A stretch of 64,000 nt of DNA from Pseudomonas laurylsulfativorans (GTDB lineage Bacteria; Pseudomonadota; Gammaproteobacteria; Pseudomonadales; Pseudomonadaceae): assembly GCF_002906155.1 (NCBI RefSeq), contig NZ_MUJK01000001.1, forward strand, positions 1,178,001 to 1,242,000, in the 5' to 3' direction. This document shows, piece by piece, positions 1-64,000 of this stretch (positions are counted from its first letter, which is position 1; each line of letters starts with the position of its first letter). The notes below the pieces were generated by a model, which ran no database searches, was not told the DNA's origin, and saw nothing but the letters and a program-made list of their open reading frames with translations. The position numbers and the translations under genes are program-made.

Positions 1-94
1 GGAATGCGAGCCTCAGTACCTCTTGCCTGAAGCGCTTTCTATCCACGAGTTGGCTTCTGATCTGGCGGCAAGCGACTGAACCAAAATTAGTCGG

Positions 95-230
95 CACTCA
101 ATGACCAGAACTGACAAATTACTGATTCATATGCGCAGCATCCCTTGGCAAGGGCCAGCATGGGCTCTACCCGGCACGCGCACCTGCCATGACTTTTCAC
201 TTGGATTGGAATTCTTTTCATTAAGAATGG
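95..230. repeat. Diverged direct repeat, copy 1
   Basis: Shares ordered blocks with 741-869: CACTCAATGACCRGAACTGACA, then TGATTCA, CGCAGC, TTTTCACTTSGATT and CTTTTCATTAAGA, with small gaps. Both copies are about 130 bp and lie in the same orientation roughly 650 bp apart. Origin unknown. Confidence 0.6.
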
Positions 231-740
231 AATCAGCCAGAGCCATAGAGAGCCGTGTCGCGGAAACGCTAAAGGCGAACATCGTGTGTGAAATGTTGTC
301 GTGATGCCGGGCCATTGCTGGAGGAATATCCGCAGTGTGGCGCTGAACAGTCGCACTTCGAGGCACACCTCCAGATTGGCGACACTCTTGGCCCACAGTT
401 GGTATCGCTCATACACCAAGCGGCCTTGGCGAAGCTGGCGCCCCCAGCGCTGCGCACAAAGGATTCGATACTCATGAGGGTTTCCATAGATGGCACTATA
501 AGCTTTTGGCTTACACAGCCTATTGCAATTACTGTCTACGGTAACTTCAGTGATCATTAGAAAATAAAATGGAGTCTTTAGATTTTAAAATGAAAACTGC
601 CAAAGCTTAGTCACTATTGCGCAATTAACTCTCACACCGAGGTAACGCTGCCCCCCCCTAATTTGGAACTGCCAATTAAGTTGGCACTTCAGTAGATTCT
701 CGCACCCGTCCGTCTTGAATAGCTTAGAGCCGCGCAATGA

Positions 741-869
741 CACTCAATGACCGGAACTGACATTGATTCAAACGCGCAGCGGCCCTTCGTAAGCATCGCA
801 ATGGACCTTACCTGGGACGCGTAACCGCCAAGGCTTTTCACTTCGATTAAAAACCTTTTCATTAAGATT
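741..869. repeat. Diverged direct repeat, copy 2
   Basis: Second copy of the repeat at 95-230, same orientation, with substitutions and small indels. It begins with CACTCAATGACC and ends near CTTTTCATTAAGA. Confidence 0.6.
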
Positions 870-1185
870 CAAAGTGAAGCGCCAATACATTTAAGTTTTC
901 GAAGGAAAGAAACATTAAGTATTTAAGCCAGCACGCAGTACGTCCTCTTCTCACTGAACTCTGCGCAATCATGCTCGAGCTAATTTTTCGGGGTTTTCTT
1001 TGTAGACGCCCACCCGCTCGAAATCATGAACTGTTCGAGCAGGCTCGCGTAGACTCCATGAGTGAATCGTTAATATCGGCCGGTTCCTGATTCCACGATA
1101 CAACTGTAGCAGGCCACAACATTCAACTTTTCAACGGCTGGCCACGGGTCGCGATGACAAAAAATAACCTGGCCAGTTTCCAGGA

Positions 1186-1503
1186 TCAATTGACCTCCAC
1201 AACCTCGCTGAACTGTATCACCGGCGCGATATCAGTATAATTTATGATGTCTTGGTATATCTTTTCTGCATGCGGCGCGAAGCTTTGTTGGAAGGTTTCA
1301 AACGATTCGCAGAAAAGGTGGCACATACCAATATAGAGTGGCTTGGAGCCTGGCAGTCCTCCTGAAACGCCCTTGTCTATCGTGAACTTTCTCAACCCCT
1401 CCCCCATGAGCGACCTCACCAGTGGCAGGTGTGTATCGCGATAGTAGTCATGGTCAAAACGGGCATTTTCCTGGTACGGGTACAGCACACTGACTTTTAT
1501 CAT
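1186..1503 (-). CDS. EthD-domain (dimeric alpha/beta barrel) protein
   Basis: A 105-residue protein of the EthD family, small ferredoxin-like-fold proteins that often accompany oxygenase or hydrolase pathways without a settled biochemical role. The diagnostic stretch FDHDYYRDTHLPLVRSLMG carries the conserved D-Y-x-x-x-H-x-P. The length fits a single EthD domain. The start at 1503 is chosen because GGAG lies about 9 bases upstream; the alternative five codons earlier has no ribosome site. It reads away from the AraC gene at 1888, and the shared intergenic region holds two facing copies of the AACAGGT-N7-GGMCA element, one per direction. This suggests coregulation with the degradation genes. 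Function inferred from family only. Confidence 0.85.
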   Translation of the reverse strand: MIKVSVLYPYQENARFDHDYYRDTHLPLVRSLMGEGLRKFTIDKGVSGGLPGSKPLYIGMCHLFCESFETFQQSFAPHAEKIYQDIINYTDIAPVIQFSEVVEVN

Positions 1504-1621
1504 CGAGTCCAACTCCATAAGTTAGAACAGCTTTTCACTCAATGGTCTTGATCCTGTTAGCCCAAAGCTTCAAGGGTGACCATTTCCGTCCACGAAGTGT
1601 GCGAGTAGCTGGCATCTGATT

Positions 1622-1640
1622 AACAGGTGCGCAAGGGACA
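1622..1640 (+). promoter_or_regulatory. AACAGGT-N7-GGMCA element, site 1
   Basis: Sequence AACAGGTGCGCAAGGGACA, about 120 bp upstream of the minus-strand EthD-like gene. One of twelve copies of a shared element in this window. Confidence 0.7.
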
Positions 1641-1761
1641 AGGTGGCGACCAACAGTCAACCCGGATCCGCCCATCCAAAGTGCTGATCAAGATCAAGAC
1701 CTGGCATTAGGTTCCGGCCTGCATAACCGTAGAGCGGACTATGAGACCCCGACTGTTTGAT

Positions 1762-1780
1762 TGACCGAATCGCACCTGTT
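1762..1780 (-). promoter_or_regulatory. AACAGGT-N7-GGMCA element, site 2
   Basis: Minus strand reads AACAGGTGCGATTCGGTCA (GGTCA at the variable half). It lies about 110 bp upstream of the AraC gene at 1888, facing site 1 across the intergenic region. Confidence 0.65.
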
Positions 1781-1887
1781 TACCGGCGGGAGCCGATGCC
1801 ATATTCAGCCCTTCAAATTTCTGATCGTTGTGCCAGCTTTACTCCAAGAGCTCGGCAACCCGGAAAGTTGAGCAGGAGGGTTTCGAC

Positions 1888-2793
1888 ATGACGACGTTGA
1901 TCACGCCATATCAAGTGCCTGAGTGGATTCAGGGCACGATGCTGAGCAGCAGCGACACTCAGGGTTGGCACGGGGTCATCCAGCGTTCCTATCAACTAGA
2001 GGCCTGGGAGGTGGCGGCACCAGCGATCGATCATTACGCCATCATGCTGCTACGCTCGAAAACGCCCGCAGCCCTGCAGCGTCGATGTACTGGAGGATGG
2101 CAGCGAAACACGTTCTCCCCGGGCGATATCTCGCTCTTGTCGATCGCTCAGCCTGCCCATTGGCGATGGCAGGAAAGCCTGGACGTCTCCCATATTTACC
2201 TGAGCCGGGAACTGCTGTTAAACGTCTCGCGGGAGGTGACGGGGCGTAACGTCAGTGAAGTCCGATTACACGATTTGTTGGCGATCCGCGATCCTGTCCT
2301 TACCTCGATTGCCTTGGCAATAACTTCCGAGGCGCAAAGTCCTGCAGCAGGGGGAGCCATGTATGCCGAGGCCCTCGCAACTCAGATGGCCGTGCACTTG
2401 CTCAGGAACTATTCAAGCCTTGAGTTCCAGGCGGACCGTTCCTCGCTCAAGCTTGACGGTGCCCGAATGCGCAAACTTCACGCCTACATAGAGGCACATC
2501 TGGAGAGCTCTCTTTCCATCGCGAACCTTGCCGATCAGGTCAACATGGGCGTATGGGCATTTTCGCGTGCGTTCAAGGAGGCCACAGGCTGCCCTCCTCA
2601 CTTGTACATTATGAACGAACGAGTCAAGCGAGCGCAGACTCTGCTGGGCAGCGTAGCCTTGCCATTAAAAGAAATCGCCCTTCAATGCGGTTTTTCGGAC
2701 CAGGCCCACATGTCACGACTGCTCAAGGCCAAGCTCGGTGTCACACCCGGGCAGTTGCAACGAAGCGCTTTAAAGCCTGTGGCTGCAGATTGA
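1888..2793 (+). CDS. AraC-family regulator (FeaR-like)
   Basis: A 301-residue transcription factor. Residues about 30-190 resemble the AraC-binding-like sensor domain of FeaR-type regulators. The C-terminal ~100 residues form the double helix-turn-helix of AraC proteins, with the second-helix signature LKEIALQCGFSDQAHMSRLLK. The start at 1888 is preceded by GGAGG at the correct distance; the longer frame from 1828 has none. It lies just upstream of a BVMO gene and carries a copy of the AACAGGT-N7-GGMCA element in its own leader. It is therefore a leading candidate for the regulator that binds the element, by autoregulation. That link is inference; the ligand is unknown. Confidence 0.9.
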   Translation: MTTLITPYQVPEWIQGTMLSSSDTQGWHGVIQRSYQLEAWEVAAPAIDHYAIMLLRSKTPAALQRRCTGGWQRNTFSPGDISLLSIAQPAHWRWQESLDVSHIYLSRELLLNVSREVTGRNVSEVRLHDLLAIRDPVLTSIALAITSEAQSPAAGGAMYAEALATQMAVHLLRNYSSLEFQADRSSLKLDGARMRKLHAYIEAHLESSLSIANLADQVNMGVWAFSRAFKEATGCPPHLYIMNERVKRAQTLLGSVALPLKEIALQCGFSDQAHMSRLLKAKLGVTPGQLQRSALKPVAAD

Positions 2794-2943
2794 ATCACCT
2801 GAATATTCAAAAATCCCCACCCTTCGCTTCAATACCTCACCTCTGGCCCTTTGTAGGCTTCGATCAACCGGTCATCAGTCACTTTCCCTGAGCCGGTTGG
2901 TAGCGACATTTCGCCGATTATAAAAACAATAGCTGGAGGATGT

Positions 2944-4590
2944 ATGGATAGCAGCAATGCGCATAGCGCTTCTACTAATGCCGCTCAAGACGTACAAGTT
3001 TATGACACCGTGATCATCGGTGCCGGGATTGGCGGCCTGTACCAACTACACAAACTGCGCGAGGCCGGGCTCAAGGTCATTGCCATCGATGCCGGCACCA
3101 GCGTGGGCGGCACCTGGTACTGGAACCGCTACCCCGGCGCGCGAGTAGACTCTCCGAGCCATGTCTACCAGTACTGGTTTTCGGAAGAACTCAACAACGC
3201 CTGGAACTGGAGCGAACGTTTTCCCGCGCAGCCCGAGACCGAGCGCTACCTGAACTTCGTCGCTGAGCGCTATGACTTGCGCAAGGACATTCAGCTCAGT
3301 ACCCGGGTGCTGTCCTGCGTGTTTGACGAAAGCAAAAGTCGTTGGCAGGTACGCACTGATCGCGGAGCGATCATCGACGCCAAGTACGTCATCTCTTGCG
3401 CCGGAACCTTATCGACACCCCTCAAGGATCTGTTCGAGGGCGAAAAGTCTTTCACTGGCGAGGTCTACCACACCTCTCGCTGGCCAAAGACCCCCGTGGA
3501 CTTGAAAGGCAAGCGCGTGGGCGTAGTCGGTACAGGCGCCACCGGCATCCAGGTGGTCCAGACCATCGCACCGCAAGTGGCGGCACTGAAAGTCTTTCAG
3601 CGCACGGCCCCCTACACGATCCCAATGAAAAATCAGACCTACAGCGACGCGGACCGCGCGCAACTCAAGGCGCGTTTTCATGAGATCAAGGCGCTGGCTC
3701 GCAACAGCTTCGTCGGCTTCGATTTCGACTTCACCTACGGCAGTTACAACGAAGCCTCTGCCCAGGACCGGCTCAAGGTGCTGGAAATGCTGTGGGACGA
3801 TGGCTCGCTCGCACTGTGGGCAGGCTCCTATGGCGAAATCTTCACCGATGACGCGGTCAATAAAGAAGTCTCCGAATTTGTCCGGCGGAAAATGAGCGAC
3901 CGCATCAAGGATCCGGAGCTCATCAAGAAACTGGTGCCGACCGATTATGGATTCGGCACACGCCGGGTGCCTCTGGACACCCGCTATCTGGAAGCTTTTC
4001 TGTTGCCTCACGTGGAAATCATCGACATCAAATCCGCACCCATCGAACGGATTGTTCCAACAGGCGTTCAAACCGCCGATGGCAAAATCCACGAACTGGA
4101 CGTCTTGATTCTTGCTACCGGGTTCGACGCGTCCACGGGAGCCCTGACCCAGATCGATATTCGTGGCCGCAACAACCAGTCCCTGCGCGAGGAGTGGTCG
4201 CACGACATCAAGACCACCCTGGGGCTCATGGTTCACAAGTTTCCCAACCTGTTCATGACCGCCGCCCCGCTGTCTCCAGGCGCTGCGTTGTGCAATGCCC
4301 CAACTTGCCTGCAGCATCAGGTGGAATGGATCACCGACTGCATTCTCTTCCTGGAAGAAAAACAGCGTCATTCCATCGAGCCTACAAAAGCCCAGCAAGA
4401 CCAATGGGTCGAGCATCACGACGAACTGGCAGCAAGCTCCCTGCTCTCCAAGACACGCTCCTGGTATACGGGGGGCAATGTCGCCGGTAAACCGAAACGC
4501 CTACTGGCCTATGCCGGTGGTGTCAACGTCTACCGCGAGCGTTGCGAGGCGGTCGCGACGCAAGCCTATGCGGATTTCCAGATCAAATAA
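2944..4590 (+). CDS. Flavin-containing Baeyer-Villiger monooxygenase
   Basis: A 548-residue class B flavoprotein monooxygenase that would insert oxygen next to a carbonyl, turning a ketone into an ester or lactone using NADPH, FAD and O2. Seen: FAD Rossmann motif GAGIGG near residue 26; the BVMO fingerprint FTGEVYHTSRWP at 170-181; a second, NADPH-binding GTGATG near 196-201; and the C-terminal LATGFDAST. Length is normal for cyclohexanone-monooxygenase-like enzymes. Start is supported by GGAGGA 6 bases upstream. An alpha/beta hydrolase follows after 55 bp, the usual arrangement in which the hydrolase opens the ester or lactone product. Substrate not predictable. Confidence 0.93.
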   Translation: MDSSNAHSASTNAAQDVQVYDTVIIGAGIGGLYQLHKLREAGLKVIAIDAGTSVGGTWYWNRYPGARVDSPSHVYQYWFSEELNNAWNWSERFPAQPETERYLNFVAERYDLRKDIQLSTRVLSCVFDESKSRWQVRTDRGAIIDAKYVISCAGTLSTPLKDLFEGEKSFTGEVYHTSRWPKTPVDLKGKRVGVVGTGATGIQVVQTIAPQVAALKVFQRTAPYTIPMKNQTYSDADRAQLKARFHEIKALARNSFVGFDFDFTYGSYNEASAQDRLKVLEMLWDDGSLALWAGSYGEIFTDDAVNKEVSEFVRRKMSDRIKDPELIKKLVPTDYGFGTRRVPLDTRYLEAFLLPHVEIIDIKSAPIERIVPTGVQTADGKIHELDVLILATGFDASTGALTQIDIRGRNNQSLREEWSHDIKTTLGLMVHKFPNLFMTAAPLSPGAALCNAPTCLQHQVEWITDCILFLEEKQRHSIEPTKAQQDQWVEHHDELAASSLLSKTRSWYTGGNVAGKPKRLLAYAGGVNVYRERCEAVATQAYADFQIK

Positions 4591-4645
4591 AAAGTTGCCG
4601 GCCTGAGCGCCGGCTGCTCACCCACTGGTCATTACGGGTAGCCCA

Positions 4646-5695
4646 ATGAGCCTGCATCCCTATTACAACGCTGAAAACCACGGCCCTTATGAAATCATCA
4701 ACATCGGTGATCTGGACCTGGCCTGCGGCAAGACTCTGCACAATTGTGAGCTGGCAGTGGCGACACACGGCCAGCTCAACGAGAACAAAGACAACGCCAT
4801 ACTGATTCCCACCTGGTACTCCGGCACCAGCAAAATCATCCAGGATGTCTTCATCGGAACTGGCAGGGCCATCGACCCCGACAAGTACTTCGTGATCATC
4901 GTCAATCAGATCGGCAACGGCCTCTCCAGCTCACCTCACAACACACTTGGGATTTACGCAAAAGCTGGTTTCCCGACAATTTCCATTGCAGACGACGTCA
5001 CTGCGCAGCACCGGCTGGTGACTGAGCACTTGGGACTGACGAAACTGGCGCTGGTGATGGGCGGCTCGATGGGCGCGCAACAGACCTATGAATGGGCCGT
5101 GCGTTACCCTTCGATGGTTGATCGCATGGCAGCCATCGCCGGTACTGCACGTACCTCGGACATCAACAAAATCATAGCCGACACAATCATCCACGGTCTG
5201 CGCACAGACCCATCATTCAGCCATGGCGACTACGTTGACTCACAGGCTGTGAGCGCTGGTTTGACTCAACACGCACGCCTGATGACGCTGTATGGCTTGA
5301 GCGCGTCTTTCTTTGAGCAGCAGCACTACAAACCGCTCGGTTTCGACAGCGTCGAGGCTTTTTTTGAAGGGTTCATGAAACCCTACTTCTCACCTATGGA
5401 CCCGAATAACCTGATCACAATGCTGGAGAAATGGCGTGCAGTTGACGTCAGTGCCCTTGAGGGCGGGAATTTGAGGGCTGCCTTGGGGCGCATAACCGCC
5501 AAAGCCTTGATCATGCCGATCAGCCAGGACATGTTTTTTCCGCCCTCAATGTGCCTTGCCGAAGCGGAAATGATCAAGGATGCAGTGTTTTATGCGTCAA
5601 GCAGCCCCAGCGGCCACCTTGGCCTTTTCGGAGTCGACGGCGACTGGATACGGGAGGTGGATAACCAGCTCGCAGAACTGCTCGGGCGAAAGTAA
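4646..5695 (+). CDS. Alpha/beta hydrolase of the homoserine-O-acetyltransferase-like family
   Basis: A 349-residue alpha/beta-fold protein resembling MetX-like acyltransferases. Seen: nucleophile elbow GGSMGAQQ with Ser141, a probable acid in PISQDMFFPP and a C-terminal His in SGHLGLFG. MetX enzymes usually act on homoserine, but relatives in degradation clusters act as hydrolases. Placement directly after a BVMO suggests it cleaves the ester or lactone made there, or transfers its acyl group. The ribosome site is weak, so translation may depend on the upstream gene. A terminator hairpin lies about 200 bp downstream. A methionine-synthesis role is less likely, since no other methionine gene is nearby. 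Confidence 0.8.
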   Translation: MSLHPYYNAENHGPYEIINIGDLDLACGKTLHNCELAVATHGQLNENKDNAILIPTWYSGTSKIIQDVFIGTGRAIDPDKYFVIIVNQIGNGLSSSPHNTLGIYAKAGFPTISIADDVTAQHRLVTEHLGLTKLALVMGGSMGAQQTYEWAVRYPSMVDRMAAIAGTARTSDINKIIADTIIHGLRTDPSFSHGDYVDSQAVSAGLTQHARLMTLYGLSASFFEQQHYKPLGFDSVEAFFEGFMKPYFSPMDPNNLITMLEKWRAVDVSALEGGNLRAALGRITAKALIMPISQDMFFPPSMCLAEAEMIKDAVFYASSSPSGHLGLFGVDGDWIREVDNQLAELLGRK

Positions 5696-5899
5696 GCCTG
5701 CCAGTGTTCAACCTCACGCAAGCTTCAATTGGCCACCGCGTCGCCACAAATGGCCGAGCATCACCTACTCAATGCTGTACAAACCCCTAAAATTGCCGGA
5801 CTCGCTTAATCGCGAGGCGGGACAGACTTTGCGCCTTACCAACGCTCCACCGGTTTGTTCAGCTCACCTGGCTTTTGCCCTCGGTTCAGGTGTATTTCA

Positions 5900-5922
5900 G
5901 GCGCCTTCGGGCGCCTTTTTTT
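5900..5922 (+). terminator. Rho-independent terminator after the BVMO-hydrolase unit
   Basis: Stem GGCGCC-TTCG-GGCGCC followed by seven T residues. It ends the plus-strand transcript coming from 4646-5695. Confidence 0.85.
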
Positions 5923-5972
5923 GGCCTGTTCGTAAATGCCCCAGGCACCGGCTTCGAGCTTACGGCAGGCGT

Positions 5973-5998
5973 AAAAAAGGCAACCCGCGGGCTGCCCT
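5973..5998 (-). terminator. Rho-independent terminator of the minus-strand PhyH gene
   Basis: On the minus strand GGCAGCCC and GGGTTGCC pair (one G-U) and are followed by a run of six T. It lies about 30 bp beyond the stop of the dioxygenase ending at 6030. Confidence 0.7.
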
Positions 5999-6029
5999 TA
6001 TCAACTCTGACTAATTCAACTCGATAGGT

Positions 6030-6920
6030 TTATCCCACCAATCCAAGTGACTTGAGCACATCCTCAGACTCCAGGAACGTATGGGGACTGAGCATCTTGC
6101 CGCCCCGCTCCACCCAGCCCATGAAATTCTCGCCCGCATCCCAGCCGAGCAATCGTTGTACTTCGCTCGGTAGCCCCTTGAGCGTCTCGAAGGGGATGGA
6201 CAGGTATTGGTTTTCCTCTTGGCGAACACATCCCAGGTCGATCCCCATGGTCAGGCCGGTGCGGGGCGTGTCGCTGGAGTTGGTGCCGCCGCCATGGTAG
6301 GTCGACCCAATGAACAGCAGGGCCGAGCCTGCTGCCATCTCCGCGTTGACCGTTTCTTCGGGCTGAGGGCAGCGCTCGTCGTCCCATTTGTGGCTGCCCG
6401 GGATGACCTTGGTAGCACCTGTAGCTTCGGTGAACTCTGTGATCGCCAGCATGATCTGCAAACGGGCTTCGCGGCCATAGTTCGGATGGCGCCAGAGAAA
6501 ACTGGTGTCATCGCGATGCAATGGTTGCTTGCCCTGGCCTGGATGAATCTGGATGGCCTGAGTCATGCCGATCTGAATTTGCGGGGTGACTGTCGTGCGC
6601 TCCTGGCCGAACCACACATCCACAGGCTTTTGCAGGATTTTGCGTGCAGCCCCCAAATACAAGGGGTGCATCACCACATCGACCATCCGCGAGCATCGGG
6701 CGAACAATCGACTGGCACGGCGAGTCGATGTGCCGACGAAAAAGTTTTCATGACCAAAACTCGAGGTATCGAGTGCTGCATCAATCTGCGCTTTGAGTTC
6801 GACGAGTACATCACTTGCCATGAAGTCGGCAATAATCACGCCGCCATCGCGCTCGATTATCTCAACGACCTGCTCCACGGATGCAGTGCCAGGCAGAGTC
6901 ACAAGGGAAGCAGTAGACAT
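6030..6920 (-). CDS. PhyH-family Fe(II)/2-oxoglutarate dioxygenase, first of three
   Basis: A 296-residue member of the phytanoyl-CoA dioxygenase (PhyH) family of non-haem iron oxygenases, which hydroxylate unactivated carbons while decarboxylating 2-oxoglutarate. Seen: the facial triad as His135-x-Asp137 (LHRDD) and His209 (YHGGGTN), with Arg220 (PRTG) placed to bind 2-oxoglutarate. The family covers many small-molecule substrates, so action on a CoA ester is not implied. It is clearly more distant from the other two PhyH proteins here (16378, 44932) than they are from each other. It follows an outer-membrane protein gene on the same strand after about 170 bp that contain a 12-bp hairpin. 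Confidence 0.88.
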   Translation of the reverse strand: MSTASLVTLPGTASVEQVVEIIERDGGVIIADFMASDVLVELKAQIDAALDTSSFGHENFFVGTSTRRASRLFARCSRMVDVVMHPLYLGAARKILQKPVDVWFGQERTTVTPQIQIGMTQAIQIHPGQGKQPLHRDDTSFLWRHPNYGREARLQIMLAITEFTEATGATKVIPGSHKWDDERCPQPEETVNAEMAAGSALLFIGSTYHGGGTNSSDTPRTGLTMGIDLGCVRQEENQYLSIPFETLKGLPSEVQRLLGWDAGENFMGWVERGGKMLSPHTFLESEDVLKSLGLVG

Positions 6921-6950
6921 GTTTGGAGCCCTCTGGAAACGTAGGGTTGC

Positions 6951-6979
6951 GCTGATGGTTTTCTCAAAAAACCATCAGC
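6951..6979. other. Perfect 12-bp hairpin between two same-strand genes
   Basis: GCTGATGGTTTT and AAAACCATCAGC flank a 5-base loop between the outer-membrane protein gene and the PhyH gene. There is no clear T run after it on the minus strand. It could stabilise the upstream mRNA, attenuate, or bind a protein. Confidence 0.55.
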
Positions 6980-7091
6980 AGGAATGAAATCGACTGTAGG
7001 GACGCGCGAGCGCGATTCACAGGTTCGCAACTGACAGAAAAGGGAGGAATTACGGCCATTCCAAGAAGCGGCCGCACGCCTCCTCCAGTGG

Positions 7092-8396
7092 TCAGAAGCT
7101 CCAGGTGACGAGGGTTTCAAAAAGACTGGAGCGGTCGTTGGCACCGAAGATCTGCTTGGCTGCGTCGCCAGGTAAAGCCACGCCGTACAAGGCACTGAGC
7201 GTCAGGGCTGGCGTAATGGTCCAGTTCACATACAGATCGACTTCGTTGGCGAAGTCGCGGCTGGTAACACCCTCGGGGGCCTTTTCCAGGCGGAACCGGT
7301 AGCCCATCAACCCTATAGCGACATCCTGACGTGGTTGCACGGCCAGCTTCAGCAAGTCGATGTCGACGTTGCTGTTGAACAGCATGTATTCACCGACAAT
7401 CTCACCCTGATACCAGGTCCCGTATTCCCCTCCGTAGCCATAGGTCATCGGGTCGTAATCGTTGGAGTACTGAGTGCGGCGGTACGTCAGGGTCGGCGTC
7501 CACGCCACGTCCGTGAAGGCATAACTGGCTTGTGCGTACCAGCCATGGGCGGACTTGTTGGCTTCGCCACCCTTCTCCCAGACATACTCGCCTGCCAGGC
7601 TGATTTGCGGCAAAGCGGCAAACGGTGTGCCCTTGGCACGCAGGTCATAGACATCAACCCCGTCACGCGCCGTATTGTCGGCGTCCAGGGTGTGGTAGTA
7701 AGTCGCGCCCAGGGTGCCGAGTGTGTCGCGCCATTCGACATTACCCCCACGCAGGCGCAGGCGTTCCTTGTAATCGGCGTAGTCGAGGTCCTGAGTTGCG
7801 GTCAGGTCGAACAGGTCCGCATGAATTTTTCCCGTGTTCAACTGGGCGATCAGTGTATTAGTGAATGCGGTACGCGGACCAATCCAGGCGGCCGCATCCT
7901 TACCCTGGTCAGCATGACCGTCACCGATCAGAAAGCCGTTGTCGATCATGAAGTTTTGACGTCCGCCGCTCAGGGTAATGGCGTCTTTACCGAGCGAGGG
8001 GAACAGGTCCGCGCTTTTCCAGCCGACGTACGCGGTTTCCCACCCGATGGATTCCGGGTCGTCATGGGTAAAACCACCGGCATCGCTACCACCGCGCGTC
8101 ATCGCCCCGACAGCTGAGGCACCACCGAACACTGTTCCGTAGTCAGTGTCTGGCCCTGTAACCTTCACCCCTGGCAAAACAAAGCCTTCAAACCGACTGG
8201 AAGTGCGGTCCACCTCAAGCCCGATGCTGCTGGTACGGCCGCCGAATGCCTGGTTTTTGTGGTAGAGGTACGCAGCCCCCACCGTCATTGAGGGTTCGAC
8301 CAACACATCCCCGATCTGAAAGCTGTCGAATGCGAAACTGGAACCTGCATACAGCGTTCCGATACCTGCCGCCAAACTGCGAATCGACATTTTCAT
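7092..8396 (-). CDS. Outer-membrane beta-barrel protein (alginate-export/porin-like)
   Basis: A 434-residue exported protein. The N-terminus MKMSIRSLAAGIGTLYAGSS with a following SFA-FD boundary is a typical Sec signal peptide. The remainder alternates aromatic and polar residues in barrel-like strands, and the last residue is Phe (LVTWSF), the classic C-terminal signature for outer-membrane insertion. By eye it resembles alginate-export-family porins found in degradation clusters, where they admit hydrophobic substrates. The ATG at 8396 is preferred over the GTG one codon earlier. The upstream region holds only a weak copy of the AACAGGT-N7-GGMCA element (8487-8505, two clear departures). 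The substrate is unknown, but pairing with an oxygenase suggests uptake of the compound being degraded. Confidence 0.8.
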   Translation of the reverse strand: MKMSIRSLAAGIGTLYAGSSFAFDSFQIGDVLVEPSMTVGAAYLYHKNQAFGGRTSSIGLEVDRTSSRFEGFVLPGVKVTGPDTDYGTVFGGASAVGAMTRGGSDAGGFTHDDPESIGWETAYVGWKSADLFPSLGKDAITLSGGRQNFMIDNGFLIGDGHADQGKDAAAWIGPRTAFTNTLIAQLNTGKIHADLFDLTATQDLDYADYKERLRLRGGNVEWRDTLGTLGATYYHTLDADNTARDGVDVYDLRAKGTPFAALPQISLAGEYVWEKGGEANKSAHGWYAQASYAFTDVAWTPTLTYRRTQYSNDYDPMTYGYGGEYGTWYQGEIVGEYMLFNSNVDIDLLKLAVQPRQDVAIGLMGYRFRLEKAPEGVTSRDFANEVDLYVNWTITPALTLSALYGVALPGDAAKQIFGANDRSSLFETLVTWSF

Positions 8397-8544
8397 CACT
8401 GCCCTTTCCTTTCAATCAATGCGTTATGCCAATCATGGCGACGTGCGATCGATTGTCTGGTTTAAGAGCGCTTGGCTAAAGGCGCAAACGGGTCAAAAAA
8501 GGGGATCGTAAGCGACACTTCAACGTGGCAACGGCAACGCTTTT

Positions 8545-9573
8545 TCAGTGCCTGACCTGCGAGCGATACTGCGAAGGTGTACACCCGCTCCAACGTTGAA
8601 ATGCCCTTCGGAAGGCGGCAGCCTCGCTGAAGCCCAATTGTTCGGCAATCCGTGCGATAGGGACTTGCTGTAACAGCAGCTCCTGCGCGCGTTGATAGCG
8701 TATCTCGCCGAGCAGCTCATGAAAGCTGGTACCCGCGGCTCGCAAGTGACGCTGAAGGGTTTTGCTTGAACAGGCCATGTTCAATGCAATGCTGTTAAGG
8801 GTGGGAACAGAATCAAACTGAGTACAGATGGCCGATTTCACATTCGCGAGAATATCCCGCGGACTCTCCAGCTGGGACTTGAGCTGGGAGCAGTGCTTCT
8901 TCATCTGGGCATGGGAAACCGAATGTGCACAAGGCAGCGGCTGATCGAGCCAACGGGCATCAAAAGACAGGCAGTGAGGGCGCGACGAATCAAAAGACAC
9001 CGGGCACTCAAAATAACGTTTATAGGTCTGCGCATCCGCCAATTCAGGAAAGCCGATATTGATGTTCAACATCGGCAAGGGCTGATAAAGCAAGTCGGCG
9101 ATGAGACTTTGCAATGCCGTCAGGCAGAACTCGATCGCCAACCCACGTAATTGATCCTCAACGTCAAACGTGTCGCTGACGGTCAAGGTCGCCACACCGT
9201 GTTCTTCCTTCAGACTCAGCTCAAAGCCTGTGCCCAGTGGCAACGGATAATCGAAAAGCAGGCGCAGCGCTGATCTGAGGTCACAACTTGAAAGCAGGGT
9301 GAAGCCGAAGATGCCGTACGCAGCCAATCGGCAACGATTGCCCAGTTCCAGGCCCAGATGCGCATTGCCTGTCATGGCAAGTGCGTTGCGCAGGATGGCG
9401 TATTCCTGAGACGGCGCGATCAGTCGCAGGCCAGCCTGAAGTTCCTCGGCATCAAGATCAGTTCCCTGCAGCAACCCTTCCGTCGGGTGACCCGCTTCAA
9501 TCATCAGCGAGTCGACCAGTGCGATGAAGTGCAGCGTGGCCAGTCTATCGATGTCATCTAAAGATCCTCCCAT
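8545..9573 (-). CDS. AraC-family regulator with arabinose-binding-like N-terminal domain
   Basis: A 342-residue regulator. The N-terminal ~220 residues match the large sensor domain seen in OruR/ArgR-type AraC proteins, and the C-terminus has two helix-turn-helix motifs, including IARIAEQLGFSEAAAFRRAF. The start at 9573 has GGGAG 8 bases upstream; a longer version from 9609 is possible. An AACAGGT-N7-GGMCA element lies about 60-75 bp upstream of this start, so the gene belongs to the same regulon and may encode its regulator. A second protein of the same architecture is at 21440. Confidence 0.9.
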   Translation of the reverse strand: MGGSLDDIDRLATLHFIALVDSLMIEAGHPTEGLLQGTDLDAEELQAGLRLIAPSQEYAILRNALAMTGNAHLGLELGNRCRLAAYGIFGFTLLSSCDLRSALRLLFDYPLPLGTGFELSLKEEHGVATLTVSDTFDVEDQLRGLAIEFCLTALQSLIADLLYQPLPMLNINIGFPELADAQTYKRYFECPVSFDSSRPHCLSFDARWLDQPLPCAHSVSHAQMKKHCSQLKSQLESPRDILANVKSAICTQFDSVPTLNSIALNMACSSKTLQRHLRAAGTSFHELLGEIRYQRAQELLLQQVPIARIAEQLGFSEAAAFRRAFQRWSGCTPSQYRSQVRH

Positions 9574-9630
9574 GATATTCACTCCCCATGCTGATTCAGC
9601 GGGGAGCATAAACCTTGGTCAGAAATCAGA

Positions 9631-9649
9631 AACAGGTGCCAAACGACCA
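9631..9649 (+). promoter_or_regulatory. AACAGGT-N7-GGMCA element, site 3
   Basis: Sequence AACAGGTGCCAAACGACCA (GACCA at the variable half), about 60 bp upstream of the AraC gene starting at 9573. Confidence 0.65.
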
Positions 9650-9679
9650 AAAATCGGGGCACAACGGCCTCGTCACAAC

Positions 9680-10324
9680 TTAATGGCCGACGCGAATCAT
9701 GTTTACCCACATCGTGCGCATTGTCTCAAGCGTTTCGTCCCAATGTTGCTGATCGGCGGCGATCTGTTTGTTGTAAAACAACAGCCCTTCGATTTGCGAA
9801 GCGATAAGCGTCGCGTAGACATCAGCCTTGCTGGAGGTCAACTGCGGATTCACCTCCCTGATCAAGTTCGCCAGGATGCGGCAGAACTCACCGTAGATAT
9901 GCTTGAGATGCTCATTGACGGCTTTGTCGTGTTCGGCCAACGCCCACGTCTGGAATGAGAACGATGCAATCCAGGGGTCCAGCGTCGCGGCCATGTCTTC
10001 ATCGATTACCTTCAGGAAGCGCTGCTCAGGCGTGAGCGACGTCTCATTGGCAATGTCGTAGAAGCGAGTGACGAAGACCTCGATTTTTGCCCGAATCATG
10101 GAAAGCAGAAGGTTTTCGGTAGTACCGCAGTAATGCTGGAGGTTACTGAGGCTGATGCCCAACTCACTGGCAACTCGCCGGGCGGAAAACTGAGCGTAGC
10201 CATCCCGTACGAAAAGCATGGCTGCTGCTTCAATGATGTCCTCGATCCGCTGAACGCGTTTCTTTTCGCGGGGGCTGGCGGTCCTGTCAAACAGCGACTC
10301 GGCCCGTGTGCTTTCACTCGACAT
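9680..10324 (-). CDS. TetR-family repressor
   Basis: A 214-residue TetR-type regulator. The N-terminal DNA-binding domain (residues ~25-75) includes FSARRVASELGISLSNLQHY, the usual recognition helix region. The rest is the helical ligand-binding and dimer domain. The start at 10324 is chosen because GGAG lies 9 bases upstream; a start at 10354 with no clear ribosome site is the alternative. About 140 bp upstream of the gene is the palindrome GGTC-N4-GACC, which recurs twice upstream of the AraC gene at 21440. Autoregulation and control of that operon are inferred. Confidence 0.9.
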   Translation of the reverse strand: MSSESTRAESLFDRTASPREKKRVQRIEDIIEAAAMLFVRDGYAQFSARRVASELGISLSNLQHYCGTTENLLLSMIRAKIEVFVTRFYDIANETSLTPEQRFLKVIDEDMAATLDPWIASFSFQTWALAEHDKAVNEHLKHIYGEFCRILANLIREVNPQLTSSKADVYATLIASQIEGLLFYNKQIAADQQHWDETLETMRTMWVNMIRVGH

Positions 10325-10460
10325 CGCGTAATGCTCCAAAAGCGCATGTTCCATTTTTACAGAATGCCTGCTGCCAAAGCCGCGATCTGATCTCGCGGGT
10401 ATTGGCCTATCCTTGGCGCTCTGCAGACTGACAAGAATTGTAGGTAGGACACTTGATATA

Positions 10461-10472
10461 GGTCAAGCGACC
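10461..10472. promoter_or_regulatory. GGTC-N4-GACC palindrome, site 1
   Basis: GGTCAAGCGACC, upstream of the TetR gene. The flanks CACTTGA-NN-TA before and CG after also match the site at 21050. A likely TetR operator. Confidence 0.5.
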
Positions 10473-10548
10473 GAGTTTTATGAATCATTTAACCTTCGTT
10501 TCGGTTAGCGTCAGTCCAAAGCCATTCGGGCCGCCTCTGCTACTTCTA

Positions 10549-12024
10549 TCAAAGGCCGACAGTGACCTTCTTGAGTGTCAACTGGCGGACGTTGCGGTAG
10601 CCACCCTTGTAGCTGGTAGCAATCACCAGGCGCATGGCCAGGTAATAGGCCAGGACACAAACGGCGAGCGTCGGCATCGTTGCCCCAACGTAACGGAAGG
10701 TGGGGCCTACCGCCAACGTCAGCGGATCAAACAACATCAGGTATACCGCCGCCCCCAGGGCGATGGTGGCCATGGCAACCCAATTGACACCACCCCAGAA
10801 CCAGTAAGCACCTTCTTCGCTCTTTACGAACAGGTGTGTCGGCAACAACACCTGACGACGCAGCAAGAGAAAATCTGTCAACAGCACGGCGGCAATGCCC
10901 GCGAAAATGGCGCTGTTGTAGGCCAGCCAATTCATCACATGCGCAATCAACCATTGCGTATTGAAGGCAACCACCAATCCCGGCAACAACAGCACCAGAA
11001 TGATCATGTCCCAGCGCATCCTGGCAAAGAACCGTACTTGTTGAACCGAGACCCCGGCAAAGTAGAAGAAGCTGATCAAGGTGCCCAGGTTGGCCAGCAG
11101 GAGTATGGATACGATCACCGTGCCAACGCCATTGCCAGCGGTCTTGATCACCCATTCTGCTGGCTCGGTGGAACCGGTCACCACCGCCGCCAGCGCCCCT
11201 ACGGCAGAGGTGAAACCTGCACCAATCAACCCTGCGCCCAACAACGAAGGCGTGATGAGATGCTTGCGTTTATGAATAAGCCGAGCGATTCCGCCAAAAA
11301 AAGGGACACTGGTCAACGCATTGGATGCCCCGAACTCGACGCCGTAGGCCAGTTGCAGCAATGGGTCGGTGGCGTAGGCTAACTTCGCATCAACATTGGT
11401 CTGCAGCAGGGTCGTCAAACTGACATCACGCGTGATCAGGTAAAGCACAATGCAAGCGATGATCAGAATGGCCGGTGAGGTATACCGTGTCAGCAAGGCA
11501 ATCATCGCCGGGCCCTTTCTCAGCAGCGCCCAGACCAGGGCAAGCATGAGCACCGATACAGTGGCGACAAAGCCGTTGTCGATTTCGCCGCCAGGATTGA
11601 ACAGGATCTGCTGCAGGCGACCGGCGGCTTGTCCGGTCATGGCGATGAGCACGAATGACCAACCCAGGGTAGTAATCAGGATCAGTGCCAGCAGCAATGA
11701 AGAACCACGGGTGCCCATCGAGCTTTTGGCCGCATCGACCGGATCGACACCGTGGCGAAAACAGATCATTCCTGAAGCCAGATACACGGGCGCGAGACCC
11801 ACTATCAGGCCGATCAGGTAACCGGCAATACCGATAGAGGTATTGCCGATGTAGGCAATGGAAGCACCAAATAGATAATTGAAACTGGCCGCACCGATGG
11901 CAACGCATGCCGCCAGCAATGAGCCAAAGCCATTGTACAACCGGTTTGAACCCTGCACCGGCAAGCGCCCTGCCAAGGCTTCACGCGATATTGCGCCACT
12001 CACATCCGCACCCGAATCACTCAT
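10549..12024 (-). CDS. NCS1-family cytosine/purine-type permease, copy 1
   Basis: A 491-residue integral membrane protein of the nucleobase:cation symporter-1 family, with about 12 hydrophobic segments. Members carry nucleobases, hydantoins, allantoin and other small nitrogen heterocycles with Na+ or H+. The start at 12024 has AGGGGA at the right distance. It is an obvious tandem paralogue of the permease at 12209: same length, and near-matching throughout by eye. It has its own regulatory element (site 4) and is separated from its twin by a terminator. Sitting beside imine-reductase and amine-transaminase genes, it probably imports the nitrogenous substrate; this is inference. Confidence 0.88.
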   Translation of the reverse strand: MSDSGADVSGAISREALAGRLPVQGSNRLYNGFGSLLAACVAIGAASFNYLFGASIAYIGNTSIGIAGYLIGLIVGLAPVYLASGMICFRHGVDPVDAAKSSMGTRGSSLLLALILITTLGWSFVLIAMTGQAAGRLQQILFNPGGEIDNGFVATVSVLMLALVWALLRKGPAMIALLTRYTSPAILIIACIVLYLITRDVSLTTLLQTNVDAKLAYATDPLLQLAYGVEFGASNALTSVPFFGGIARLIHKRKHLITPSLLGAGLIGAGFTSAVGALAAVVTGSTEPAEWVIKTAGNGVGTVIVSILLLANLGTLISFFYFAGVSVQQVRFFARMRWDMIILVLLLPGLVVAFNTQWLIAHVMNWLAYNSAIFAGIAAVLLTDFLLLRRQVLLPTHLFVKSEEGAYWFWGGVNWVAMATIALGAAVYLMLFDPLTLAVGPTFRYVGATMPTLAVCVLAYYLAMRLVIATSYKGGYRNVRQLTLKKVTVGL

Positions 12025-12086
12025 GGAATTCCCCTGATCTACCGTCGACAAGACAAGCTCGAATTATGAGCCGGCGGCGATAGTCC

Positions 12087-12105
12087 AACAGGTGCGACGC
12101 GGACA
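12087..12105 (+). promoter_or_regulatory. AACAGGT-N7-GGMCA element, site 4
   Basis: Sequence AACAGGTGCGACGCGGACA followed by AATTAC, 63 bp upstream of the first NCS1 permease start. Confidence 0.75.
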
Positions 12106-12162
12106 AATTACCGGTGAGCGACGCACCGCTCATACGGCAAAATCAAGTCTGCTCCCACCAAT

Positions 12163-12191
12163 GAAAAGGCCCCGGCATTACGCCAGGGCCT
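12163..12191 (-). terminator. Rho-independent terminator after NCS1 permease copy 2
   Basis: On the minus strand AGGCCCTGGC pairs with GCCGGGGCCT (one G-U) and is followed by TTTT. It lies about 20 bp beyond the stop of the permease ending at 12209. Confidence 0.75.
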
Positions 12192-12208
12192 GGTTCGGCA
12201 AGTCTGAT

Positions 12209-13684
12209 TTACAGCCCAACACTGACCTTCTTCAGGGCCAACTGTGCAACATTTCGATAACCGCCTTTGTCACTCGATGCAATCACCAGGCGCATGGCCG
12301 CATAGTACGTCACGATACACAGTGCGAAAGAAGGCATGGCCGCACCGATGTAGCGAAACGAGCCGCCTACCGCCAGTGTCATCGGGTTGAACAATGACAG
12401 GTAGGAACACACACCCAACACAATGACGCCCATCGCAACCCAGTTCACCCCTCCCCAGAACCAATAAGCGCTGTCACTGGTTTTGACAAACAAGTGGCCG
12501 GGCAGGACTTTCTGTTGGCGCAGCAGCAGATAGTCGGTGAGCAGTATCGCGGCGATACCGACAAACATCGCGCCGTTGTAGGCCAGCCAGTTCATCACAT
12601 GGGCGATCAACCAATCTGTTTCAAAGGCCACCACGATGCCCGGCAGTAACAGAATGGCGATGATCATGTCCCAGCGCATCCTGGCGAAAAACCTGATCTG
12701 CTGGACCGACACACCGGCCAGGTAGAAAAAGCTCACCAAGGTCCCGAGATTGGCCAGCAACAGTATTGTCACGATCAACGTACCCAGGCCATTTCCAGCG
12801 GTCTTGACCACCCACTCCGCGGGCTCGGTAGAGCCCGTGGCCACGGCTGCCAGGGCCCCCACGGCAGTGGTAAAACCCGCACCAATCAATCCAGCGCCCA
12901 GCAGGCATGGTGTGACCAGATGTTTGCGTTTGTGGATCAACCGCGCCATGCCGCCAAAAAACGGCACGATGGTCAGTGCATTGGAAGCACCAAATTCAAC
13001 GCCGTAGGCCAACTGCAATAACGGGTCGGTGGTATAGGCCAGTTTCGGGTCGACATTGGTATGCAACAACGTTGAAAAACTGACGTCCCGGGTGACGAGA
13101 TACAACACGACTGCCGCAATGATCAGAATCGCCGGCGAAGTGAAGCGCGTGAGCATCGCAATCATGGCGGGGCCTTTTCTGAGCAGCACCCAGATCAACA
13201 CCAGCATGAAAATCGAAACAAGAGCCACGAACGTGTTGTCGATACCACCGCCCGGATTGAACAGCACCTGTTGCAGCCGCCCTGCTGCCTGCCCCGTCAT
13301 GGCGACCAGCACGAACGACCAGCCCAGCGTAGTCACCAGGATCATCAACAGCAGCAATGCGGAACCCCGAGTGCCCAGCGCACTTTTTGCCGCATCCACA
13401 GGGTCGACACCATGCCGATAACTCAGCATCCCGGAGGCCAGATACATTGGCGCCAAGGTCATCATCAGGCCGATGACATAGCCAGCAATGCCGATGCTCG
13501 TGTTACCGATGTAGGCGATAGAAGCACCAAACAAGTAGTTGAAACTAGCCGCCCCGATTGCAATAGCCGCGCCCAGCAATGTGCCAAAACCATTGTACAA
13601 CCGCGCGGAACCTGGCACCGGCAAGCGCCCTGCCAGCGTTTCCCGAGAGATAAGCCCGCTTACGTCTTCACCTGAATTGCTCAT
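12209..13684 (-). CDS. NCS1-family cytosine/purine-type permease, copy 2
   Basis: A 491-residue NCS1 transporter, the tandem duplicate of the gene at 10549. Hydrophobic segments and the shared N-terminal block SREtLAGRLPV-GS-RLYNGFG align without gaps. GAGG is 6 bases upstream of the ATG. It lies 12 bp after a small membrane-protein gene and appears to be cotranscribed with it from a promoter near site 5. Two near-identical permeases with separate promoters could differ in affinity or in enantiomer preference; this cannot be told from sequence. Confidence 0.88.
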   Translation of the reverse strand: MSNSGEDVSGLISRETLAGRLPVPGSARLYNGFGTLLGAAIAIGAASFNYLFGASIAYIGNTSIGIAGYVIGLMMTLAPMYLASGMLSYRHGVDPVDAAKSALGTRGSALLLLMILVTTLGWSFVLVAMTGQAAGRLQQVLFNPGGGIDNTFVALVSIFMLVLIWVLLRKGPAMIAMLTRFTSPAILIIAAVVLYLVTRDVSFSTLLHTNVDPKLAYTTDPLLQLAYGVEFGASNALTIVPFFGGMARLIHKRKHLVTPCLLGAGLIGAGFTTAVGALAAVATGSTEPAEWVVKTAGNGLGTLIVTILLLANLGTLVSFFYLAGVSVQQIRFFARMRWDMIIAILLLPGIVVAFETDWLIAHVMNWLAYNGAMFVGIAAILLTDYLLLRQQKVLPGHLFVKTSDSAYWFWGGVNWVAMGVIVLGVCSYLSLFNPMTLAVGGSFRYIGAAMPSFALCIVTYYAAMRLVIASSDKGGYRNVAQLALKKVSVGL

Positions 13685-13696
13685 GGCAAACCTCTA

Positions 13697-13921
13697 TCAG
13701 ATGTAAAAGCCCACGAGGGCCCAAAGGACAATACCGGCAACAAACCAGCCAGCCGCTGTCAGGATGATCGAACCGGTCGGCAAACTGGTTTCGTCATTGA
13801 GGTTCTCGGGAGAATTCAAGGCGATCAAACTCCTGACCAGATCGAGGTCAAGATCGCCGATCGTGTCGTCGACCAGAAAAGAATGTTCGTCTGAGATATG
13901 AAGGCTGGATACATCACGCAT
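13697..13921 (-). CDS. Small single-pass membrane protein beside the NCS1 permease
   Basis: A 74-residue protein with an acidic N-terminal half and one hydrophobic segment at residues ~51-72, ending GFYI. I recognise no named family. The ATG at 13921 has AGGAG with a 6-base spacer. A longer frame from 14098 also has a good ribosome site, but its extra 59 codons run through the AACAGGT-N7-GGMCA element at 14067-14085 and look non-coding, so the short form is preferred. The stop is 12 bp before the second permease, suggesting a small accessory subunit comparable in layout to the small partners of other cation symporters. This is inference. Confidence 0.6.
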   Translation of the reverse strand: MRDVSSLHISDEHSFLVDDTIGDLDLDLVRSLIALNSPENLNDETSLPTGSIILTAAGWFVAGIVLWALVGFYI

Positions 13922-14066
13922 AAGCTGCTCCTGAAAAACGGTAGAGGGCAGAATGTCTGGAAAGATCGTTTTTATTGTGTGCCAGCATCCGTGCGTGCCT
14001 TGACCATGACCGGCCAATTCCGCGCCATCCGTTGACGCCTTGATTATGGGCTTGCCAACCTTGGCA

Positions 14067-14085
14067 AACAGGTGCGCAGGGGACA
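14067..14085 (+). promoter_or_regulatory. AACAGGT-N7-GGMCA element, site 5
   Basis: Sequence AACAGGTGCGCAGGGGACA followed by TTTT, about 145 bp upstream of the small membrane-protein gene that leads the second NCS1 permease. Confidence 0.75.
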
Positions 14086-14136
14086 TTTTGAGGGTCATTG
14101 CTCCCTCCCCGCCAACCTGCTGCCGAACGGTATCGA

Positions 14137-15015
14137 TCAGCCTTTGCGGCGGAATACTTCGAAGGCTGCTGGCAGCTCATCTGCTTCGTGACCGCGCGCA
14201 GCTGTCTGGTCGACGTACTCGGAAAACAATTGCAGCAAACCGTGCTCTACGCCTGATTTTTTCGCCCGCTTCAGCAGCGATTGCACACCCAGCGAATGAA
14301 CATGAATAGAAGCTTCGTTACCGGAGTAGTCCTGCTGATCGATGGCCTCGATTGTGCGCTTCCAGGTGCTTTCTATTACGGGTTTGAACGCATTCAATGC
14401 TGTTTTGAAGTCCTTGATATCGACCTGCTCGGCCTCCAGCATCGCCGCACTTTGCATCAACGCGAAGGTATTGCCGTAGTACATCGTCAGCAAGCTGCCA
14501 TCCAGCAGATTGGCTGATGATGGCTTGCTGCCGACATAGGTCATGCGCCCACCCAGCAGCTTCATTTGCGTCTCGCAACTGTCCCACACCGCACGATCAC
14601 CGGACACCAGCAGCAAGCATTCGGGACCACCGACCTTGGTCGGATAATCCATGATCGCACCGTCCAGGTAATTCACCCCGACTTCTGCCGCCCACAGGGC
14701 GCCGAGCTCTGCCTCCCTGCCATCGCCGGTGGTCAATTGCACGATCGTCTTGCCCTCGAGCAGAGGCGTGATCTCATCCTGGTGAAACAGCGCATTACTC
14801 GTGGTGTAGTCAGCCAGGCAGACGATGATGAGGTCGGAGGCACTCACCGCGGCAACAAAGTCCGCCGCGGCCTTTGCGCCCAATGCAACCAATGGATCAG
14901 CCTTGGAAGCTGATCGATTCCAGACAGTAACTTGCAAACCGGCATCAATAAATGGCGGGACCAGCGCCGCGCCCATTTGGCCAAGACCGATAAACGTTGC
15001 TTTTGAATGCTTCAT
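14137..15015 (-). CDS. Imine-reductase-like NAD(P)H dehydrogenase, Asp type
   Basis: A 292-residue protein of the beta-hydroxyacid dehydrogenase superfamily, closest by eye to imine reductases, which reduce cyclic imines to amines with NADPH. Seen: Rossmann motif GLGQMG at 10-15; VTVWNRSASKADPLVALGA, with the WNRS pattern typical of NADPH-binding imine reductases; and Asp172 (NLLDGSLLTMYYG) at the position of the catalytic Asp of R-type imine reductases. The Lys of true hydroxyisobutyrate dehydrogenases is not evident there. AAGGA precedes the ATG at 15015. It is divergent from the amine transaminase at 15322 and has its own copy of the regulatory element (site 6). Confidence 0.82.
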   Translation of the reverse strand: MKHSKATFIGLGQMGAALVPPFIDAGLQVTVWNRSASKADPLVALGAKAAADFVAAVSASDLIIVCLADYTTSNALFHQDEITPLLEGKTIVQLTTGDGREAELGALWAAEVGVNYLDGAIMDYPTKVGGPECLLLVSGDRAVWDSCETQMKLLGGRMTYVGSKPSSANLLDGSLLTMYYGNTFALMQSAAMLEAEQVDIKDFKTALNAFKPVIESTWKRTIEAIDQQDYSGNEASIHVHSLGVQSLLKRAKKSGVEHGLLQLFSEYVDQTAARGHEADELPAAFEVFRRKG

Positions 15016-15094
15016 GCCAATTCCTTCTTGCTGATGAGATGTCAACCGCGTCAGCCGCGGTGCCCAAGGACTCTAGGCAGCTGACGCTTGGCAA

Positions 15095-15113
15095 AAAAGG
15101 TGCTTTATGGCCA
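15095..15113 (+). promoter_or_regulatory. AACAGGT-N7-GGMCA element, site 6
   Basis: AAAAGGTGCTTTATGGCCA, one base off the consensus in the first half. It lies 80 bp upstream of the minus-strand imine-reductase-like gene. Confidence 0.6.
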
Positions 15114-15200
15114 ACAAAGCATCCTCGACAGGACAGTCGCTTGCCGGGCCTTGCGCCAGGCCCTGACACGCTGAAGGGTGGCCGCACAGACGTTGTAATT

Positions 15201-15219
15201 TGGCCCCTGCTCACCTGTT
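15201..15219 (-). promoter_or_regulatory. AACAGGT-N7-GGMCA element, site 7
   Basis: Minus strand reads AACAGGTGAGCAGGGGCCA followed by AATTAC. It lies about 105 bp upstream of the amine-transaminase gene and faces site 6 in the divergent promoter region. Confidence 0.75.
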
Positions 15220-15321
15220 TGGCGCCGCCACCGCCGCCCTACCATGAGCTCACCGGCAACACCGCTGAAAGGCCCTGCGTAATCCGCAGCCTCCATCTCA
15301 CCTTGGAATAGAGAGCGACCG

Positions 15322-16308
15322 ATGAGCATCATCCAGGCACAACACATCATGTTGAACGACCCCGCCCATGTGCGCGTCGCCTATGAGCCTAAGTACAGCC
15401 ACGGCTCGGCATTCATCAATGGCACTTACGTGGATCTGGATAACGCGGCAATCCCGATGTCCGACTTGGGCTTTACCCAAGCGGATGCTTGCTACGATGT
15501 AGTAAGTGTCAGCAAAGGTTATTTTTTCCGCCTTGAAGACCATCTGGAGCGCTTCGAAAGCGCGTGCACCAAATTTCAGCTGACCAACCCTTACACCAAA
15601 AAGCAGACCACCGAGATCCTCACGAACCTGGTCAAACAGGCCGGTGCCAAGGAGGCTTACGTATGGTGGGCGGTAACCCGCGGCTTCATGCCAGATGGCG
15701 GTGATCGGATCAATCCCAATGCATACGAAAACCGCTTCTATGCGTTTGTCGTGCCCTACGTATTCATTTCCAACGACGAACAAAGGGCTCGTGGCATCGA
15801 CCTGCTGGTGAGCAAACAATTCATTCGCATTCCGCCCGAAGCGGTGGACCCTACCGCGAAGAATTTCCACTGGATGGACCTCAAGCTATCGCTGTTCGAA
15901 GCCAACACCGCCAACAAGGAATGGTCGGTACTGTGTGACGCCAGCGGTTATCTGACCGAAGCGCCCGGTTCAAACATCTTCCTGATCAAGGACGGTGTGC
16001 TGTACACGCCGGATTCCGGCTGCCTGGAAGGCATCACGCGCAAAACCACGCTGGAGCTGGCAAAGGAAATCGGCATGCCCATCCATGTCGAACGTGTCCA
16101 TGTCGAACAGTTGCTCAATGCCGACGAAGCCTTCCTGACTTCCACCGCCGGCGGGATCATGCCAATCAATACCGTCGATGACACCGTACTGGGCGGCAAG
16201 GCTGGCCCCGGCGAATTGACCACTCAACTGCACAACCTTTACTGGACCAAACGCTGGGACGGCTGGCTTGGCACTGCCGTGGACTACAGCACACCGGCGA
16301 ACGTTTAG
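15322..16308 (+). CDS. Class IV (R)-selective amine transaminase-like enzyme
   Basis: A 328-residue fold-type IV PLP enzyme, the fold shared by branched-chain aminotransferases and (R)-amine transaminases. It follows the fungal (R)-amine transaminase pattern closely: CYDVVSVSKGYFFRLEDHLE, PTAKNFHWMDL with the PLP lysine at Lys180, and LTEAPGSN with Glu213, the same numbering as in the Aspergillus enzyme as I recall it. Branched-chain aminotransferases lack the YDV-SV-G-FFRL-DHL block. It should move an amino group between a chiral amine and a keto acid. It leads an operon with a dioxygenase and further imine-reductase-like genes, and has regulatory site 7 upstream. Direction (deamination or amination) is not determinable from sequence. 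Confidence 0.85.
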   Translation: MSIIQAQHIMLNDPAHVRVAYEPKYSHGSAFINGTYVDLDNAAIPMSDLGFTQADACYDVVSVSKGYFFRLEDHLERFESACTKFQLTNPYTKKQTTEILTNLVKQAGAKEAYVWWAVTRGFMPDGGDRINPNAYENRFYAFVVPYVFISNDEQRARGIDLLVSKQFIRIPPEAVDPTAKNFHWMDLKLSLFEANTANKEWSVLCDASGYLTEAPGSNIFLIKDGVLYTPDSGCLEGITRKTTLELAKEIGMPIHVERVHVEQLLNADEAFLTSTAGGIMPINTVDDTVLGGKAGPGELTTQLHNLYWTKRWDGWLGTAVDYSTPANV

Positions 16309-16377
16309 TCGGCCCTCAAGTGCGGTAGCTACCTATCGCACCGAGATCATCCCCTTTACGCCTTACAGGTTTCCCCC

Positions 16378-17247
16378 ATGGCCAGCGCATTCAAGAAAAT
16401 CACCCTCGATACCCCGAAAGAAGAAGTTCTGAAAATCCTCAAAGAAGACGCCGGTGTCATCATCAAAGGCATGCTCACACCGGATCAGGTCGCTCGATTC
16501 AACGCCGACGTTCAGCCGCAGATGGACAAGATTCCCGCAGGCTCGTCCAAGACCAACGAAGGCGCACAGGATTTCCATGGTGCCAACACCAAGCGCTTGA
16601 CCAACCTGGTCACTCACAGCAAAACCTTCCGTGAAGAAATCATCGACCACGACAAGGTTCACCAGTTGGCTCACGCGATTCTAAGCCCATGGTGCGATAC
16701 CTACTGGATGGGAACGGCGCAAGTTATCGAGATCGGACCGGGCAACAAGGCTCAACCGTTGCACCGCGATTTCGAGAACTACATGGCGTTCAAGGAGATG
16801 GGGATCAAAGCTCCGGATGTCATCTGCAATTTCCTGATCGCCCTGAGCCCCTGCACTGAAGAAAACGGCGCGACCCGGATCATCCCCGGTAGCCAGAACT
16901 GGCCGGATTACGACGACCGGGGCACACCGGAAATGACCGTGGCCGCCGAGCTTGAGCCGGGTGACGCACTGTTTTTTACAGGCAAGATCGCTCATGGCGG
17001 TGGCGCCAACGTGACGACTGACCAGTACCGCCGAGCCGTGGCCTTTACCTTTAACCTCGGTTGGCTGGTACCGGAGGAAGCTTACCCATTCGTGGTCGAC
17101 ATGGAACTGGTCCGCACCCTGTCGCCACGCGTACAGCAAATCCTCGGTTTTCGCTCCTTCACCGCAGACCTATACGGCCTGCCGGGCCTGTGGCAAGTCA
17201 ACTACGAGGAAATCGCCGATTACATCGGGCTCAACCCTCCTCGCTGA
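16378..17247 (+). CDS. PhyH-family Fe(II)/2-oxoglutarate dioxygenase, second of three
   Basis: A 289-residue PhyH-type oxygenase. Iron ligands His129-x-Asp131 (LHRDF) and His206 (AHGGGANV) are present, with an Arg pair at 218-219 for 2-oxoglutarate. It is closely related to the protein at 44932: the blocks NGATRIIPGS, HGGGANV and GWLVPEEAYPF are shared. The gene starts 69 bp after the transaminase and ahead of the second imine-reductase-like gene, so it probably hydroxylates the amine or its ketone within this pathway. Hydroxylation next to nitrogen would give a carbinolamine and then an imine, which would fit the neighbouring imine reductases; that link is inference. Confidence 0.88.
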   Translation: MASAFKKITLDTPKEEVLKILKEDAGVIIKGMLTPDQVARFNADVQPQMDKIPAGSSKTNEGAQDFHGANTKRLTNLVTHSKTFREEIIDHDKVHQLAHAILSPWCDTYWMGTAQVIEIGPGNKAQPLHRDFENYMAFKEMGIKAPDVICNFLIALSPCTEENGATRIIPGSQNWPDYDDRGTPEMTVAAELEPGDALFFTGKIAHGGGANVTTDQYRRAVAFTFNLGWLVPEEAYPFVVDMELVRTLSPRVQQILGFRSFTADLYGLPGLWQVNYEEIADYIGLNPPR

Positions 17248-17338
17248 TCTCTGCAAATCGTGCCGCCACGCGCCGATCTTCTGGAATTGCGCGCGTGGCT
17301 TTGACCTCCTCCATCCCCTACTGTCTTGAGGGCAGATC

Positions 17339-18226
17339 ATGTCAACGTCTGGATCAAACAAACCTTGCGTCAGCGTCCTGGGCCTGGGGGCCATGGGCGG
17401 TGTGCTGGCGCGCACGTTGCTGCAAGCCGGGTATGGCGTGACCGTCTGGAATCGAAGCCCGGAGCGCGCAACTGCCCTGCTGCAAGAGGGTGCCAGCCTG
17501 GCGCGGGAAGCCAGCGAAGCCATCAATGCGAGCAACCTGATCATCATCTGCATGATCGACAAGGCCGCCTCGCAGAACGTGTTGAGCAACCTTGACCCCA
17601 TGTTGGACATGAGCGGTAAAACCATCGTCAACATGAGCACCGGTACCGTGGATGACGTGCAGCGTATTGCCAGGCGAGTGAGCCAGCACAACGGTCTGTA
17701 TGTGGACGCCGGCATCATGTGCTACCCCAAGGACATCGGCGGACAACACACCACCATCCTCTACTCGGGCAACAGCGACGCCTACCATGCCCATGAGTCC
17801 ACCCTGAAGGTGTTGGCGGGGAACCCGAAGTTTCTCGGCGCCGACCCCACCGCGTGCACACCCACCTACCTGGCTCTCTACGCCTTTTACTTCGGTGCCT
17901 TTGCCGCCTGGCTCGAAGGCGCAGTGCTCGCCTCCTGCGCTGGTGTTTCGGTACAGGACTTCAAGGCACTGTCGCCGATCATGAGCGACATGCTGGTGGA
18001 TGGCATCAACACCGCGGCCGATCGCATTGCGGCCAGCGATTTCGGCGGCGAACAAGCGTCGGTCGATGTGCATGTCGCCGGTCAAGAGGTGGTGCTCGAC
18101 GCGCTGCAGCGTGCGAACGCGCCCCACGCCAGCACTGACGCCTACCTGAGCTACTGCAGGCTGGCCCAGACCGCCGGCATGGGTGAGCTGGACATCGCAT
18201 CGCTGTTCAAAGCCATGCATCCGTGA
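17339..18226 (+). CDS. Imine-reductase-like NAD(P)H dehydrogenase, Tyr type
   Basis: A 295-residue relative of the protein at 14137. Seen: Rossmann motif GLGAMG at 15-20 and YGVTVWNRSPERA with the WNRS pattern. At the position of the catalytic Asp this protein has Tyr177 (PTYLALYAFYFG), the residue typical of S-type imine reductases. The C-terminal half has the helical dimer domain, so the protein is full length. It is encoded in the same run as the transaminase and dioxygenase. Alternative: a 6-phosphogluconate or hydroxyisobutyrate dehydrogenase-like enzyme of other specificity, since the superfamily is broad. Confidence 0.8.
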   Translation: MSTSGSNKPCVSVLGLGAMGGVLARTLLQAGYGVTVWNRSPERATALLQEGASLAREASEAINASNLIIICMIDKAASQNVLSNLDPMLDMSGKTIVNMSTGTVDDVQRIARRVSQHNGLYVDAGIMCYPKDIGGQHTTILYSGNSDAYHAHESTLKVLAGNPKFLGADPTACTPTYLALYAFYFGAFAAWLEGAVLASCAGVSVQDFKALSPIMSDMLVDGINTAADRIAASDFGGEQASVDVHVAGQEVVLDALQRANAPHASTDAYLSYCRLAQTAGMGELDIASLFKAMHP

Positions 18227-18251
18227 ATCGATCGTCTACAGAGAACCCGCC

Positions 18252-18803
18252 ATGACTACCTCACCCAAACGCGTCGCCATCATCGGCCTCGATCACTTCG
18301 GCAGCACCATTGCACGCACCCTCTCCCGACAGGGCTTTGAAGTGGCTGGACTGGACCCGCTGCGCAACAACCTGGTGGCCCCTTTTGAAGGTTTCAGGCT
18401 ATTGCGCAACCTTGAACAGGCGATCGACAGCAGCGATGTGGTGATTACCTGCTTTCCCGATCAATTGTTGATGAGCGCACGCCTTTGCAGCCCTGAAACC
18501 ACCTTCGGTCTGCATGGCAAAGCGCTTATCAGCTTCAACACCACGCAAACGCGTCCAGCGGCGTCTGCACGGTCGATGGGTGAATGGGCTCGCAGCGAAC
18601 AGATCGATTACCTGGAAATCAGCCTGGCCAGTCAGGCCGACGCGATTGGCCAGCAAGACTGCGGACTGCTCTGTTCAGGCCCTCTCAAGGCCTATCAGCG
18701 GCTTCAGCCGCTGTGCCGAACACTGGGGGCTGCGTTGACTTATCTGGGCAGCGATTGTGGTGCGACCCTGGAGAACTGCCCCCCTTCCCCTTCCCTTTTT
18801 TGA
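18252..18803 (+). CDS. Truncated imine-reductase-like Rossmann-domain protein
   Basis: A 183-residue product with only the N-terminal NAD(P)-binding half of the imine-reductase/hydroxyacid dehydrogenase fold. The glycine motif is altered to GLDHFG, and the WNRS cofactor motif is replaced by GLDPLRNN. The C-terminal helical domain that forms the dimer active site is missing; the frame ends in ENCPPSPSLF beside a C/T-rich tract, 9 bp before the chemoreceptor gene. Either a broken third paralogue or a small sensor or accessory derived from one. It starts 25 bp after the full-length copy. Confidence 0.6.
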   Translation: MTTSPKRVAIIGLDHFGSTIARTLSRQGFEVAGLDPLRNNLVAPFEGFRLLRNLEQAIDSSDVVITCFPDQLLMSARLCSPETTFGLHGKALISFNTTQTRPAASARSMGEWARSEQIDYLEISLASQADAIGQQDCGLLCSGPLKAYQRLQPLCRTLGAALTYLGSDCGATLENCPPSPSLF

Positions 18804-18812
18804 CGGTGACGC

Positions 18813-20954
18813 ATGCGCACAACCCTGTCGATCAAACTGAAGATCGTTTTCTTGACAGGCCTGTGCCTGTTGCTTTGCCTGGCCGCAGTCATTACCGCCA
18901 ACCTGTATCAAATGAAACATACCGATCAAATGGTCGGCCAACGCAGCAGCGCGCTTCTGGAAGACACGGCGTGCCTGCAATTGACGACGAGCGGCGCTGT
19001 GCAGCGTCAACTCATCGAGAAGAAATTCAGTGATGCGCTGTTATTGGGGCGTGAGTTCAATAGACAGATGCTGGCCTTGCGCAACCGGATTGGCAACGAC
19101 CGTATGGACGAGGCAGAGGGGCGCAAGGAGATGATTGAGCAAAGCCGCAACATGTTGACAGCGCACCCCGAACTCCTCGGCCTGTTTGTAACGTTCGAGC
19201 CCGATGCGCTGGGGGGTAACGACGCCTCATTCGTCGGCAAGGCCGCACTGGGCAGCAATGACAAGGGTCGTTTTTCCAGCTACTGGTCCCAGGCAGACCC
19301 GTCCCAACCGGAGTACGCCGTATATCCGGAAGAATTGTTTTCTCGCACCACACCCGATGCCAGCGGCACGCCCTACAACTATTGGTACACCTGCGTGCTG
19401 AAAACACGTACGCAATGCCTGACGTCTCCCTATCACGACCTACTGAACGGTCAGGGCGTGACACTCATTTCGATGGCCATTCCCATGCTCGAGGCCGGAA
19501 ACGTCATTGGCATGTCGGTGGTCGATATCAATATTTCCGACCTCCAGTCCCAAAGCCGTGAACTGGCTACCGGACTTTATGGTGCACAGGCTGTGGTGAG
19601 CATCATCAGCAACACCGGCGTGGTCGCAGCAAAGAGTAATGACGACACAGCCAGCGGTAAAAACGGCGCTGAAGTCTGGGCAGGGTCAAACAATACCTAT
19701 AGTGCGACCAACTTCCCCTCCCAGCCCGACGCCACCCGACAAGGCGACCACTATCAATTGCTGGTGCCTTTCAGTCCCGTGCCAGGCAACGCAGCCTGGG
19801 CGATCAAGATTGATGTACCTTGGGATGTCCTGATGTTACCTGCCAGAACGTTGGCCGAGGTATTGACCGAGCAGCGCCAGGCCACAACGTTGAATGTCGT
19901 GTTGTTAGGCGGCGTGCTGGCCGTCATCGGGTTGGCCTTGATCACGTGGAGTATTCGCAGCGCATTGGCGCCACTCCAGTCAATCACCCGAATGGTGCGG
20001 GAGATTGCTGTCGGAGACGGAGATCTCACCCAGCGCGTCAATTACCCGCGACAGGATGAACTGGGCCTGCTGACGGGTTGGTTGAATCGCTTTCTGGACA
20101 AGCTGCACCCCATTATCCGGGACATTCAACAGACTTCGCTGCAGACCCGGCAGGCCGCAAGGCAAGCCTCCCATCTGGCCAGCCACGCGCAAGCGCGATT
20201 GTTGCAGCAGGCTGGCGAAGTAGACCAGGTGGCTACCGCCTCCAACGAAATGGCAGCGACGGCCCACGAGGTAGCTCGGAGTACCGCCTCGGCCGCCCAG
20301 GCTGCACAAGACACCGACCAGGCGGCAAGCCGGGCACGAACTGAAGTAGACCGCGCCACCCACACCATAGAAACCCTGGCGTCGGAAATGAACGACAGCA
20401 TGGTTCGGGTCGAAAGCCTGGCTTCAAGCAGCGCGAAAATCAGCGATGTACTGGACGTGATTCGCAGTATCGCCGAACAGACGAACCTGCTGGCGCTGAA
20501 TGCGGCCATTGAAGCGGCACGCGCGGGAGAGGCCGGGCGCGGGTTCGCGGTGGTGGCCGACGAGGTCCGCTCGCTTGCCCGACGAACTCAGGAATCGGTC
20601 ATTGAAAGCCAGCAAGTGATCGAACTGTTGCAGGACAACACCCGAACCGTCGTCAGTGCCATGCACAACAGTCAGGATCTCACCACCCTGAGCGTCGAAG
20701 AAGTACGCAAGGCTGTTGAGTCACTGAAGGAGATCAGTAACGCGGTCGGCCTGATCAATGAGATGAACGTACAGATTGCCACGGCTACCGAAGAACAAAG
20801 TGCGGTGGCAGAAGAAATCAATGCCAACGTCAATGCGATACGCGACCTGAGCCAGACGCTCAGCGAGGGAGGCCTGCAATCCTCTCAGCTCAGCGAAAGC
20901 CTAGACGGCCTGGCCCACGACCTCTCCTGCAAGACCCTCCAATTCCGCGTCTGA
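18813..20954 (+). CDS. Methyl-accepting chemotaxis protein with double-Cache-type sensor
   Basis: A 713-residue transmembrane chemoreceptor. Seen: TM1 at residues ~9-30, a periplasmic Cache-type ligand domain at ~31-358, TM2 at ~359-380, HAMP at ~380-435, and a cytoplasmic signalling coil with the hairpin tip around [19 protein letters not shown]. Length is normal for the class. It is encoded 9 bp after the truncated imine-reductase-like gene, apparently at the end of the amine operon. This suggests that the cell swims toward the amine or a breakdown product; this is inference. Cache sensors of related receptors bind amino acids, amines and organic acids. Confidence 0.92.
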
Positions 20955-21049
20955 GACACCTGCTGCCCAATTCAAACAAACTGGGCAGTCCCCCTCCTCT
21001 TCCGTTCATCGAAATTAATCGCGACGACACTCATCTGTCACTTGACCTA

Positions 21050-21061
21050 GGTCGCTCGACC
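21050..21061. promoter_or_regulatory. GGTC-N4-GACC palindrome, site 2
   Basis: GGTCGCTCGACC, preceded by CACTTGACCTA as in site 1. Its centre is 22 bp, two helical turns, from that of site 3. Confidence 0.5.
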
Positions 21062-21071
21062 GTATTTAATC

Positions 21072-21083
21072 GGTCACATGACC
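21072..21083. promoter_or_regulatory. GGTC-N4-GACC palindrome, site 3
   Basis: GGTCACATGACC, 22 bp centre to centre from site 2, on the same face of the DNA. Both lie in the 486-bp region upstream of the AraC gene at 21440. Confidence 0.5.
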
Positions 21084-21192
21084 TAATAAATGCAACCGCG
21101 TTTTATTCGGTCTGATTCACATCGATCCCTACCTGATAGACCAACAAAAAAAGGGTGCTGCACGACAGCCCCGAAAGGTCAGGAGATAACAA

Positions 21193-21375
21193 ATGAGGTC
21201 CAAGACCCACAGCGGGACAGTAGCAAAGCTACTCCCGACAACGCCTGAATTTCATGGATTCGCTCAGACCGATTCCATAGGTTTGGTGTCGCGATTCAAC
21301 CCAGCACCTTTGTTCGAACCTCCCCGGCCTGCCCACGCCACTGCTTTTAATTCCCGAATAAACCCACGCGGATGA
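21193..21375 (+). CDS. Possible small ORF, function unknown
   Basis: A 60-codon frame with an excellent ribosome site (AGGAG, 7-base spacer). It has no recognisable family, no hydrophobic segment and many Pro and Arg residues. It lies between the double GGTC-N4-GACC site and the AraC gene, ending 64 bp before the latter. It could be a leader peptide or a chance frame behind a purine-rich stretch. Confidence 0.25.
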   Translation: MRSKTHSGTVAKLLPTTPEFHGFAQTDSIGLVSRFNPAPLFEPPRPAHATAFNSRINPRG

Positions 21376-21439
21376 TTCGTTGCGTCAGCGCGATTTCACG
21401 CGGTCATATTGGCTTGGCTACACCAGTGAGGGCAGTACG

Positions 21440-22558
21440 ATGGGACTGATCGAAACGACACCTATCACATTGGACGACAAGGTTTTTTCCACGGCAGAGA
21501 TTCTGGCGGCAGCCAGCCTGGTGGGCGGTGACGAACGACTGGTGAGCGAATGCCTGGCTGCAGGGTCCATGACCCTGTTTGACCTGGGTAATCCACTGAC
21601 CAAGATCTCGTTGAACCAGCAATCGCTGATTCACGCCGAGTTCAATCAACAGGCGAGTAACCCGTTGCTCAGCCTGCAGGTTGGCAAACGCCTGCATTTA
21701 ACCTCCTACGGCATCGTCGGCTTTGCCATGCTCAGCAGTGCCACACTGCGCGACGCCCTGGAAACAGCCAGTCAGTTCGGGCTGTTGATCAATCTCAAGA
21801 TGGGCCTGCAACTGAGCTGCGAGAGCGGCGGTGCCTTGCTTGAGCTCAACGATCAATACGGCTTGATCAGTCCTGAAAATGCCTTCTGGTACTACCTGGA
21901 AGTGTCGAAGCTGGTGACGCTGCTCCAGGACATCCTGGGCCGCGATTTCAGTTGCGAGGGCATTGAGTTGAGTATTGATGCCACGCTTCAACAGCAAGCC
22001 GAGACTCGCGAAAGCCTTGGTGTGCCGGTTCGCTTCAATTGTGAGCGCACCGCCATACGCTTCTCGTCACATTGGCTCGACAACAAGCTGCCGCAATCCA
22101 ACAGCATCACTCACGCCAGTTGCAAGACAAACTGCCAGGCGCAACTGCGCGAAATCCTGCAGAAATACGACATCAGCTTTCAGGTCCAGAACCTGCTGCT
22201 CAACTCCGGTCAATGCATTGCCTCGCTGTCCGAAATTGCCGACCACCTGCATCTATCGCCTCGTACGCTGCGTCGGCGCCTCGATGCGCTTGGCACCTCC
22301 TACAACTCGCTGCTGGTGGAAGTACGCAAGAAGCTAGCCATTCGCTACTTGCTCAGCACGCCCATGACCACCGAGGCGATATCGGAGCAACTCAACTACA
22401 GCGATGCGGCGAACTTCCGGCACGCCTTCAAACGCTGGACAGGACGCTCGCCCCGCGAGTACCGCGTGCTCAACAACGGCGGCAAGTACGCCTCACGGTT
22501 TGGCCAAGGCAAGAGCAGCCTCGGCCTGGGCCATTCAAGCGCCCTGGGTATGGGCTGA
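21440..22558 (+). CDS. AraC-family regulator with arabinose-binding-like N-terminal domain
   Basis: A 372-residue regulator of the same architecture as the protein at 8545: a large sensor domain (residues ~20-240) and a C-terminal pair of helix-turn-helix motifs (LSEIADHLHLSPRTLRRRL and TEAISEQLNYSDAANFRHAF). A Gly/Ser-rich tail of about 25 residues extends beyond the usual end. The ATG at 21440 has GAGGG at the right distance; the in-frame TTG at 21380 does not. It precedes an SDR-hydrolase-SDR run. Its control region has GGTC-N4-GACC palindromes instead of the AACAGGT element, which points to TetR control. Confidence 0.88.
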   Translation: MGLIETTPITLDDKVFSTAEILAAASLVGGDERLVSECLAAGSMTLFDLGNPLTKISLNQQSLIHAEFNQQASNPLLSLQVGKRLHLTSYGIVGFAMLSSATLRDALETASQFGLLINLKMGLQLSCESGGALLELNDQYGLISPENAFWYYLEVSKLVTLLQDILGRDFSCEGIELSIDATLQQQAETRESLGVPVRFNCERTAIRFSSHWLDNKLPQSNSITHASCKTNCQAQLREILQKYDISFQVQNLLLNSGQCIASLSEIADHLHLSPRTLRRRLDALGTSYNSLLVEVRKKLAIRYLLSTPMTTEAISEQLNYSDAANFRHAFKRWTGRSPREYRVLNNGGKYASRFGQGKSSLGLGHSSALGMG

Positions 22559-22608
22559 CGATTTCGGCAGCGCATCGCGTTCATCGGTTAACGATGAAGG
22601 CAGGCACC

Positions 22609-22649
22609 CCGGTACCGACCTCTTCCACGAACAAGAGGTTCGGTGCCGG
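22609..22649. other. Long imperfect inverted repeat upstream of an SDR gene
   Basis: CCGGTACCGACCTCTT and AAGAGGTTCGGTGCCGG pair with one bulge and one mismatch around an 8-9 base loop, between the AraC stop and the SDR start. There is no T run after it, so an operator or mRNA structure is as likely as a terminator. Confidence 0.45.
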
Positions 22650-22783
22650 TTCTCCAGCAGCACATCACCCCGTTTACCGTATTCGTCATGCCTTGGCTGT
22701 GCGCGCTCAAGCGCAGAAGCAGAGCCATGTCGACAACAACCGCCTTTGTCGCCATTGATTCAAAAAGAAGAAGGAGTCCTTTG

Positions 22784-23584
22784 ATGGATATGAAACTGAC
22801 CGAGAAAGTCGTAGTGATAACCGGTGCAAGCACGGGCCTGGGTCGAGGCATCGCGCTGAAGCTGGCCGAGGAAGGCGCCTTTCTGGTGATAGGAGACATC
22901 AACGAGGCCAGCAACCCCGGTGGCTTCGACGAACAACCTGAGTTCACAACCGCCGAGTTGATCACCCAGCGGGGCGGCCAGGCGCTGTATCAGCGTTGCG
23001 ACGTGACTCGTAGCGAAGACCTCACCGCGCTCGTCGAAGCCGCTACCCGCCGGTTCGGACGCATCGACATCATGATCAACAATGCCGGGGTCTATCGCGA
23101 CGGCAAACTGATCCACGAGTTCGCCGAAGCCGATCTGGATCTGTGCCTGAACGTCAACGTCAAGGGCACCTTCTTCGGTGCTCAAGCCGCGGTCAGGGCC
23201 TTCCTGCAACAGGGTGGCGGCGGCAACATCATCAACCTGGTGTCGACGGCTGGCCTGCAGGGTCACCCATGGCAGTCGGTGTACAACATTTCCAAGGCTG
23301 CACAGGCCAACATGACCCGCTGCCTGGCCATCGAATACGGCCATGAAGGCATCCGCGTCAATGGCATCTGCCCGACGTACGCCAAGACCGCACTCACCCG
23401 CGCCTTGATGGAACAGCCAGGTTATGTCGATGATTTCAGCGAGAGCATCCCGCTCAAGCGCTGGGGTGAAATCGCCGACGTCGCCGACCTGGCGGTGTTC
23501 CTGGCTTCCGAGCGCTCCAGTTATATCCATGGCGCACTGGTGCGCATCGACGGTGGTGAAACCCTTTCCCGCTATTCGGTCTGA
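22784..23584 (+). CDS. SDR-family NAD(P)-dependent oxidoreductase
   Basis: A 266-residue classical short-chain dehydrogenase/reductase. Seen: cofactor motif TGASTGLGRG, NNAG structural motif, catalytic Ser in NLVSTAG and YNISK (Tyr-x-x-x-Lys). The start at 22784 is set by AAGGAG; the frame extends upstream without a ribosome site. Likely oxidises a pathway alcohol to a ketone or the reverse. First gene of a tight SDR-hydrolase-SDR run: 20 bp to the hydrolase, then 51 bp to the second SDR. Confidence 0.9.
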   Translation: MDMKLTEKVVVITGASTGLGRGIALKLAEEGAFLVIGDINEASNPGGFDEQPEFTTAELITQRGGQALYQRCDVTRSEDLTALVEAATRRFGRIDIMINNAGVYRDGKLIHEFAEADLDLCLNVNVKGTFFGAQAAVRAFLQQGGGGNIINLVSTAGLQGHPWQSVYNISKAAQANMTRCLAIEYGHEGIRVNGICPTYAKTALTRALMEQPGYVDDFSESIPLKRWGEIADVADLAVFLASERSSYIHGALVRIDGGETLSRYSV

Positions 23585-23604
23585 TTTTCTGGAGCACCAC
23601 GGCT

Positions 23605-24498
23605 ATGAGACACGACATCGAATTCAAGACTGACGACGGCATCACTCTGCGCGGCTGGCATTACCTTCCGGACACTGGCACTGGCCCCTTCCCGACCGTG
23701 GTCATGGCCCACGGCTATTCCGCGGTCAAGGAAATGTACCTGGACAGCTTCGCCGAAGTCTTCGCCCGTGCAGGCCTGGCAAGTATCGTCTATGACCATC
23801 GCAACTTCGGCGCCAGCGACGGCTTGCCTCGCCAGGAAATCGACCCGATCCTGCAGATCCGTGGCTACCGCGACGCCATCACCTTCGCCCAGAGCCTGCC
23901 GCAAACCGATGCCCAGCGTATCGGCGTGTGGGGCTCGAGCTACTCAGGCGCACACGCGCTGGTCGTAGCGGCGCAAGACCGACGCGTGAAAGCCGTTGTT
24001 TCCCAAGTGCCGCTGATCAGCGGCCATGACAACGCGCGCCGACTGATTCGCGCCGACTTGATCGCAGGCTTTCAGGCCCTGTGCGAAGAGGACCGCCGTC
24101 AGCGCTACGCCGGCCACGCACCGGCCATGAGCCCGGTGGTGGCTGAAGACCCTGCTGCGCCTAGCGCCCTGCCCACGGCCGATTCCTGGGCGTGGTTCAC
24201 GAAGACTCACCAGGACAGAGCCCCGTCGTGGAAAAACGAGGTCACCCTACGCTCCATCGAGATGTTTCTCGATTACGAACCCGGCGCCCATATTGCGCAC
24301 ATCAGCCCGACGCCGTTGCTGATGATTGTCGGCCTGACCGACCACCTCACCGCCGCCGATCAGGCCCTCGCTGCCTACGAGCGGGCACTTGAGCCCAAGC
24401 GCCTGTTGACGCTCAAAGGCGGGCATTTCGATGCCTACACCCAAGACTTCGACGCCGCCAGCGGTGCGGCCTGCCAATGGTTCAGCGAGCACCTTTAA
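23605..24498 (+). CDS. Alpha/beta hydrolase of S15/dienelactone-hydrolase type, module A copy
   Basis: A 297-residue alpha/beta hydrolase. Seen: the oxyanion region MAHGYSAVKE, a nucleophile elbow of the G-x-S-Y-x-G type (GSSYSG, Ser112), and the C-terminal GGHFDAY with the catalytic His. No signal peptide. It resembles cytoplasmic hydrolases related to the S15 peptidase/cocaine-esterase fold and the fungal polyketide-cluster hydrolases. The protein at 43786 is a same-length paralogue with the nucleophile at the same residue number. It could open an ester, lactone, thioester or beta-diketone; sequence alone does not decide. Confidence 0.85.
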   Translation: MRHDIEFKTDDGITLRGWHYLPDTGTGPFPTVVMAHGYSAVKEMYLDSFAEVFARAGLASIVYDHRNFGASDGLPRQEIDPILQIRGYRDAITFAQSLPQTDAQRIGVWGSSYSGAHALVVAAQDRRVKAVVSQVPLISGHDNARRLIRADLIAGFQALCEEDRRQRYAGHAPAMSPVVAEDPAAPSALPTADSWAWFTKTHQDRAPSWKNEVTLRSIEMFLDYEPGAHIAHISPTPLLMIVGLTDHLTAADQALAAYERALEPKRLLTLKGGHFDAYTQDFDAASGAACQWFSEHL

Positions 24499-24549
24499 GC
24501 CGCTCTTGCATCTTCTGACAAGTCCAATAATCAAGTAGAGGATTAACCC

Positions 24550-25347
24550 ATGCGTTTCAAGGATCAGGTCGCCGTGATCACCGGCACCAGCTCTGGCAAC
24601 GGGCGCGCCATTGCACTGGCTCTCGCGGCCCAAGGCGCTCGCGTCGTGTGTTCGGATCTCGTCAGGCAGGCCCGCACCGAAGGCTATGAAACCGACATCG
24701 ACGTCGACACTGACGAGCTGATTCGCCGTGCGGGGCAGCAGTCGATCTTCGTCAAGGCCGACGCGGCAAACTCAGCGGATATGCAGAACCTGGTCCAGCA
24801 AGCCGTGGAGCATTTCGGACGGCTGGACATCATGGTCAACAACGCCGGCATTTTCACCACGCTGCAGACCATCGTCGAAGAAACCGAGGAAGACTACGAC
24901 CTGACCATGAACGTCAACGCCAAGGGCGTCTGGTTGGGGTGCAAGTACGCCATCACGCAAATGCTCAAGCAGGCACCTCGTGCAGACGGCTGCCGCGGCC
25001 GGATCATCAACGTATCCTCGATCGGCGGCCTGGTGGGCCTCGCCCTGGAACCGGCCTATTGCGCCTCCAAAGGCGCGGTCAACAACCTGACCCGGCAACT
25101 GGCGGTGGACTTTGCCGCACACAAAATCAACATCAATGCCATCTGCCCGGGCTTCCTTGAAACCGCCATGGTGCGGCCTGCACTCGATAACCCGGAGCTC
25201 AAGGCCCATCTCGATTCGCTGACGCCTTGGCCGCGAATCGGCACGGCCCAGGACGTGGCCAAGGCAGTAGCATTCCTGGCCTCGGATGACGCCCAGTGGA
25301 TGACGGGGTCGCTGCTGACAGTGGACGGCGCATTCACGGCTCAGTAA
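24550..25347 (+). CDS. SDR-family oxidoreductase, module A copy
   Basis: A 265-residue classical SDR. Seen: TGTSSGNGRAIALALAAQG cofactor motif, NNAG, NVSSIGG with the catalytic Ser, and YCASK. AGAGGA precedes the ATG. It is strikingly similar in length and sequence to the SDR at 41447, including the unusual SSGNGRAIALALAA run and the C-terminal WMTGSLLTVDGA-TAQ. The two must come from a duplication or from two related pathway modules. Last gene of the run headed by the AraC gene at 21440; convergent with the beta-oxidation operon. Confidence 0.92.
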   Translation: MRFKDQVAVITGTSSGNGRAIALALAAQGARVVCSDLVRQARTEGYETDIDVDTDELIRRAGQQSIFVKADAANSADMQNLVQQAVEHFGRLDIMVNNAGIFTTLQTIVEETEEDYDLTMNVNAKGVWLGCKYAITQMLKQAPRADGCRGRIINVSSIGGLVGLALEPAYCASKGAVNNLTRQLAVDFAAHKININAICPGFLETAMVRPALDNPELKAHLDSLTPWPRIGTAQDVAKAVAFLASDDAQWMTGSLLTVDGAFTAQ

Positions 25348-25355
25348 CTCACGGG

Positions 25356-25388
25356 CAAAAAAAATGCCTGGCGTTTGCGCCAGGCATT
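25356..25388 (-). terminator. Rho-independent terminator of the beta-oxidation operon
   Basis: Perfect 11-bp stem AATGCCTGGCG/CGCCAGGCATT with a 4-base loop. On the minus strand it is followed by eight T, so it ends the minus-strand SDR transcript; it may also slow the convergent plus-strand transcript. Confidence 0.9.
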
Positions 25389-25406
25389 CAAATCAAACCG
25401 CCGCGG

Positions 25407-26177
25407 TTACAGCGAACTGACCAGATGCCCACCGTCCACCGCCAATGTAGCCCCCGTCATGAAACTACCCGCCGCACTGGCAAGCAGCAATAACGGGCCA
25501 TTCAGTTGCTCCAGTTGACCCAGTTTTCGCATTGGCACCGCTGACTTGATGTAGGCCTGGCCTTTCTCCGAATTGAAGTAACTGTCGTTCATTTCGGTCT
25601 GGAAATACCCGGGCGCAATGGCATTGACCCTGATGTCATAACGCGCGAATTCCAGTGCCAGCGCCTTGGTCAGCTGCAACACCCCGGCCTTGGCTGCGCA
25701 GTAGTGGCTCAAACCTGTGCCCACGCGTTCACCGAGGATGGAGGCAATATTGATGAGGCTACCGCCCTTCCCTTCCTTGGCCATGCGTTGCGCGGCACAT
25801 TGGGCCACGCGCCAGACACCATCGAGGTTGGTGGAAATCATGGTGCTCCAATCCTGCTCGGTCACCTCCAGCGCCTTGACCGCGCCGCCCACGCCAGCGT
25901 TGTTGATGACCACATCGACGACACCAAAGGTTTGCTGAGCCAGGTCGAAGGCGGCCTCAACACTTGCGCGCGAGGTGACATCGAGGGAAACCGCAAACAC
26001 CTCACCACCTTGACCACGCAGTTGTTCGGCCAGCACCTGCAGGCGCTCGACTCGTCGTGCGGCAATCACCACTTTTGCACCGGCCCCGCTGACCACCTGC
26101 GCGAAGTGCGCACCCAGCCCGCTGGAAGCACCGGTCACCAGTACAACCTTGTCCTTCAACGAAAATAGAGTACTCAT
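25407..26177 (-). CDS. SDR-family oxidoreductase ending the beta-oxidation operon
   Basis: A 256-residue SDR with TGASSGLGAHFAQ, NNAGVGG, a Ser in NIASILG and YCAAK. The start at 26177 shares a base with the thiolase stop (TGATG), which indicates translational coupling. Family members include 3-hydroxyacyl-CoA and secondary-alcohol dehydrogenases, so it may oxidise a hydroxyacyl-CoA or side-chain alcohol made in the same pathway. Last gene before the terminator. Confidence 0.9.
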   Translation of the reverse strand: MSTLFSLKDKVVLVTGASSGLGAHFAQVVSGAGAKVVIAARRVERLQVLAEQLRGQGGEVFAVSLDVTSRASVEAAFDLAQQTFGVVDVVINNAGVGGAVKALEVTEQDWSTMISTNLDGVWRVAQCAAQRMAKEGKGGSLINIASILGERVGTGLSHYCAAKAGVLQLTKALALEFARYDIRVNAIAPGYFQTEMNDSYFNSEKGQAYIKSAVPMRKLGQLEQLNGPLLLLASAAGSFMTGATLAVDGGHLVSSL

Positions 26178-27361
26178 CACAACACCTCGAAAAGGCCGGC
26201 GGCGCCCATGCCACCGCCCACACACATGGTGATCACGACGTATTTGACGCCGCGACGTTGTCCTTCCAGCAGTGCATGGCCCACCATCCGGGAGCCACTC
26301 ATCCCGTAGGGATGGCCGATGGCGATGGCGCCACCGTTGACATTGAGTCGTTCGTTGGGGATCCCCAGCTTGTCCCGACAGTAGATCACCTGGCAGGCAA
26401 ACGCCTCGTTCAGTTCCCAGAGGCCGATATCGTCTACCTTCAATCCATGCTGCTTGAGTAACTTGGGCACCGCCAGTACGGGCCCGATCCCCATCTCCTC
26501 GGGCGCCAGCCCGGCCACGGCGATGCCTCGATACAGGCCAATGGGCTCGAGGTTGCGTTGTTGCGCCAAACGCCCGTCCATCAACACGCAGGCGCTGGCG
26601 CCGTCGGACAACTGGCTGGCATTGCCAGCGGTGATACTGCCGCCCTCCACCACTGACTTGAGGATACTCAGGTCCTGCAACTGGGTACCCGGGCGGTTAC
26701 CTTCGTCCATGTTCAGGGTCACAGGTCGATGACTGAGAACACCCGTGACCTTGTCCAACTCCGCCCTGGTGGTGCTGACTGAAATGATCTCGTCAGCGAA
26801 CAATCCCGCCTGCTGGGCAGCGGCGGTGCGCTGCTGGGATTGCAGGGAGTAGGCATCCTGCATTTCACGGGTGATGCCATAACGCTGGGCAACCCGCTCT
26901 GCGGTCTGCAACATGGGCATATAGGCATGCACGGCATGCTGCTCTACGCGAGGATCACGTTCAGCGAACGCCCACTCCATGTTCCTGGTTTGCACGGCGC
27001 TGATATTTTCCTGCCCCGCGCCGATGGTCACCCGCATGCCATCGTGAATGATCTGTTTGGCAGCCGTGGCGATGGCCATGAGTCCCGAGGCGCATTGGCG
27101 ATCAATGGTTTGCCCGGCCACGCTCAACGGCAACCCGGCGGCCAACGCACTCATACGCCCCAGGTTCCAGCCTGCTGTACCGCCGGGCATCGCGGTGCCC
27201 ATAACCAGATCCTCGATCTCGCCCGGCTCGATACCCGCCCGCTCGACGGCAGCAGCAATCGCAAACGACGCCATGCTGGGGGACTTGAGGGTATTGAATG
27301 CCCCCCTGAAGGCCTTGGCGATCGGTGTTCTGGCGGTTGAAAGAATGACAGCGTCTGACAT
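26177..27361 (-). CDS. Acetyl-CoA acyltransferase (thiolase), left island
   Basis: A 394-residue degradative thiolase that would cleave 3-ketoacyl-CoA with free CoA. Seen: active-site Cys90 in [23 protein letters not shown] with the catalytic His, and the second Cys in [11 protein letters not shown]. Normal length. It is coupled to the SDR downstream and sits 25 bp after the FadB-like gene. A second, clearly different thiolase is at 58150, supporting two separate CoA pathways. Confidence 0.94.
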
Positions 27362-27386
27362 GTGCAGAATTCCTTGAGTAAGTGCC

Positions 27387-29498
<2,112 letters not shown>

Positions 29499-29537
29499 GA
29501 TCGTGTTCCTGAAAGCTGAAGGCTGATGAAATGCAGC

Positions 29538-31331
29538 TCAGAACCAGCGGCCCTGCATGTCATGGCAGGCGCTGTTACCGGCGCAGAGCAATTGGGCAAT
29601 ACCGGTTAACGGGGCCAATTCCCACTCCATGTAGTACCGTGCCGTGTGTAACTTGCCGCGATAGAAATCCCCCTCGTCACCGACGACTCCACGCTGCAAG
29701 GCACACTCGGCAAGGATCGCCTGGCGCAACCACACCCAACCCACCAGAACACGGCCAAACAGGTCCAGGTACGCTGTGGCATTGGACAGGCCGAGGTCTG
29801 CGTGGGCGGCGACTTGCAGCTGCAGCGAGGCAGTCACGTCTTGCAGTACCGCCAGGCCCTGGGCCAGCCGCTGACCCAGCGGTGCGCATTCATCCAGGCT
29901 GCTGGCCTGCTGCAGGCTGTACCCGACTTTTTCAAGGAACAAGGCATAGCCTCGCCCGCCCTTCAAACCGAGTTTGCGACCGAGCAAGTCAAGGGCCTGG
30001 ATGCTCTCTGTGCCCTCATGAATAGGGTTCAGGCGGTTGTCACGGTACAACTGCTCCAACGGGTATTCGCGGGTGTAGCCCGCGCCACCGAGTATCTGGA
30101 TCCCCAGATCGGAGGCCATCAGGCCGTATCGAGAAGGCCAGGTCTTGACCATCGGGGTCAGCAAATCCAGCAATTGCGCCGCATCACCACGGGACTGTTC
30201 GGTGCCACCCGTGTGCGAATCCTCCACCAGGCTGCTGGCGTACAGGCACAGCGCCATGGAGCCCTCGGCATAGGCCTTTTGCATCAGCAACATGCGCCGC
30301 ACATCGGCGTGCTCGATAATCGGAACCTGACGCGTCAAAGGATCCTTGCAACTGGCCAGGCGACCTTGAGGTCGTTCACGGGCGTAATCCAACGCATGCA
30401 GAAAACTCTGATAAGCCAGGCTGGCCGCACCGAGGCCTACGCCGATGCGGGCTTCGTTCATCATCTGGAACATGTACGCCAGGCCTTTGTTGGCTTCGCC
30501 CACAAGGTAGCCGACAGCGCCGTCACGCTCGCCGAAACTCAGCACGGTCGAGGTGGTGTTGCGATAACCCATCTTGTGCAACAGGCCCGCCAGGGCAACG
30601 TCATTGCGTGGCCCGACCGTGCCATCCGCGTTCACGTTGAACTTTGGCACCACAAACAGCGAAATCCCCTTCACCCCCGCAGGTGCGCCCTCGATACGGG
30701 CCAGCACCAGGTGCACGATGTTTTCGGTCATCTCGTGATCACCACCCGAGATGAACATCTTTTGTCCGAACACCCGGAAGCTGCCATCGCTGGCCGGCAC
30801 TGCTCGGGTGCGCAGATCACCGAGCGCCGAGCCTTGCCCTGGTTCGGTCAAGGCCATGGTGCCGCTGAAGCGACCGGCAAACATGGCCGGCAGGAATCGC
30901 TGTTGCAACTCACTGGAGGCGAAACTCTTGATGAGATTGGCCGCGCCTATGCTCAGGAATGGGTAACCGGTGGTGGCGATATTGGCCGCATTGAAATACG
31001 CCATGCAGGCTCGCAGGAGTACTTCGGGCAACTGCAGTCCGCCGTCCGCAAAATCATGGTGTGCTGCCAGAAACCCCGCATTGGCGAAAGCATCCCAGGC
31101 AGCCTTGGTTTCAGGAATCAGGCTGACCCGTTCACCATCAAAAGTGGGCTCGTTGTGGTCGCCCTTGTGGTTGTGGGGCGCGAAGAACTCTGCCGCCACC
31201 TGGCGTGCGGTCGTCAGCGTGGCATCGAACACCGCACGATCATGTTCGGCGTAACGCTCGCGCTCGAGCAAGGCCTGGGTATCGAGAAATTCGTACAGCA
31301 GAAACTGAAAATCGCGTTCGTTGAGCAACAT
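29538..31331 (-). CDS. Acyl-CoA dehydrogenase, large DmdC-like type
   Basis: A 597-residue FAD-dependent acyl-CoA dehydrogenase with the extra C-terminal domain (~470-597) found in 3-methylmercaptopropionyl-CoA dehydrogenase-like enzymes. The core includes MALTEPGQGSALGDLRT (flavin and substrate loop) and LGIQILGGAGYTREYPLEQ with RDNRLNPIHEGTESIQ, where the Glu of HEGTES sits at the catalytic-base position. It should introduce the 2,3-double bond of an acyl-CoA. First gene of the operon 31331-25407; about 140 bp separate it from the LAL regulator, so its promoter probably lies there. Confidence 0.92.
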   Translation of the reverse strand: MLLNERDFQFLLYEFLDTQALLERERYAEHDRAVFDATLTTARQVAAEFFAPHNHKGDHNEPTFDGERVSLIPETKAAWDAFANAGFLAAHHDFADGGLQLPEVLLRACMAYFNAANIATTGYPFLSIGAANLIKSFASSELQQRFLPAMFAGRFSGTMALTEPGQGSALGDLRTRAVPASDGSFRVFGQKMFISGGDHEMTENIVHLVLARIEGAPAGVKGISLFVVPKFNVNADGTVGPRNDVALAGLLHKMGYRNTTSTVLSFGERDGAVGYLVGEANKGLAYMFQMMNEARIGVGLGAASLAYQSFLHALDYARERPQGRLASCKDPLTRQVPIIEHADVRRMLLMQKAYAEGSMALCLYASSLVEDSHTGGTEQSRGDAAQLLDLLTPMVKTWPSRYGLMASDLGIQILGGAGYTREYPLEQLYRDNRLNPIHEGTESIQALDLLGRKLGLKGGRGYALFLEKVGYSLQQASSLDECAPLGQRLAQGLAVLQDVTASLQLQVAAHADLGLSNATAYLDLFGRVLVGWVWLRQAILAECALQRGVVGDEGDFYRGKLHTARYYMEWELAPLTGIAQLLCAGNSACHDMQGRWF

Positions 31332-31469
31332 AAAAGTGAATCCCGCCGAGAATAGTCATGAGCGAAAACGACTTTGATGTTGTATCAGCGCAGGCTTGGC
31401 AATTCGTCAAACCAAGGGTGGAGTTTGGGATGGAGTTGTCCACAGGCGTTGGGTGGAGTGCGCAGGATG

Positions 31470-34118
31470 TCAGCTCAGCAACCCGACACTACGGGCTTTA
31501 CGCAAAGCTTCATCGCGGTCATTGACCTCCAGCTTGCGAAACAGATTGTTGATATGGGTCTTGACCGTACTCAGGCTGACAAACAACGACTCGGCGATTT
31601 GTGCATTGCCCTGCCCCTTGGCCATGCGTTGCAACACCTCGCGCTCGCGGCGAGTAACCGGTTCGGCCAAGCGCTGCCTCTGGTGAACCGGTCTCAACAG
31701 GTTCGGCATCAAACTCTTCAGTTGTTGCGGGCCAGGCAGCTCTCGTTGCAACTCATACTGTTTGCGGGCTTCAGGTGCGATCAACTGCTGGAACAGATCG
31801 CTCATGGCAGCCCCTTCATAATGCAGCAATTGGCCCAACTGGAACTCACAGGCCAGCGCAACCGCCTCGTCGAGTAGACGCATGGCTTGTGGCTGATCGC
31901 TCTGGTCCATGGCCATGCTCGCTTCGAGCAGTAACAGGTCGAGCTTGAGCCGGCGATGGTGCTGCTCTTCGGCCAACTCATTGAGTTCCTGCAACCGTTG
32001 CACCACCACAGCCTTTTGCCCGAGGTGACGTTGCACCCAGGCATAGGCGAGTATCTCGTCAGGCTGTACGTCTTCGGCATATTGCTGCTTGCACCAGTGC
32101 CACTCCCCTAGCCAGCTCAAGAGAAAGTCCTGATCGCCGTGGCGAACGGCGTGCCGAACCCGCCAGGCACCTGCAAGACGATAGACGCGCCATTGGCCGA
32201 ACTCCTTGGCCAGGCGCCGTGCCTGATCCCATCGCGCTACGGCACGGGCGGAATCGCCAAGCGCGTCAAACAGGCAGGCCTGATGATGGAAAACCAGCGC
32301 CAGAGCAGCACTCTGGGGAAAATCCATCGCGATCTTTTCTGCTTTGGCCAGGCTCAGTGACGCGGCGCTCAAGGCATTGCGTTGCATCAGGACCAGCCCC
32401 TGCCCCAGGTGTAGAAACGCGTCATAAAAATTGCCCGATACCTTACCCATACCATGCTCAAGCGCACCTTCGAAAAAGCGTTGCCGGGCCTGTTCGGTTT
32501 TGCCCTGCGCCAACTCGATTTCCGCGGCCTGCAGATGCAAACGATGGGTATAGCCTTTGAAGCCCAGCGCCGATATCTGCTTCAGGGCCTCGTCGTTTTG
32601 GCCTTGAGCATCGTCCAGGCGACCCAGCGCTGCCAGGCACCCGCCACTGTTGGCATGCAGGATTGCAGTCGCTGCGTTGGCCGCGGGATACCGCTCAAGG
32701 GCACCGCGCACCACATCCACCCCATGGCGCAGGTTGCCGCCCAACCAGGCCAGGTGACTGCGCAGGAACGCTATCGTTTGCATGACGCGATCCAGGCGAT
32801 AGTGATCGGATTGCCCGATCAGGCGTTTCAACGCGCTGATACACGCACGCGTACGCTCGATGTCGTTGGTCACGATCAAGGTCGACGCTTCGGTCATGGC
32901 CAGATTCAGGTGATTGGATTCGTTGTCACGCAATGCGTGGTTGAGGAAGTCGACGATCGCATTGATCTCACCTTCACGCAGCAGGTCGAACGTGTGTTGC
33001 TCCACGGTACGAAATAAAGCCTTGGTGTTTTTTGCCCGACCGTATTGATAGACCGCCTGCGCGTAAAAGGCATTGGCCAACAGCCAATCGGCCGCTTGCT
33101 GATGCAGTTGCAACAGGCTGGAATTATCACGTCGGCGCAGTCGTTGTTGCGCCGTCACCCGCAGGGCCGGATGGTACTGATAGCGAAGGCGTTCGCCTGC
33201 ACGCTCTTCGATGAAAAGGTCGAGTTGCAGCAGTTTGCGCAGCAGCACCTCGGCGTGGGGGTCACCCGAAAGTACCGCCGCCAGCTCCAGATCGAAGGCA
33301 CTCACCACCGAGGTGCGCTCAATGAACCCGACCAGGCCTTGGGGCAATCGGCGAAACAGCTCCTCTTCGATGAACAGGGCGATTTGCTGGTAGGACGCCT
33401 GAATGGCCTGCTGCAGCCGTTCGGACTGGCTGTCGATGACGCGTAAGTCCCGGTAGGCCGAACACCAGAACAGCACACCACTGATCCAGCCTTCGCTCCC
33501 GGCCTGCAATCGATAGACGAACGCGGGCTCAAGCGCCACGCCCTGCGCCAACAAAACCTGCTGTGTTTCTTCGCCATCGAGCGCCAACTCGCGCGGGCCG
33601 AGAATACACAGCCGATTGTCCCGGCGCAGGTGGCTCAAACCTAGTGCAGGCTGGCCTTCGCTCGCCGCGACAATCCGCAACTGGCGGGGCGATTGGTGCA
33701 GGAGCGCCTCCAAATAACCGAGCACCCGGGTGGAGCGCAACAGGTGCAGGTCATCGAAGCAAAGCGTGTAAGTCGAAGTCAGGCTGTCGAGATGGCTGCG
33801 GATGGCCGCCCACGCCTGATCCCGATCCATACCTTCTGGCAGCCCGCGCTTGAACAACAGTAGGTAAAGGTGCCCGAGAAAATGGATCGGTTCGTTATCC
33901 GAGCGATCGATGCGGTAAAAACCCTGATGCATACCCAACTGTTCCAGCAGTTGGCTCATCAACACTGATTTTCCGTAGCCCAACGGCGCACGCAGCAGCG
34001 TCAGCGCGGTATCCTCGGCCAATGCGGCGGCTATCTGCTCCAACACCCGAGGCCTTGGGATCAGCGTGCGCGGCAAGGCTGCGGAGCGAAACTTGCTGGT
34101 ATCGATCGGTATTTTCAC
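31470..34118 (-). CDS. LuxR-family LAL (MalT-like) ATP-dependent regulator
   Basis: An 882-residue regulator of the large ATP-binding LuxR class. Seen: Walker A APLGYGKS at ~44-51, a Walker B-like TYTLCFDDLHLL near 120, a long TPR-like helical middle, and a C-terminal LuxR helix-turn-helix (TRREREVLQRMAKGQGNAQI, then LSTVKTHINNLFRKL). The only reasonable start is a GTG at 34118 with AAGG 8 bases upstream. Such proteins activate promoters when an inducer and ATP are bound. It lies 51 bp behind the acyl-CoA ligase on the same strand and ahead of the beta-oxidation operon, a likely target. Confidence 0.92.
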   Translation of the reverse strand: MKIPIDTSKFRSAALPRTLIPRPRVLEQIAAALAEDTALTLLRAPLGYGKSVLMSQLLEQLGMHQGFYRIDRSDNEPIHFLGHLYLLLFKRGLPEGMDRDQAWAAIRSHLDSLTSTYTLCFDDLHLLRSTRVLGYLEALLHQSPRQLRIVAASEGQPALGLSHLRRDNRLCILGPRELALDGEETQQVLLAQGVALEPAFVYRLQAGSEGWISGVLFWCSAYRDLRVIDSQSERLQQAIQASYQQIALFIEEELFRRLPQGLVGFIERTSVVSAFDLELAAVLSGDPHAEVLLRKLLQLDLFIEERAGERLRYQYHPALRVTAQQRLRRRDNSSLLQLHQQAADWLLANAFYAQAVYQYGRAKNTKALFRTVEQHTFDLLREGEINAIVDFLNHALRDNESNHLNLAMTEASTLIVTNDIERTRACISALKRLIGQSDHYRLDRVMQTIAFLRSHLAWLGGNLRHGVDVVRGALERYPAANAATAILHANSGGCLAALGRLDDAQGQNDEALKQISALGFKGYTHRLHLQAAEIELAQGKTEQARQRFFEGALEHGMGKVSGNFYDAFLHLGQGLVLMQRNALSAASLSLAKAEKIAMDFPQSAALALVFHHQACLFDALGDSARAVARWDQARRLAKEFGQWRVYRLAGAWRVRHAVRHGDQDFLLSWLGEWHWCKQQYAEDVQPDEILAYAWVQRHLGQKAVVVQRLQELNELAEEQHHRRLKLDLLLLEASMAMDQSDQPQAMRLLDEAVALACEFQLGQLLHYEGAAMSDLFQQLIAPEARKQYELQRELPGPQQLKSLMPNLLRPVHQRQRLAEPVTRREREVLQRMAKGQGNAQIAESLFVSLSTVKTHINNLFRKLEVNDRDEALRKARSVGLLS

Positions 34119-34169
34119 GACGACTGCCTTGGGACCACGAGTGTTGAATGCAATCTTAACTCCGGGCGA

Positions 34170-35819
34170 TCAGAACTGTGTCCGAATCAATTTTTTATCC
34201 AGCTTGCCGACGCTGGTGCGGGGGATTGCCGTCACGACCCGAACCTCGCTCGGAATGGCCCATTTCGATAGCGTGCCCTGATTTACAAAGCTCATCAAAT
34301 GCGCCTTGAGCGATTCAGCGTCCAGCGCCGCGGTCGACGGAGTCTGCACCAGCAGCGCCACTGGCCGCTCGCCCCAGCGCGCGTCCGGCATCCCGACGAC
34401 CGCACATTCACTGACGTGTGGATGCCGGCTGATCAGGCTTTCAATGTCCAGTGACGAAATCCACTCCCCGCCTGTCTTGATCAGGTCCTTGAGCCGATCA
34501 TGGATATGCACCAGCCCATGCTGATCGATGCTGGCGACATCGCCGGTGTGCAGCCAGCCGTCCTGCCAGAGTTTTTCGCTGCTGTCGGGGTCTTTGTAAT
34601 ACGCCGGTGTGAGCCACGGACTGCGTACCAGCAACTGACCGACCTGGTGGCCGTCCTGGGGCAAAGGCTGATGGTGCTCGTCGACCAATTTCATCTGAAC
34701 CAATGGCGCAATCACCCCCGCGCTGCAGCGCCAATGCAACTGCTGTTCTTCATCAGACTCGGCAAAGTCTGCCGGCAAACTGGTCAGCGAAATGATCGGG
34801 CAGGTTTCCGACATGCCATAGGCGCCACGCACATCCACGTTCATCGCCAACGCTTTTCGGGCCAGGCCGGCGGATAACGCTGAGCCGCCCACCAGCACAT
34901 GCCAGCCCGAGAGATCGGCATGAGTCGCTTCAGCCGCGCCGAGGACCATGGCCAACAGGGTGGGCACGCAATGCGAGTAACTGACGCGCTCGTTCACCAC
35001 CAGCGACGCCAACACATTGGGCTCGTATCGCCCTGGATAGACCTGCTTGCACCCCATCATCGTGGCGATATAGGGCACGCCCCAGGCATGCACATGAAAC
35101 ATCGGGGTGATGGGCATGTAGACCTTGTCGCGACTCAGCAGGGGCGCCCCCGCACTGGCGTGTGCGCTGGCACCCACCAATGTATGAAGCACCAATTGGC
35201 GATGGGTGAAATACACGCCTTTAGGATTGCCGGTGGTCCCGGTCGTGTAGAACAGGGTCGCCACTGCATTTTCGTCGAACTCGGGAAAGTCGTAGTGCAT
35301 CGGTTGGCCGGCCAACAACGCTTCGTACTCTCCCAGCACAGGGAGTGACGATTGAGGACCACTCTCCTCGTCCTCGCACAGCACGTAACCGCGAACACTC
35401 GGGAGCTCCCCGCCAATCGACTCCAGCAACGGAATGAAATCGCGATGCGTCAGAACGAGGGTGTCTTCGGCATGGGCCATGGTGAACTGCACCTGCTCGG
35501 GGGCCAGTCGCACGTTGACCGTGTGCAGCACGGCGCCAAGCATCGGAATGGCAAAAAAGCACTCCAGATAGCGATGACTGTCCCAGTCCAGCACGGCCAC
35601 CGTGTCCCCGGCCTTGACCCCCAATGCGCTCAACGCATGGGCGAGTTGATGAACCCTGCGATTGAGCGTCGGGTAGTCGTAGCGGGTGATGTTTCGATAG
35701 ACGATCTCGTTGTTGCCCGCCGCGCGCACACCGGCCTCCAGCAACCCAGCAATCAGCAGGGGGGATGCCTTGAAGCTTTCGGTGTTGGGCAGAAACTTTG
35801 GTTGATGAGGCAGGTTCAT
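34170..35819 (-). CDS. Acyl-CoA ligase (AMP-binding, medium-chain type)
   Basis: A 549-residue adenylate-forming enzyme that would activate a carboxylic acid to its CoA thioester with ATP. Seen: P-loop FYTTGTTGNPKGVYF, the YGMSET motif, DGWLHTGDVA, and a C-terminal GKLDKKLIR with the catalytic Lys. GGAGGA precedes the ATG. Size and motifs suit medium-chain or branched acids. It probably supplies the operon at 31331-25407. The element at 35910 is in the orientation associated with this gene, about 90 bp upstream of its start. Confidence 0.93.
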   Translation of the reverse strand: MNLPHQPKFLPNTESFKASPLLIAGLLEAGVRAAGNNEIVYRNITRYDYPTLNRRVHQLAHALSALGVKAGDTVAVLDWDSHRYLECFFAIPMLGAVLHTVNVRLAPEQVQFTMAHAEDTLVLTHRDFIPLLESIGGELPSVRGYVLCEDEESGPQSSLPVLGEYEALLAGQPMHYDFPEFDENAVATLFYTTGTTGNPKGVYFTHRQLVLHTLVGASAHASAGAPLLSRDKVYMPITPMFHVHAWGVPYIATMMGCKQVYPGRYEPNVLASLVVNERVSYSHCVPTLLAMVLGAAEATHADLSGWHVLVGGSALSAGLARKALAMNVDVRGAYGMSETCPIISLTSLPADFAESDEEQQLHWRCSAGVIAPLVQMKLVDEHHQPLPQDGHQVGQLLVRSPWLTPAYYKDPDSSEKLWQDGWLHTGDVASIDQHGLVHIHDRLKDLIKTGGEWISSLDIESLISRHPHVSECAVVGMPDARWGERPVALLVQTPSTAALDAESLKAHLMSFVNQGTLSKWAIPSEVRVVTAIPRTSVGKLDKKLIRTQF

Positions 35820-35909
35820 CGTTCCTCCAGTGGCTTTGAGTCTTGTATTTATTGGCCGATTTTCTAGCGCGTTGCCGTGCTTCGATCTTTAACCTACGGG
35901 TGGATTTGC

Positions 35910-35928
35910 AACAGGTTCAAGGTGGCCA
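35910..35928 (+). promoter_or_regulatory. AACAGGT-N7-GGMCA element, site 8
   Basis: Sequence AACAGGTTCAAGGTGGCCA followed by TATTT, in the 253-bp divergent region between the acyl-CoA ligase and the iron alcohol dehydrogenase. Confidence 0.75.
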
Positions 35929-36072
35929 TATTTCCCCGCCTCACCCTTGGCCAACCCTCTTTCTCCACCCTGTCGAAAAGCAAATTCCACCTTCAGGTTG
36001 AAGCTCGCCAGAAGCCGGTGCTCTTAAATGGGCCATCGACTGCGAACCAACTCCTGTCAGGAATCCGGACTC

Positions 36073-37236
36073 ATGAGCATCTTCAAACCCTTCACCTTTG
36101 ACACCATTGCCTCGATCGTCGCCGAGTGGGGCGCCGCGCGCCGCCTGGGCGAAATCCTGGGAAACTGGACCGAGCGGCGCAACCTGCTGATCGTCACCGA
36201 CAAGTTTCTGCACACCGCCGGCCTGTTGGACGCCGCCAAGGCTTCACTGGTTGAGGCCGGCTTTGCTGTCAGCGTGTTCGACGACGTGGTCGCCGACCCA
36301 CCTGAAGCCGTGCTGCACGACTGCGTGGGCCAGGCCAAAGCCGCAAACGTCGACCTGGTGCTGGGCCTGGGCGGCGGTTCATCGATGGACATTGCCAAAC
36401 TGGCCGCCGTGCTAATCCCCTCCAACCAGGCGCTGGCCGAGCTGTATGGCATCGGCAAGGTCAAGGGCACGCGCTTGCCATTGGTGCAAATCCCGACCAC
36501 GGCGGGTACCGGCTCGGAGGTGACCAACATCACCATTCTGACGACAGGCGAGACGACCAAGATGGGCGTCGTATCCAACCAGCTGTATGCCGACAAGGTG
36601 ATCCTCGACGCCGAACTGACCATCGGCCTGCCACCGCTGATCACCGCCGCCACCGGTATCGATGCAATGGTGCACGCCATCGAGGCCTACACCAGCCGGC
36701 ATCGAAAGAACCCGGTGTCGGATGCCCTCGCCCGCGAGGCCTTGAGGCTGTTGGCGCGCAACCTGATCGCAGCCTGCGAAGACGGCAAGAATCGCCTGGC
36801 CCGCGAGGCCATGCTGCTCGGCGCGACGCTCGCCGGCCAAGCGTTTGCCAATGCCCCGGTCGCCGCGGTGCATGCACTGGCGTATCCGCTGGGCGGCCAC
36901 TACCACATCCCCCACGGGCTTTCCAATGCGCTGATGCTGGGGCCGGTATTGCGCTTCAACCTGAGTGCCGCAGCGCCGCTGTACGCGGAACTGGCTGACG
37001 TGTTGCTGGGTGCAAGCACCGCGACGGTCACTGCCCGTGCGAACCGCTTCGTCGAATTCATGGAAGACCTGATGAACCGCTCCGGTGCGCCGCGTCGACT
37101 GCGCGACGTCAACGTCCGCGAAGACAGCCTGGCACTGATGGCCCATGACGCCATGAAACAGGAGCGCCTGTTGATGAACAACCCCGTCGAAGTGCGCGAG
37201 GCGGACGCCCTGGCCCTTTACAGAAAAGCCTTCTAA
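36073..37236 (+). CDS. Iron-containing alcohol dehydrogenase
   Basis: A 387-residue group III (Fe-type) NAD(P)-dependent alcohol dehydrogenase. Seen: GGGSSMDIAK for NAD(P) binding, TTAGTGSEVT, and the metal-binding histidines in MVHAIEAYTS and HALAYPLGGHYHIPHG. The start at 36073 follows AGGA; the upstream frame has no ribosome site. It would oxidise the alcohol released when the BVMO ester product is hydrolysed, matching its position directly ahead of the BVMO and HSL esterase. The reverse reaction is chemically possible. Confidence 0.92.
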   Translation: MSIFKPFTFDTIASIVAEWGAARRLGEILGNWTERRNLLIVTDKFLHTAGLLDAAKASLVEAGFAVSVFDDVVADPPEAVLHDCVGQAKAANVDLVLGLGGGSSMDIAKLAAVLIPSNQALAELYGIGKVKGTRLPLVQIPTTAGTGSEVTNITILTTGETTKMGVVSNQLYADKVILDAELTIGLPPLITAATGIDAMVHAIEAYTSRHRKNPVSDALAREALRLLARNLIAACEDGKNRLAREAMLLGATLAGQAFANAPVAAVHALAYPLGGHYHIPHGLSNALMLGPVLRFNLSAAAPLYAELADVLLGASTATVTARANRFVEFMEDLMNRSGAPRRLRDVNVREDSLALMAHDAMKQERLLMNNPVEVREADALALYRKAF

Positions 37237-37275
37237 CCAGCCCCTTTATTGTCCCTATTCACAAGGTATCGACCC

Positions 37276-38766
37276 ATGTTGAACACAGCACAAACTTCCT
37301 ACGACATCGTCATTCTCGGTGCGGGCTTCGGCGGCCTGGGCATGGGCGCGCAGTTGAAAATGCAAGGCATCGACAACTTCATCATCCTGGAGCGCGGCGC
37401 GCGCATTGGCGGGGTATGGCGCGACAACGCCTACCCCGGAGCCGCCTGCGATACCGAATCACACTTGTACTGCTACAGCTTTTACCCGCACCTTCGCGTC
37501 AGCAAGATGTATGCAGACCGCGATGAACTGCTGCGCTACATGGACTCCATGGCCGCTCGTTATGACTTGATGAAACACGTCAAACTCAACAGCGAGCTGA
37601 GCCAGGCCCACTGGGACGAACAGGCCAATCGCTGGGCTTTCGAGCTCGCCGACGGTCGGCGTTTGCAGGGGCGTTTTTTCGTCCCGGCCTGGGGCCAACT
37701 GAACAAGCCGGCCATCCCCGCGTTCAAGGGCCTGGATACCTTTGCCGGCCACGCCTTTCACTCGGCCCAATGGCCAGAGGGCCTGGACCTTACCGGCAAG
37801 AAAGTCGCCAGCATTGGCGCAGCCGCCAGTGCCGTGCAGTACGTGCCGGAAGTGGCGAAGCAGGCGAGCCATTTGACAGTATTCCAACGCAGCGCCAACT
37901 GGATCATGCCGCGCAACCAGATGGTCTTCACCCGGGAGCAACTGGATGCTTATAGCGCGCAACCGGAGCTGTACGAGGAAAGTCGACGCACCCTGCACGC
38001 CTTTCGCGAAAACGGCTTCGCACGCACCCGTCACGGTACCGACGCACAGCAGGAAGGCATCAAAATGGCCACCGGCCACTTGGCGGCGCAAGTGTCGGAT
38101 GAAGCACTTCGCGCCAAGCTGATCCCGGACTACGAGTTCGCCTGCAAACGAATCCTGCGCTCCGATGACTATTACCCGGCACTGATGCGCAGCAACGTGA
38201 CACTGGAAACGGCTGCCGTCGATCGGTTCGTCCCCGAAGGCATCATCGACAAAAACGGCACGCTGCATGAACTGGACAGCGTCATCTTCGGCACCGGCTT
38301 TGAAAGCCAGGCTTTCCAGGGGGATCTACAGGTGACCGGAACCCGCGGCCAGACCCTGCACGATCGCTGGGCACAAGGCGCCGAAGCCTACCTGGGCATG
38401 ACGGTGCCGGGTTTCCCGAACATGTTCATGATTTACGGGCCCAACACCAACCTGAACCACAATTCGATCATTACCATGCTCGAGATCCAGCAGCGCTACA
38501 TTATCCAGGCGGTCAAAGGGCTCGGCGAACACCCGCGCGCCGCAGTCGACGTCAAGCCCGACACCTTCAACGCCTACAACGATTCGCTGCAGACCAATAT
38601 GCAGTCCTCGGCGTTCTCCTCAGACTGCTCCAGCTGGTACAAAAACGCCGCCGGCAAGGTCATCAACAACTGGTCGGGCACCGTTGACGAGTACCGGGCA
38701 CTGGCCGCGGACTGGAAGGTGGACGATTATCGTCTGTTGGTTGCCAGGGAGTCTGTGTATTCATGA
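37276..38766 (+). CDS. Baeyer-Villiger monooxygenase with altered NADPH motif
   Basis: A 496-residue class B flavin monooxygenase. Seen: FAD motif GAGFGG near 15-20, GGVWRDNAYPGAACD, and the BVMO fingerprint FAGHAFHSAQWP at 157-168 region (F157, H162, W166, P167). The second Rossmann motif reads GAAASA, the central glycine of GxGxxG/A being replaced by alanine, and the late ATG motif reads GTGFES. The protein is otherwise intact. The start at 37276 has AAGG; the upstream frame begins with TTG. The stop overlaps the esterase start (ATGA), so ketone oxidation and ester cleavage are made together. Confidence 0.9.
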   Translation: MLNTAQTSYDIVILGAGFGGLGMGAQLKMQGIDNFIILERGARIGGVWRDNAYPGAACDTESHLYCYSFYPHLRVSKMYADRDELLRYMDSMAARYDLMKHVKLNSELSQAHWDEQANRWAFELADGRRLQGRFFVPAWGQLNKPAIPAFKGLDTFAGHAFHSAQWPEGLDLTGKKVASIGAAASAVQYVPEVAKQASHLTVFQRSANWIMPRNQMVFTREQLDAYSAQPELYEESRRTLHAFRENGFARTRHGTDAQQEGIKMATGHLAAQVSDEALRAKLIPDYEFACKRILRSDDYYPALMRSNVTLETAAVDRFVPEGIIDKNGTLHELDSVIFGTGFESQAFQGDLQVTGTRGQTLHDRWAQGAEAYLGMTVPGFPNMFMIYGPNTNLNHNSIITMLEIQQRYIIQAVKGLGEHPRAAVDVKPDTFNAYNDSLQTNMQSSAFSSDCSSWYKNAAGKVINNWSGTVDEYRALAADWKVDDYRLLVARESVYS

Positions 38767-39749
38767 ACAGATCGATAGCGCAGCCTATTGCATTGGATCA
38801 GGTCGCCGCCGACGCGGTGGGCCTGATCCAGGCCTTCAGGGCCAGTGGTGAAGTGTCCTTTCAGGATGTCTCCCTGATGGACGCGCGAACCAACTATCTG
38901 AAAGCCTGCGCCGCCAACGGGCTCGAGCCGGAGACCGTCGCCGACGTACGCACGCTGGATTATCCGGTGGCCGCAGGGATAGCAAGCCTACGCGTGTACC
39001 GAGCCGCTGGCACGCCAGCACACCTGGTGACGCCGGTAGTGGTCTTTATTCATGGCGGCGGCTGGGTGATCGGTGACCTGGACAGCCACGACAGTATTTG
39101 CCGATCGCTGACCAATCAAACGTCAGCCACTGTGATTGCCGTACAGTACCGCCTGGCCCCGGAGCATCGATTTCCGGTGCCACTGGAGGACTGCCTCGCG
39201 GCCATCCAGTACATCGCAAGCCAGGCCTCACAGCTAAAGATCGACCCCATGCGGGCGTTGATTGCGGGGGACAGCGCGGGGGGAAACATGGCCACCGTGC
39301 TGGCCAATGACCCGGCGTGTCAGGCACTGGGGATGACGTTCAAGGGGCAAGCGCTGTTCTATCCGGTCACCGATATGACCGCCAGCCAGCCGTCGTATCG
39401 TCGCATCACCTGCGGCTTTCCGCTGACGGCCAGATCCATGCACTGGTTCAGAGAGCAGTACACTTCACCCGGGCAGGATTGGCACGATGCGCGACTGTCG
39501 CCGCTATTGCATGCAGAGGGTCGCAAGCAGCCTCCCCTGTTCATCCTCACAGTGGGACATGACCCGTTGGCGGATGAGGGCATTGCGTACGCATCCGCTG
39601 CCGCACGTGCAGGCAGCGAGGTGGTGCACCAGCATTTACCGGGGCACGCCCACGGCGTGCTGACCAGCGCCGGCAAGATAGAAACCGGCCGCAGGGTGTT
39701 AGCGCAGGCAGCGCAATTCATGGTTCGCCTGCTGGGCACCGATACGTAA
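38763..39749 (+). CDS. HSL-family alpha/beta hydrolase (esterase)
   Basis: A 328-residue hormone-sensitive-lipase-type esterase. Seen: the HGGG oxyanion motif at 97-100, nucleophile GDSAGG with Ser171, an Asp in GHDPLADEG and a His in LPGHAHG. No signal peptide, so cytoplasmic. Its start overlaps the BVMO stop by four bases. It most likely hydrolyses the ester or lactone from that BVMO, giving an acid for the ligase and an alcohol for the iron dehydrogenase two genes upstream. This is inference from order and family. Confidence 0.92.
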   Translation: MNRSIAQPIALDQVAADAVGLIQAFRASGEVSFQDVSLMDARTNYLKACAANGLEPETVADVRTLDYPVAAGIASLRVYRAAGTPAHLVTPVVVFIHGGGWVIGDLDSHDSICRSLTNQTSATVIAVQYRLAPEHRFPVPLEDCLAAIQYIASQASQLKIDPMRALIAGDSAGGNMATVLANDPACQALGMTFKGQALFYPVTDMTASQPSYRRITCGFPLTARSMHWFREQYTSPGQDWHDARLSPLLHAEGRKQPPLFILTVGHDPLADEGIAYASAAARAGSEVVHQHLPGHAHGVLTSAGKIETGRRVLAQAAQFMVRLLGTDT

Positions 39750-39756
39750 ACGCAAG

Positions 39757-39783
39757 CCCCCAGAGGCGCAAGCACTCTGGGGG
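39757..39783. other. Hairpin between convergent genes
   Basis: CCCCCAGAG and CTCTGGGGG with a 9-base loop, between the esterase and the permease. Without a T run on either side it is only a possible terminator. Confidence 0.4.
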
Positions 39784-39795
39784 TCATCAGGCCTG

Positions 39796-41199
39796 TCAGT
39801 GCTGCACCACTTCACGCGTTCTTACAGAGGCCATTCCGGCCATTGCCAAAACCGGTGCCAGCAAGAACACCAGCGGCAGATGGTTGACCCACCACTGATC
39901 ACTGCCTGTCATCACCGGGTAATTGTCGATCATCAACCCGAATGCCACGAGCATGCTGACCCCGCCAAGAAAGGGCGCAACGCCCGTGCTCCAGATGGAC
40001 TCGGTGTGGCGCTGGCCACGGAAATAACGCAACACGGCAAAGCTGGTCAGGCATTGCAGCAACACGATACCTAACACCCCCATACCGAACAGGGCCACGC
40101 CCATCTGCAGATAAGGATGCTGGCCTGCGGCAATGAAGCAGACCGTGACGATCGCCAACAGGCCCAACTGCCCCACAGTGCCATTAAATGGCGAATGATG
40201 CTTGGGCTGGGTCTTGCCCAACCACTGCGGGAGCACGCCGCTGCGTGCCAACGAGAAATGGTAACGCGCCGTGCTCATGTGCAATGCCAGGAAGCCGGCA
40301 AACAGGCTGGTGATCACCAGTACCTGCATGATCTGCGTTGCCAGAGTGCCCAGGTATTGGGTGTTGATGATGAAAAGGTAAGACGCAGGGTCCGCAGCCG
40401 CCACTGACTTGGCCTGATCGACGCCCACCGCCGAAACCATGGCCCAGGTGGTGGTCAGGTAGAACACGGCAATCAGCGCAATCGCAATGTAGGTGGCGCG
40501 CGATACCGTGCGCCGAGCGTCACGAGCCTCTTCGCCGTAGATAACCGTGGCTTCAAAGCCGATAAAAGAGCCCAGTCCTAGAATCAGGCTCAAGCCCGCG
40601 CCGCTGCCCAACACCAGGTGCGGGTCGAAAACACTCAGCGAAAACCCCTGGAAACCCTTGCTCCACAGCACGGAAAAATCCAGCGCGAACAGACTGATCA
40701 CTTCCAAGAGCAACGCTACGGCCAACACCTTCGCGCTGGCACTGACATCCAGATAGCCCAGCACCAGGGTGGCGACAAACCACAACAGACCAAACCACTG
40801 CCAGGCAATGTCGATGCCGGTCAGGTCCTTGAGCACCAAGCTGCTGAAGAACGACAGGCTGCCAAAGGTGCCGATCGTGATGGCGTTGTAAGTCAGTACC
40901 GCCAGCCAAGCGGCCATGCGCCCGGCGCGCTCGCCAAAGCCCGCGGCGATGTAAGCGTAAAAGGCACCAGCATCGGTGATGCGTTGGCTCATTTTCAGGT
41001 AGCCGACCGCAAACACCGAAAAAATCAGCGCAGCGACGATATAGGTGCCAGGCGTGCCAGCCCCCGTGCCCAAGGCAATGGACAGGGTCGTGAGTGAAAC
41101 CACGATGCCCATGGGGGCTACGGCAGCGAGCACCAGCAGCACCAGGTCCTTGGTGCCTAAGGTGTCGCGCTTGAGTGAATGGACATCGGGTTGGGACAT
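39796..41199 (-). CDS. APC-family amino acid/amine permease
   Basis: A 467-residue membrane protein with about 12 hydrophobic segments, of the amino acid-polyamine-organocation superfamily. The N-terminal LGTKDLVLLVLAAVAPMG and the GFEATVIYGEEARDARRTV loop between TM6 and TM7 fit that family. The start at 41199 gives a short cytoplasmic N-terminus; the longer frame adds 21 residues without a ribosome site. Divergent from the SDR at 41447, with one regulatory element facing each gene. Likely importer of an amine or amino acid for this module. Confidence 0.9.
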   Translation of the reverse strand: MSQPDVHSLKRDTLGTKDLVLLVLAAVAPMGIVVSLTTLSIALGTGAGTPGTYIVAALIFSVFAVGYLKMSQRITDAGAFYAYIAAGFGERAGRMAAWLAVLTYNAITIGTFGSLSFFSSLVLKDLTGIDIAWQWFGLLWFVATLVLGYLDVSASAKVLAVALLLEVISLFALDFSVLWSKGFQGFSLSVFDPHLVLGSGAGLSLILGLGSFIGFEATVIYGEEARDARRTVSRATYIAIALIAVFYLTTTWAMVSAVGVDQAKSVAAADPASYLFIINTQYLGTLATQIMQVLVITSLFAGFLALHMSTARYHFSLARSGVLPQWLGKTQPKHHSPFNGTVGQLGLLAIVTVCFIAAGQHPYLQMGVALFGMGVLGIVLLQCLTSFAVLRYFRGQRHTESIWSTGVAPFLGGVSMLVAFGLMIDNYPVMTGSDQWWVNHLPLVFLLAPVLAMAGMASVRTREVVQH

Positions 41200-41271
41200 G
41201 ATGAGGCGCCTCGGGTCGAGAGTGGATGGCTGGACATTCGGGCGCAGGCTATCGCTCGGCAAGGCCGTGGC

Positions 41272-41290
41272 AACAGGTTTCCGGTGGCCA
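41272..41290 (+). promoter_or_regulatory. AACAGGT-N7-GGMCA element, site 9
   Basis: Sequence AACAGGTTTCCGGTGGCCA followed by TTTTTT, 73 bp upstream of the minus-strand permease. Confidence 0.75.
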
Positions 41291-41331
41291 TTTTTTCGAG
41301 GACTTTCGTGAATGAAGCGACTGCCAATGGC

Positions 41332-41350
41332 TGTCCCTTTCGAACCTGTT
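41332..41350 (-). promoter_or_regulatory. AACAGGT-N7-GGMCA element, site 10
   Basis: Minus strand reads AACAGGTTCGAAAGGGACA, about 100 bp upstream of the plus-strand SDR, facing site 9. Confidence 0.75.
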
Positions 41351-41446
41351 TTCGCCCTCGAACGCTTCGTAGACTCGACCCTGTAGTTGCAAAACCGAGG
41401 GGCAGTCCCTCACCCGAAGACAGTTTTTGCCGATGGAGGCGATTCA

Positions 41447-42244
41447 ATGCGATTCAACAATAAAATAGCCATTGTGACCGGTTCGAGCTCAGGCAACGGC
41501 CGCGCCATCGCCCTGGCGCTCGCCGCAGAGGGCGCCCACCTGGTGTGCTCGGATCTCTCCAAAAGCGCCCGCCCGGAAGGCTTTGAAAAAGACCTGCACA
41601 TCGACACCGACGACCTGATTTGCCAGAACGGTGGTGAGGCGATTTTCGTAAAAGCTGATGTGTCCAAATACGCCGACATGGACAATCTGGTTCAGGAAGC
41701 CGTCAGACGTTTTGGCCGATTGGATATCATGATCAACAACGCTGGCGTCGCGGTAGAGCTCAAGACCATCGTCGAAGAAACCGAGGCTGATTACGACCTG
41801 ACCATGAACGTCAACACCAAGGGAACGTGGTTGGGTTGCAAGTTCGCGATTACCCAGATGATGAAACAGGAGGTCAGTGACACTGGCACCCGCGGCAAGA
41901 TCGTCAACATCTCGTCCATCGGCGGTTTGGTCGGTCTGGCTCAAGAGGCGTCCTACTGCGCATCCAAAGGCGCCGTGAACAATCTGACCCGGCAGTTGGC
42001 CGTCGATTTTGCGCAACACAAGATCAACGTCAATGCCGTTTGCCCGGGGTTCCTCGCCACGGCCATGGTTCGCCAGGAACTGGACAACCCTGAGATCAAG
42101 ACACTGCTGGAAAACCTGACACCCTGGCCGCGCATCGGCAACGTGGAGGATGTTTCCAAGGCCGTGACATTCCTTGCCTCGGAAGACGCTCAGTGGATGA
42201 CCGGTTCGTTGCTGACCGTTGACGGTGCCTATACCGCTCAGTGA
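41447..42244 (+). CDS. SDR-family oxidoreductase, module B copy
   Basis: A 265-residue classical SDR, the close paralogue of the protein at 24550, with TGSSSGNGRAIALALAAEG, NNAG, NISSIGG, YCASK and the C-terminal WMTGSLLTVDGAYTAQ. GGAGG is ideally placed before the ATG at 41447. It lies in a module with a permease, class III aminotransferase, hydrolase and PhyH dioxygenase. Transcribed alone, ending at a terminator. Confidence 0.92.
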   Translation: MRFNNKIAIVTGSSSGNGRAIALALAAEGAHLVCSDLSKSARPEGFEKDLHIDTDDLICQNGGEAIFVKADVSKYADMDNLVQEAVRRFGRLDIMINNAGVAVELKTIVEETEADYDLTMNVNTKGTWLGCKFAITQMMKQEVSDTGTRGKIVNISSIGGLVGLAQEASYCASKGAVNNLTRQLAVDFAQHKINVNAVCPGFLATAMVRQELDNPEIKTLLENLTPWPRIGNVEDVSKAVTFLASEDAQWMTGSLLTVDGAYTAQ

Positions 42245-42272
42245 TGGAAGCGCTCACCGTAGAGATCAAAGT

Positions 42273-42300
42273 AGGCGTCCAATGGGCGCCTCCTTTTTTT
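42273..42300 (+). terminator. Rho-independent terminator after the module B SDR
   Basis: AGGCGTCC pairs with GGGCGCCT around a 3-base loop, followed by CC and seven T. Confidence 0.85.
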
Positions 42301-42370
42301 GAACGGCCGGATAGCACGCCATACGCTGGGTAAGCTACGGCATTTCAGGTGAGTCTGCGACGATGAAACA

Positions 42371-42405
42371 AAGGGGGGCATCCACTGAGTGGTGCCCCCC
42401 TTTTT
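42371..42405 (-). terminator. Bidirectional terminator before the aminotransferase stop
   Basis: A long hairpin: AAGGGGGGCA-x-CCACT and GTGG-x-GCCCCCCTT, with A/T tracts on both sides. On the minus strand it ends in TTTG-TTTC, about 25 bp past the class III aminotransferase. Confidence 0.75.
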
Positions 42406-42429
42406 CAAACCCGCGACCTGTCTATGCCA

Positions 42430-43755
42430 TCAGCGTTGTGCAACCGCCAATTTTGCCGCGCGTTCTGTGGCCGCAATAAAGCCATCGACATCCTCTTCGG
42501 TCATGACGGTCGAGAGGAAAGCCTTGCCGGTCTTGGCAATGTGATAGCCCTCCAGCACCAGATTGCGTTGCAGCGCGGTCACCCACTTCATTTCCTCCTT
42601 GCTGGAGTAACCGGAGCGGTAATCCTGCACCTCGCGCTGATGACCAAACACCATGAACATCGACGAGAAGCCCGTCACCTGGCCCGGGTAATCAGCATTG
42701 GAAAACGCCTGGGTCAGGCCTGCGCGCAAACGATCGCCGAGCACGTCCATACGATCAGACTCGGCCTGGGTATACAGGTCCAAGGCGATTTTTCCGGCCG
42801 TCATGGTGATTGGGTTCGCGGTGAAGGTCCCGCTCCATGGCAACAGCGGTTTGCCCTCGCGGTGGTCGAACACCTGCATGAACTTGCGCGAGCCCGCCAC
42901 CGCGCCGACCGGGAATCCGCCACCGATGATTTTCGCCAGTACGGTCAGATCCGGCTTGATGTTAAAGCGGGTTTGCGCCCCGCCGCTGTGCACGCGGAAG
43001 GTGATGACTTCATCGAGAATGAACACAGCGCCGATTTCGGTCGAAACCCGGCGGATCATTTCAACGAAAGCCTGAGACACTGGCACAAAACCGAAGTAGC
43101 TAGGCGCCGGATCAATGATGATCGCCGCGATGGCATCGCGGTTGGCCAGGATGATCCGTTCTGCTGCATCTACATCGTTGAAAGGAATGACCACGACGTC
43201 GCTCTTGACGCCTTCAGGGGTGCCCTTCGAATAGCCGATGGACTGGGGGTCGTCACCCCAGTTTTCCGGCGATGAGTCGAGGCTGACTTCGGCGTAATCG
43301 TAAGAGCCGTGGTAAACCCCTTCAGCCTTGACGATTTTAGACCGTCCGGTAATTGCGCGAGCCGCCTTGATGGCGCACATCACCGCTTCGGAACCGGAGT
43401 TGGAGAAGCGAATCCACTCGAAGCCTTCGGCGCGGGCGCAGATGGTTTCGGCCAGTGCGACTTCCGGCTCAGTCGGCAGCGTGAAAGCGGTGCCCTTGGT
43501 CACCTGCTCCTGGATCGCCGCGACAATCGCCGGGTGAGCATGACCGTGGATCAGCGAAGCAAAGTTGTTCAGCAGGTCCAGCCGACGCGTGCCGTCGACA
43601 TCGGTGACATAAGCCCCCGAACCACTTCCGGCGTAGACCGGGAAAGGCTCCTGCCACGGAAGGATTCGAGTGATACCACCCGGCATGACCTGACTGGCGC
43701 GGTCATACAGGGCTTTGGATTGGCTGTGGGCTTCTGGCCATTTTGCAGCGGACAT
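42430..43755 (-). CDS. Class III aminotransferase, glutamate-semialdehyde-aminomutase-like
   Basis: A 441-residue PLP enzyme of fold type I, class III. Seen: FSNSGSEAVMCAIKAARA, VYHGSYDY, LDEVITFR, and the PLP lysine Lys275 in LAKIIGGGFPVGAV, a pattern shared with glutamate-1-semialdehyde aminomutase and related amino-acid or amine transaminases. The start at 43755 follows GAAGGA; the TTG five codons earlier is the alternative. Tetrapyrrole synthesis (HemL) is unlikely here, since the neighbours are a hydrolase, a dioxygenase and permeases. It probably transfers or shifts an amino group on the module's substrate. Encoded 30 bp after the hydrolase gene. Confidence 0.88.
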   Translation of the reverse strand: MSAAKWPEAHSQSKALYDRASQVMPGGITRILPWQEPFPVYAGSGSGAYVTDVDGTRRLDLLNNFASLIHGHAHPAIVAAIQEQVTKGTAFTLPTEPEVALAETICARAEGFEWIRFSNSGSEAVMCAIKAARAITGRSKIVKAEGVYHGSYDYAEVSLDSSPENWGDDPQSIGYSKGTPEGVKSDVVVIPFNDVDAAERIILANRDAIAAIIIDPAPSYFGFVPVSQAFVEMIRRVSTEIGAVFILDEVITFRVHSGGAQTRFNIKPDLTVLAKIIGGGFPVGAVAGSRKFMQVFDHREGKPLLPWSGTFTANPITMTAGKIALDLYTQAESDRMDVLGDRLRAGLTQAFSNADYPGQVTGFSSMFMVFGHQREVQDYRSGYSSKEEMKWVTALQRNLVLEGYHIAKTGKAFLSTVMTEEDVDGFIAATERAAKLAVAQR

Positions 43756-43785
43756 AGGTGTTTCCTTCAAAGGCAGTAGGCTTGA

Positions 43786-44679
43786 TCAGAGGTGACGTTT
43801 GAACCATTCGACGGCGGCTGAGCTTGAGGCTTCGAATTCGCTCAGGTAAGGGTCGAAATGACCGCAGTCGAGCAGCACCAGATGCTTGGGCTGCAACGCA
43901 CGCTCATAGGCCTTGAGCGCGAGGTCGGGAACAGTGACGGTGTCTTTCTGGGCGACGATGATCTGCAAGGGTGTGGGGCTGATACGGTCAATCGCGTAAG
44001 CCGGTTCGTACTCGTTGAGCAATTCGATACTCTTGAGCGTGACCTCATTGCGCCAGGCCGGTGCCACGCTGTGGTGGCTGTCGATGAAGTAGTCGTAGGA
44101 ATCCTGGCCTGGCAATGCGCAGTCAGACTTCGGGTCTTCATTGACCACTTCCATCAGTAGCGGATGATCACCGGCATAACGCGCCGCGCGGTCCGCCTCG
44201 AACGCTTCCACCAGCCCAGGCATCAGGTCCGGACGTACGGCCATGCGTACATCGGCGGAGCCACTGATGGCCGGCACCTGGGCGGACACGCACTTGACCC
44301 GACGGTCGAAGGCTGCCACTTGCAGTACATGGCCGCCGCTATAGCTTGAGCCCCAGATACCGATCCGCGAAGCGTCAATGTTCTCGAGGCTGCTGACATA
44401 CGTAATCGCATCGCGGTAGTCGCGAACCTGCAACAACGGATCGGCCTCCTGGCGAGGCAGTCCTTCGCTGGCGCCGAAGTTGCGGTTGTCGTAAACCAGC
44501 ACCGCAAAACCTTGTCGGGCAAACGTCTCGGCATAGCGGTCCAGGTATTGTTCCTTCACCGCCGTAAAGCCGTGCGCCATGACAATCGCCGGATGCGAGT
44601 CGGCCCCGTTCTGTGGAGTAAAGAGCCAGCCCTTGAGCGTCAGGCCATCGGTTGTCTTAAAGCTGATATCTGCACGCAT
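43786..44679 (-). CDS. Alpha/beta hydrolase of S15/dienelactone-hydrolase type, module B copy
   Basis: A 297-residue paralogue of the hydrolase at 23605. Seen: MAHGFTAVKEQYLDRYAETF, nucleophile Ser112 in GSSYSGG, and a His in CGHFDPYLS. AGGAG precedes the ATG at 44679. First gene of a two-gene unit with the class III aminotransferase, divergent from the PhyH gene at 44932. Site 11 lies about 80 bp upstream. Confidence 0.88.
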   Translation of the reverse strand: MRADISFKTTDGLTLKGWLFTPQNGADSHPAIVMAHGFTAVKEQYLDRYAETFARQGFAVLVYDNRNFGASEGLPRQEADPLLQVRDYRDAITYVSSLENIDASRIGIWGSSYSGGHVLQVAAFDRRVKCVSAQVPAISGSADVRMAVRPDLMPGLVEAFEADRAARYAGDHPLLMEVVNEDPKSDCALPGQDSYDYFIDSHHSVAPAWRNEVTLKSIELLNEYEPAYAIDRISPTPLQIIVAQKDTVTVPDLALKAYERALQPKHLVLLDCGHFDPYLSEFEASSSAAVEWFKRHL

Positions 44680-44756
44680 GAGGGTCTCCTGCCAATCAAT
44701 TACCTGCCGTAAATTCGGCCACTGGGGGGAGATGGTGAATCGCAACGCCGTGGATG

Positions 44757-44775
44757 CACAGGTGCATGGTGGCCA
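44757..44775 (+). promoter_or_regulatory. AACAGGT-N7-GGMCA element, site 11
   Basis: CACAGGTGCATGGTGGCCA followed by AACTT, one base off in the first half. It lies upstream of the minus-strand hydrolase. Confidence 0.7.
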
Positions 44776-44828
44776 AACTTCTGTGGTTGAAAGCCAAGCG
44801 CACGACTGGCCGCTGAAGTGCGCAAATT

Positions 44829-44847
44829 TGGCCGGCAGCCACCTGTT
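44829..44847 (-). promoter_or_regulatory. AACAGGT-N7-GGMCA element, site 12
   Basis: Minus strand reads AACAGGTGGCTGCCGGCCA followed by AATTT, 85 bp upstream of the PhyH gene at 44932 and facing site 11. Confidence 0.75.
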
Positions 44848-44931
44848 GGCCGCAGACGGCGCTACCTATGATCTGGTCATGCTCCGCGGGACTCCAGGAG
44901 CACACACAGTTTCTACCGACCGGAGAACATC

Positions 44932-45813
44932 ATGCTCGCGACTGAAATCCAAGCCCCTGCAAAAATCAGAGAAGTACCCGCTGGCACAGCACCTGAGATA
45001 GTCAAGCGCATCATCGACGAAGACGGCGGCGTGATTATCAAGGGGCTGTTCAAAGCGCAGGTCGAGCGATTCAATGCCGACATGGACCCGATTGTCTCCA
45101 CTTGGGCCGCAGGCTACGAAGGCCCGGAATGGATGAAGGAATTCGCCGGCAAGAAAACCAAGCGAATTACCCAACTGATTCGCCGCAGCAAGACCTTTCG
45201 CGAAGAGATGCTGGACCACGAAATCATGCTGTCGTATGTCGACACACTGATGCTGGAGACCAGCGATGCGTATTGGATGAACGCTGCGCAAATCATCGAA
45301 ATCCAGCCTGGCGAGAAACAGCAGTTCCTGCACCGCGATCTGGAAAACTACCCGGTGTTTCGCAACCTCGGCCCAGCTGGACCAGAGGTGATGTGCAACT
45401 GTTTGGTGGCACTGTCGGAATACACCGAAGAAATGGGTGCCACGCGCATCATCCCGGGCAGCCATGCCTGGCCTGATTTCAATGATCGCGAGCGTATCGA
45501 CAGCACACCGACCATTCCAGCCGTCATGGAAAAAGGCGACGCTATTCTTTACTCCGGAAAAATGGTCCACGGTGGCGGCGCTAACGTCTCGGATCGTCCA
45601 CGCCGCGCACTGGCCCTGGCCTTCTGCCCCGGCTGGCTGGTACCTGAAGAGGCCTACCCGTTCGCCGTTCCGCTGGAAATGGCCCGAACCCTCAGCAAAC
45701 GCGGGCAGCAACTGACCGGTTTCCGCTCCATGCATAACCAGAAATTGGGCGGTGGCACCTTGTGGAGCCTGGACTACGTTGAGTTGGCCAAGGTGCTCGA
45801 ACTGGACGACTGA
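44932..45813 (+). CDS. PhyH-family Fe(II)/2-oxoglutarate dioxygenase, third of three
   Basis: A 293-residue PhyH oxygenase, the near relative of the protein at 16378. Iron ligands His134-x-Asp136 (LHRDL) and His213 (VHGGGANV), with an Arg pair at 224-225. GGAG is 7 bases before the ATG. It reads into the ruined omega-transaminase gene 36 bp later, so the two were probably once an oxygenase-transaminase operon like the one at 15322-17247 (there in reverse order). Confidence 0.9.
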   Translation: MLATEIQAPAKIREVPAGTAPEIVKRIIDEDGGVIIKGLFKAQVERFNADMDPIVSTWAAGYEGPEWMKEFAGKKTKRITQLIRRSKTFREEMLDHEIMLSYVDTLMLETSDAYWMNAAQIIEIQPGEKQQFLHRDLENYPVFRNLGPAGPEVMCNCLVALSEYTEEMGATRIIPGSHAWPDFNDRERIDSTPTIPAVMEKGDAILYSGKMVHGGGANVSDRPRRALALAFCPGWLVPEEAYPFAVPLEMARTLSKRGQQLTGFRSMHNQKLGGGTLWSLDYVELAKVLELDD

Positions 45814-45849
45814 CTGCTTTCTCACTTACCGTTTGTAAAGGATCCGTGC

Positions 45850-46080
45850 ATGCCGCACTCGACAGAATCGTGGGCCCAAAACGATATCGATTTTCACCTC
45901 CACTCCTACACCGATGCGCGTGCACACCAGGAGAAAGGGCCACTGATTATCGAGCGCGGCGACGGTGTTTATGTCATCGACAACTAGGGTAATCGTTACC
46001 TGGAGGGTATGGCCGGATTGTGGAGTACGGCGCTGGGTTTCAGCGAAGAAAGGCTCGTCGCCGCATACGGCCCTTCCGTC
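45850..46080 (+). pseudogene. Class III omega-transaminase remnant with internal stop, 3' end lost
   Basis: The frame from the ATG at 45850 gives a clear omega-amino-acid:pyruvate transaminase N-terminus: DFHLHSYTDARAHQEKGPLI, then RGDGVYVIDN, a TAG at 45985-45987, and on in the same frame with GNRYLEGMAGLWSTALGFSE. Related enzymes have Gln or Glu at the stop position, so one CAG-to-TAG change is the simplest explanation. Similarity ends near 46050-46075, where the convergent MFS gene finishes; about 80 percent of a normal ~450-residue enzyme is missing. Confidence 0.88.
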
Positions 46081-47260
46081 AACATAGGCAGAGCACCACT
46101 AGAAACCCGCCTGCTGACATCACTGCAGCACAAAGAAATATCGAAGCAAAGCCGAAACCTGAGGCAACCAGGCCCATTACCGGACCGGCCACCCCCACTG
46201 CAGTATCGAAAAATAATGAAAGGGCACTGAGCGCCGAATTACGGTTCGCGGCCGGAGTGCTCGCCAATGTTTCAACGCCTAGCCCCGGATAGACCCATGA
46301 TACCCCTATCCCGGTCAACGCCCCGCCGGCAATGGCTAGCGCAGGCGACGGTGCAAGCCATATCAGCAGCATACCCAGGGTCTGCACAAGCAGGCAGCCG
46401 GCCACCACCTTGTAGCCCCTGAATCGCTGCAATAATCCAGGCGAGGTCAATCGAGCAAAGATAAAGCCCACGCCAAAACCACTTAAGCAATAAGCGGCGT
46501 GATCCCAACCCTGGCTATCGAAATACAGCGCCACGAATGCCGTCAGGCCGCCGAAGCCCACCGAACTGCATACCAGCACTAAGCCATTGGGCATGACCGT
46601 GAACAGCACGCGATGAAACGCCAGCCTGGCACCTGCAACAATGGGTGCAGGGCGCTTACCCAGCGCCACAAGCAGAAACACCAGACCAAGCAAAACGGTG
46701 CACAGCCCCACACTGAACAGACCCAGCGAATTGCGCAGCAGCACGCCCGAAGGCGCACCAACCGCCGTACCGCCGTAAGCCGCTATTCCGTTCCACGACA
46801 TGACCTGTGCTGATCGGGATGAACCACACAAGCCTATGGCCCAGGTGCAACAAGGCGTGGAGATCATGGCCGTGGACGCCCCCAATACCAGCCTGCCCAG
46901 CAGTAATAGCGTCAGGGTCAACCAGGACTGTGTGTGCAGGACAATGGCGGCCACCGTCAGTGTGCCGCTCAGCATCAATCCACTCAACCCGCATACAACC
47001 GCGAATTTGGCGCCCAGGCGATCAGCCACGGTGCCCGCCAAGGGACGGGCCAGAAGCGTCGCCAGGTACTGCGAACTGATGACCACACCGGCCAATACCG
47101 AAGTCAGCCCAAGGTCCTTGAGGACGAAGCCGGGCAACACCGCCAACGGCAAGCCGCTGCACACATAAGAGATAAAATTGAAGCCGACGATGGACAGAAT
47201 CAACCAATGGCTGCCGATAGCCTTGCCATTGCCCTGACTTGAAACGCTGATATCGCCCAT
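46079..47260 (-). CDS. MFS transporter
   Basis: A 393-residue major facilitator protein with about 12 hydrophobic segments. Seen: an RPLAGTVADRLGAK-like loop between TM2 and TM3 (family motif A). The ATG at 47260 shares a base with the esterase stop (TGATG), which sets the start and shows coupling; the frame extends 88 codons further upstream inside the esterase gene and is discarded. Substrate unknown; uptake or export of a pathway compound is possible. Its end overlaps the decayed transaminase tail, so it sits at an old rearrangement point. Confidence 0.9.
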   Translation of the reverse strand: MGDISVSSQGNGKAIGSHWLILSIVGFNFISYVCSGLPLAVLPGFVLKDLGLTSVLAGVVISSQYLATLLARPLAGTVADRLGAKFAVVCGLSGLMLSGTLTVAAIVLHTQSWLTLTLLLLGRLVLGASTAMISTPCCTWAIGLCGSSRSAQVMSWNGIAAYGGTAVGAPSGVLLRNSLGLFSVGLCTVLLGLVFLLVALGKRPAPIVAGARLAFHRVLFTVMPNGLVLVCSSVGFGGLTAFVALYFDSQGWDHAAYCLSGFGVGFIFARLTSPGLLQRFRGYKVVAGCLLVQTLGMLLIWLAPSPALAIAGGALTGIGVSWVYPGLGVETLASTPAANRNSALSALSLFFDTAVGVAGPVMGLVASGFGFASIFLCAAVMSAGGFLVVLCLC

Positions 47261-48000
47261 CACCGAGCCCGCTCGAAACCCCGTACGACTTCCGCCAGAA
47301 GCTGCGGATGCGATACGAATGGCTCGTGGGCCGTGTCGATCTCGATCACCTCCCCTGCACCGGCACGTTGCGCAAAACGGCGCTGCCAGTCGACGGGCAG
47401 GATGTTGTCGCGCTGCGTGATGATGTAGCTCGCGGGAATCATTCCAGCGTATCCCTCGCGGCTGATCGACTCTGTTGCGACGCAGAGTGGCGTCGTGTCC
47501 TGGCTGACTTCGCCTAACAACCATTCCAGGGTTGGCGGACTCAGGTCCTGACCGAACATGGCCACGGCCATCGCCTGTGGGGTTGAATGCACAGGGTCTA
47601 GCGGCCAGCCAACGTGGTCAGGACTCTCGCCGTGCAGGGTTGAACCGAGCATCTGCAGGATGGACTGGCCTTCATCAGGCAACGCGCAAGCCAGGAACAC
47701 CAGGTGCGAAAACAATTGCGGAGCGGCGAGCACCATCCTCGGCAGGACGGCCCCGGCGATGGAGTGCCCGAGCAAGACAGCCTGGCTCACCCCAAGCACA
47801 CGCAAATCCTGATTCAGTTCCTCGACCACGTCATCCAATCGCAGGGATACAACATCCCGACCGCGCTTCTTGCCGCACCCGGGCATATCCAGGGTGATCA
47901 CACGCTCGAAGCCTCCGGGTTGCTGGCTCAATGCATCCACAAAAGGCCCCCAGCACCACGAGCCGTGATTGCCACCATGCAGCAATACCAAATCAGTCAT
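47260..48000 (-). CDS. Small alpha/beta hydrolase (methylesterase/hydroxynitrile-lyase-like)
   Basis: A 246-residue alpha/beta hydrolase with LHGGNHGSWCWGPF near the N-terminus, nucleophile Ser80 in LLGHSIAGAV and a His in DTAHEPFVSHP. The pattern is that of the plant methylesterase and hydroxynitrile-lyase group and its bacterial relatives. The start at 48000 puts the first strand (MTDLVLLHGG) at the N-terminus; the longer frame runs into the preceding gene. Likely a cytoplasmic esterase coupled to the MFS gene. Confidence 0.88.
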   Translation of the reverse strand: MTDLVLLHGGNHGSWCWGPFVDALSQQPGGFERVITLDMPGCGKKRGRDVVSLRLDDVVEELNQDLRVLGVSQAVLLGHSIAGAVLPRMVLAAPQLFSHLVFLACALPDEGQSILQMLGSTLHGESPDHVGWPLDPVHSTPQAMAVAMFGQDLSPPTLEWLLGEVSQDTTPLCVATESISREGYAGMIPASYIITQRDNILPVDWQRRFAQRAGAGEVIEIDTAHEPFVSHPQLLAEVVRGFERAR

Positions 48001-48032
48001 GCACGTACTCCTTACCGTGGCCCCGGTCTTGA

Positions 48033-48890
48033 TTACTTGATTGCATAGCAGCCTACCGCGACGACGTAGCCGTTCACCCGTTGCAAGAAAGTCAGCTTGA
48101 ATTCGTTCTGCCCGGTGATGGGATTGCGCCACTGGTAAGCAATTTCGCCTTTCTCATGGGTGCTCATTTGCTTGAGGATGTCCTCGCCAATAGGCTTGCC
48201 GTCGACCGAACGCAGCGACTTGAAATCGGTACCGATCAAGCGCGGTGAAAAACCATGAGCGACAAACCGTTGGGTTTTCAAGTCCACCACAAAGGCATAC
48301 AGATCCTCCTGGGTGAACTGTTTGTCGTGCTGGTTGATCTGCCCGAAGGTGATATTTGCGTCACTGGCAACGTGCCCCGAAATCTCGCGCAGCAACTGTT
48401 GCGCCTGTTCCGGGCTGGACCGTGGCATGTAGTAACCCACCGAAATGATCCGATCATTCACGCGTTGATAGAACACACGCTTGCGCTCGACCTTGGCGTG
48501 CTGCCAGTTCCACCAGCGGTATTCGGCGCTGCGTACGACACCGTCGTCCGGTTGCGAAATGGCGTGCTGGAACATCGCCTTGAGGTCGTCGTCCAGAAAG
48601 CCGATAACCGATTTACCGACCAGTGAAACGGAAGGACCGCCGCTGGCCAGCATCACACCGGCAGTGTCCACCACGTAAATGTACAGCTCACCATCGACGT
48701 AGGCGCCTTGCCGGCTGAACTCGGCAAGCGCCGCATCGCCCTTAGCCTTGTATTCGGCCACAGCTTTTACCAGCAACGCCTTGGCATGTTCCGTGTCGGC
48801 ACCATAGGCATCCGCAGGTGCCTGTTGGGCAAAGCCGGCCACGGAGAAAAAACACAGGCAAAGGGCAGCGAACGCTCGATGAAGGCTCAT
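48033..48890 (-). CDS. Periplasmic Cache-domain protein
   Basis: A 285-residue exported protein. The N-terminus MSLHRAFAALCLCFFSVAGFAQQ is a Sec signal peptide. Two Cache-like repeats follow, each with YVVD-AG/VVDLKT-like strands and a helix (around residues 55-155 and 165-285). No transmembrane or output domain is present. Cache domains bind small organic ligands outside the membrane, so this may be a free-standing ligand binder that works with a chemoreceptor or kinase encoded elsewhere. AGGA precedes the ATG at 48890. Confidence 0.82.
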   Translation of the reverse strand: MSLHRAFAALCLCFFSVAGFAQQAPADAYGADTEHAKALLVKAVAEYKAKGDAALAEFSRQGAYVDGELYIYVVDTAGVMLASGGPSVSLVGKSVIGFLDDDLKAMFQHAISQPDDGVVRSAEYRWWNWQHAKVERKRVFYQRVNDRIISVGYYMPRSSPEQAQQLLREISGHVASDANITFGQINQHDKQFTQEDLYAFVVDLKTQRFVAHGFSPRLIGTDFKSLRSVDGKPIGEDILKQMSTHEKGEIAYQWRNPITGQNEFKLTFLQRVNGYVVAVGCYAIK

Positions 48891-48977
48891 GGGTATTTTT
48901 CCTCGGGTGATCGTTGCGCTGCCCCGACTGGCAGGGACTGCATGAGTCGCCGCCAATACTGGCCGTTGATGGTTGAT

Positions 48978-49838
48978 TCATTCACTCTGGCGAAGATCCA
49001 GGGTCAGGTTATCGATGAGCCGCGTTTTCCCGAGGCGCGCCGCCACCAGAATCACAAAATGGGTATCGATGCCCGTCACCGGCTGCAGGTTCTGAGCATT
49101 CCTGACTTCGAAGTATTCCAGTTGGAATCCGGCGTCGCTGATACGTTGATGACACTCGATCAGCTCGCGCTCATCCACACGCCGCTCATTGCGGATTGAC
49201 GCCGCCATTTGCTGGAGGCACGCATAAAGCACCGGGGCTACTGCCCGCTCGCGATCCGTCAGGTAGCCGTTACGCGACGACAATGCCAAGCCATCCGCGG
49301 CCCGGATCGTCGGTGCAGCGACGATGTCGACCGTCATGTTGAGATCCCGAACCATCGTTCGAATGACCGCCAGTTGCTGATAATCCTTTTGCCCGAACAC
49401 CGCCACGTGGGGCTGCACAATGTTCAGCAACTTGATGACGACCGTTGCCATGCCGTCAAAGTGACCTGGCCGCGCCGCGCCACAAAGGCCTTCAGAGACC
49501 TTCGGTACACTGACGAGCGTCTGACTGTGCATACCGTCCGGATAAACCTGCTCCACCGTGGGTGCAAACAGCACGTCGCAGCCTGCGCCGACCAGTTTCT
49601 CCCGATCCGCTTCCGGCGTTCGAGGGTAACTGGCAAGGTCCTCATTGGCGCCAAACTGCAGGGGATTGACGAAGATACTGGCGACCACATAGTCAGCCCG
49701 CTGCTTCGCCCAATGGACCAGGGCAATATGCCCCTCATGCAAATTGCCCATGGTCGCCACCAGGGCGACCTTCTTGTTTTCACTGCGCGCACGGTTTACC
49801 AAGGCGCGTAGTGCATTCACCGTATCGACTGTCTGCAC
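48978..49838 (-). CDS. panC: Pantothenate synthetase homologue
   Basis: A 286-residue nucleotidyl-transferase-fold enzyme. PanC joins pantoate and beta-alanine with ATP, giving the pantothenate used for CoA. Seen: [18 protein letters not shown] with the HxGH signature at 34-37, [20 protein letters not shown], and [14 protein letters not shown]. The first position of the usual PTMG motif is Ala. The start is a GTG at 49838, 4 bp after the glutathione-peroxidase stop with GAGG upstream; an ATG at 49904 would lie inside that gene. Position inside a CoA-dependent degradation operon, without panB or panD, suggests an accessory copy. Confidence 0.9.
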
Positions 49839-49842
49839 CGCT

Positions 49843-50394
49843 TTACGCCTCTTTGGCCAACTGCGTATCCAGGGCAGCCAGCAGCCGTGGATCCTCGGCC
49901 GCAACGTCCGGCGCGAAACGCGCGACGACCTTGCCCTGACGATCGATCAAAAACTTCTCGAAGTTCCACAGCACGTCGGACGTGTTGACAGACTCGATGC
50001 CATAGCCCTTCAAGCGCTCACGAAACGGACCGTCCCCGATTGCCTCAGGCTGCGAGGTCGTCAGTTCGCTGTACAGCGCGTGCCGGTCGGCGCCCACCAC
50101 CGAAATCTTCGAGAACAACGGAAAGTGAACGTCGTAGGTCGTCGAACAGAACTCGACGATTTCTGCGTCGCTACCCGGCTCCTGCTCCCTGAAGTTATTC
50201 GCCGGAAAACCCAACACTTCGAGGCCTTGGGATTTTTTGCCTTGGTACAGTTTTTCCAGCCCTTCGTATTGTGGGGTCAGGCCGCACTTGGAAGCGACGT
50301 TGACCACCAGAAGGACTTTGCCCCGGTAGTCGCCAAGGCTGGCGGCGCTGCCATCGATCTGCGTCAAGGGAATGTCGTAAAGGGCGTTACTCAT
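49843..50394 (-). CDS. Glutathione peroxidase family (thiol peroxidase)
   Basis: A 183-residue peroxidase with the active-site Cys37 in [19 protein letters not shown], the LGFPANNF block, and [12 protein letters not shown] with the conserved Trp and Asn. Bacterial members usually take electrons from thioredoxin. The position of the second (resolving) Cys in FPC is Ala here. It reduces peroxides and sits between an acyl-CoA dehydrogenase gene and panC, where it could deal with peroxide leaking from flavin and P450 reactions. Spacing to neighbours is 24 bp and 4 bp. Confidence 0.93.
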
Positions 50395-50418
50395 CTGGCT
50401 GCCTCACACGTTGGTCAT

Positions 50419-51543
50419 TCAAAGGGTACGGCCGATAATTTCTTTCATGATTTCCGAAGTGCCGCCATAAATACGGGCGACTCGGGCATCGACCCAGGCG
50501 CGGCTGATCTTGTATTCGCTCATGAAACCGTAGCCGCCATGCAATTGCAGGAACTCGTCGAGCAACTTGCCCTGCATTTCCGAACCCAGCAGCTTGGCCA
50601 TCGCGGCGATTTCCGGGGTCAGCTCACCGCGCATCACCTTGGCCAGGCAATCGTCGACAAACACCCGCAACATGGTGGCCTGGGCCTTGGCTTCCGCCAG
50701 TTTGAAGCGGGTGTTCTGGAAGTCGAGCACCGGTTTGCCAAAGACTTTGCGCTCGCGGGTGTAGCCGATGGTTTCTTCCAGCAGCGTGTCGATCGATTGA
50801 GCGGCGCGAATCGCGATGATCAAGCGTTCCCAGGCCAGTTGATGGGTCAGGTATTTGAACCCCATGCCCTCCTCGCCCAACCGATTGCCAACCGGCACCC
50901 GTACCTCATCAAAAAATAGTTCAGCGGTGTCCTGACCTTTCAGGCCGATTTTTTCCAGCAGGCGCCCCTTGGCGAAACCGGCACGAGACTCTTCGACGCA
51001 GATCAAGGTCAACTCTTTGGCCGCCGGGTCGATCTTGGTCGCAGTGACCACCAGACCGGCATTGCCGCCGTTGGTGATAAAGGTCTTCTGGCCGTTGACG
51101 ATGTAATCATCGCCGTCGCGCCGCGCCGACGTACGCATGGCCCGCAGATCACTACCGATGCCCGGTTCGCTCATGGCAATCACGCCGATCAACTCACCAC
51201 TGACCATGCGCGGCAACCATTGCTGCTTCTGCTCTTCGCTGCCATAGGCAACGATGTAAGGTGTGACGATTTCCGAGTGGGTGGTGAACCCCACTGCGGT
51301 GGCATTGGCGCGAGCCAACTCTTCGATCATAACGGCCGAATGGCCGAAGTCGCCGCCCGGTCCGCCGTATTCTTCCGGCACGGTCGAGCACAACAAGCCA
51401 TTCTCACCGGCCTTGAGCCAGACCTCCTTGGGTACGATGCCGCTTTTTTCCCACTCATGCAGGTAGGGCACGATTTCGCGGTCGACGAAACGGCGGGCCT
51501 GATCACGGAACATGTTGTGGTCTTCTCGAAATACGCCGCGCAT
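50419..51543 (-). CDS. Acyl-CoA dehydrogenase, long-chain (LCAD) type
   Basis: A 374-residue FAD enzyme. Seen: AMSEPGIGSDLRAMRT, NGQKTFITNGG, and a C-terminus with IYGGTSEIMKEIIGRTL. The usual catalytic Glu of the late YEGT motif is Gly. Instead Glu239 in LAWERLIIA matches the base of the LCAD and isovaleryl-CoA dehydrogenase branch, so the enzyme is complete. Encoded 42 bp after the crotonase gene on the same strand. Confidence 0.93.
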   Translation of the reverse strand: MRGVFREDHNMFRDQARRFVDREIVPYLHEWEKSGIVPKEVWLKAGENGLLCSTVPEEYGGPGGDFGHSAVMIEELARANATAVGFTTHSEIVTPYIVAYGSEEQKQQWLPRMVSGELIGVIAMSEPGIGSDLRAMRTSARRDGDDYIVNGQKTFITNGGNAGLVVTATKIDPAAKELTLICVEESRAGFAKGRLLEKIGLKGQDTAELFFDEVRVPVGNRLGEEGMGFKYLTHQLAWERLIIAIRAAQSIDTLLEETIGYTRERKVFGKPVLDFQNTRFKLAEAKAQATMLRVFVDDCLAKVMRGELTPEIAAMAKLLGSEMQGKLLDEFLQLHGGYGFMSEYKISRAWVDARVARIYGGTSEIMKEIIGRTL

Positions 51544-51585
51544 CTTGCTTACTCCAGATCGATTCTTGTTGTTGGCAATGGGAAA

Positions 51586-52386
51586 TCAGCGGTCCTGGTA
51601 GATGGGATCGCGCTTGTCGACAAATGCAGCCACTGCCTCTTGATGGTCTTCGGTGTGATGGGCCAGTGCCTGGTACGCAGCAGACAACTCCAGCAATGAG
51701 TCCAGACGCATGTGCTGCCCCTCACGCAACAAACGCTTGGTCAGGCGTAAAGCGTGTCCCGGATTGCTGGCAATTCTGCGCGCCAGCGCTTGCGCCTCCG
51801 ACTGCAGCGTTTCGTGGGTGCACACCTGCTCCACCAGGCCCCACTCCAGCGCTTTGGCCGCATCGATTGCATCACCGGTAAACGCCATCAGGCTGGCCTT
51901 CGGGATGCCGATGATGCGTGGCAACAACCAGGCGCCGCCGTCACCCGGAACGATGCCCAGGCGGACAAAACTTTCTGCAAAAATCGCCTTGGGCGCCGCC
52001 AGACGGATGTCGCACATGCACGCCAGATCCAGACCGGCGCCAATCGCCGGCCCGTTTACCGCGGCAATCACCGGAATATCCAACTCATAAATCGCCAGCG
52101 GAATTCGCTGGATGCCATCTCGATAGGTATTGCGCAGTTCATAAGGCGAGCCGGCAAAGATACCGCCGCGCTCATGCATATCCTTGACGTTGCCACCGGC
52201 ACAGAACGCACTGCCATTGCCGGTCAGCACCATGACCCGCACCGAACGGTCGCGACGCAGTTCAGCGCAGAGGTCGACAAATTCCTGGATCTGCTCGGGC
52301 GTGGTCAGGGCATTGCGCGTGTCCGGGTGGTTCATGCGCACCGTGACGATGCCGCCCTCGCGCTCAATCTGAAGAAACGGGCTCAT
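51586..52386 (-). CDS. Crotonase-family protein lacking both hydratase glutamates
   Basis: A 266-residue crotonase-fold protein. The oxyanion regions are present (SAFCAGGNVKD at ~59-69 and GPAIGAGLDLACMCDI at ~112-126), as is the CoA-binding shape. The two glutamates of enoyl-CoA hydratase, 20 residues apart, are replaced by Asp120 and Phe140 (FAESFVRLGIVPGDGG). A plain hydratase is therefore doubtful; isomerase, ring hydrolase or decarboxylase-type crotonases are alternatives. It overlaps the acyl-CoA dehydrogenase gene upstream by four bases (ATGA). Confidence 0.88.
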   Translation of the reverse strand: MSPFLQIEREGGIVTVRMNHPDTRNALTTPEQIQEFVDLCAELRRDRSVRVMVLTGNGSAFCAGGNVKDMHERGGIFAGSPYELRNTYRDGIQRIPLAIYELDIPVIAAVNGPAIGAGLDLACMCDIRLAAPKAIFAESFVRLGIVPGDGGAWLLPRIIGIPKASLMAFTGDAIDAAKALEWGLVEQVCTHETLQSEAQALARRIASNPGHALRLTKRLLREGQHMRLDSLLELSAAYQALAHHTEDHQEAVAAFVDKRDPIYQDR

Positions 52387-53456
52387 GCCGAATTACTCGC
52401 AAAAGTGGTTAAAGGTTGCTGGCCATGATGGGTCAGCAACGGCCAGTATTGCTCGCTGCCACCCTGACAGATCATCGTGCCCAGGCGTTGGCTCCACAGG
52501 CTGGCCGAGCCGAACTCGCTGCGCCAGGCCCACAACCGGCGGGTGAGCAAATGCAGTGGGTATTCCTCGGTAAAACCGATGGCGCCATGCACCGAATGGG
52601 CAATGCCGGCGCCCGCGCTGGCGGCTTCCGCAGTGCTGATTTTTGCTGCGGCAATGGTCATTGCTGCCAGGCCGTCACGGGACTCCGCAAAGGCTGCTTC
52701 AGCAGCAATACCGGCGGCGGCAGCCTGCTCGGCAAAGACCGCCAGTTGCTGCTGAATGGCCTGGAACGAGCCGATCGCTTTACCGAACTGCTTGCGCTCA
52801 CCGGCATAGTTGGCCGTCATGTCCAATAGCGCATGCAATGCCCCGGCGGACTGCGCCGCGCGCAGCATCGCGCCGCCCAGCTCCAGGACATTGGCGTCGA
52901 ACCCGTTGGGCAACGGCGCTTGCGCCAATACCTGGGCGCTGGTGAAACCCAGGTCATCACGCGGTTCGCCAGCCACATTGAGACTCAACGTCAGTTCACT
53001 GGCCGTGCTGCGCGCCAGCAATACAACACTTGGGACACCGGTAGCCGAACGGGCGATGGCGACCAATGCGTCGACATTGCGCCCCCAAGGCACCGCGTAC
53101 GCCGAGCCGTACACACGCTCACCATCGAGCAGCAGATCGGCACGGGCCGCCACGCTCAATGCACCTTCCCGCCCCTCCAGCCCTGCCTTGCTCAACAACC
53201 AGTTGGCCAACAGCGCTTCGCCCACGGGCGCCGGCACTGAATAACGTCCGGCAGCACGGACCAGGACATACATGTCGGCCCAGCTAGCCTCGGCGCCTCC
53301 AAGTGCCTCGGATACACCGGCCAGGGTAAAGCCCGATTCATCCAGCGCAGCCCATAAATCGGCCGGCCATTCACCGCCCTCACAGCCCATCACATAAGCC
53401 GGTGTCGCCAGATCGGCGAACAGACGTTCAATCGTCGTTTCAAATATCTCGCGCAT
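52383..53456 (-). CDS. Acyl-CoA dehydrogenase subunit, short form
   Basis: A 357-residue acyl-CoA dehydrogenase-fold protein, shorter and more divergent than canonical enzymes. The C-terminal half has YAGERKQFGKAIGSFQAIQ and HGAIGFTEEYPLHLLTRRL. The FAD loop and the catalytic glutamate region are poorly kept (WRSEFGSASLWSQ at the end). It overlaps its upstream neighbour by one base (TAATG). Adjacent, unequal pairs like this are known from steroid side-chain degradation, where they form alpha2beta2 heterotetramers. I infer that this is one subunit. Confidence 0.87.
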   Translation of the reverse strand: MREIFETTIERLFADLATPAYVMGCEGGEWPADLWAALDESGFTLAGVSEALGGAEASWADMYVLVRAAGRYSVPAPVGEALLANWLLSKAGLEGREGALSVAARADLLLDGERVYGSAYAVPWGRNVDALVAIARSATGVPSVVLLARSTASELTLSLNVAGEPRDDLGFTSAQVLAQAPLPNGFDANVLELGGAMLRAAQSAGALHALLDMTANYAGERKQFGKAIGSFQAIQQQLAVFAEQAAAAGIAAEAAFAESRDGLAAMTIAAAKISTAEAASAGAGIAHSVHGAIGFTEEYPLHLLTRRLWAWRSEFGSASLWSQRLGTMICQGGSEQYWPLLTHHGQQPLTTFASNSA

Positions 53457-54604
53457 TATCGCAACCCCATACCGCGGGCAATGATGCCGCGCAGAATTTC
53501 GCGGGTGCCCCCGCGCAGTGAGAATGAGGGCGCCATTTGCGTCAGGTAGGCCAGCACGCGAGCATGCTCGCTGCCTCCGTCCTGGCGTGGCTCGGTCTCC
53601 AGCAGCAGTTGGGCAACTTCGGGAATCTCTTGCTCAAAGGCATTGCCCAGATCCTTGACGCAGGAAGCCGCCCAGGCCGGATGTTCACCCGCCGCCAATT
53701 GCGCCGTGACGGACAACGACATATTGCGCAGCGTCAGCAACTTGGCCGAAAGGCGTCCGATTTCCCGCGCCTGCAACGCATCGGGAGATTTGCCCACCGC
53801 GTCAATCAGGGTCTTGAGCAACGCCATGCAACTGAGGAACCGCTCAGGCCCGCTGCGCTCGAACGCCAGTTCGGCGGTGACCTGATCCCAGCCTTTGCCT
53901 TCGGTACCGACCAAGGCGTCGGCGGGTAACCGCACATTGTCGAAAAAAACTTCGTTGAAGTGCTCGCCACCGGCCAGGTCGCGGATGGGACGGATGGTGA
54001 TGCCGGGCAAGCTGAGGTCGACAATGAACTGCGACATCCCATCATGCCGGGCTGCCGGTTTTTCACCGGTGCGCACCAGGGCAATCATGTAGTTCGAATG
54101 GTGTGCGTTAGTAGTCCAGACTTTCTGGCCATTGAGCAGCCAGCTGTCACCCTCACGCACGGCATTACTTTTGATCGAGGCCAGGTCCGAGCCGGAGTTG
54201 GGCTCGCTCATGCCGATGCAGAAATAACTTTCACCGCGGCAAATAGCTGGCAGGTAATGCTGCTTTTGCGCTTCGGTCCCGAAGCGATTGATCAGCGGCC
54301 CGCTTTGGCGGTCAGCGATCCAGTGGGCCGATACCGGTGCGTCGGCAGCCAGCAATTCTTCAATAATCACATAGCGCGCAAAGGGGCCCGCCTCCGACCC
54401 GCCGTAGGCTTTGGGCAATGCCATGCCAACCCAACCCTGGGCACCGAGTTTCCTGCTGAATTCGGCGTCGAACCCCATCCAGGACTGTGCGCTCAAGCTG
54501 GGCGGGTAATCGGCCAGATTAGCCTGGATAAACTCACGCACTTGTGCGCGAAGCGCTTGTGCCTCGGCAGGGATATTGCTGTAGGTAAATTGACTGATGG
54601 CCAT
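53456..54604 (-). CDS. Acyl-CoA dehydrogenase subunit, long form
   Basis: A 382-residue partner of the preceding gene product. Seen: GMSEPNSGSDLASIKSNA (FAD and substrate loop), NGQKVWTTNAHHSNYM, FFDNVRLPADALVG, and FSLRGGTREILRGIIARGMGLR at the C-terminus in place of the YEGT motif. This RGGT ending is typical of the larger subunit of heteromeric acyl-CoA dehydrogenases acting on polycyclic or branched acyl-CoAs. It leads the run acyl-CoA dehydrogenase pair, crotonase, acyl-CoA dehydrogenase, peroxidase, PanC. Confidence 0.9.
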   Translation of the reverse strand: MAISQFTYSNIPAEAQALRAQVREFIQANLADYPPSLSAQSWMGFDAEFSRKLGAQGWVGMALPKAYGGSEAGPFARYVIIEELLAADAPVSAHWIADRQSGPLINRFGTEAQKQHYLPAICRGESYFCIGMSEPNSGSDLASIKSNAVREGDSWLLNGQKVWTTNAHHSNYMIALVRTGEKPAARHDGMSQFIVDLSLPGITIRPIRDLAGGEHFNEVFFDNVRLPADALVGTEGKGWDQVTAELAFERSGPERFLSCMALLKTLIDAVGKSPDALQAREIGRLSAKLLTLRNMSLSVTAQLAAGEHPAWAASCVKDLGNAFEQEIPEVAQLLLETEPRQDGGSEHARVLAYLTQMAPSFSLRGGTREILRGIIARGMGLR

Positions 54605-54717
54605 ATGCGCTCTCTAACGCTGAACACAGGCGCAATCGCTTCGAATGAAGCGACCACAGAACGGCAACCGCCCCCCGCAGTCGCCGTTGGCCGACGACTG
54701 CAGAGAACAGCGGCAAC

Positions 54718-56025
54718 TTACAACGCGGTTTGCGCGTCGGCCTGGGCGAACATCGCGTTGATGTCGCCGGAGGTAACCGGTTTGTTGTCGTGACGACCAT
54801 GGTCGGCGCCGCCCAGGCCCAGGGCCGGTTCGATGCTGACGTGTGTCGCCTGAGCGCGCAGGGCGCCGACGGTGCAATTTTCCCGACCGTGGATGGAGAA
54901 CGGATCAAAGGAAAACTCGCGCATCGCGTTCAAGTGCGTGACCTTGTCGATCATCTCTTTGGGCAAGTGCTTCAACCCTTCCCACGCTGTTTCCGGCGAG
55001 TTCGGCCAGGTGCAGTCGGAGTGTGGGTAATCGCTTTCCCAGGTCACCATCTCGGCGTTCAGGTAGTCGAGGTTCTTCAGCCCGAAATTGTCTTCGATGA
55101 AGCAGGTGATGAAGTGCTTGTTGAAGATGTCGCTGGGCATCTTCCCGCCGAAGTTGGAGTTGGTCCACGCGTTGTGGTGACGGTGGGTGAAGTCAGCGCG
55201 CTCCAGCAGATAAGGAATCCAGCCGATGCCGCCCTCGGAAAGCGCCATGCGCAGGTCCGGGAATTTCTTCCACATCGGCGCCCAGATCCAGTCGGCCGCA
55301 GAGTTGGCGATGGAAATCGGCATGGAAGTAATCCAGGCGTCGATAGGCGACATATCGGAGGCGTGGTTGGCTTTTACACCGGTACCGATATGGCAGCAGA
55401 TCACGACCTTGTTATCGCTGCAGGCTTTCCACAACGGGTCCCAGTAATCGCTGTGGATCGACGGGTAACCGTGAATGGCCGGGTTATCCGACAGCGACAA
55501 CGCGTGCACGCCCTGTTTGGCTAGACGCTCGACTTCGGCCGCCGCGGCTTTCATGTCCCACCACGGCACGATCATCAGCGGAATGAAGCGACCTGGCGCC
55601 GCATTGCACCAATCGTGCAAATGCCAGTCGTTGTAGGCCTGGATCGCGGCCATCGATACCTCGCGATCGGCATGCACCTGGAAACGTTGCCCGGCAAAGC
55701 CAGGAAAGGTCGGAAAGCACAATGAACCGAGCACGCCGTTGGCGTTCATGTCGTCGACGCGGTCCTTGATGTTCCAGGTGCCACGACGCATCTGGTCGTA
55801 GCCCAACGGCTCCATGCCGTATTCCTCTTTCGGACGACCCACCACGGAGTTGAGGCCCATGTAGCCAGTGGCTTGCTCTTCGAACACCCAGACATCGCGG
55901 TCACCTTTCTTGACCACGTGCGGCTCACGCCCCTTGAAGCGTGCAGGCATGTGACGAGCAAAGGCATTTGGCGGCTCGATCGCGTGGTCATCGACACTGA
56001 CGAGAATCAGATCTTCAACTTTCAT
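54718..56025 (-). CDS. ACMSD-type amidohydrolase, copy 1
   Basis: A 435-residue protein of the amidohydrolase_2 family (relatives of aminocarboxymuconate semialdehyde decarboxylase), metal-dependent hydrolases or decarboxylases. Seen: VDDHAIEPP near residues 11-18 (usual D/H-x-H metal motif), a strand with CCHIGTG, and WESDYPHSDCTWPNSPE containing the late metal Asp. The start at 56025 follows AAGGGGA; the earlier frame is discarded. Long members such as this are common beside P450 and acyl-CoA dehydrogenase genes in mycobacteria and sphingomonads, where their reactions are mostly unproven. Confidence 0.85.
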   Translation of the reverse strand: MKVEDLILVSVDDHAIEPPNAFARHMPARFKGREPHVVKKGDRDVWVFEEQATGYMGLNSVVGRPKEEYGMEPLGYDQMRRGTWNIKDRVDDMNANGVLGSLCFPTFPGFAGQRFQVHADREVSMAAIQAYNDWHLHDWCNAAPGRFIPLMIVPWWDMKAAAAEVERLAKQGVHALSLSDNPAIHGYPSIHSDYWDPLWKACSDNKVVICCHIGTGVKANHASDMSPIDAWITSMPISIANSAADWIWAPMWKKFPDLRMALSEGGIGWIPYLLERADFTHRHHNAWTNSNFGGKMPSDIFNKHFITCFIEDNFGLKNLDYLNAEMVTWESDYPHSDCTWPNSPETAWEGLKHLPKEMIDKVTHLNAMREFSFDPFSIHGRENCTVGALRAQATHVSIEPALGLGGADHGRHDNKPVTSGDINAMFAQADAQTAL

Positions 56026-56091
56026 TGTTTTCCCCTTCGCATTCGGGCTTGTTGTTGTGCCTGAATCATAGAGCACATCTTTATTTTATTA

Positions 56092-56112
56092 AACACATTT
56101 TTTGTTTGTGTT
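56092..56112. promoter_or_regulatory. Possible operator or promoter palindrome AACACA-N9-TGTGTT
   Basis: AACACA and TGTGTT separated by 9 T-rich bases, about 70 bp upstream of the amidohydrolase at 56025 in an AT-rich patch. It could be bound by the TetR protein at 62516; there is no direct evidence. Confidence 0.35.
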
Positions 56113-56157
56113 CATATTAATTCAGGCGCGAGGAACAAAAGCAGGACGATAACGTGC

Positions 56158-56192
56158 TAGCCCGCGACAGGTACCAGACCTGTCGCGGGCTA
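56158..56192. terminator. Strong 15-bp hairpin after the P450 gene
   Basis: TAGCCCGCGACAGGT and ACCTGTCGCGGGCTA around a 5-base loop, about 35 bp past the P450 stop. The stem is perfect, but no T run follows. Probably a terminator or mRNA-stabilising REP-like element. Confidence 0.55.
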
Positions 56193-56226
56193 ATAAGAGG
56201 CTTTCAGAGGGGAATTACGACGCTGT

Positions 56227-57504
56227 TCAGTCCCACAGCACATGCAGGTAGTGCGGGCCACGCAGCTGAGCGCCGACGATCTGGGGCCCCGGTTTGCTCG
56301 GATCGAGTCGAATATTGGGCATCAAGTCGAGGATCGCATTCAGCGCGCAGTTGATCTCGGTTTTGGCGACGAACTGACCGATACACATGTGAGGGCCAAA
56401 GCCGAAGCCAAACGACGGCTTAGGCTTGCGGTCGATGTCGAATTTGTCGGCGTTTTCGAACGCATCTTCATCGCGGTTGGCGGACGTCACGATGCATTGC
56501 ACCATCGCCCCTTTTGGGATCGGCACCCCGCGAATCTCCAGATCCTTGGCCGCCTGGCGCACCTTGAATGTCGCCACGGGCTCAAAGCGCACCGCCTCAT
56601 CAATCGCCTTGTTCACCAGGCTGCGATCGTTGCGCACCCGCTCCAGCACATCGGGATTCTGCAGCAGCAACGACATCAAGGTGCCAAAGGTGCGAGTGGT
56701 GGTTTCACTGGCCGCCGGCAACAGCGAACGCACAAAGGTGGCGATTTCATGATCGTCCAGGGAACGCCCCTGGTACTCGACGCGAATCAACCGGCTGATC
56801 AAGTCATCCCCTGAGGCGTCTGTGGCCCGGCGGTCGGTCACCACGTCCTTGACCACATCGTACAAGGCCTGCGCGGCCTGCATGGCAGCGCCACGGGCAG
56901 CGGCGGCCTTTTCCGGATCGACCTGCGGCCCCGCCAGGATCGCCAGTGCCCACGCCGCGTATTGCTCGATCTGTTCGGGACGGTCTTCAGGGAAACCGAT
57001 CAGCGAATAGATCACCCGGATAGGGAAATACAGGGCAAAGTCCATCAGGTCGGCGCCCTTGGCCGGCACCATCGGCTGGATGTATTCCTCGCGAATCACC
57101 CGGTCGATCCGGGTTTCTTTCCAGCGATTGACTGTCTCCGGCATAAACACCGGTTGCAACAGGCTGCGGATGTTCTTGTGGGCGTCACCGTCCATGGCAG
57201 TAAGGATCAAGCCATCGAAAAACGCCCCCAACCCCTCGGCGATAAAACCGCTGGTGAAGGTGCTGGCATCACGCATCACAGCCATGACATCGTCGTACTT
57301 GAACAGCGTGAACGTCGGTCGATTGGCATCCAGCCCGGCAATCGAAGGCACGCCCAGGCGAGCCATGAAATTGTCCTGAAGAACGGGGGAATTGGCGCGC
57401 ATTTCGCGGTAGGTCGCGTGCAGGTCGATGTCACTGGTGCCGCGATAATTACTGGCTACGTCGGTAAAGACCTTGGCCAGGTCGCTCTGTTCCGCTGTGG
57501 ACAT
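56227..57504 (-). CDS. Cytochrome P450
   Basis: A 425-residue soluble bacterial P450. Seen: the I-helix motif at 264-269 as AASETT, where Gly of the usual AGxE/DTT is Ala but the acid-threonine pair is intact; ExxR as Glu303-Ala-Val-Arg306; and the haem loop FGFGFGPHMCIG with Cys374. The start at 57504 follows GGAG; frames reaching further upstream lack a ribosome site. Bacterial class I P450s need a ferredoxin and reductase, and neither is encoded in the window. Likely hydroxylates the right-island substrate before CoA activation. Confidence 0.94.
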   Translation of the reverse strand: MSTAEQSDLAKVFTDVASNYRGTSDIDLHATYREMRANSPVLQDNFMARLGVPSIAGLDANRPTFTLFKYDDVMAVMRDASTFTSGFIAEGLGAFFDGLILTAMDGDAHKNIRSLLQPVFMPETVNRWKETRIDRVIREEYIQPMVPAKGADLMDFALYFPIRVIYSLIGFPEDRPEQIEQYAAWALAILAGPQVDPEKAAAARGAAMQAAQALYDVVKDVVTDRRATDASGDDLISRLIRVEYQGRSLDDHEIATFVRSLLPAASETTTRTFGTLMSLLLQNPDVLERVRNDRSLVNKAIDEAVRFEPVATFKVRQAAKDLEIRGVPIPKGAMVQCIVTSANRDEDAFENADKFDIDRKPKPSFGFGFGPHMCIGQFVAKTEINCALNAILDLMPNIRLDPSKPGPQIVGAQLRGPHYLHVLWD

Positions 57505-57609
57505 GATCGTCTCCGCCTTTATTGTCATTATTTTTGGTGTGAGCCTGACGAAAGGCCCGAATGATTGCCTGATGATAGGCATGATCTGCACAATACTTGA
57601 CACTTATTT

Positions 57610-57626
57610 GAAGTTAGATCAACTTC
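57610..57626. promoter_or_regulatory. Small palindrome upstream of the P450 gene
   Basis: GAAGTT-AGATC-AACTTC, a perfect 6-5-6 inverted repeat about 105 bp upstream of the P450 start. Possible operator. Confidence 0.35.
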
Positions 57627-57644
57627 TCCGACAACAGGCCAGGT

Positions 57645-58148
57645 TCAATAGGCTTGCTGCACCAGCGTCATGCGACCACCCGCCAGCATCAGCGCGCAGT
57701 ACAGTCCCAGCTCCACCACTTGTTCAGTGGAGAAAAACGCCGCGAGGCGGGAGAAATACTCGTCGTCGATGGCCAGGTAATCGCTCGCAAATGCTTCGGC
57801 ATAGTGCAGCGCCGCCCGTTCGGCCGGCGTGAAATGCTCACTGTCGGTCGCCATGCAGGCGATGTCCTGCTCGGTCACGGTGTCGGATTTTCGCGCCAGT
57901 TGGCAGGCCTGGCAGGTGGTGATGCTGGCGATCTTCAGCCGCACCAATTCGCGCAAACGCTCATCGAGCAAACTGTCGGTGTGCAGGCTTTCCATCAAGC
58001 CGAGCCAGGCCAGCGCCACTGGCGGACGGTGTGCCCAGACCTGCACCGGCGTAGTGGAACTGAGCATGCGGTTGCGCTGGCCACGCTCGACCGCGTCTTG
58101 CAACGCAGCCGGCATGGCTTCAAGAGGTATCAGCGGTAAGCGCGCCAT
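57645..58148 (-). CDS. AhpD/carboxymuconolactone decarboxylase-family protein
   Basis: A 167-residue helical protein of the AhpD-like group. The CxxC of peroxidase-type members is present as TTCQACQLARKS; the conserved His a few residues later is not evident. Roles in the family range from alkylhydroperoxidase to lactone decarboxylase, so the function here is open. The ATG at 58148 comes one base after the thiolase stop region; the longer frame overlaps the thiolase and is discarded. Last gene of the five-gene run beginning at 62165. Confidence 0.85.
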   Translation of the reverse strand: MARLPLIPLEAMPAALQDAVERGQRNRMLSSTTPVQVWAHRPPVALAWLGLMESLHTDSLLDERLRELVRLKIASITTCQACQLARKSDTVTEQDIACMATDSEHFTPAERAALHYAEAFASDYLAIDDEYFSRLAAFFSTEQVVELGLYCALMLAGGRMTLVQQAY

Positions 58149-58149
58149 C

Positions 58150-59337
58150 TCAATCGAGCCGCTCAATGATCGTGGCCGTGCCCATCCCGCCGGCGCAGCA
58201 AATGGCTTGCAAGCCATAACGCCCGCCGCGGCGCTCGAGCTCATTAAGCAAGGTCGTCATCAGCCGTGCCCCGCTCGCCCCCAATGGATGACCAAGCGCG
58301 ATGGCGCCACCATTGACGTTCAACTTGCTGTGCGGCACGCCGGTCTCCGCCATCCAGGCCAGCGGCACCGACGCAAAGGCTTCATTGACTTCGAACAGGT
58401 CGATGTCATCGATACTCAGCCCGGCCTTGGCCAAGACCTTGCGGGTCGCCTCAATGGGCCCGGTCAGCATCAATGTCGGATCGGAGCCCACGGTGGTGAA
58501 GGCAACGACGCGCGCCCTCGCCCGCAGCCCCAGGTTTTCCGCGGTTTCGCCACTCATCAATAGCAATGCCGCTGCCCCGTCGGAGATCTGCGACGAGTTG
58601 CCAGCTGTGATGCGCCCGGTATCCGGGCGAAAGCTGGTTTTCAGTGTCGAGAGTTTTTCCCGCGAGGTATCACGGCGAATGGTTTCGTCGCGAAGCAGCG
58701 TGTTGGCAGGCTCCGTCAACTCCAGTTCACGCAGCCGCTCGACCGCCACTGGAACGATTTCATTCTCAAAATAACCTGCATCGCAAGCCGCCGCTGCGCG
58801 CTGGTGACTGGCAAACGCGAAGTCATCCAGAGCCTCGCGACTGAGCCCCCATTTGTCGGCGATTCGCTCGGCCGCCTCACCTTGACTGGTCAATTCATAG
58901 CGTTGCGCGGCCATCCAGCCGAATGCTTGCCCATGGATTTCACGGTTGCTGCCCATGGGCACACGGCTCATGTTTTCCGCGCCGCCCGCCACCACGATGT
59001 CGGCGGCGCCAGCGGCGATTGCTCCGGCGGCCATGTGTACAGCCACTTCACCCGAGCCGCATTTACGGTCGATTGTCAGCCCCGCAACGGTGACCGGCCA
59101 ACCGGCCCCCAACAACGCCGTCCGGGCAATGTTGGCAGACTGCTCGCCAATTTGCGTTACGCAGCCAAAGATCACGTCGTCCACAGAGGCCGGCGATACG
59201 TCGACGCGCTCCAGCAGACGACTGATCACCAGTGACCCGAGGTGGTCCGCACGCACGCCGGCAAGGCTGCCGCGAAACTTGCCCACCGGCGTGCGCACCG
59301 CATCAACAATGACGATGTCTTTCTTATCGTTTTTCAT
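58150..59337 (-). CDS. Acetyl-CoA acyltransferase (thiolase), right island
   Basis: A 395-residue thiolase. Seen: Cys93 in TIDRKCGSGE, where the commoner form is NRQCSSG; GGAIALGHPLGASGAR with the His; and CCAGGMGTAT with the second Cys. It is distinct from the thiolase at 26177. Its start overlaps the stop of the dehydrogenase gene by four bases (ATGA). It would release acetyl-CoA or propionyl-CoA from the pathway's 3-ketoacyl-CoA. Confidence 0.94.
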   Translation of the reverse strand: MKNDKKDIVIVDAVRTPVGKFRGSLAGVRADHLGSLVISRLLERVDVSPASVDDVIFGCVTQIGEQSANIARTALLGAGWPVTVAGLTIDRKCGSGEVAVHMAAGAIAAGAADIVVAGGAENMSRVPMGSNREIHGQAFGWMAAQRYELTSQGEAAERIADKWGLSREALDDFAFASHQRAAAACDAGYFENEIVPVAVERLRELELTEPANTLLRDETIRRDTSREKLSTLKTSFRPDTGRITAGNSSQISDGAAALLLMSGETAENLGLRARARVVAFTTVGSDPTLMLTGPIEATRKVLAKAGLSIDDIDLFEVNEAFASVPLAWMAETGVPHSKLNVNGGAIALGHPLGASGARLMTTLLNELERRGGRYGLQAICCAGGMGTATIIERLD

Positions 59338-60236
59338 AGCGCACTGGCCTTGAGCCCCGAGCCCGGCACTTGCTTGCCTTCTTCATAGCGGTAAACGCCA
59401 TGCCCGGATTTGCGCCCCAACCGGCCGGCCGCAACCATCTTGATAATCAGCGGGCAAGGTCGAAACTTTTCACCAAGGGTCTGGTGCAGGTAGCGCAGCA
59501 CCGACAACCGAGTATCCCAACCGGTCAGGTCACCCAGTTCCAGCGGTCCCATCGGGTGGTTGAAGCCAAGGCGCAGTGCGGTGTCGATGTCTTCAGCGGT
59601 CGCGGTGCCTTCCTGCAGCATCCACATCGCCTCGTTACCCAACAACGCCGACATACGGCTGGTGGTCAGTCCCGGCGATTCATTGACGACGATCGAGGTC
59701 TTGCCGATTTGCTCGCAGAGAGTGCGGGTACGCGCGACCACTTCATCACTGGTCGCGAGGCCGCGCACCAGCTCCACCAGCTTCATCTTGTGCACCGGAT
59801 TGAAGAAGTGCATGCCGACTACGCGATCGGCACAGTCCACCGACGCCGCAATCTCGGTGACACTGAGGGCCGAAGTGTTGGTGGCGATGATGGCGTCATC
59901 CGCCAGTAACGGTGCCGCTAGGCCAATGACCGCCTTCTTGATTGCCAACTGCTCCGAAACCGTCTCGATCAGCACGTTGGCGCCGATGGCGGCTTCACTC
60001 AAGTCGCCACAGGTGAGCAGATTCGCCAGCGATTGCTGTGCTTGCTGCTCGCTGACCTTGCCCAGGCGCACGCCATCGGCAAGGATCTTCTCGATACTCG
60101 CCCTGGCCTGCGCCAGTGCCGCAGTGTTGGTGTCCACCAGCAACGTACTAAACCCGGAGCTGGCGAACGCATGTGCAATGCCGGTACCCATCAGGCCGGC
60201 ACCGACGACGACTACTTTTTCTTGATTAGCGCTCAT
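59334..60236 (-). CDS. 3-hydroxyacyl-CoA dehydrogenase
   Basis: A 300-residue stand-alone enzyme with Rossmann motif GAGLMGTGIA, ATNTSALSV, catalytic His in GMHFFNPVHKMKLVE, and NHPMGPLELGDLTGWD. Length fits 3-hydroxybutyryl-CoA dehydrogenase-type proteins. The start at 60236 is set by conservation, since the frame reaches 54 codons further upstream into the next gene. It oxidises 3-hydroxyacyl-CoA to the ketoacyl-CoA used by the thiolase that follows. Confidence 0.93.
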   Translation of the reverse strand: MSANQEKVVVVGAGLMGTGIAHAFASSGFSTLLVDTNTAALAQARASIEKILADGVRLGKVSEQQAQQSLANLLTCGDLSEAAIGANVLIETVSEQLAIKKAVIGLAAPLLADDAIIATNTSALSVTEIAASVDCADRVVGMHFFNPVHKMKLVELVRGLATSDEVVARTRTLCEQIGKTSIVVNESPGLTTSRMSALLGNEAMWMLQEGTATAEDIDTALRLGFNHPMGPLELGDLTGWDTRLSVLRYLHQTLGEKFRPCPLIIKMVAAGRLGRKSGHGVYRYEEGKQVPGSGLKASAL

Positions 60237-60249
60237 GTTCGGCTCTCTT

Positions 60250-61101
60250 TTAGGCTCGGTTCTTTTTGCTGACCACATTGCGCAACGTGCCAATACCCTC
60301 AACGCTGGCTTCGACGACATCGCCCTCCTTGAGGAACAGACCGGTACCCATTCCCACCCCCGCTGGAGACCCCGTAAACAACACATCGCCGGCGGCAAAA
60401 CTCGAACGCTGTTGCACGAAGCGGATCAGTTGCCCGACATCCCAGGTCATTTCACCGGTGGAGCCGTCCTGGCGCACTTCGCCATTCACTTTCAAGGTCA
60501 GGCGCAGCCGTGGTGAACCTGCCGGGAACTCGTCCTTGGTGACGATCCAGGGTCCAAGGCCCGTGGTCTGGTCCTGGCTTTTGGCCGCGAACAAGTCCAT
60601 GCCGATACCCGCAGGCCCACTGCGTTGCAGATCGCGCGCACTGACGTCGTTGCCGACGGTGTAGCCGAGTACGCAAGCCAACGGGTTTTCCAGATCGATC
60701 TCGGGCGTGCCGATGACGACGACCAGTTCCACTTCGTGATCCAGCTCCTCCGTCAACGGCGGAAAGCGAATCGGGTCATTCGCACCAATCAATGCCCCAT
60801 AGGCCTTGAGAAAGGCGACGGGCTGCGCCGGCGCACTCAAGCCGAATTCCACCAGGTGCTTGGCGTAGTTGGCACCCGCCACGACCACTCGATTGACGGG
60901 TTCAATCGGTGGCAGCAGGCGTACTTTTGATAACGGCAGGGAAGAACCCGAGAGACGCACCGAGCTGATTCCGCGACCGGCCGCCACGGCTGGCGCCCAG
61001 TCGTTGAACTCACCGGAAATTGGCGTTACCTGGTCTTGGGCGACATCGACAACAGCCCAAAAAATGCCCGTGCCCAAGTATTCACATCGCGCCAGTTTCA
61101 T
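60250..61101 (-). CDS. Fumarylacetoacetate hydrolase (FAH) family protein
   Basis: A 283-residue member of the FAH family, which cleaves C-C bonds of acylpyruvates and related diketones or isomerises and decarboxylates them. Seen: metal ligands in LDHEVELVVVIG, GYTVGNDVSARDLQ, a catalytic Lys in AAKSQDQTTGLGPW, and TGSPAGVGMGTG. Its start shares a base with the stop of the amidohydrolase gene. Together with two amidohydrolases it implies a ring- or chain-cleavage step in the right-island pathway. Confidence 0.92.
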   Translation of the reverse strand: MKLARCEYLGTGIFWAVVDVAQDQVTPISGEFNDWAPAVAAGRGISSVRLSGSSLPLSKVRLLPPIEPVNRVVVAGANYAKHLVEFGLSAPAQPVAFLKAYGALIGANDPIRFPPLTEELDHEVELVVVIGTPEIDLENPLACVLGYTVGNDVSARDLQRSGPAGIGMDLFAAKSQDQTTGLGPWIVTKDEFPAGSPRLRLTLKVNGEVRQDGSTGEMTWDVGQLIRFVQQRSSFAAGDVLFTGSPAGVGMGTGLFLKEGDVVEASVEGIGTLRNVVSKKNRA

Positions 61102-62165
61102 CAGGCACCTACCTTGCCCAACTTGGTCGGGTCCAGGTGCAGCAAACGGCAGGCGTTTTCATAGCGGATCTTGCGCATATCGGCATCGGACAACTGCAGG
61201 CCATGGGTCAGGTCGTGGCGTACCGCATCGCTGCCACCAAAGTTGCTGCCGTACAGCACATGGTCAGCACCGATGATGTCGATCAACGCCTGGCGCATCG
61301 GCACTTCATGCAGCTCCACGTCGAAGTAGAAGTTCTTCATGTATTCGAGCAGGGGTTTCTTGTTGTATTTGACGTCGAGGTTTTCGTTGGTCTTGGCCAG
61401 GCGACCGAGCTGGTACGGCACATACCCACCACCATGAGTGATGTACACCTTCAGATCCGGGAAGCGATCCAGCACACCGCCGCAGATCAGATTCCAGAAG
61501 CAGCGCGTCTCGTCGTACTGCATGCCGACGATCGCGGTGGTTTCGTAACGGTCGTCGTTAGCGTTCTTGCCCCAGGTGACGGACTGGTTGTAGCCGTGCA
61601 CGAAAATCGGCAAATCCAGGTCGCAAAGGGTGCGCCATACCACGTCGAGTTCCGGCGAATCGAATTCCAGGCCACCGAAGTTGGCGCCCCCCGCCACCAG
61701 GCCTTTGGCACCCAGCTCTGTGCAGGCATAGCGAATTTCAGCAGCAGCCGCTTCCGGGACATTGAGTGGCGCATGGGCCCAGAACATCAGGCGGTCTGGC
61801 GCTGCGGAGCAGTATTCAGCCAGGGTCCTGTTGACCGTACGGGCGAACGGCACGGCGAATTCTGCTTCAGTCCAGTACATGTAGCAGTGCGAAGGAACAG
61901 ACACCACCTGCAGGTTTTGACCGGCGGCATTCATGCCGGCCAGGCGCACTTTCGGATCAGCCCAGCGAGCAAAATATTCTTCCAGCTTGGGGCCGTTGCC
62001 GGAGCGGACGGCGGCCTTACGTTCTGGCGATCCCAGACCCAGAATCCAATCACCTACACGCAGCTTGATGTCACCGTCAGCGTGTTGCTCGAAAAACGGC
62101 CCCCAATGAGGGTGTTGGTTGTAGTAGCCCGGATGGGGAGCGTGAGCATGGAGATCGATAAGCAT
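61101..62165 (-). CDS. ACMSD-type amidohydrolase, copy 2
   Basis: A 354-residue amidohydrolase_2 protein. Seen: DLHAHAPHPG, giving His6-x-His8; a metal His in IFVHGYNQ; YITHGGG; and LYGSNFGGSD with the late metal Asp. The ATG at 62165 has GAGG upstream; a GTG at 62189 is the alternative. It heads the overlapping run amidohydrolase-FAH-dehydrogenase-thiolase-AhpD. It is only distantly similar to the amidohydrolase at 54718, so the two probably catalyse different steps. Confidence 0.9.
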   Translation of the reverse strand: MLIDLHAHAPHPGYYNQHPHWGPFFEQHADGDIKLRVGDWILGLGSPERKAAVRSGNGPKLEEYFARWADPKVRLAGMNAAGQNLQVVSVPSHCYMYWTEAEFAVPFARTVNRTLAEYCSAAPDRLMFWAHAPLNVPEAAAAEIRYACTELGAKGLVAGGANFGGLEFDSPELDVVWRTLCDLDLPIFVHGYNQSVTWGKNANDDRYETTAIVGMQYDETRCFWNLICGGVLDRFPDLKVYITHGGGYVPYQLGRLAKTNENLDVKYNKKPLLEYMKNFYFDVELHEVPMRQALIDIIGADHVLYGSNFGGSDAVRHDLTHGLQLSDADMRKIRYENACRLLHLDPTKLGKVGA

Positions 62166-62291
62166 GTCTAGGTACCTCGAAGTTGGCACTTTTTGTTGGT
62201 TTGTTAGCGCGGTTCCTTCCCGCGAACAGACACAAGCTGTCGCGCAAAGGGTAAGCCGAAAGGCTCGCTGCTAAGACCAGAGATTAAATTC

Positions 62292-62324
62292 AAATTGAGC
62301 AGAAATCAAAATTCTGTTCAATTT
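62292..62324. promoter_or_regulatory. 13-bp inverted repeat, probable TetR operator
   Basis: AAATTGAGCAGAA and TTCTGTTCAATTT, with one mismatch and a 7-bp spacer, lie 127 bp upstream of the operon starting at 62165. TGTTCAAYTTAT recurs at 63318-63329 in the TetR-ligase divergent region. Confidence 0.55.
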
Positions 62325-62460
62325 ATTTTCAATCGTCGCGCAAAAGCCTGCGCCAGAGCCTTCGAGCGAAGTCGAAAACACCCTGTACGGTGGAAAAAAC
62401 AGGCTGCTGCGGGGGATGGGATGCACAACGAGGGGAAAAACATAGACGCCGCCAGAAACG

Positions 62461-62490
62461 AAAAAGCCCCCGAAAATCGGGGGCCTTCTT
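62461..62490 (-). terminator. Rho-independent terminator of the right-island TetR gene
   Basis: On the minus strand GCCCCCGA and TCGGGGGC pair around a short loop, followed by five T. Located about 25 bp past the TetR stop. Confidence 0.88.
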
Positions 62491-62515
62491 GCAGCGAGAG
62501 GGGGATTCTTGAAGG

Positions 62516-63247
62516 TCAGCGTCGAGTGCGTGACGTAGAACCCATGATCAGCGCACCGAGGAGCTTTTTCACCCGCACAGGGAACAGGCGACGACCTGCC
62601 GCCTCCGGCACCAGGATTTCGCTCAACACATAACGAATGATCATTTCGCAGATCAGCTCACGATCAAGGCGTACGCCGAGGCGATCGTCCCAATCGTCGA
62701 AAACGATCCCCAGGCCGTCCTGAAAACGCACGATCGAATCGTGGAAGATCCGCCGAAAAAACCCCAGCGCGTAGTCAGGGGCGACCACCAGCAGGCGCCG
62801 CGCACGACTTTGTTCGAGATAGTTGTCGAGATAGGCAAACAGCGCATTGAGGCGCGCTTCCGGGTCGCTGATGTGGCCAAGTTCCTGGGACAGGGAGCTG
62901 TGGAAACTTTCGCGTTTATGCCGCGAAAAGGTGTCCAGAAGGTCTTCTTGCGAAGCGAAGTAGCGGTAAAAGGTGCCGCGCGAAACGCCGGCGACCTGGC
63001 ACACGTCCAGGATCGAAATGCGGTCTGCACCCGACATCAATACCACCTCTTCGGTGGCCTTCAGGATATTGGCGATGGTTTCTTCGGAACGCCGGTTGGG
63101 TTTGACCTTGGCGCCTGCGACTGCTTTGGGGCCGGTGCGTCGTTCCAGCGACTTACCCGCTTCTGCACCTGCGTCCGGCACCACGTTTTTTTTCGTTTTA
63201 GGGGCTGGTATTGGCGCTTCTGCTTTCTGGGATGCGGCTTTTGGCAT
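62516..63247 (-). CDS. TetR-family repressor with long basic N-terminal extension
   Basis: A 243-residue TetR regulator. Residues 1-55 are a low-complexity Ala/Lys/Pro-rich tail. The DNA-binding domain follows, with ISILDVCQVAGVSRGTFYRYFASQ. The C-terminal part is the helical ligand domain. Divergent from the acyl-CoA ligase at 63431; the region between them has TGTTCAACTTAT, which also occurs in front of the amidohydrolase operon. It probably represses both until a CoA-ester or substrate ligand appears; this is inference. Confidence 0.92.
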   Translation of the reverse strand: MPKAASQKAEAPIPAPKTKKNVVPDAGAEAGKSLERRTGPKAVAGAKVKPNRRSEETIANILKATEEVVLMSGADRISILDVCQVAGVSRGTFYRYFASQEDLLDTFSRHKRESFHSSLSQELGHISDPEARLNALFAYLDNYLEQSRARRLLVVAPDYALGFFRRIFHDSIVRFQDGLGIVFDDWDDRLGVRLDRELICEMIIRYVLSEILVPEAAGRRLFPVRVKKLLGALIMGSTSRTRR

Positions 63248-63288
63248 GGGTTGATGGGCTCATTGAGAGTAAAGATAAGCAACACTAG

Positions 63289-63329
63289 CACAGGATCTGT
63301 GCATAAATAACGTTATATGTTCAACTTAT
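63289..63329. promoter_or_regulatory. Divergent TetR-ligase control region with CACAG-GAT-CTGTG and TGTTCAACTTAT
   Basis: A perfect 5-3-5 palindrome at 63289-63301, and TGTTCAACTTAT at 63318-63329 in AT-rich DNA. The second is shared with the inverted repeat at 62292-62324. Confidence 0.4.
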
Positions 63330-63430
63330 CCCTAAAGACATTTGCAAAATTTCTATTTAGAATCCAATTCTCTCTTCAAAATAAAATCAGGCGCACCAAC
63401 AGCTGTTGGTCCCTAAAACGGAGAATATTC

Positions 63431-64000
63431 ATGGGCAGCAGCGGCAATCCAGAGACCTGGGCAGTGGGAGAACGAGACACTGTCATCGAAGCGCTAGATC
63501 GTGCGGTAGCAAGGCATCCAGACAAAATATTGCTGGATTTCAGTGGCGAGTTATACACATATGCTCAGGTTGACTCACTCTCAACCAAAATGGCCAACGC
63601 CCTTGCCACCCTCGGCGTCAAGGCCGGTGAAACCGTGCTGACCATGCTCGATAACAATATCGATGCCGTCACTACCTGGCTGGCGATCAACAAGCTCTGC
63701 GCCGTGAGTGTGCCGATCAATACCGCCCTTAAAGGTGAGTTCCTGCGTCACCAGATCGCCGACACCGGCACTTCGGTGGTGATCTGCGAGTCGGCTTACC
63801 TGCCACGCGTGACCTCACTGGCAGAACAACTGCAGGATGTGCACCATATTCTTTATCGGGGCACGCCCGAAGCCTTGGCCGATTGCCGGATTCGCGTGGC
63901 GCCACTGGATGAATTCCGAGGTCATGACGCCACCCCCCTGCCCAATAAACCGCAGCCGTCGGATCTCGCCTGCCTGATCTACACCTCAGGCACCACCGGC
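63431..64000 (+). CDS. Acyl-CoA ligase (AMP-binding), cut by window edge
   Basis: The first 190 codons of an adenylate-forming enzyme. The opening matches the family (YTYAQVDSLSTKMANALATLGV, then GETVLTMLDNNIDAV), and the last codons read LIYTSGTTG, the ATP-binding P-loop. CGGAG precedes the ATG at 63431. The gene continues beyond 64000. It would activate an acid of the right-island pathway to its CoA ester; divergent TetR control is likely. Confidence 0.9.
   Translation, partial: MGSSGNPETWAVGERDTVIEALDRAVARHPDKILLDFSGELYTYAQVDSLSTKMANALATLGVKAGETVLTMLDNNIDAVTTWLAINKLCAVSVPINTALKGEFLRHQIADTGTSVVICESAYLPRVTSLAEQLQDVHHILYRGTPEALADCRIRVAPLDEFRGHDATPLPNKPQPSDLACLIYTSGTTG

Follow-up and report, generated by a model that had tools for sequence, protein, structure and literature searches.

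It is known that XylS of the TOL plasmid acts at Pm on two direct repeats, described in an excerpt of PMC5481539 as a box A (TGCA), 6 bp and a box B (GGTA). An excerpt of PMC4514859 writes this operator as TGCA-N6-GGNTA-N6-TGCA-N6-GGNTA with a 21-bp period, and also describes how MtlR of P. fluorescens binds near -35 as a dimer, to tandem half-sites of unequal strength. For P. aeruginosa, the VqsM motif GGATSNNNTYGGCCA and the CdpR motif RGWYNNNWNCGGCCA are quoted in an excerpt of PMC8151288. The motif of GliR (PA3027) lies upstream of or over -35. The CdpR footprint, as given in an excerpt of PMC4847859, is a different 15-bp sequence, with 89% of 28 CdpR loci located in coding regions.

The window analyzed here, a stretch of 64,000 nucleotides from Pseudomonas laurylsulfativorans, contains a recurring element whose core, read towards the gene, is TGKCC-N6-MACCTKTT, the first letters of the two boxes being 11 bp apart. 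The initial annotation had described it as a twelve-copy operator, AACAGGT-N7-GGMCA, marking a scattered regulon. All 12 copies were present, eight of them exact and four with one mismatch, and the 7-bp spacer, common orientation, four facing pairs and A/T flank were likewise confirmed. The twelve-copy set was real but incomplete, as an additional thirteenth site with promoter context was found at 7018. The predicted sites are listed below with the strand of the controlled gene; positions of -10 hexamers are counted in nt from the first T of the core.

1622..1640, minus strand, operator core before the EthD-like gene 1186-1518; exact; -10-like CACACT at 39
1762..1780, plus strand, operator core before AraC 1828/1888-2793; one mismatch; -10-like CATATT at 38
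7018..7036, minus strand, operator core before PhyH dioxygenase 6030-6920; two mismatches; PWM score 15.9; -10 TACAGT at 38; distal TGGCC at -22
9631..9649, minus strand, operator core before AraC 8545-9609; one mismatch; -10 TATGCT at 39; distal AGGCC at -21
12087..12105, minus strand, operator core before NCS1-type permease 10549-12051; exact; -10 CATAAT at 37
14067..14085, minus strand, operator core before small ORF 13697-14098 and NCS1-type permease 12209-13684; exact; -10 CATAAT at 37
15095..15113, minus strand, operator core before imine reductase-like gene 14137-15045; one mismatch; -10 TAGAGT at 38; distal TGTCC at -22
15201..15219, plus strand, operator core before class IV (R-amine-type) transaminase 15322-16308; exact; -10 TACCAT at 39; distal TGGCC at -22
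35910..35928, minus strand, operator core before acyl-CoA ligase 34170-35819; exact; conserved in two relatives
41272..41290, minus strand, operator core before APC permease 39796-41262; exact; -10-like TAGCCT at 39
41332..41350, plus strand, operator core before SDR 41387-42244; exact; -10 TAGACT at 38
44757..44775, minus strand, operator core before alpha/beta hydrolase 43786-44745 (and class III aminotransferase 42430-43770); one mismatch; -10-like CACCAT at 38; distal TGGCT at -21
44829..44847, plus strand, operator core before PhyH dioxygenase 44932-45813; exact; -10 TATGAT at 38; distal TGGCC at -22

At up to one mismatch, the window contained 13 matches, compared with 0.64 on average and at most 3 after shuffling. 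One of these matches (28720) was rejected as an operator site, being located inside a fadB-like ORF without a -10. The orientation relative to the gene was the same in 13/13 window sites. The gaps to the listed ORF starts were 9–103 nt for 12 of the 13 sites, which corrects the 60–145 bp given initially; the remaining site, 14067, runs into the mechanical 5' end of an ORF of 133 aa. Several listed ORF starts appear to have been set too far upstream, as they would place the -10 within the coding frame. With the 342-aa start of 18 of 31 close AraC-8545 homologues, the gap at 9631 becomes approximately 58 nt.

The genome-wide scan proposed in the initial annotation demonstrated that the motif is not randomly placed. 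The genome contained 11 exact core matches, of which eight were in this window upstream of genes and three were inside long ORFs elsewhere (L001 in 753-1709, L010 in 969-2915 and L011 in 1149-2447). A random or intragenic distribution was therefore rejected. Those exact matches that have promoter context all fall into a single contiguous cluster of approximately 44 kb rather than a scattered set. The shared operator and regulon are supported by the sequence. A refined pattern, derived from these same sites, had seven exact matches in the own genome, none of them outside the window, and 0–3 matches in each of the other 146 genomes of the genus; at one mismatch its matches in the own genome barely outnumbered those of its control (28 vs 25). 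Pseudomonas sp. TH31 had one-mismatch sites only and no exact match to the refined pattern. The probability that the element is an artefact of base composition or codon usage is negligible. One-mismatch cores are indeed common genome-wide (230 matches vs 82 for the reversed control), so that a lone match of this kind means little without promoter context, but the excess in the window, the confinement of exact refined matches to it and the fixed -10 spacing all speak against such an origin. The sequence statistics refute the artefact, and the motif is real.

A hexamer of the form [TC]ANNNT starts 37–39 nt after the first T of the core in 12 of the 13 window sites. The remaining site, 35910, had no such hexamer at 37–40 either here or in the two relatives (0/3). 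The same placement was found in 59 of 68 pooled sites, which include orthologous promoters and are not independent, and in 0–7 of 68 in 24 control windows. This set was obtained from 72 sites by dropping four: 28718 of the window (intragenic), L108 1688 (within araC-21440), L107 18470 (treated as coding) and L105 4673 (distal partner of 4694). With the -10-like hexamer at this distance, the right half of the core would overlap the -35 region, and transcription is predicted to begin about 50 nt from the first T. Adjacency to or overlap with -35 in a fixed orientation at a predicted sigma-70 promoter is typical of AraC/XylS-type operators, and the XylS/Pm operator reportedly overlaps the polymerase site, as the title of one paper has it. 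The core is also asymmetric, with two boxes about one helical turn apart and without a dyad, as in AraC/XylS-type operators, and it lacks the inverted symmetry of a TetR-type operator. A second TGKCC-like box (at least 4/5 matching) was present at -21/-22 in 40 of the 68 sites, which come from six genomes, compared with a mean of 5.0 and a maximum of 12 in 48 control windows. Of the distal B-box, a C-rich trend at -10 to -8 was the sole trace. Core and distal copy together would form the tandem layout of AraC/XylS activators.

The predicted layout resembles that excerpted for XylS/Pm in having two half-boxes per monomer, repeated in tandem at about 21 bp near -35. It differs in its boxes, TGKCC and MACCTKTT, in a distal box that is degenerate or not recognizable in about 40% of sites, in the use of a single operator sequence for as many as 13 genes or operons, and in the Arabinose_bd subfamily of its proteins. 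The strong half-site of MtlR is the upstream one in the excerpted description and the weak one is downstream, whereas here the promoter-proximal copy is conserved and the upstream copy degenerate. The quoted VqsM and CdpR motifs, when reversed, begin with TGGCC followed by N6 and ATCC or RWCY, close to TGKCC-N6-MACC, and CdpR (5chh) was the best-scoring solved relative of AraC-8545. The ACCTGTT box is missing from the GliR, VqsM and CdpR motifs as quoted, and its letters occur in the GliR paper in two primers only. Among the literature matches listed, mostly unrelated texts holding the letters, there was no published description of the operator, which does not prove absence. The initial statement that no operator of this form had been described thus stands for the letters, within the literature searched, but not for the form, which is of the described XylS type. 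The predicted operator is new in its letters and of a known kind in its architecture, and the regulon is new.

One further position, before the porin gene 7092-8399, had no -10 at 36–40.

8477..8495, minus strand, weak candidate site (TGACCCGTTTGCGCCTTTA); identical 19-mer in L068 and L073

Sites were also found before orthologous genes in P. capeferrum, P. turukhanskensis, Pseudomonas spp. dw_358 and TH31, a MAG and G402. On one plasmid of B. multivorans, the sequence covered in the Burkholderia comparison, homologous genes are preceded by a related form, TGDCC-N6-MACMTGTY, a pattern set after its matches were seen. The class IV transaminase promoter of this plasmid scored 27.1 and its SDR promoter 18.3, compared with a maximum of 13.1 in 20 mononucleotide shuffles, and both had the -10 and distal boxes in place. 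A Caballeronia stretch had no strict match and three sites only with a loosened pattern; its best score, 9.9, was within the shuffle range (maximum 16.4).

The initial annotation had named the AraC proteins at 1888, 8545 and 21440 as candidate binders. The regulators and an associated element are as follows.

21440..22558, plus strand, AraC-type regulator with Arabinose_bd and HTH_18 (Pfam on the longer frame 21380-22558); most likely binder
8545..9609, minus strand, AraC-type regulator (Arabinose_bd); probable target and rival binder
1828..2793, plus strand, AraC-type regulator whose start may be 1888; probable target
9680..10354, minus strand, TetR-type regulator retained together with the cluster; may form an upper tier
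21044..21075, no strand, two dyads (GACCTAGGTC; GACCGTATTTAATCGGTC), candidate TetR-type operators approximately 365–400 nt before araC 21440

HTH_18 was detected in all three AraC proteins, as expected of double helix-turn-helix regulators. An AraC-21440 orthologue at 69–83% was present in 5/5 relatives and also in G402. P. abieticivorans has an orthologue at 72%, and its name does not occur in the list of AraC-8545 homologues. AraC-1828 was present in two of the five motif-bearing relatives and not found in the other three, one of them an incomplete MAG, and was rejected as the binder; its 45–46% relatives (L062/L063) had no site in the 3.9 kb scanned for each. The B. multivorans plasmid carries two 21440-type AraCs, with an HTH identity of 59–60% to 21440 and 36% to 8545, and no 8545 type, AraC-1828 or LAL regulator, so that the 21440 type is the only one of the three AraC types on this motif-bearing plasmid. 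AraC-21440 is therefore the likely binder; its preference over AraC-8545 comes mostly from this one plasmid and a weak Caballeronia case. The annotated candidates thus held as to type, with 21440 favored, 8545 possible and 1828/1888 unlikely. AraC-8545 and AraC-1828, each preceded by its own site, are probably targets. No gene-directed site scoring above 5 was found before 21440-type genes (0/15). A class-wide search with AraC-21440 returned only the own genome (1 of 369 genomes), and among 392 relatives of G402 only 32–36% matches were found beyond G402 itself.

Without the Burkholderia plasmid, AraC-8545 would be the preferred binder. That AraC-8545 binds the same operator, autoactivating its own promoter via 9631, while AraC-21440 reads something else, is rather unlikely. 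This reading is favored by the clear group that the 8545 orthologues form at 63–96%, by their shared subfamily with 21440 (Arabinose_bd and HTH_18), by the site preceding the gene in 8/8 copies examined, and by co-occurrence with the motif in every Pseudomonas cluster examined: all six loci with a 66–84% orthologue have it, and the 31% control locus L074 had none above 11. Against it, the best 8545 matches on the B. multivorans plasmid, at 29–31%, are the two 21440-type genes themselves, and 29 loci around 38–41% relatives in other Pseudomonas (L032-L060, up to 1.5 kb on each side) had no site above 12.9. Searches of 8545 against plasmids gave matches under 60% only. It is unlikely, too, that the 21440 and 8545 types, together with a 44–51% paralogue of 21440 in relatives, all recognize the operator in competition or sequence, a reading that overlaps with those of a single binder. 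Both types are kept in every Pseudomonas cluster examined, and their second recognition helices (FRHAFKRW, FRRAFQRW) share an R at one position, yet their HTH identity is only 35–42%. For this alignment, the out-of-frame rows cap8545_C4 and tur8545 were excluded and four 8545 homologues added.

Binding of the element by the TetR-type (9680) or LuxR/MalT-type (31470) regulator is improbable, and both were rejected as binders of the core. MalT-type proteins can bind direct repeats, and in Pseudomonas, Burkholderia and Caballeronia alike the cluster comes with TetR genes. However, the core is not palindromic, the separate dyad before the araC-21440 and tetR genes suits TetR better, and LAL homologues were absent both from the Burkholderia plasmid and from the 49 kb of the Caballeronia plasmid that were read.

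Taken with AraC-21440 as the likely activator, these data make it moderately probable that a single protein switches on the cluster through a XylS-type operator that is predicted to overlap -35 before 13 genes or operons. The role predicted for the cluster from its genes is the breakdown of a cyclic or branched amine; no substrate was indicated by a Rhodococcus plasmid carrying a 48.5% PhyH relative. One monomer would place its two helix-turn-helix motifs on TGKCC and MACCTKTT of the near site, and a second would occupy the weaker upstream box on the same DNA face. The inducer-bound near monomer may contact sigma-70, replacing a poor -35, and the genes for AraC-8545 and AraC-1828 would form a second tier within this regulon.

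As a tentative extension, the circuit may be portable and two-tiered: TetR on AGGTC-N4-GACCT dyads would gate araC-21440, which would fire one tandem operator at 13 promoters, including those of two further AraC genes, as a feed-forward, all-or-none switch. Operator and regulator may have travelled together between Pseudomonas and Burkholderia, the right-hand box shifting from ACC to ACM as Arg gave way to Ser in the second recognition helix. Such a cross-genus pair would allow concerted changes in AraC specificity and operator to be examined. These results convert a cluster without known substrate into a regulon that has defined members and an on-switch open to testing. The substrate or an early intermediate is the expected inducer, so any of these promoters coupled to a reporter could reveal what the pathway degrades, and the promoter set could serve for an amine sensor. 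An unannotated Vibrio plasmid stretch (L127) contained one match scoring 21.0.

The initial annotation had claimed 12 copies of a shared operator, AACAGGT-N7-GGMCA, all of which were confirmed in the window, eight as exact matches and four with one mismatch. With up to one mismatch, the pattern gave 13 matches in the window versus 0.64 expected, and none of 100 shuffles reached 13; the extra match, at 28720, lies inside a fadB-like ORF. Whether the motif falls at random inside genes had been left to a genome scan, which returned 11 exact matches, eight within the 64-kb window and three outside it, each inside a long ORF. At one mismatch, 230 genome matches were obtained versus 82 for the reversed control; since such matches are common genome-wide, exact matches and promoter context carry the weight here. 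A refined pattern built from the window's own sites, WNNWTGNCCNNNNNSMACCTKTT, had seven exact matches in the genome, all of them within the window; allowing one mismatch gave 28 matches (12 in the window) versus 25 in the control. A 13th window site, at 7018, lies upstream of a PhyH dioxygenase gene, with the core, the -10, and the distal box (the second box described below) all present.

In the direction of the controlled gene, the element reads WWWT-TGKCC-N6-MACCTKTT. Pooling sites with a position weight matrix (PWM) score of at least 14 from the window and five relatives yielded 72, of which four were dropped, leaving 68 (window, 13; P. capeferrum, 18; P. turukhanskensis, 12; dw_358, 10; TH31, 8; a MAG, 7). 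The core is nearly invariant, with the right-box A, C, C, and T present in 66–68 of the 68. A -10-like [TC]ANNNT begins 37–39 nt past the T of TGKCC at 59 of the 68 sites (12 of 13 in the window) versus 0–7 in 24 control windows, so that the right-box TGTT would fall on the -35 hexamer. A second box resembling TGKCC (four or more of its five letters) lies 21 or 22 bp upstream at 40 of the 68 sites (elsewhere, mean 5.0 and maximum 12), and at locus L068 the whole repeat, 21 bp away, scores independently.

This layout is the same in kind as that of the XylS operator, given in excerpts of PMC5481539 and PMC4514859 as TGCA-N6-GGNTA tandem repeats of 21 bp, but the present operator differs in letters, promoter number, and protein subfamily. 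TGGCC and the N6 distance are also common to the VqsM and CdpR motifs quoted in an excerpt of PMC8151288. Among the matches listed, the earlier statement that no operator of this form had been described holds for the letters and not for the layout. From these likenesses, we regard the sites as a new regulon of known architecture; among the matches listed, the open-access literature contained no report of this operator or regulon.

The cluster is rare, as a relative of AraC-21440, the AraC-type regulator at 21440, occurs (E < 1e-60) in 2 of 398 genus genomes, the present one counted. Orthologues of AraC-8545, a second such regulator, were found at 66–84% at six loci in five named genomes; sites lie upstream of window-gene orthologues at all six, and the gene set is complete in none. 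The counts below give, for each window gene, how many of the five relatives have a site upstream of its orthologue; gaps may reflect an absent gene, site, or contig.

Class IV transaminase, imine reductase, AraC-8545, hydrolase: 5 each
SDR-41387, PhyH-44932: 4 each
NCS1-10549: 3
NCS1-12209, APC permease, acyl-CoA ligase, PhyH-6030: 2 each
EthD, AraC-1828: 1 each

The facing pairs transaminase/imine reductase, APC/SDR, and hydrolase/PhyH were found again in relatives, and a further Pseudomonas genome (G402) showed the same pattern of sites upstream of cluster genes. Across 147 genus genomes, the refined exact pattern occurred seven times in the present genome and 0–3 times in the other 146 (56 with at least one). 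The five relatives had five, four, two, five, and zero exact matches, 15 of the 16 on cluster contigs; TH31 carries one-mismatch sites only.

According to Pfam and PDB sequence matches, the window encodes two NCS1 permeases and one APC permease, a class IV transaminase of the (R)-amine type, a class III aminotransferase, an imine reductase, PhyH oxygenases, flavin monooxygenases (by inference of the Baeyer–Villiger type), SDRs, an Fe-alcohol dehydrogenase, hydrolases, an acyl-CoA ligase, and beta-oxidation enzymes. Together with established chemistry, this set predicts a route in which a cyclic or branched amine would be taken up and converted to a ketone, followed by insertion of oxygen, hydrolysis of the lactone, and beta-oxidation. 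No site lies directly upstream of the window's beta-oxidation, Fe-ADH/BVMO, LuxR/MalT-type regulator (LAL), or MCP genes, which fall outside the regulon by this test.

An AraC-type protein encoded at 1888, 8545, or 21440 had been proposed as the binder. AraC-1828, whose start may be 1888, is probably not needed because it was found in only two of the five relatives (one of the other three is the MAG). AraC-21440 and AraC-8545 are both present in all five, so Pseudomonas data alone cannot choose between them, and AraC-8545 is a serious rival as binder. A gene-directed site precedes all eight AraC-8545 copies and two of three AraC-1828 copies but none of 15 21440-type genes. Homologues of the cluster genes (class IV transaminase 67%, PhyH 69%, hydrolase 66%, SDR 61%, Fe-ADH 53%, BVMO 50%, NCS1 42%) lie together on the B. 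multivorans plasmid NZ_CP090750, which encodes two 21440-type proteins; no 8545-type AraC, 1828, or LAL regulator was found on it. On these grounds, and from the operator sites on this plasmid described next, we take AraC-21440 as the predicted binder and AraC-8545 and AraC-1828 as predicted targets.

The Pseudomonas PWM scored 27.1 at the transaminase promoter and 18.3 at the SDR promoter of NZ_CP090750, versus up to 13.1 in 20 locus shuffles, and both sites have the distal box and the -10. A Burkholderia pattern, TGDCC-N6-MACMTGTY, widened after these promoter hits were seen, had seven matches on the 106.6-kb plasmid. All seven fall within the two stretches bearing the catabolic genes, and the interval from record position 6.5 to 94.1 kb is free of them; two now adjoin an IS3 transposase gene. 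The Caballeronia stretch had no strict operator match (best PWM score, 9.9), and a loosened pattern gave three matches with a -10 versus 0.12 expected. In the second recognition helix, the Burkholderia and Caballeronia AraCs both read FSHAFKRW in place of FRHAFKRW, and the right box is looser in both; this pairing is suggestive only. A single strong operator-PWM match (21.0) was also seen on an unannotated Vibrio sp. THAF190c plasmid (L127 13062), which encodes a 31% relative of AraC-8545. In Burkholderia/Caballeronia, a double-TetR protein, matched twice in tandem by the TetR-type regulator TetR-9680, lies beside the 21440-type AraC.

L125 6017–7483, double-TetR protein
L128 7012–8508, double-TetR protein
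L131 27080–28444, double-TetR protein

A nearly invariant weak variant of the operator, TGACCCGTTTGCGCCTTTA, lies upstream of the porin gene (window 8477–8495; L068 5853; L073 11094) and, with one letter changed, before a different gene at L073 18901. The variant has no -10 at the usual position and may be recognised by a different regulator.

The relatives' clusters hold a second 21440-like AraC (44–51% to 21440; HTH, 66–72%), with none in the window.

L104 7808, second 21440-like AraC
L112 16764, second 21440-like AraC
L114 17076, second 21440-like AraC
L117 17731, second 21440-like AraC
L122 6794, second 21440-like AraC

Palindromic dyads, AGGTC-N4-GACCT or GACCTAGGTC, occur singly or as tandem copies upstream of araC-21440 genes (window 21044 and 21058, spanning 21044–21075), ahead of this paralogue, and, in four or five relatives, ahead of tetR. 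No dyad precedes the tetR of the window.

L108 2989, dyad
L110 1009, 1038, 2890, dyads
L112 14778, 16600, dyads
L113 3557, dyad
L114 16788–16893, dyads
L115 5536, dyad
L117 10372, 18959, dyads
L122 4698, 6612, 14926, dyads
L124 1787, dyad

The strict form (N2-6) had 12 matches in 14 pooled loci versus 1.4 in shuffles (maximum 6), and the wider set had a few matches elsewhere, some intragenic. These dyads are candidate operators of the cluster's TetR, and a TetR gate above araC-21440 would fit as a possible upper tier. Another dyad, at L114 8182, directly precedes the operator of an AraC-1828 orthologue. The araC-21440 leader (window ~21090–21440) is conserved in six relatives, with strict DNA blocks CCTACCTG-ATAGACCAACAA, AAGGTCAGGAGAT, and CCCCGGCCTGCCC. 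A short ORF of 39–60 aa opens in it, starting MRSKT in six of seven cases. Further along, this reading frame is no longer conserved, suggesting that the region forms a structured RNA or encodes a leader peptide.
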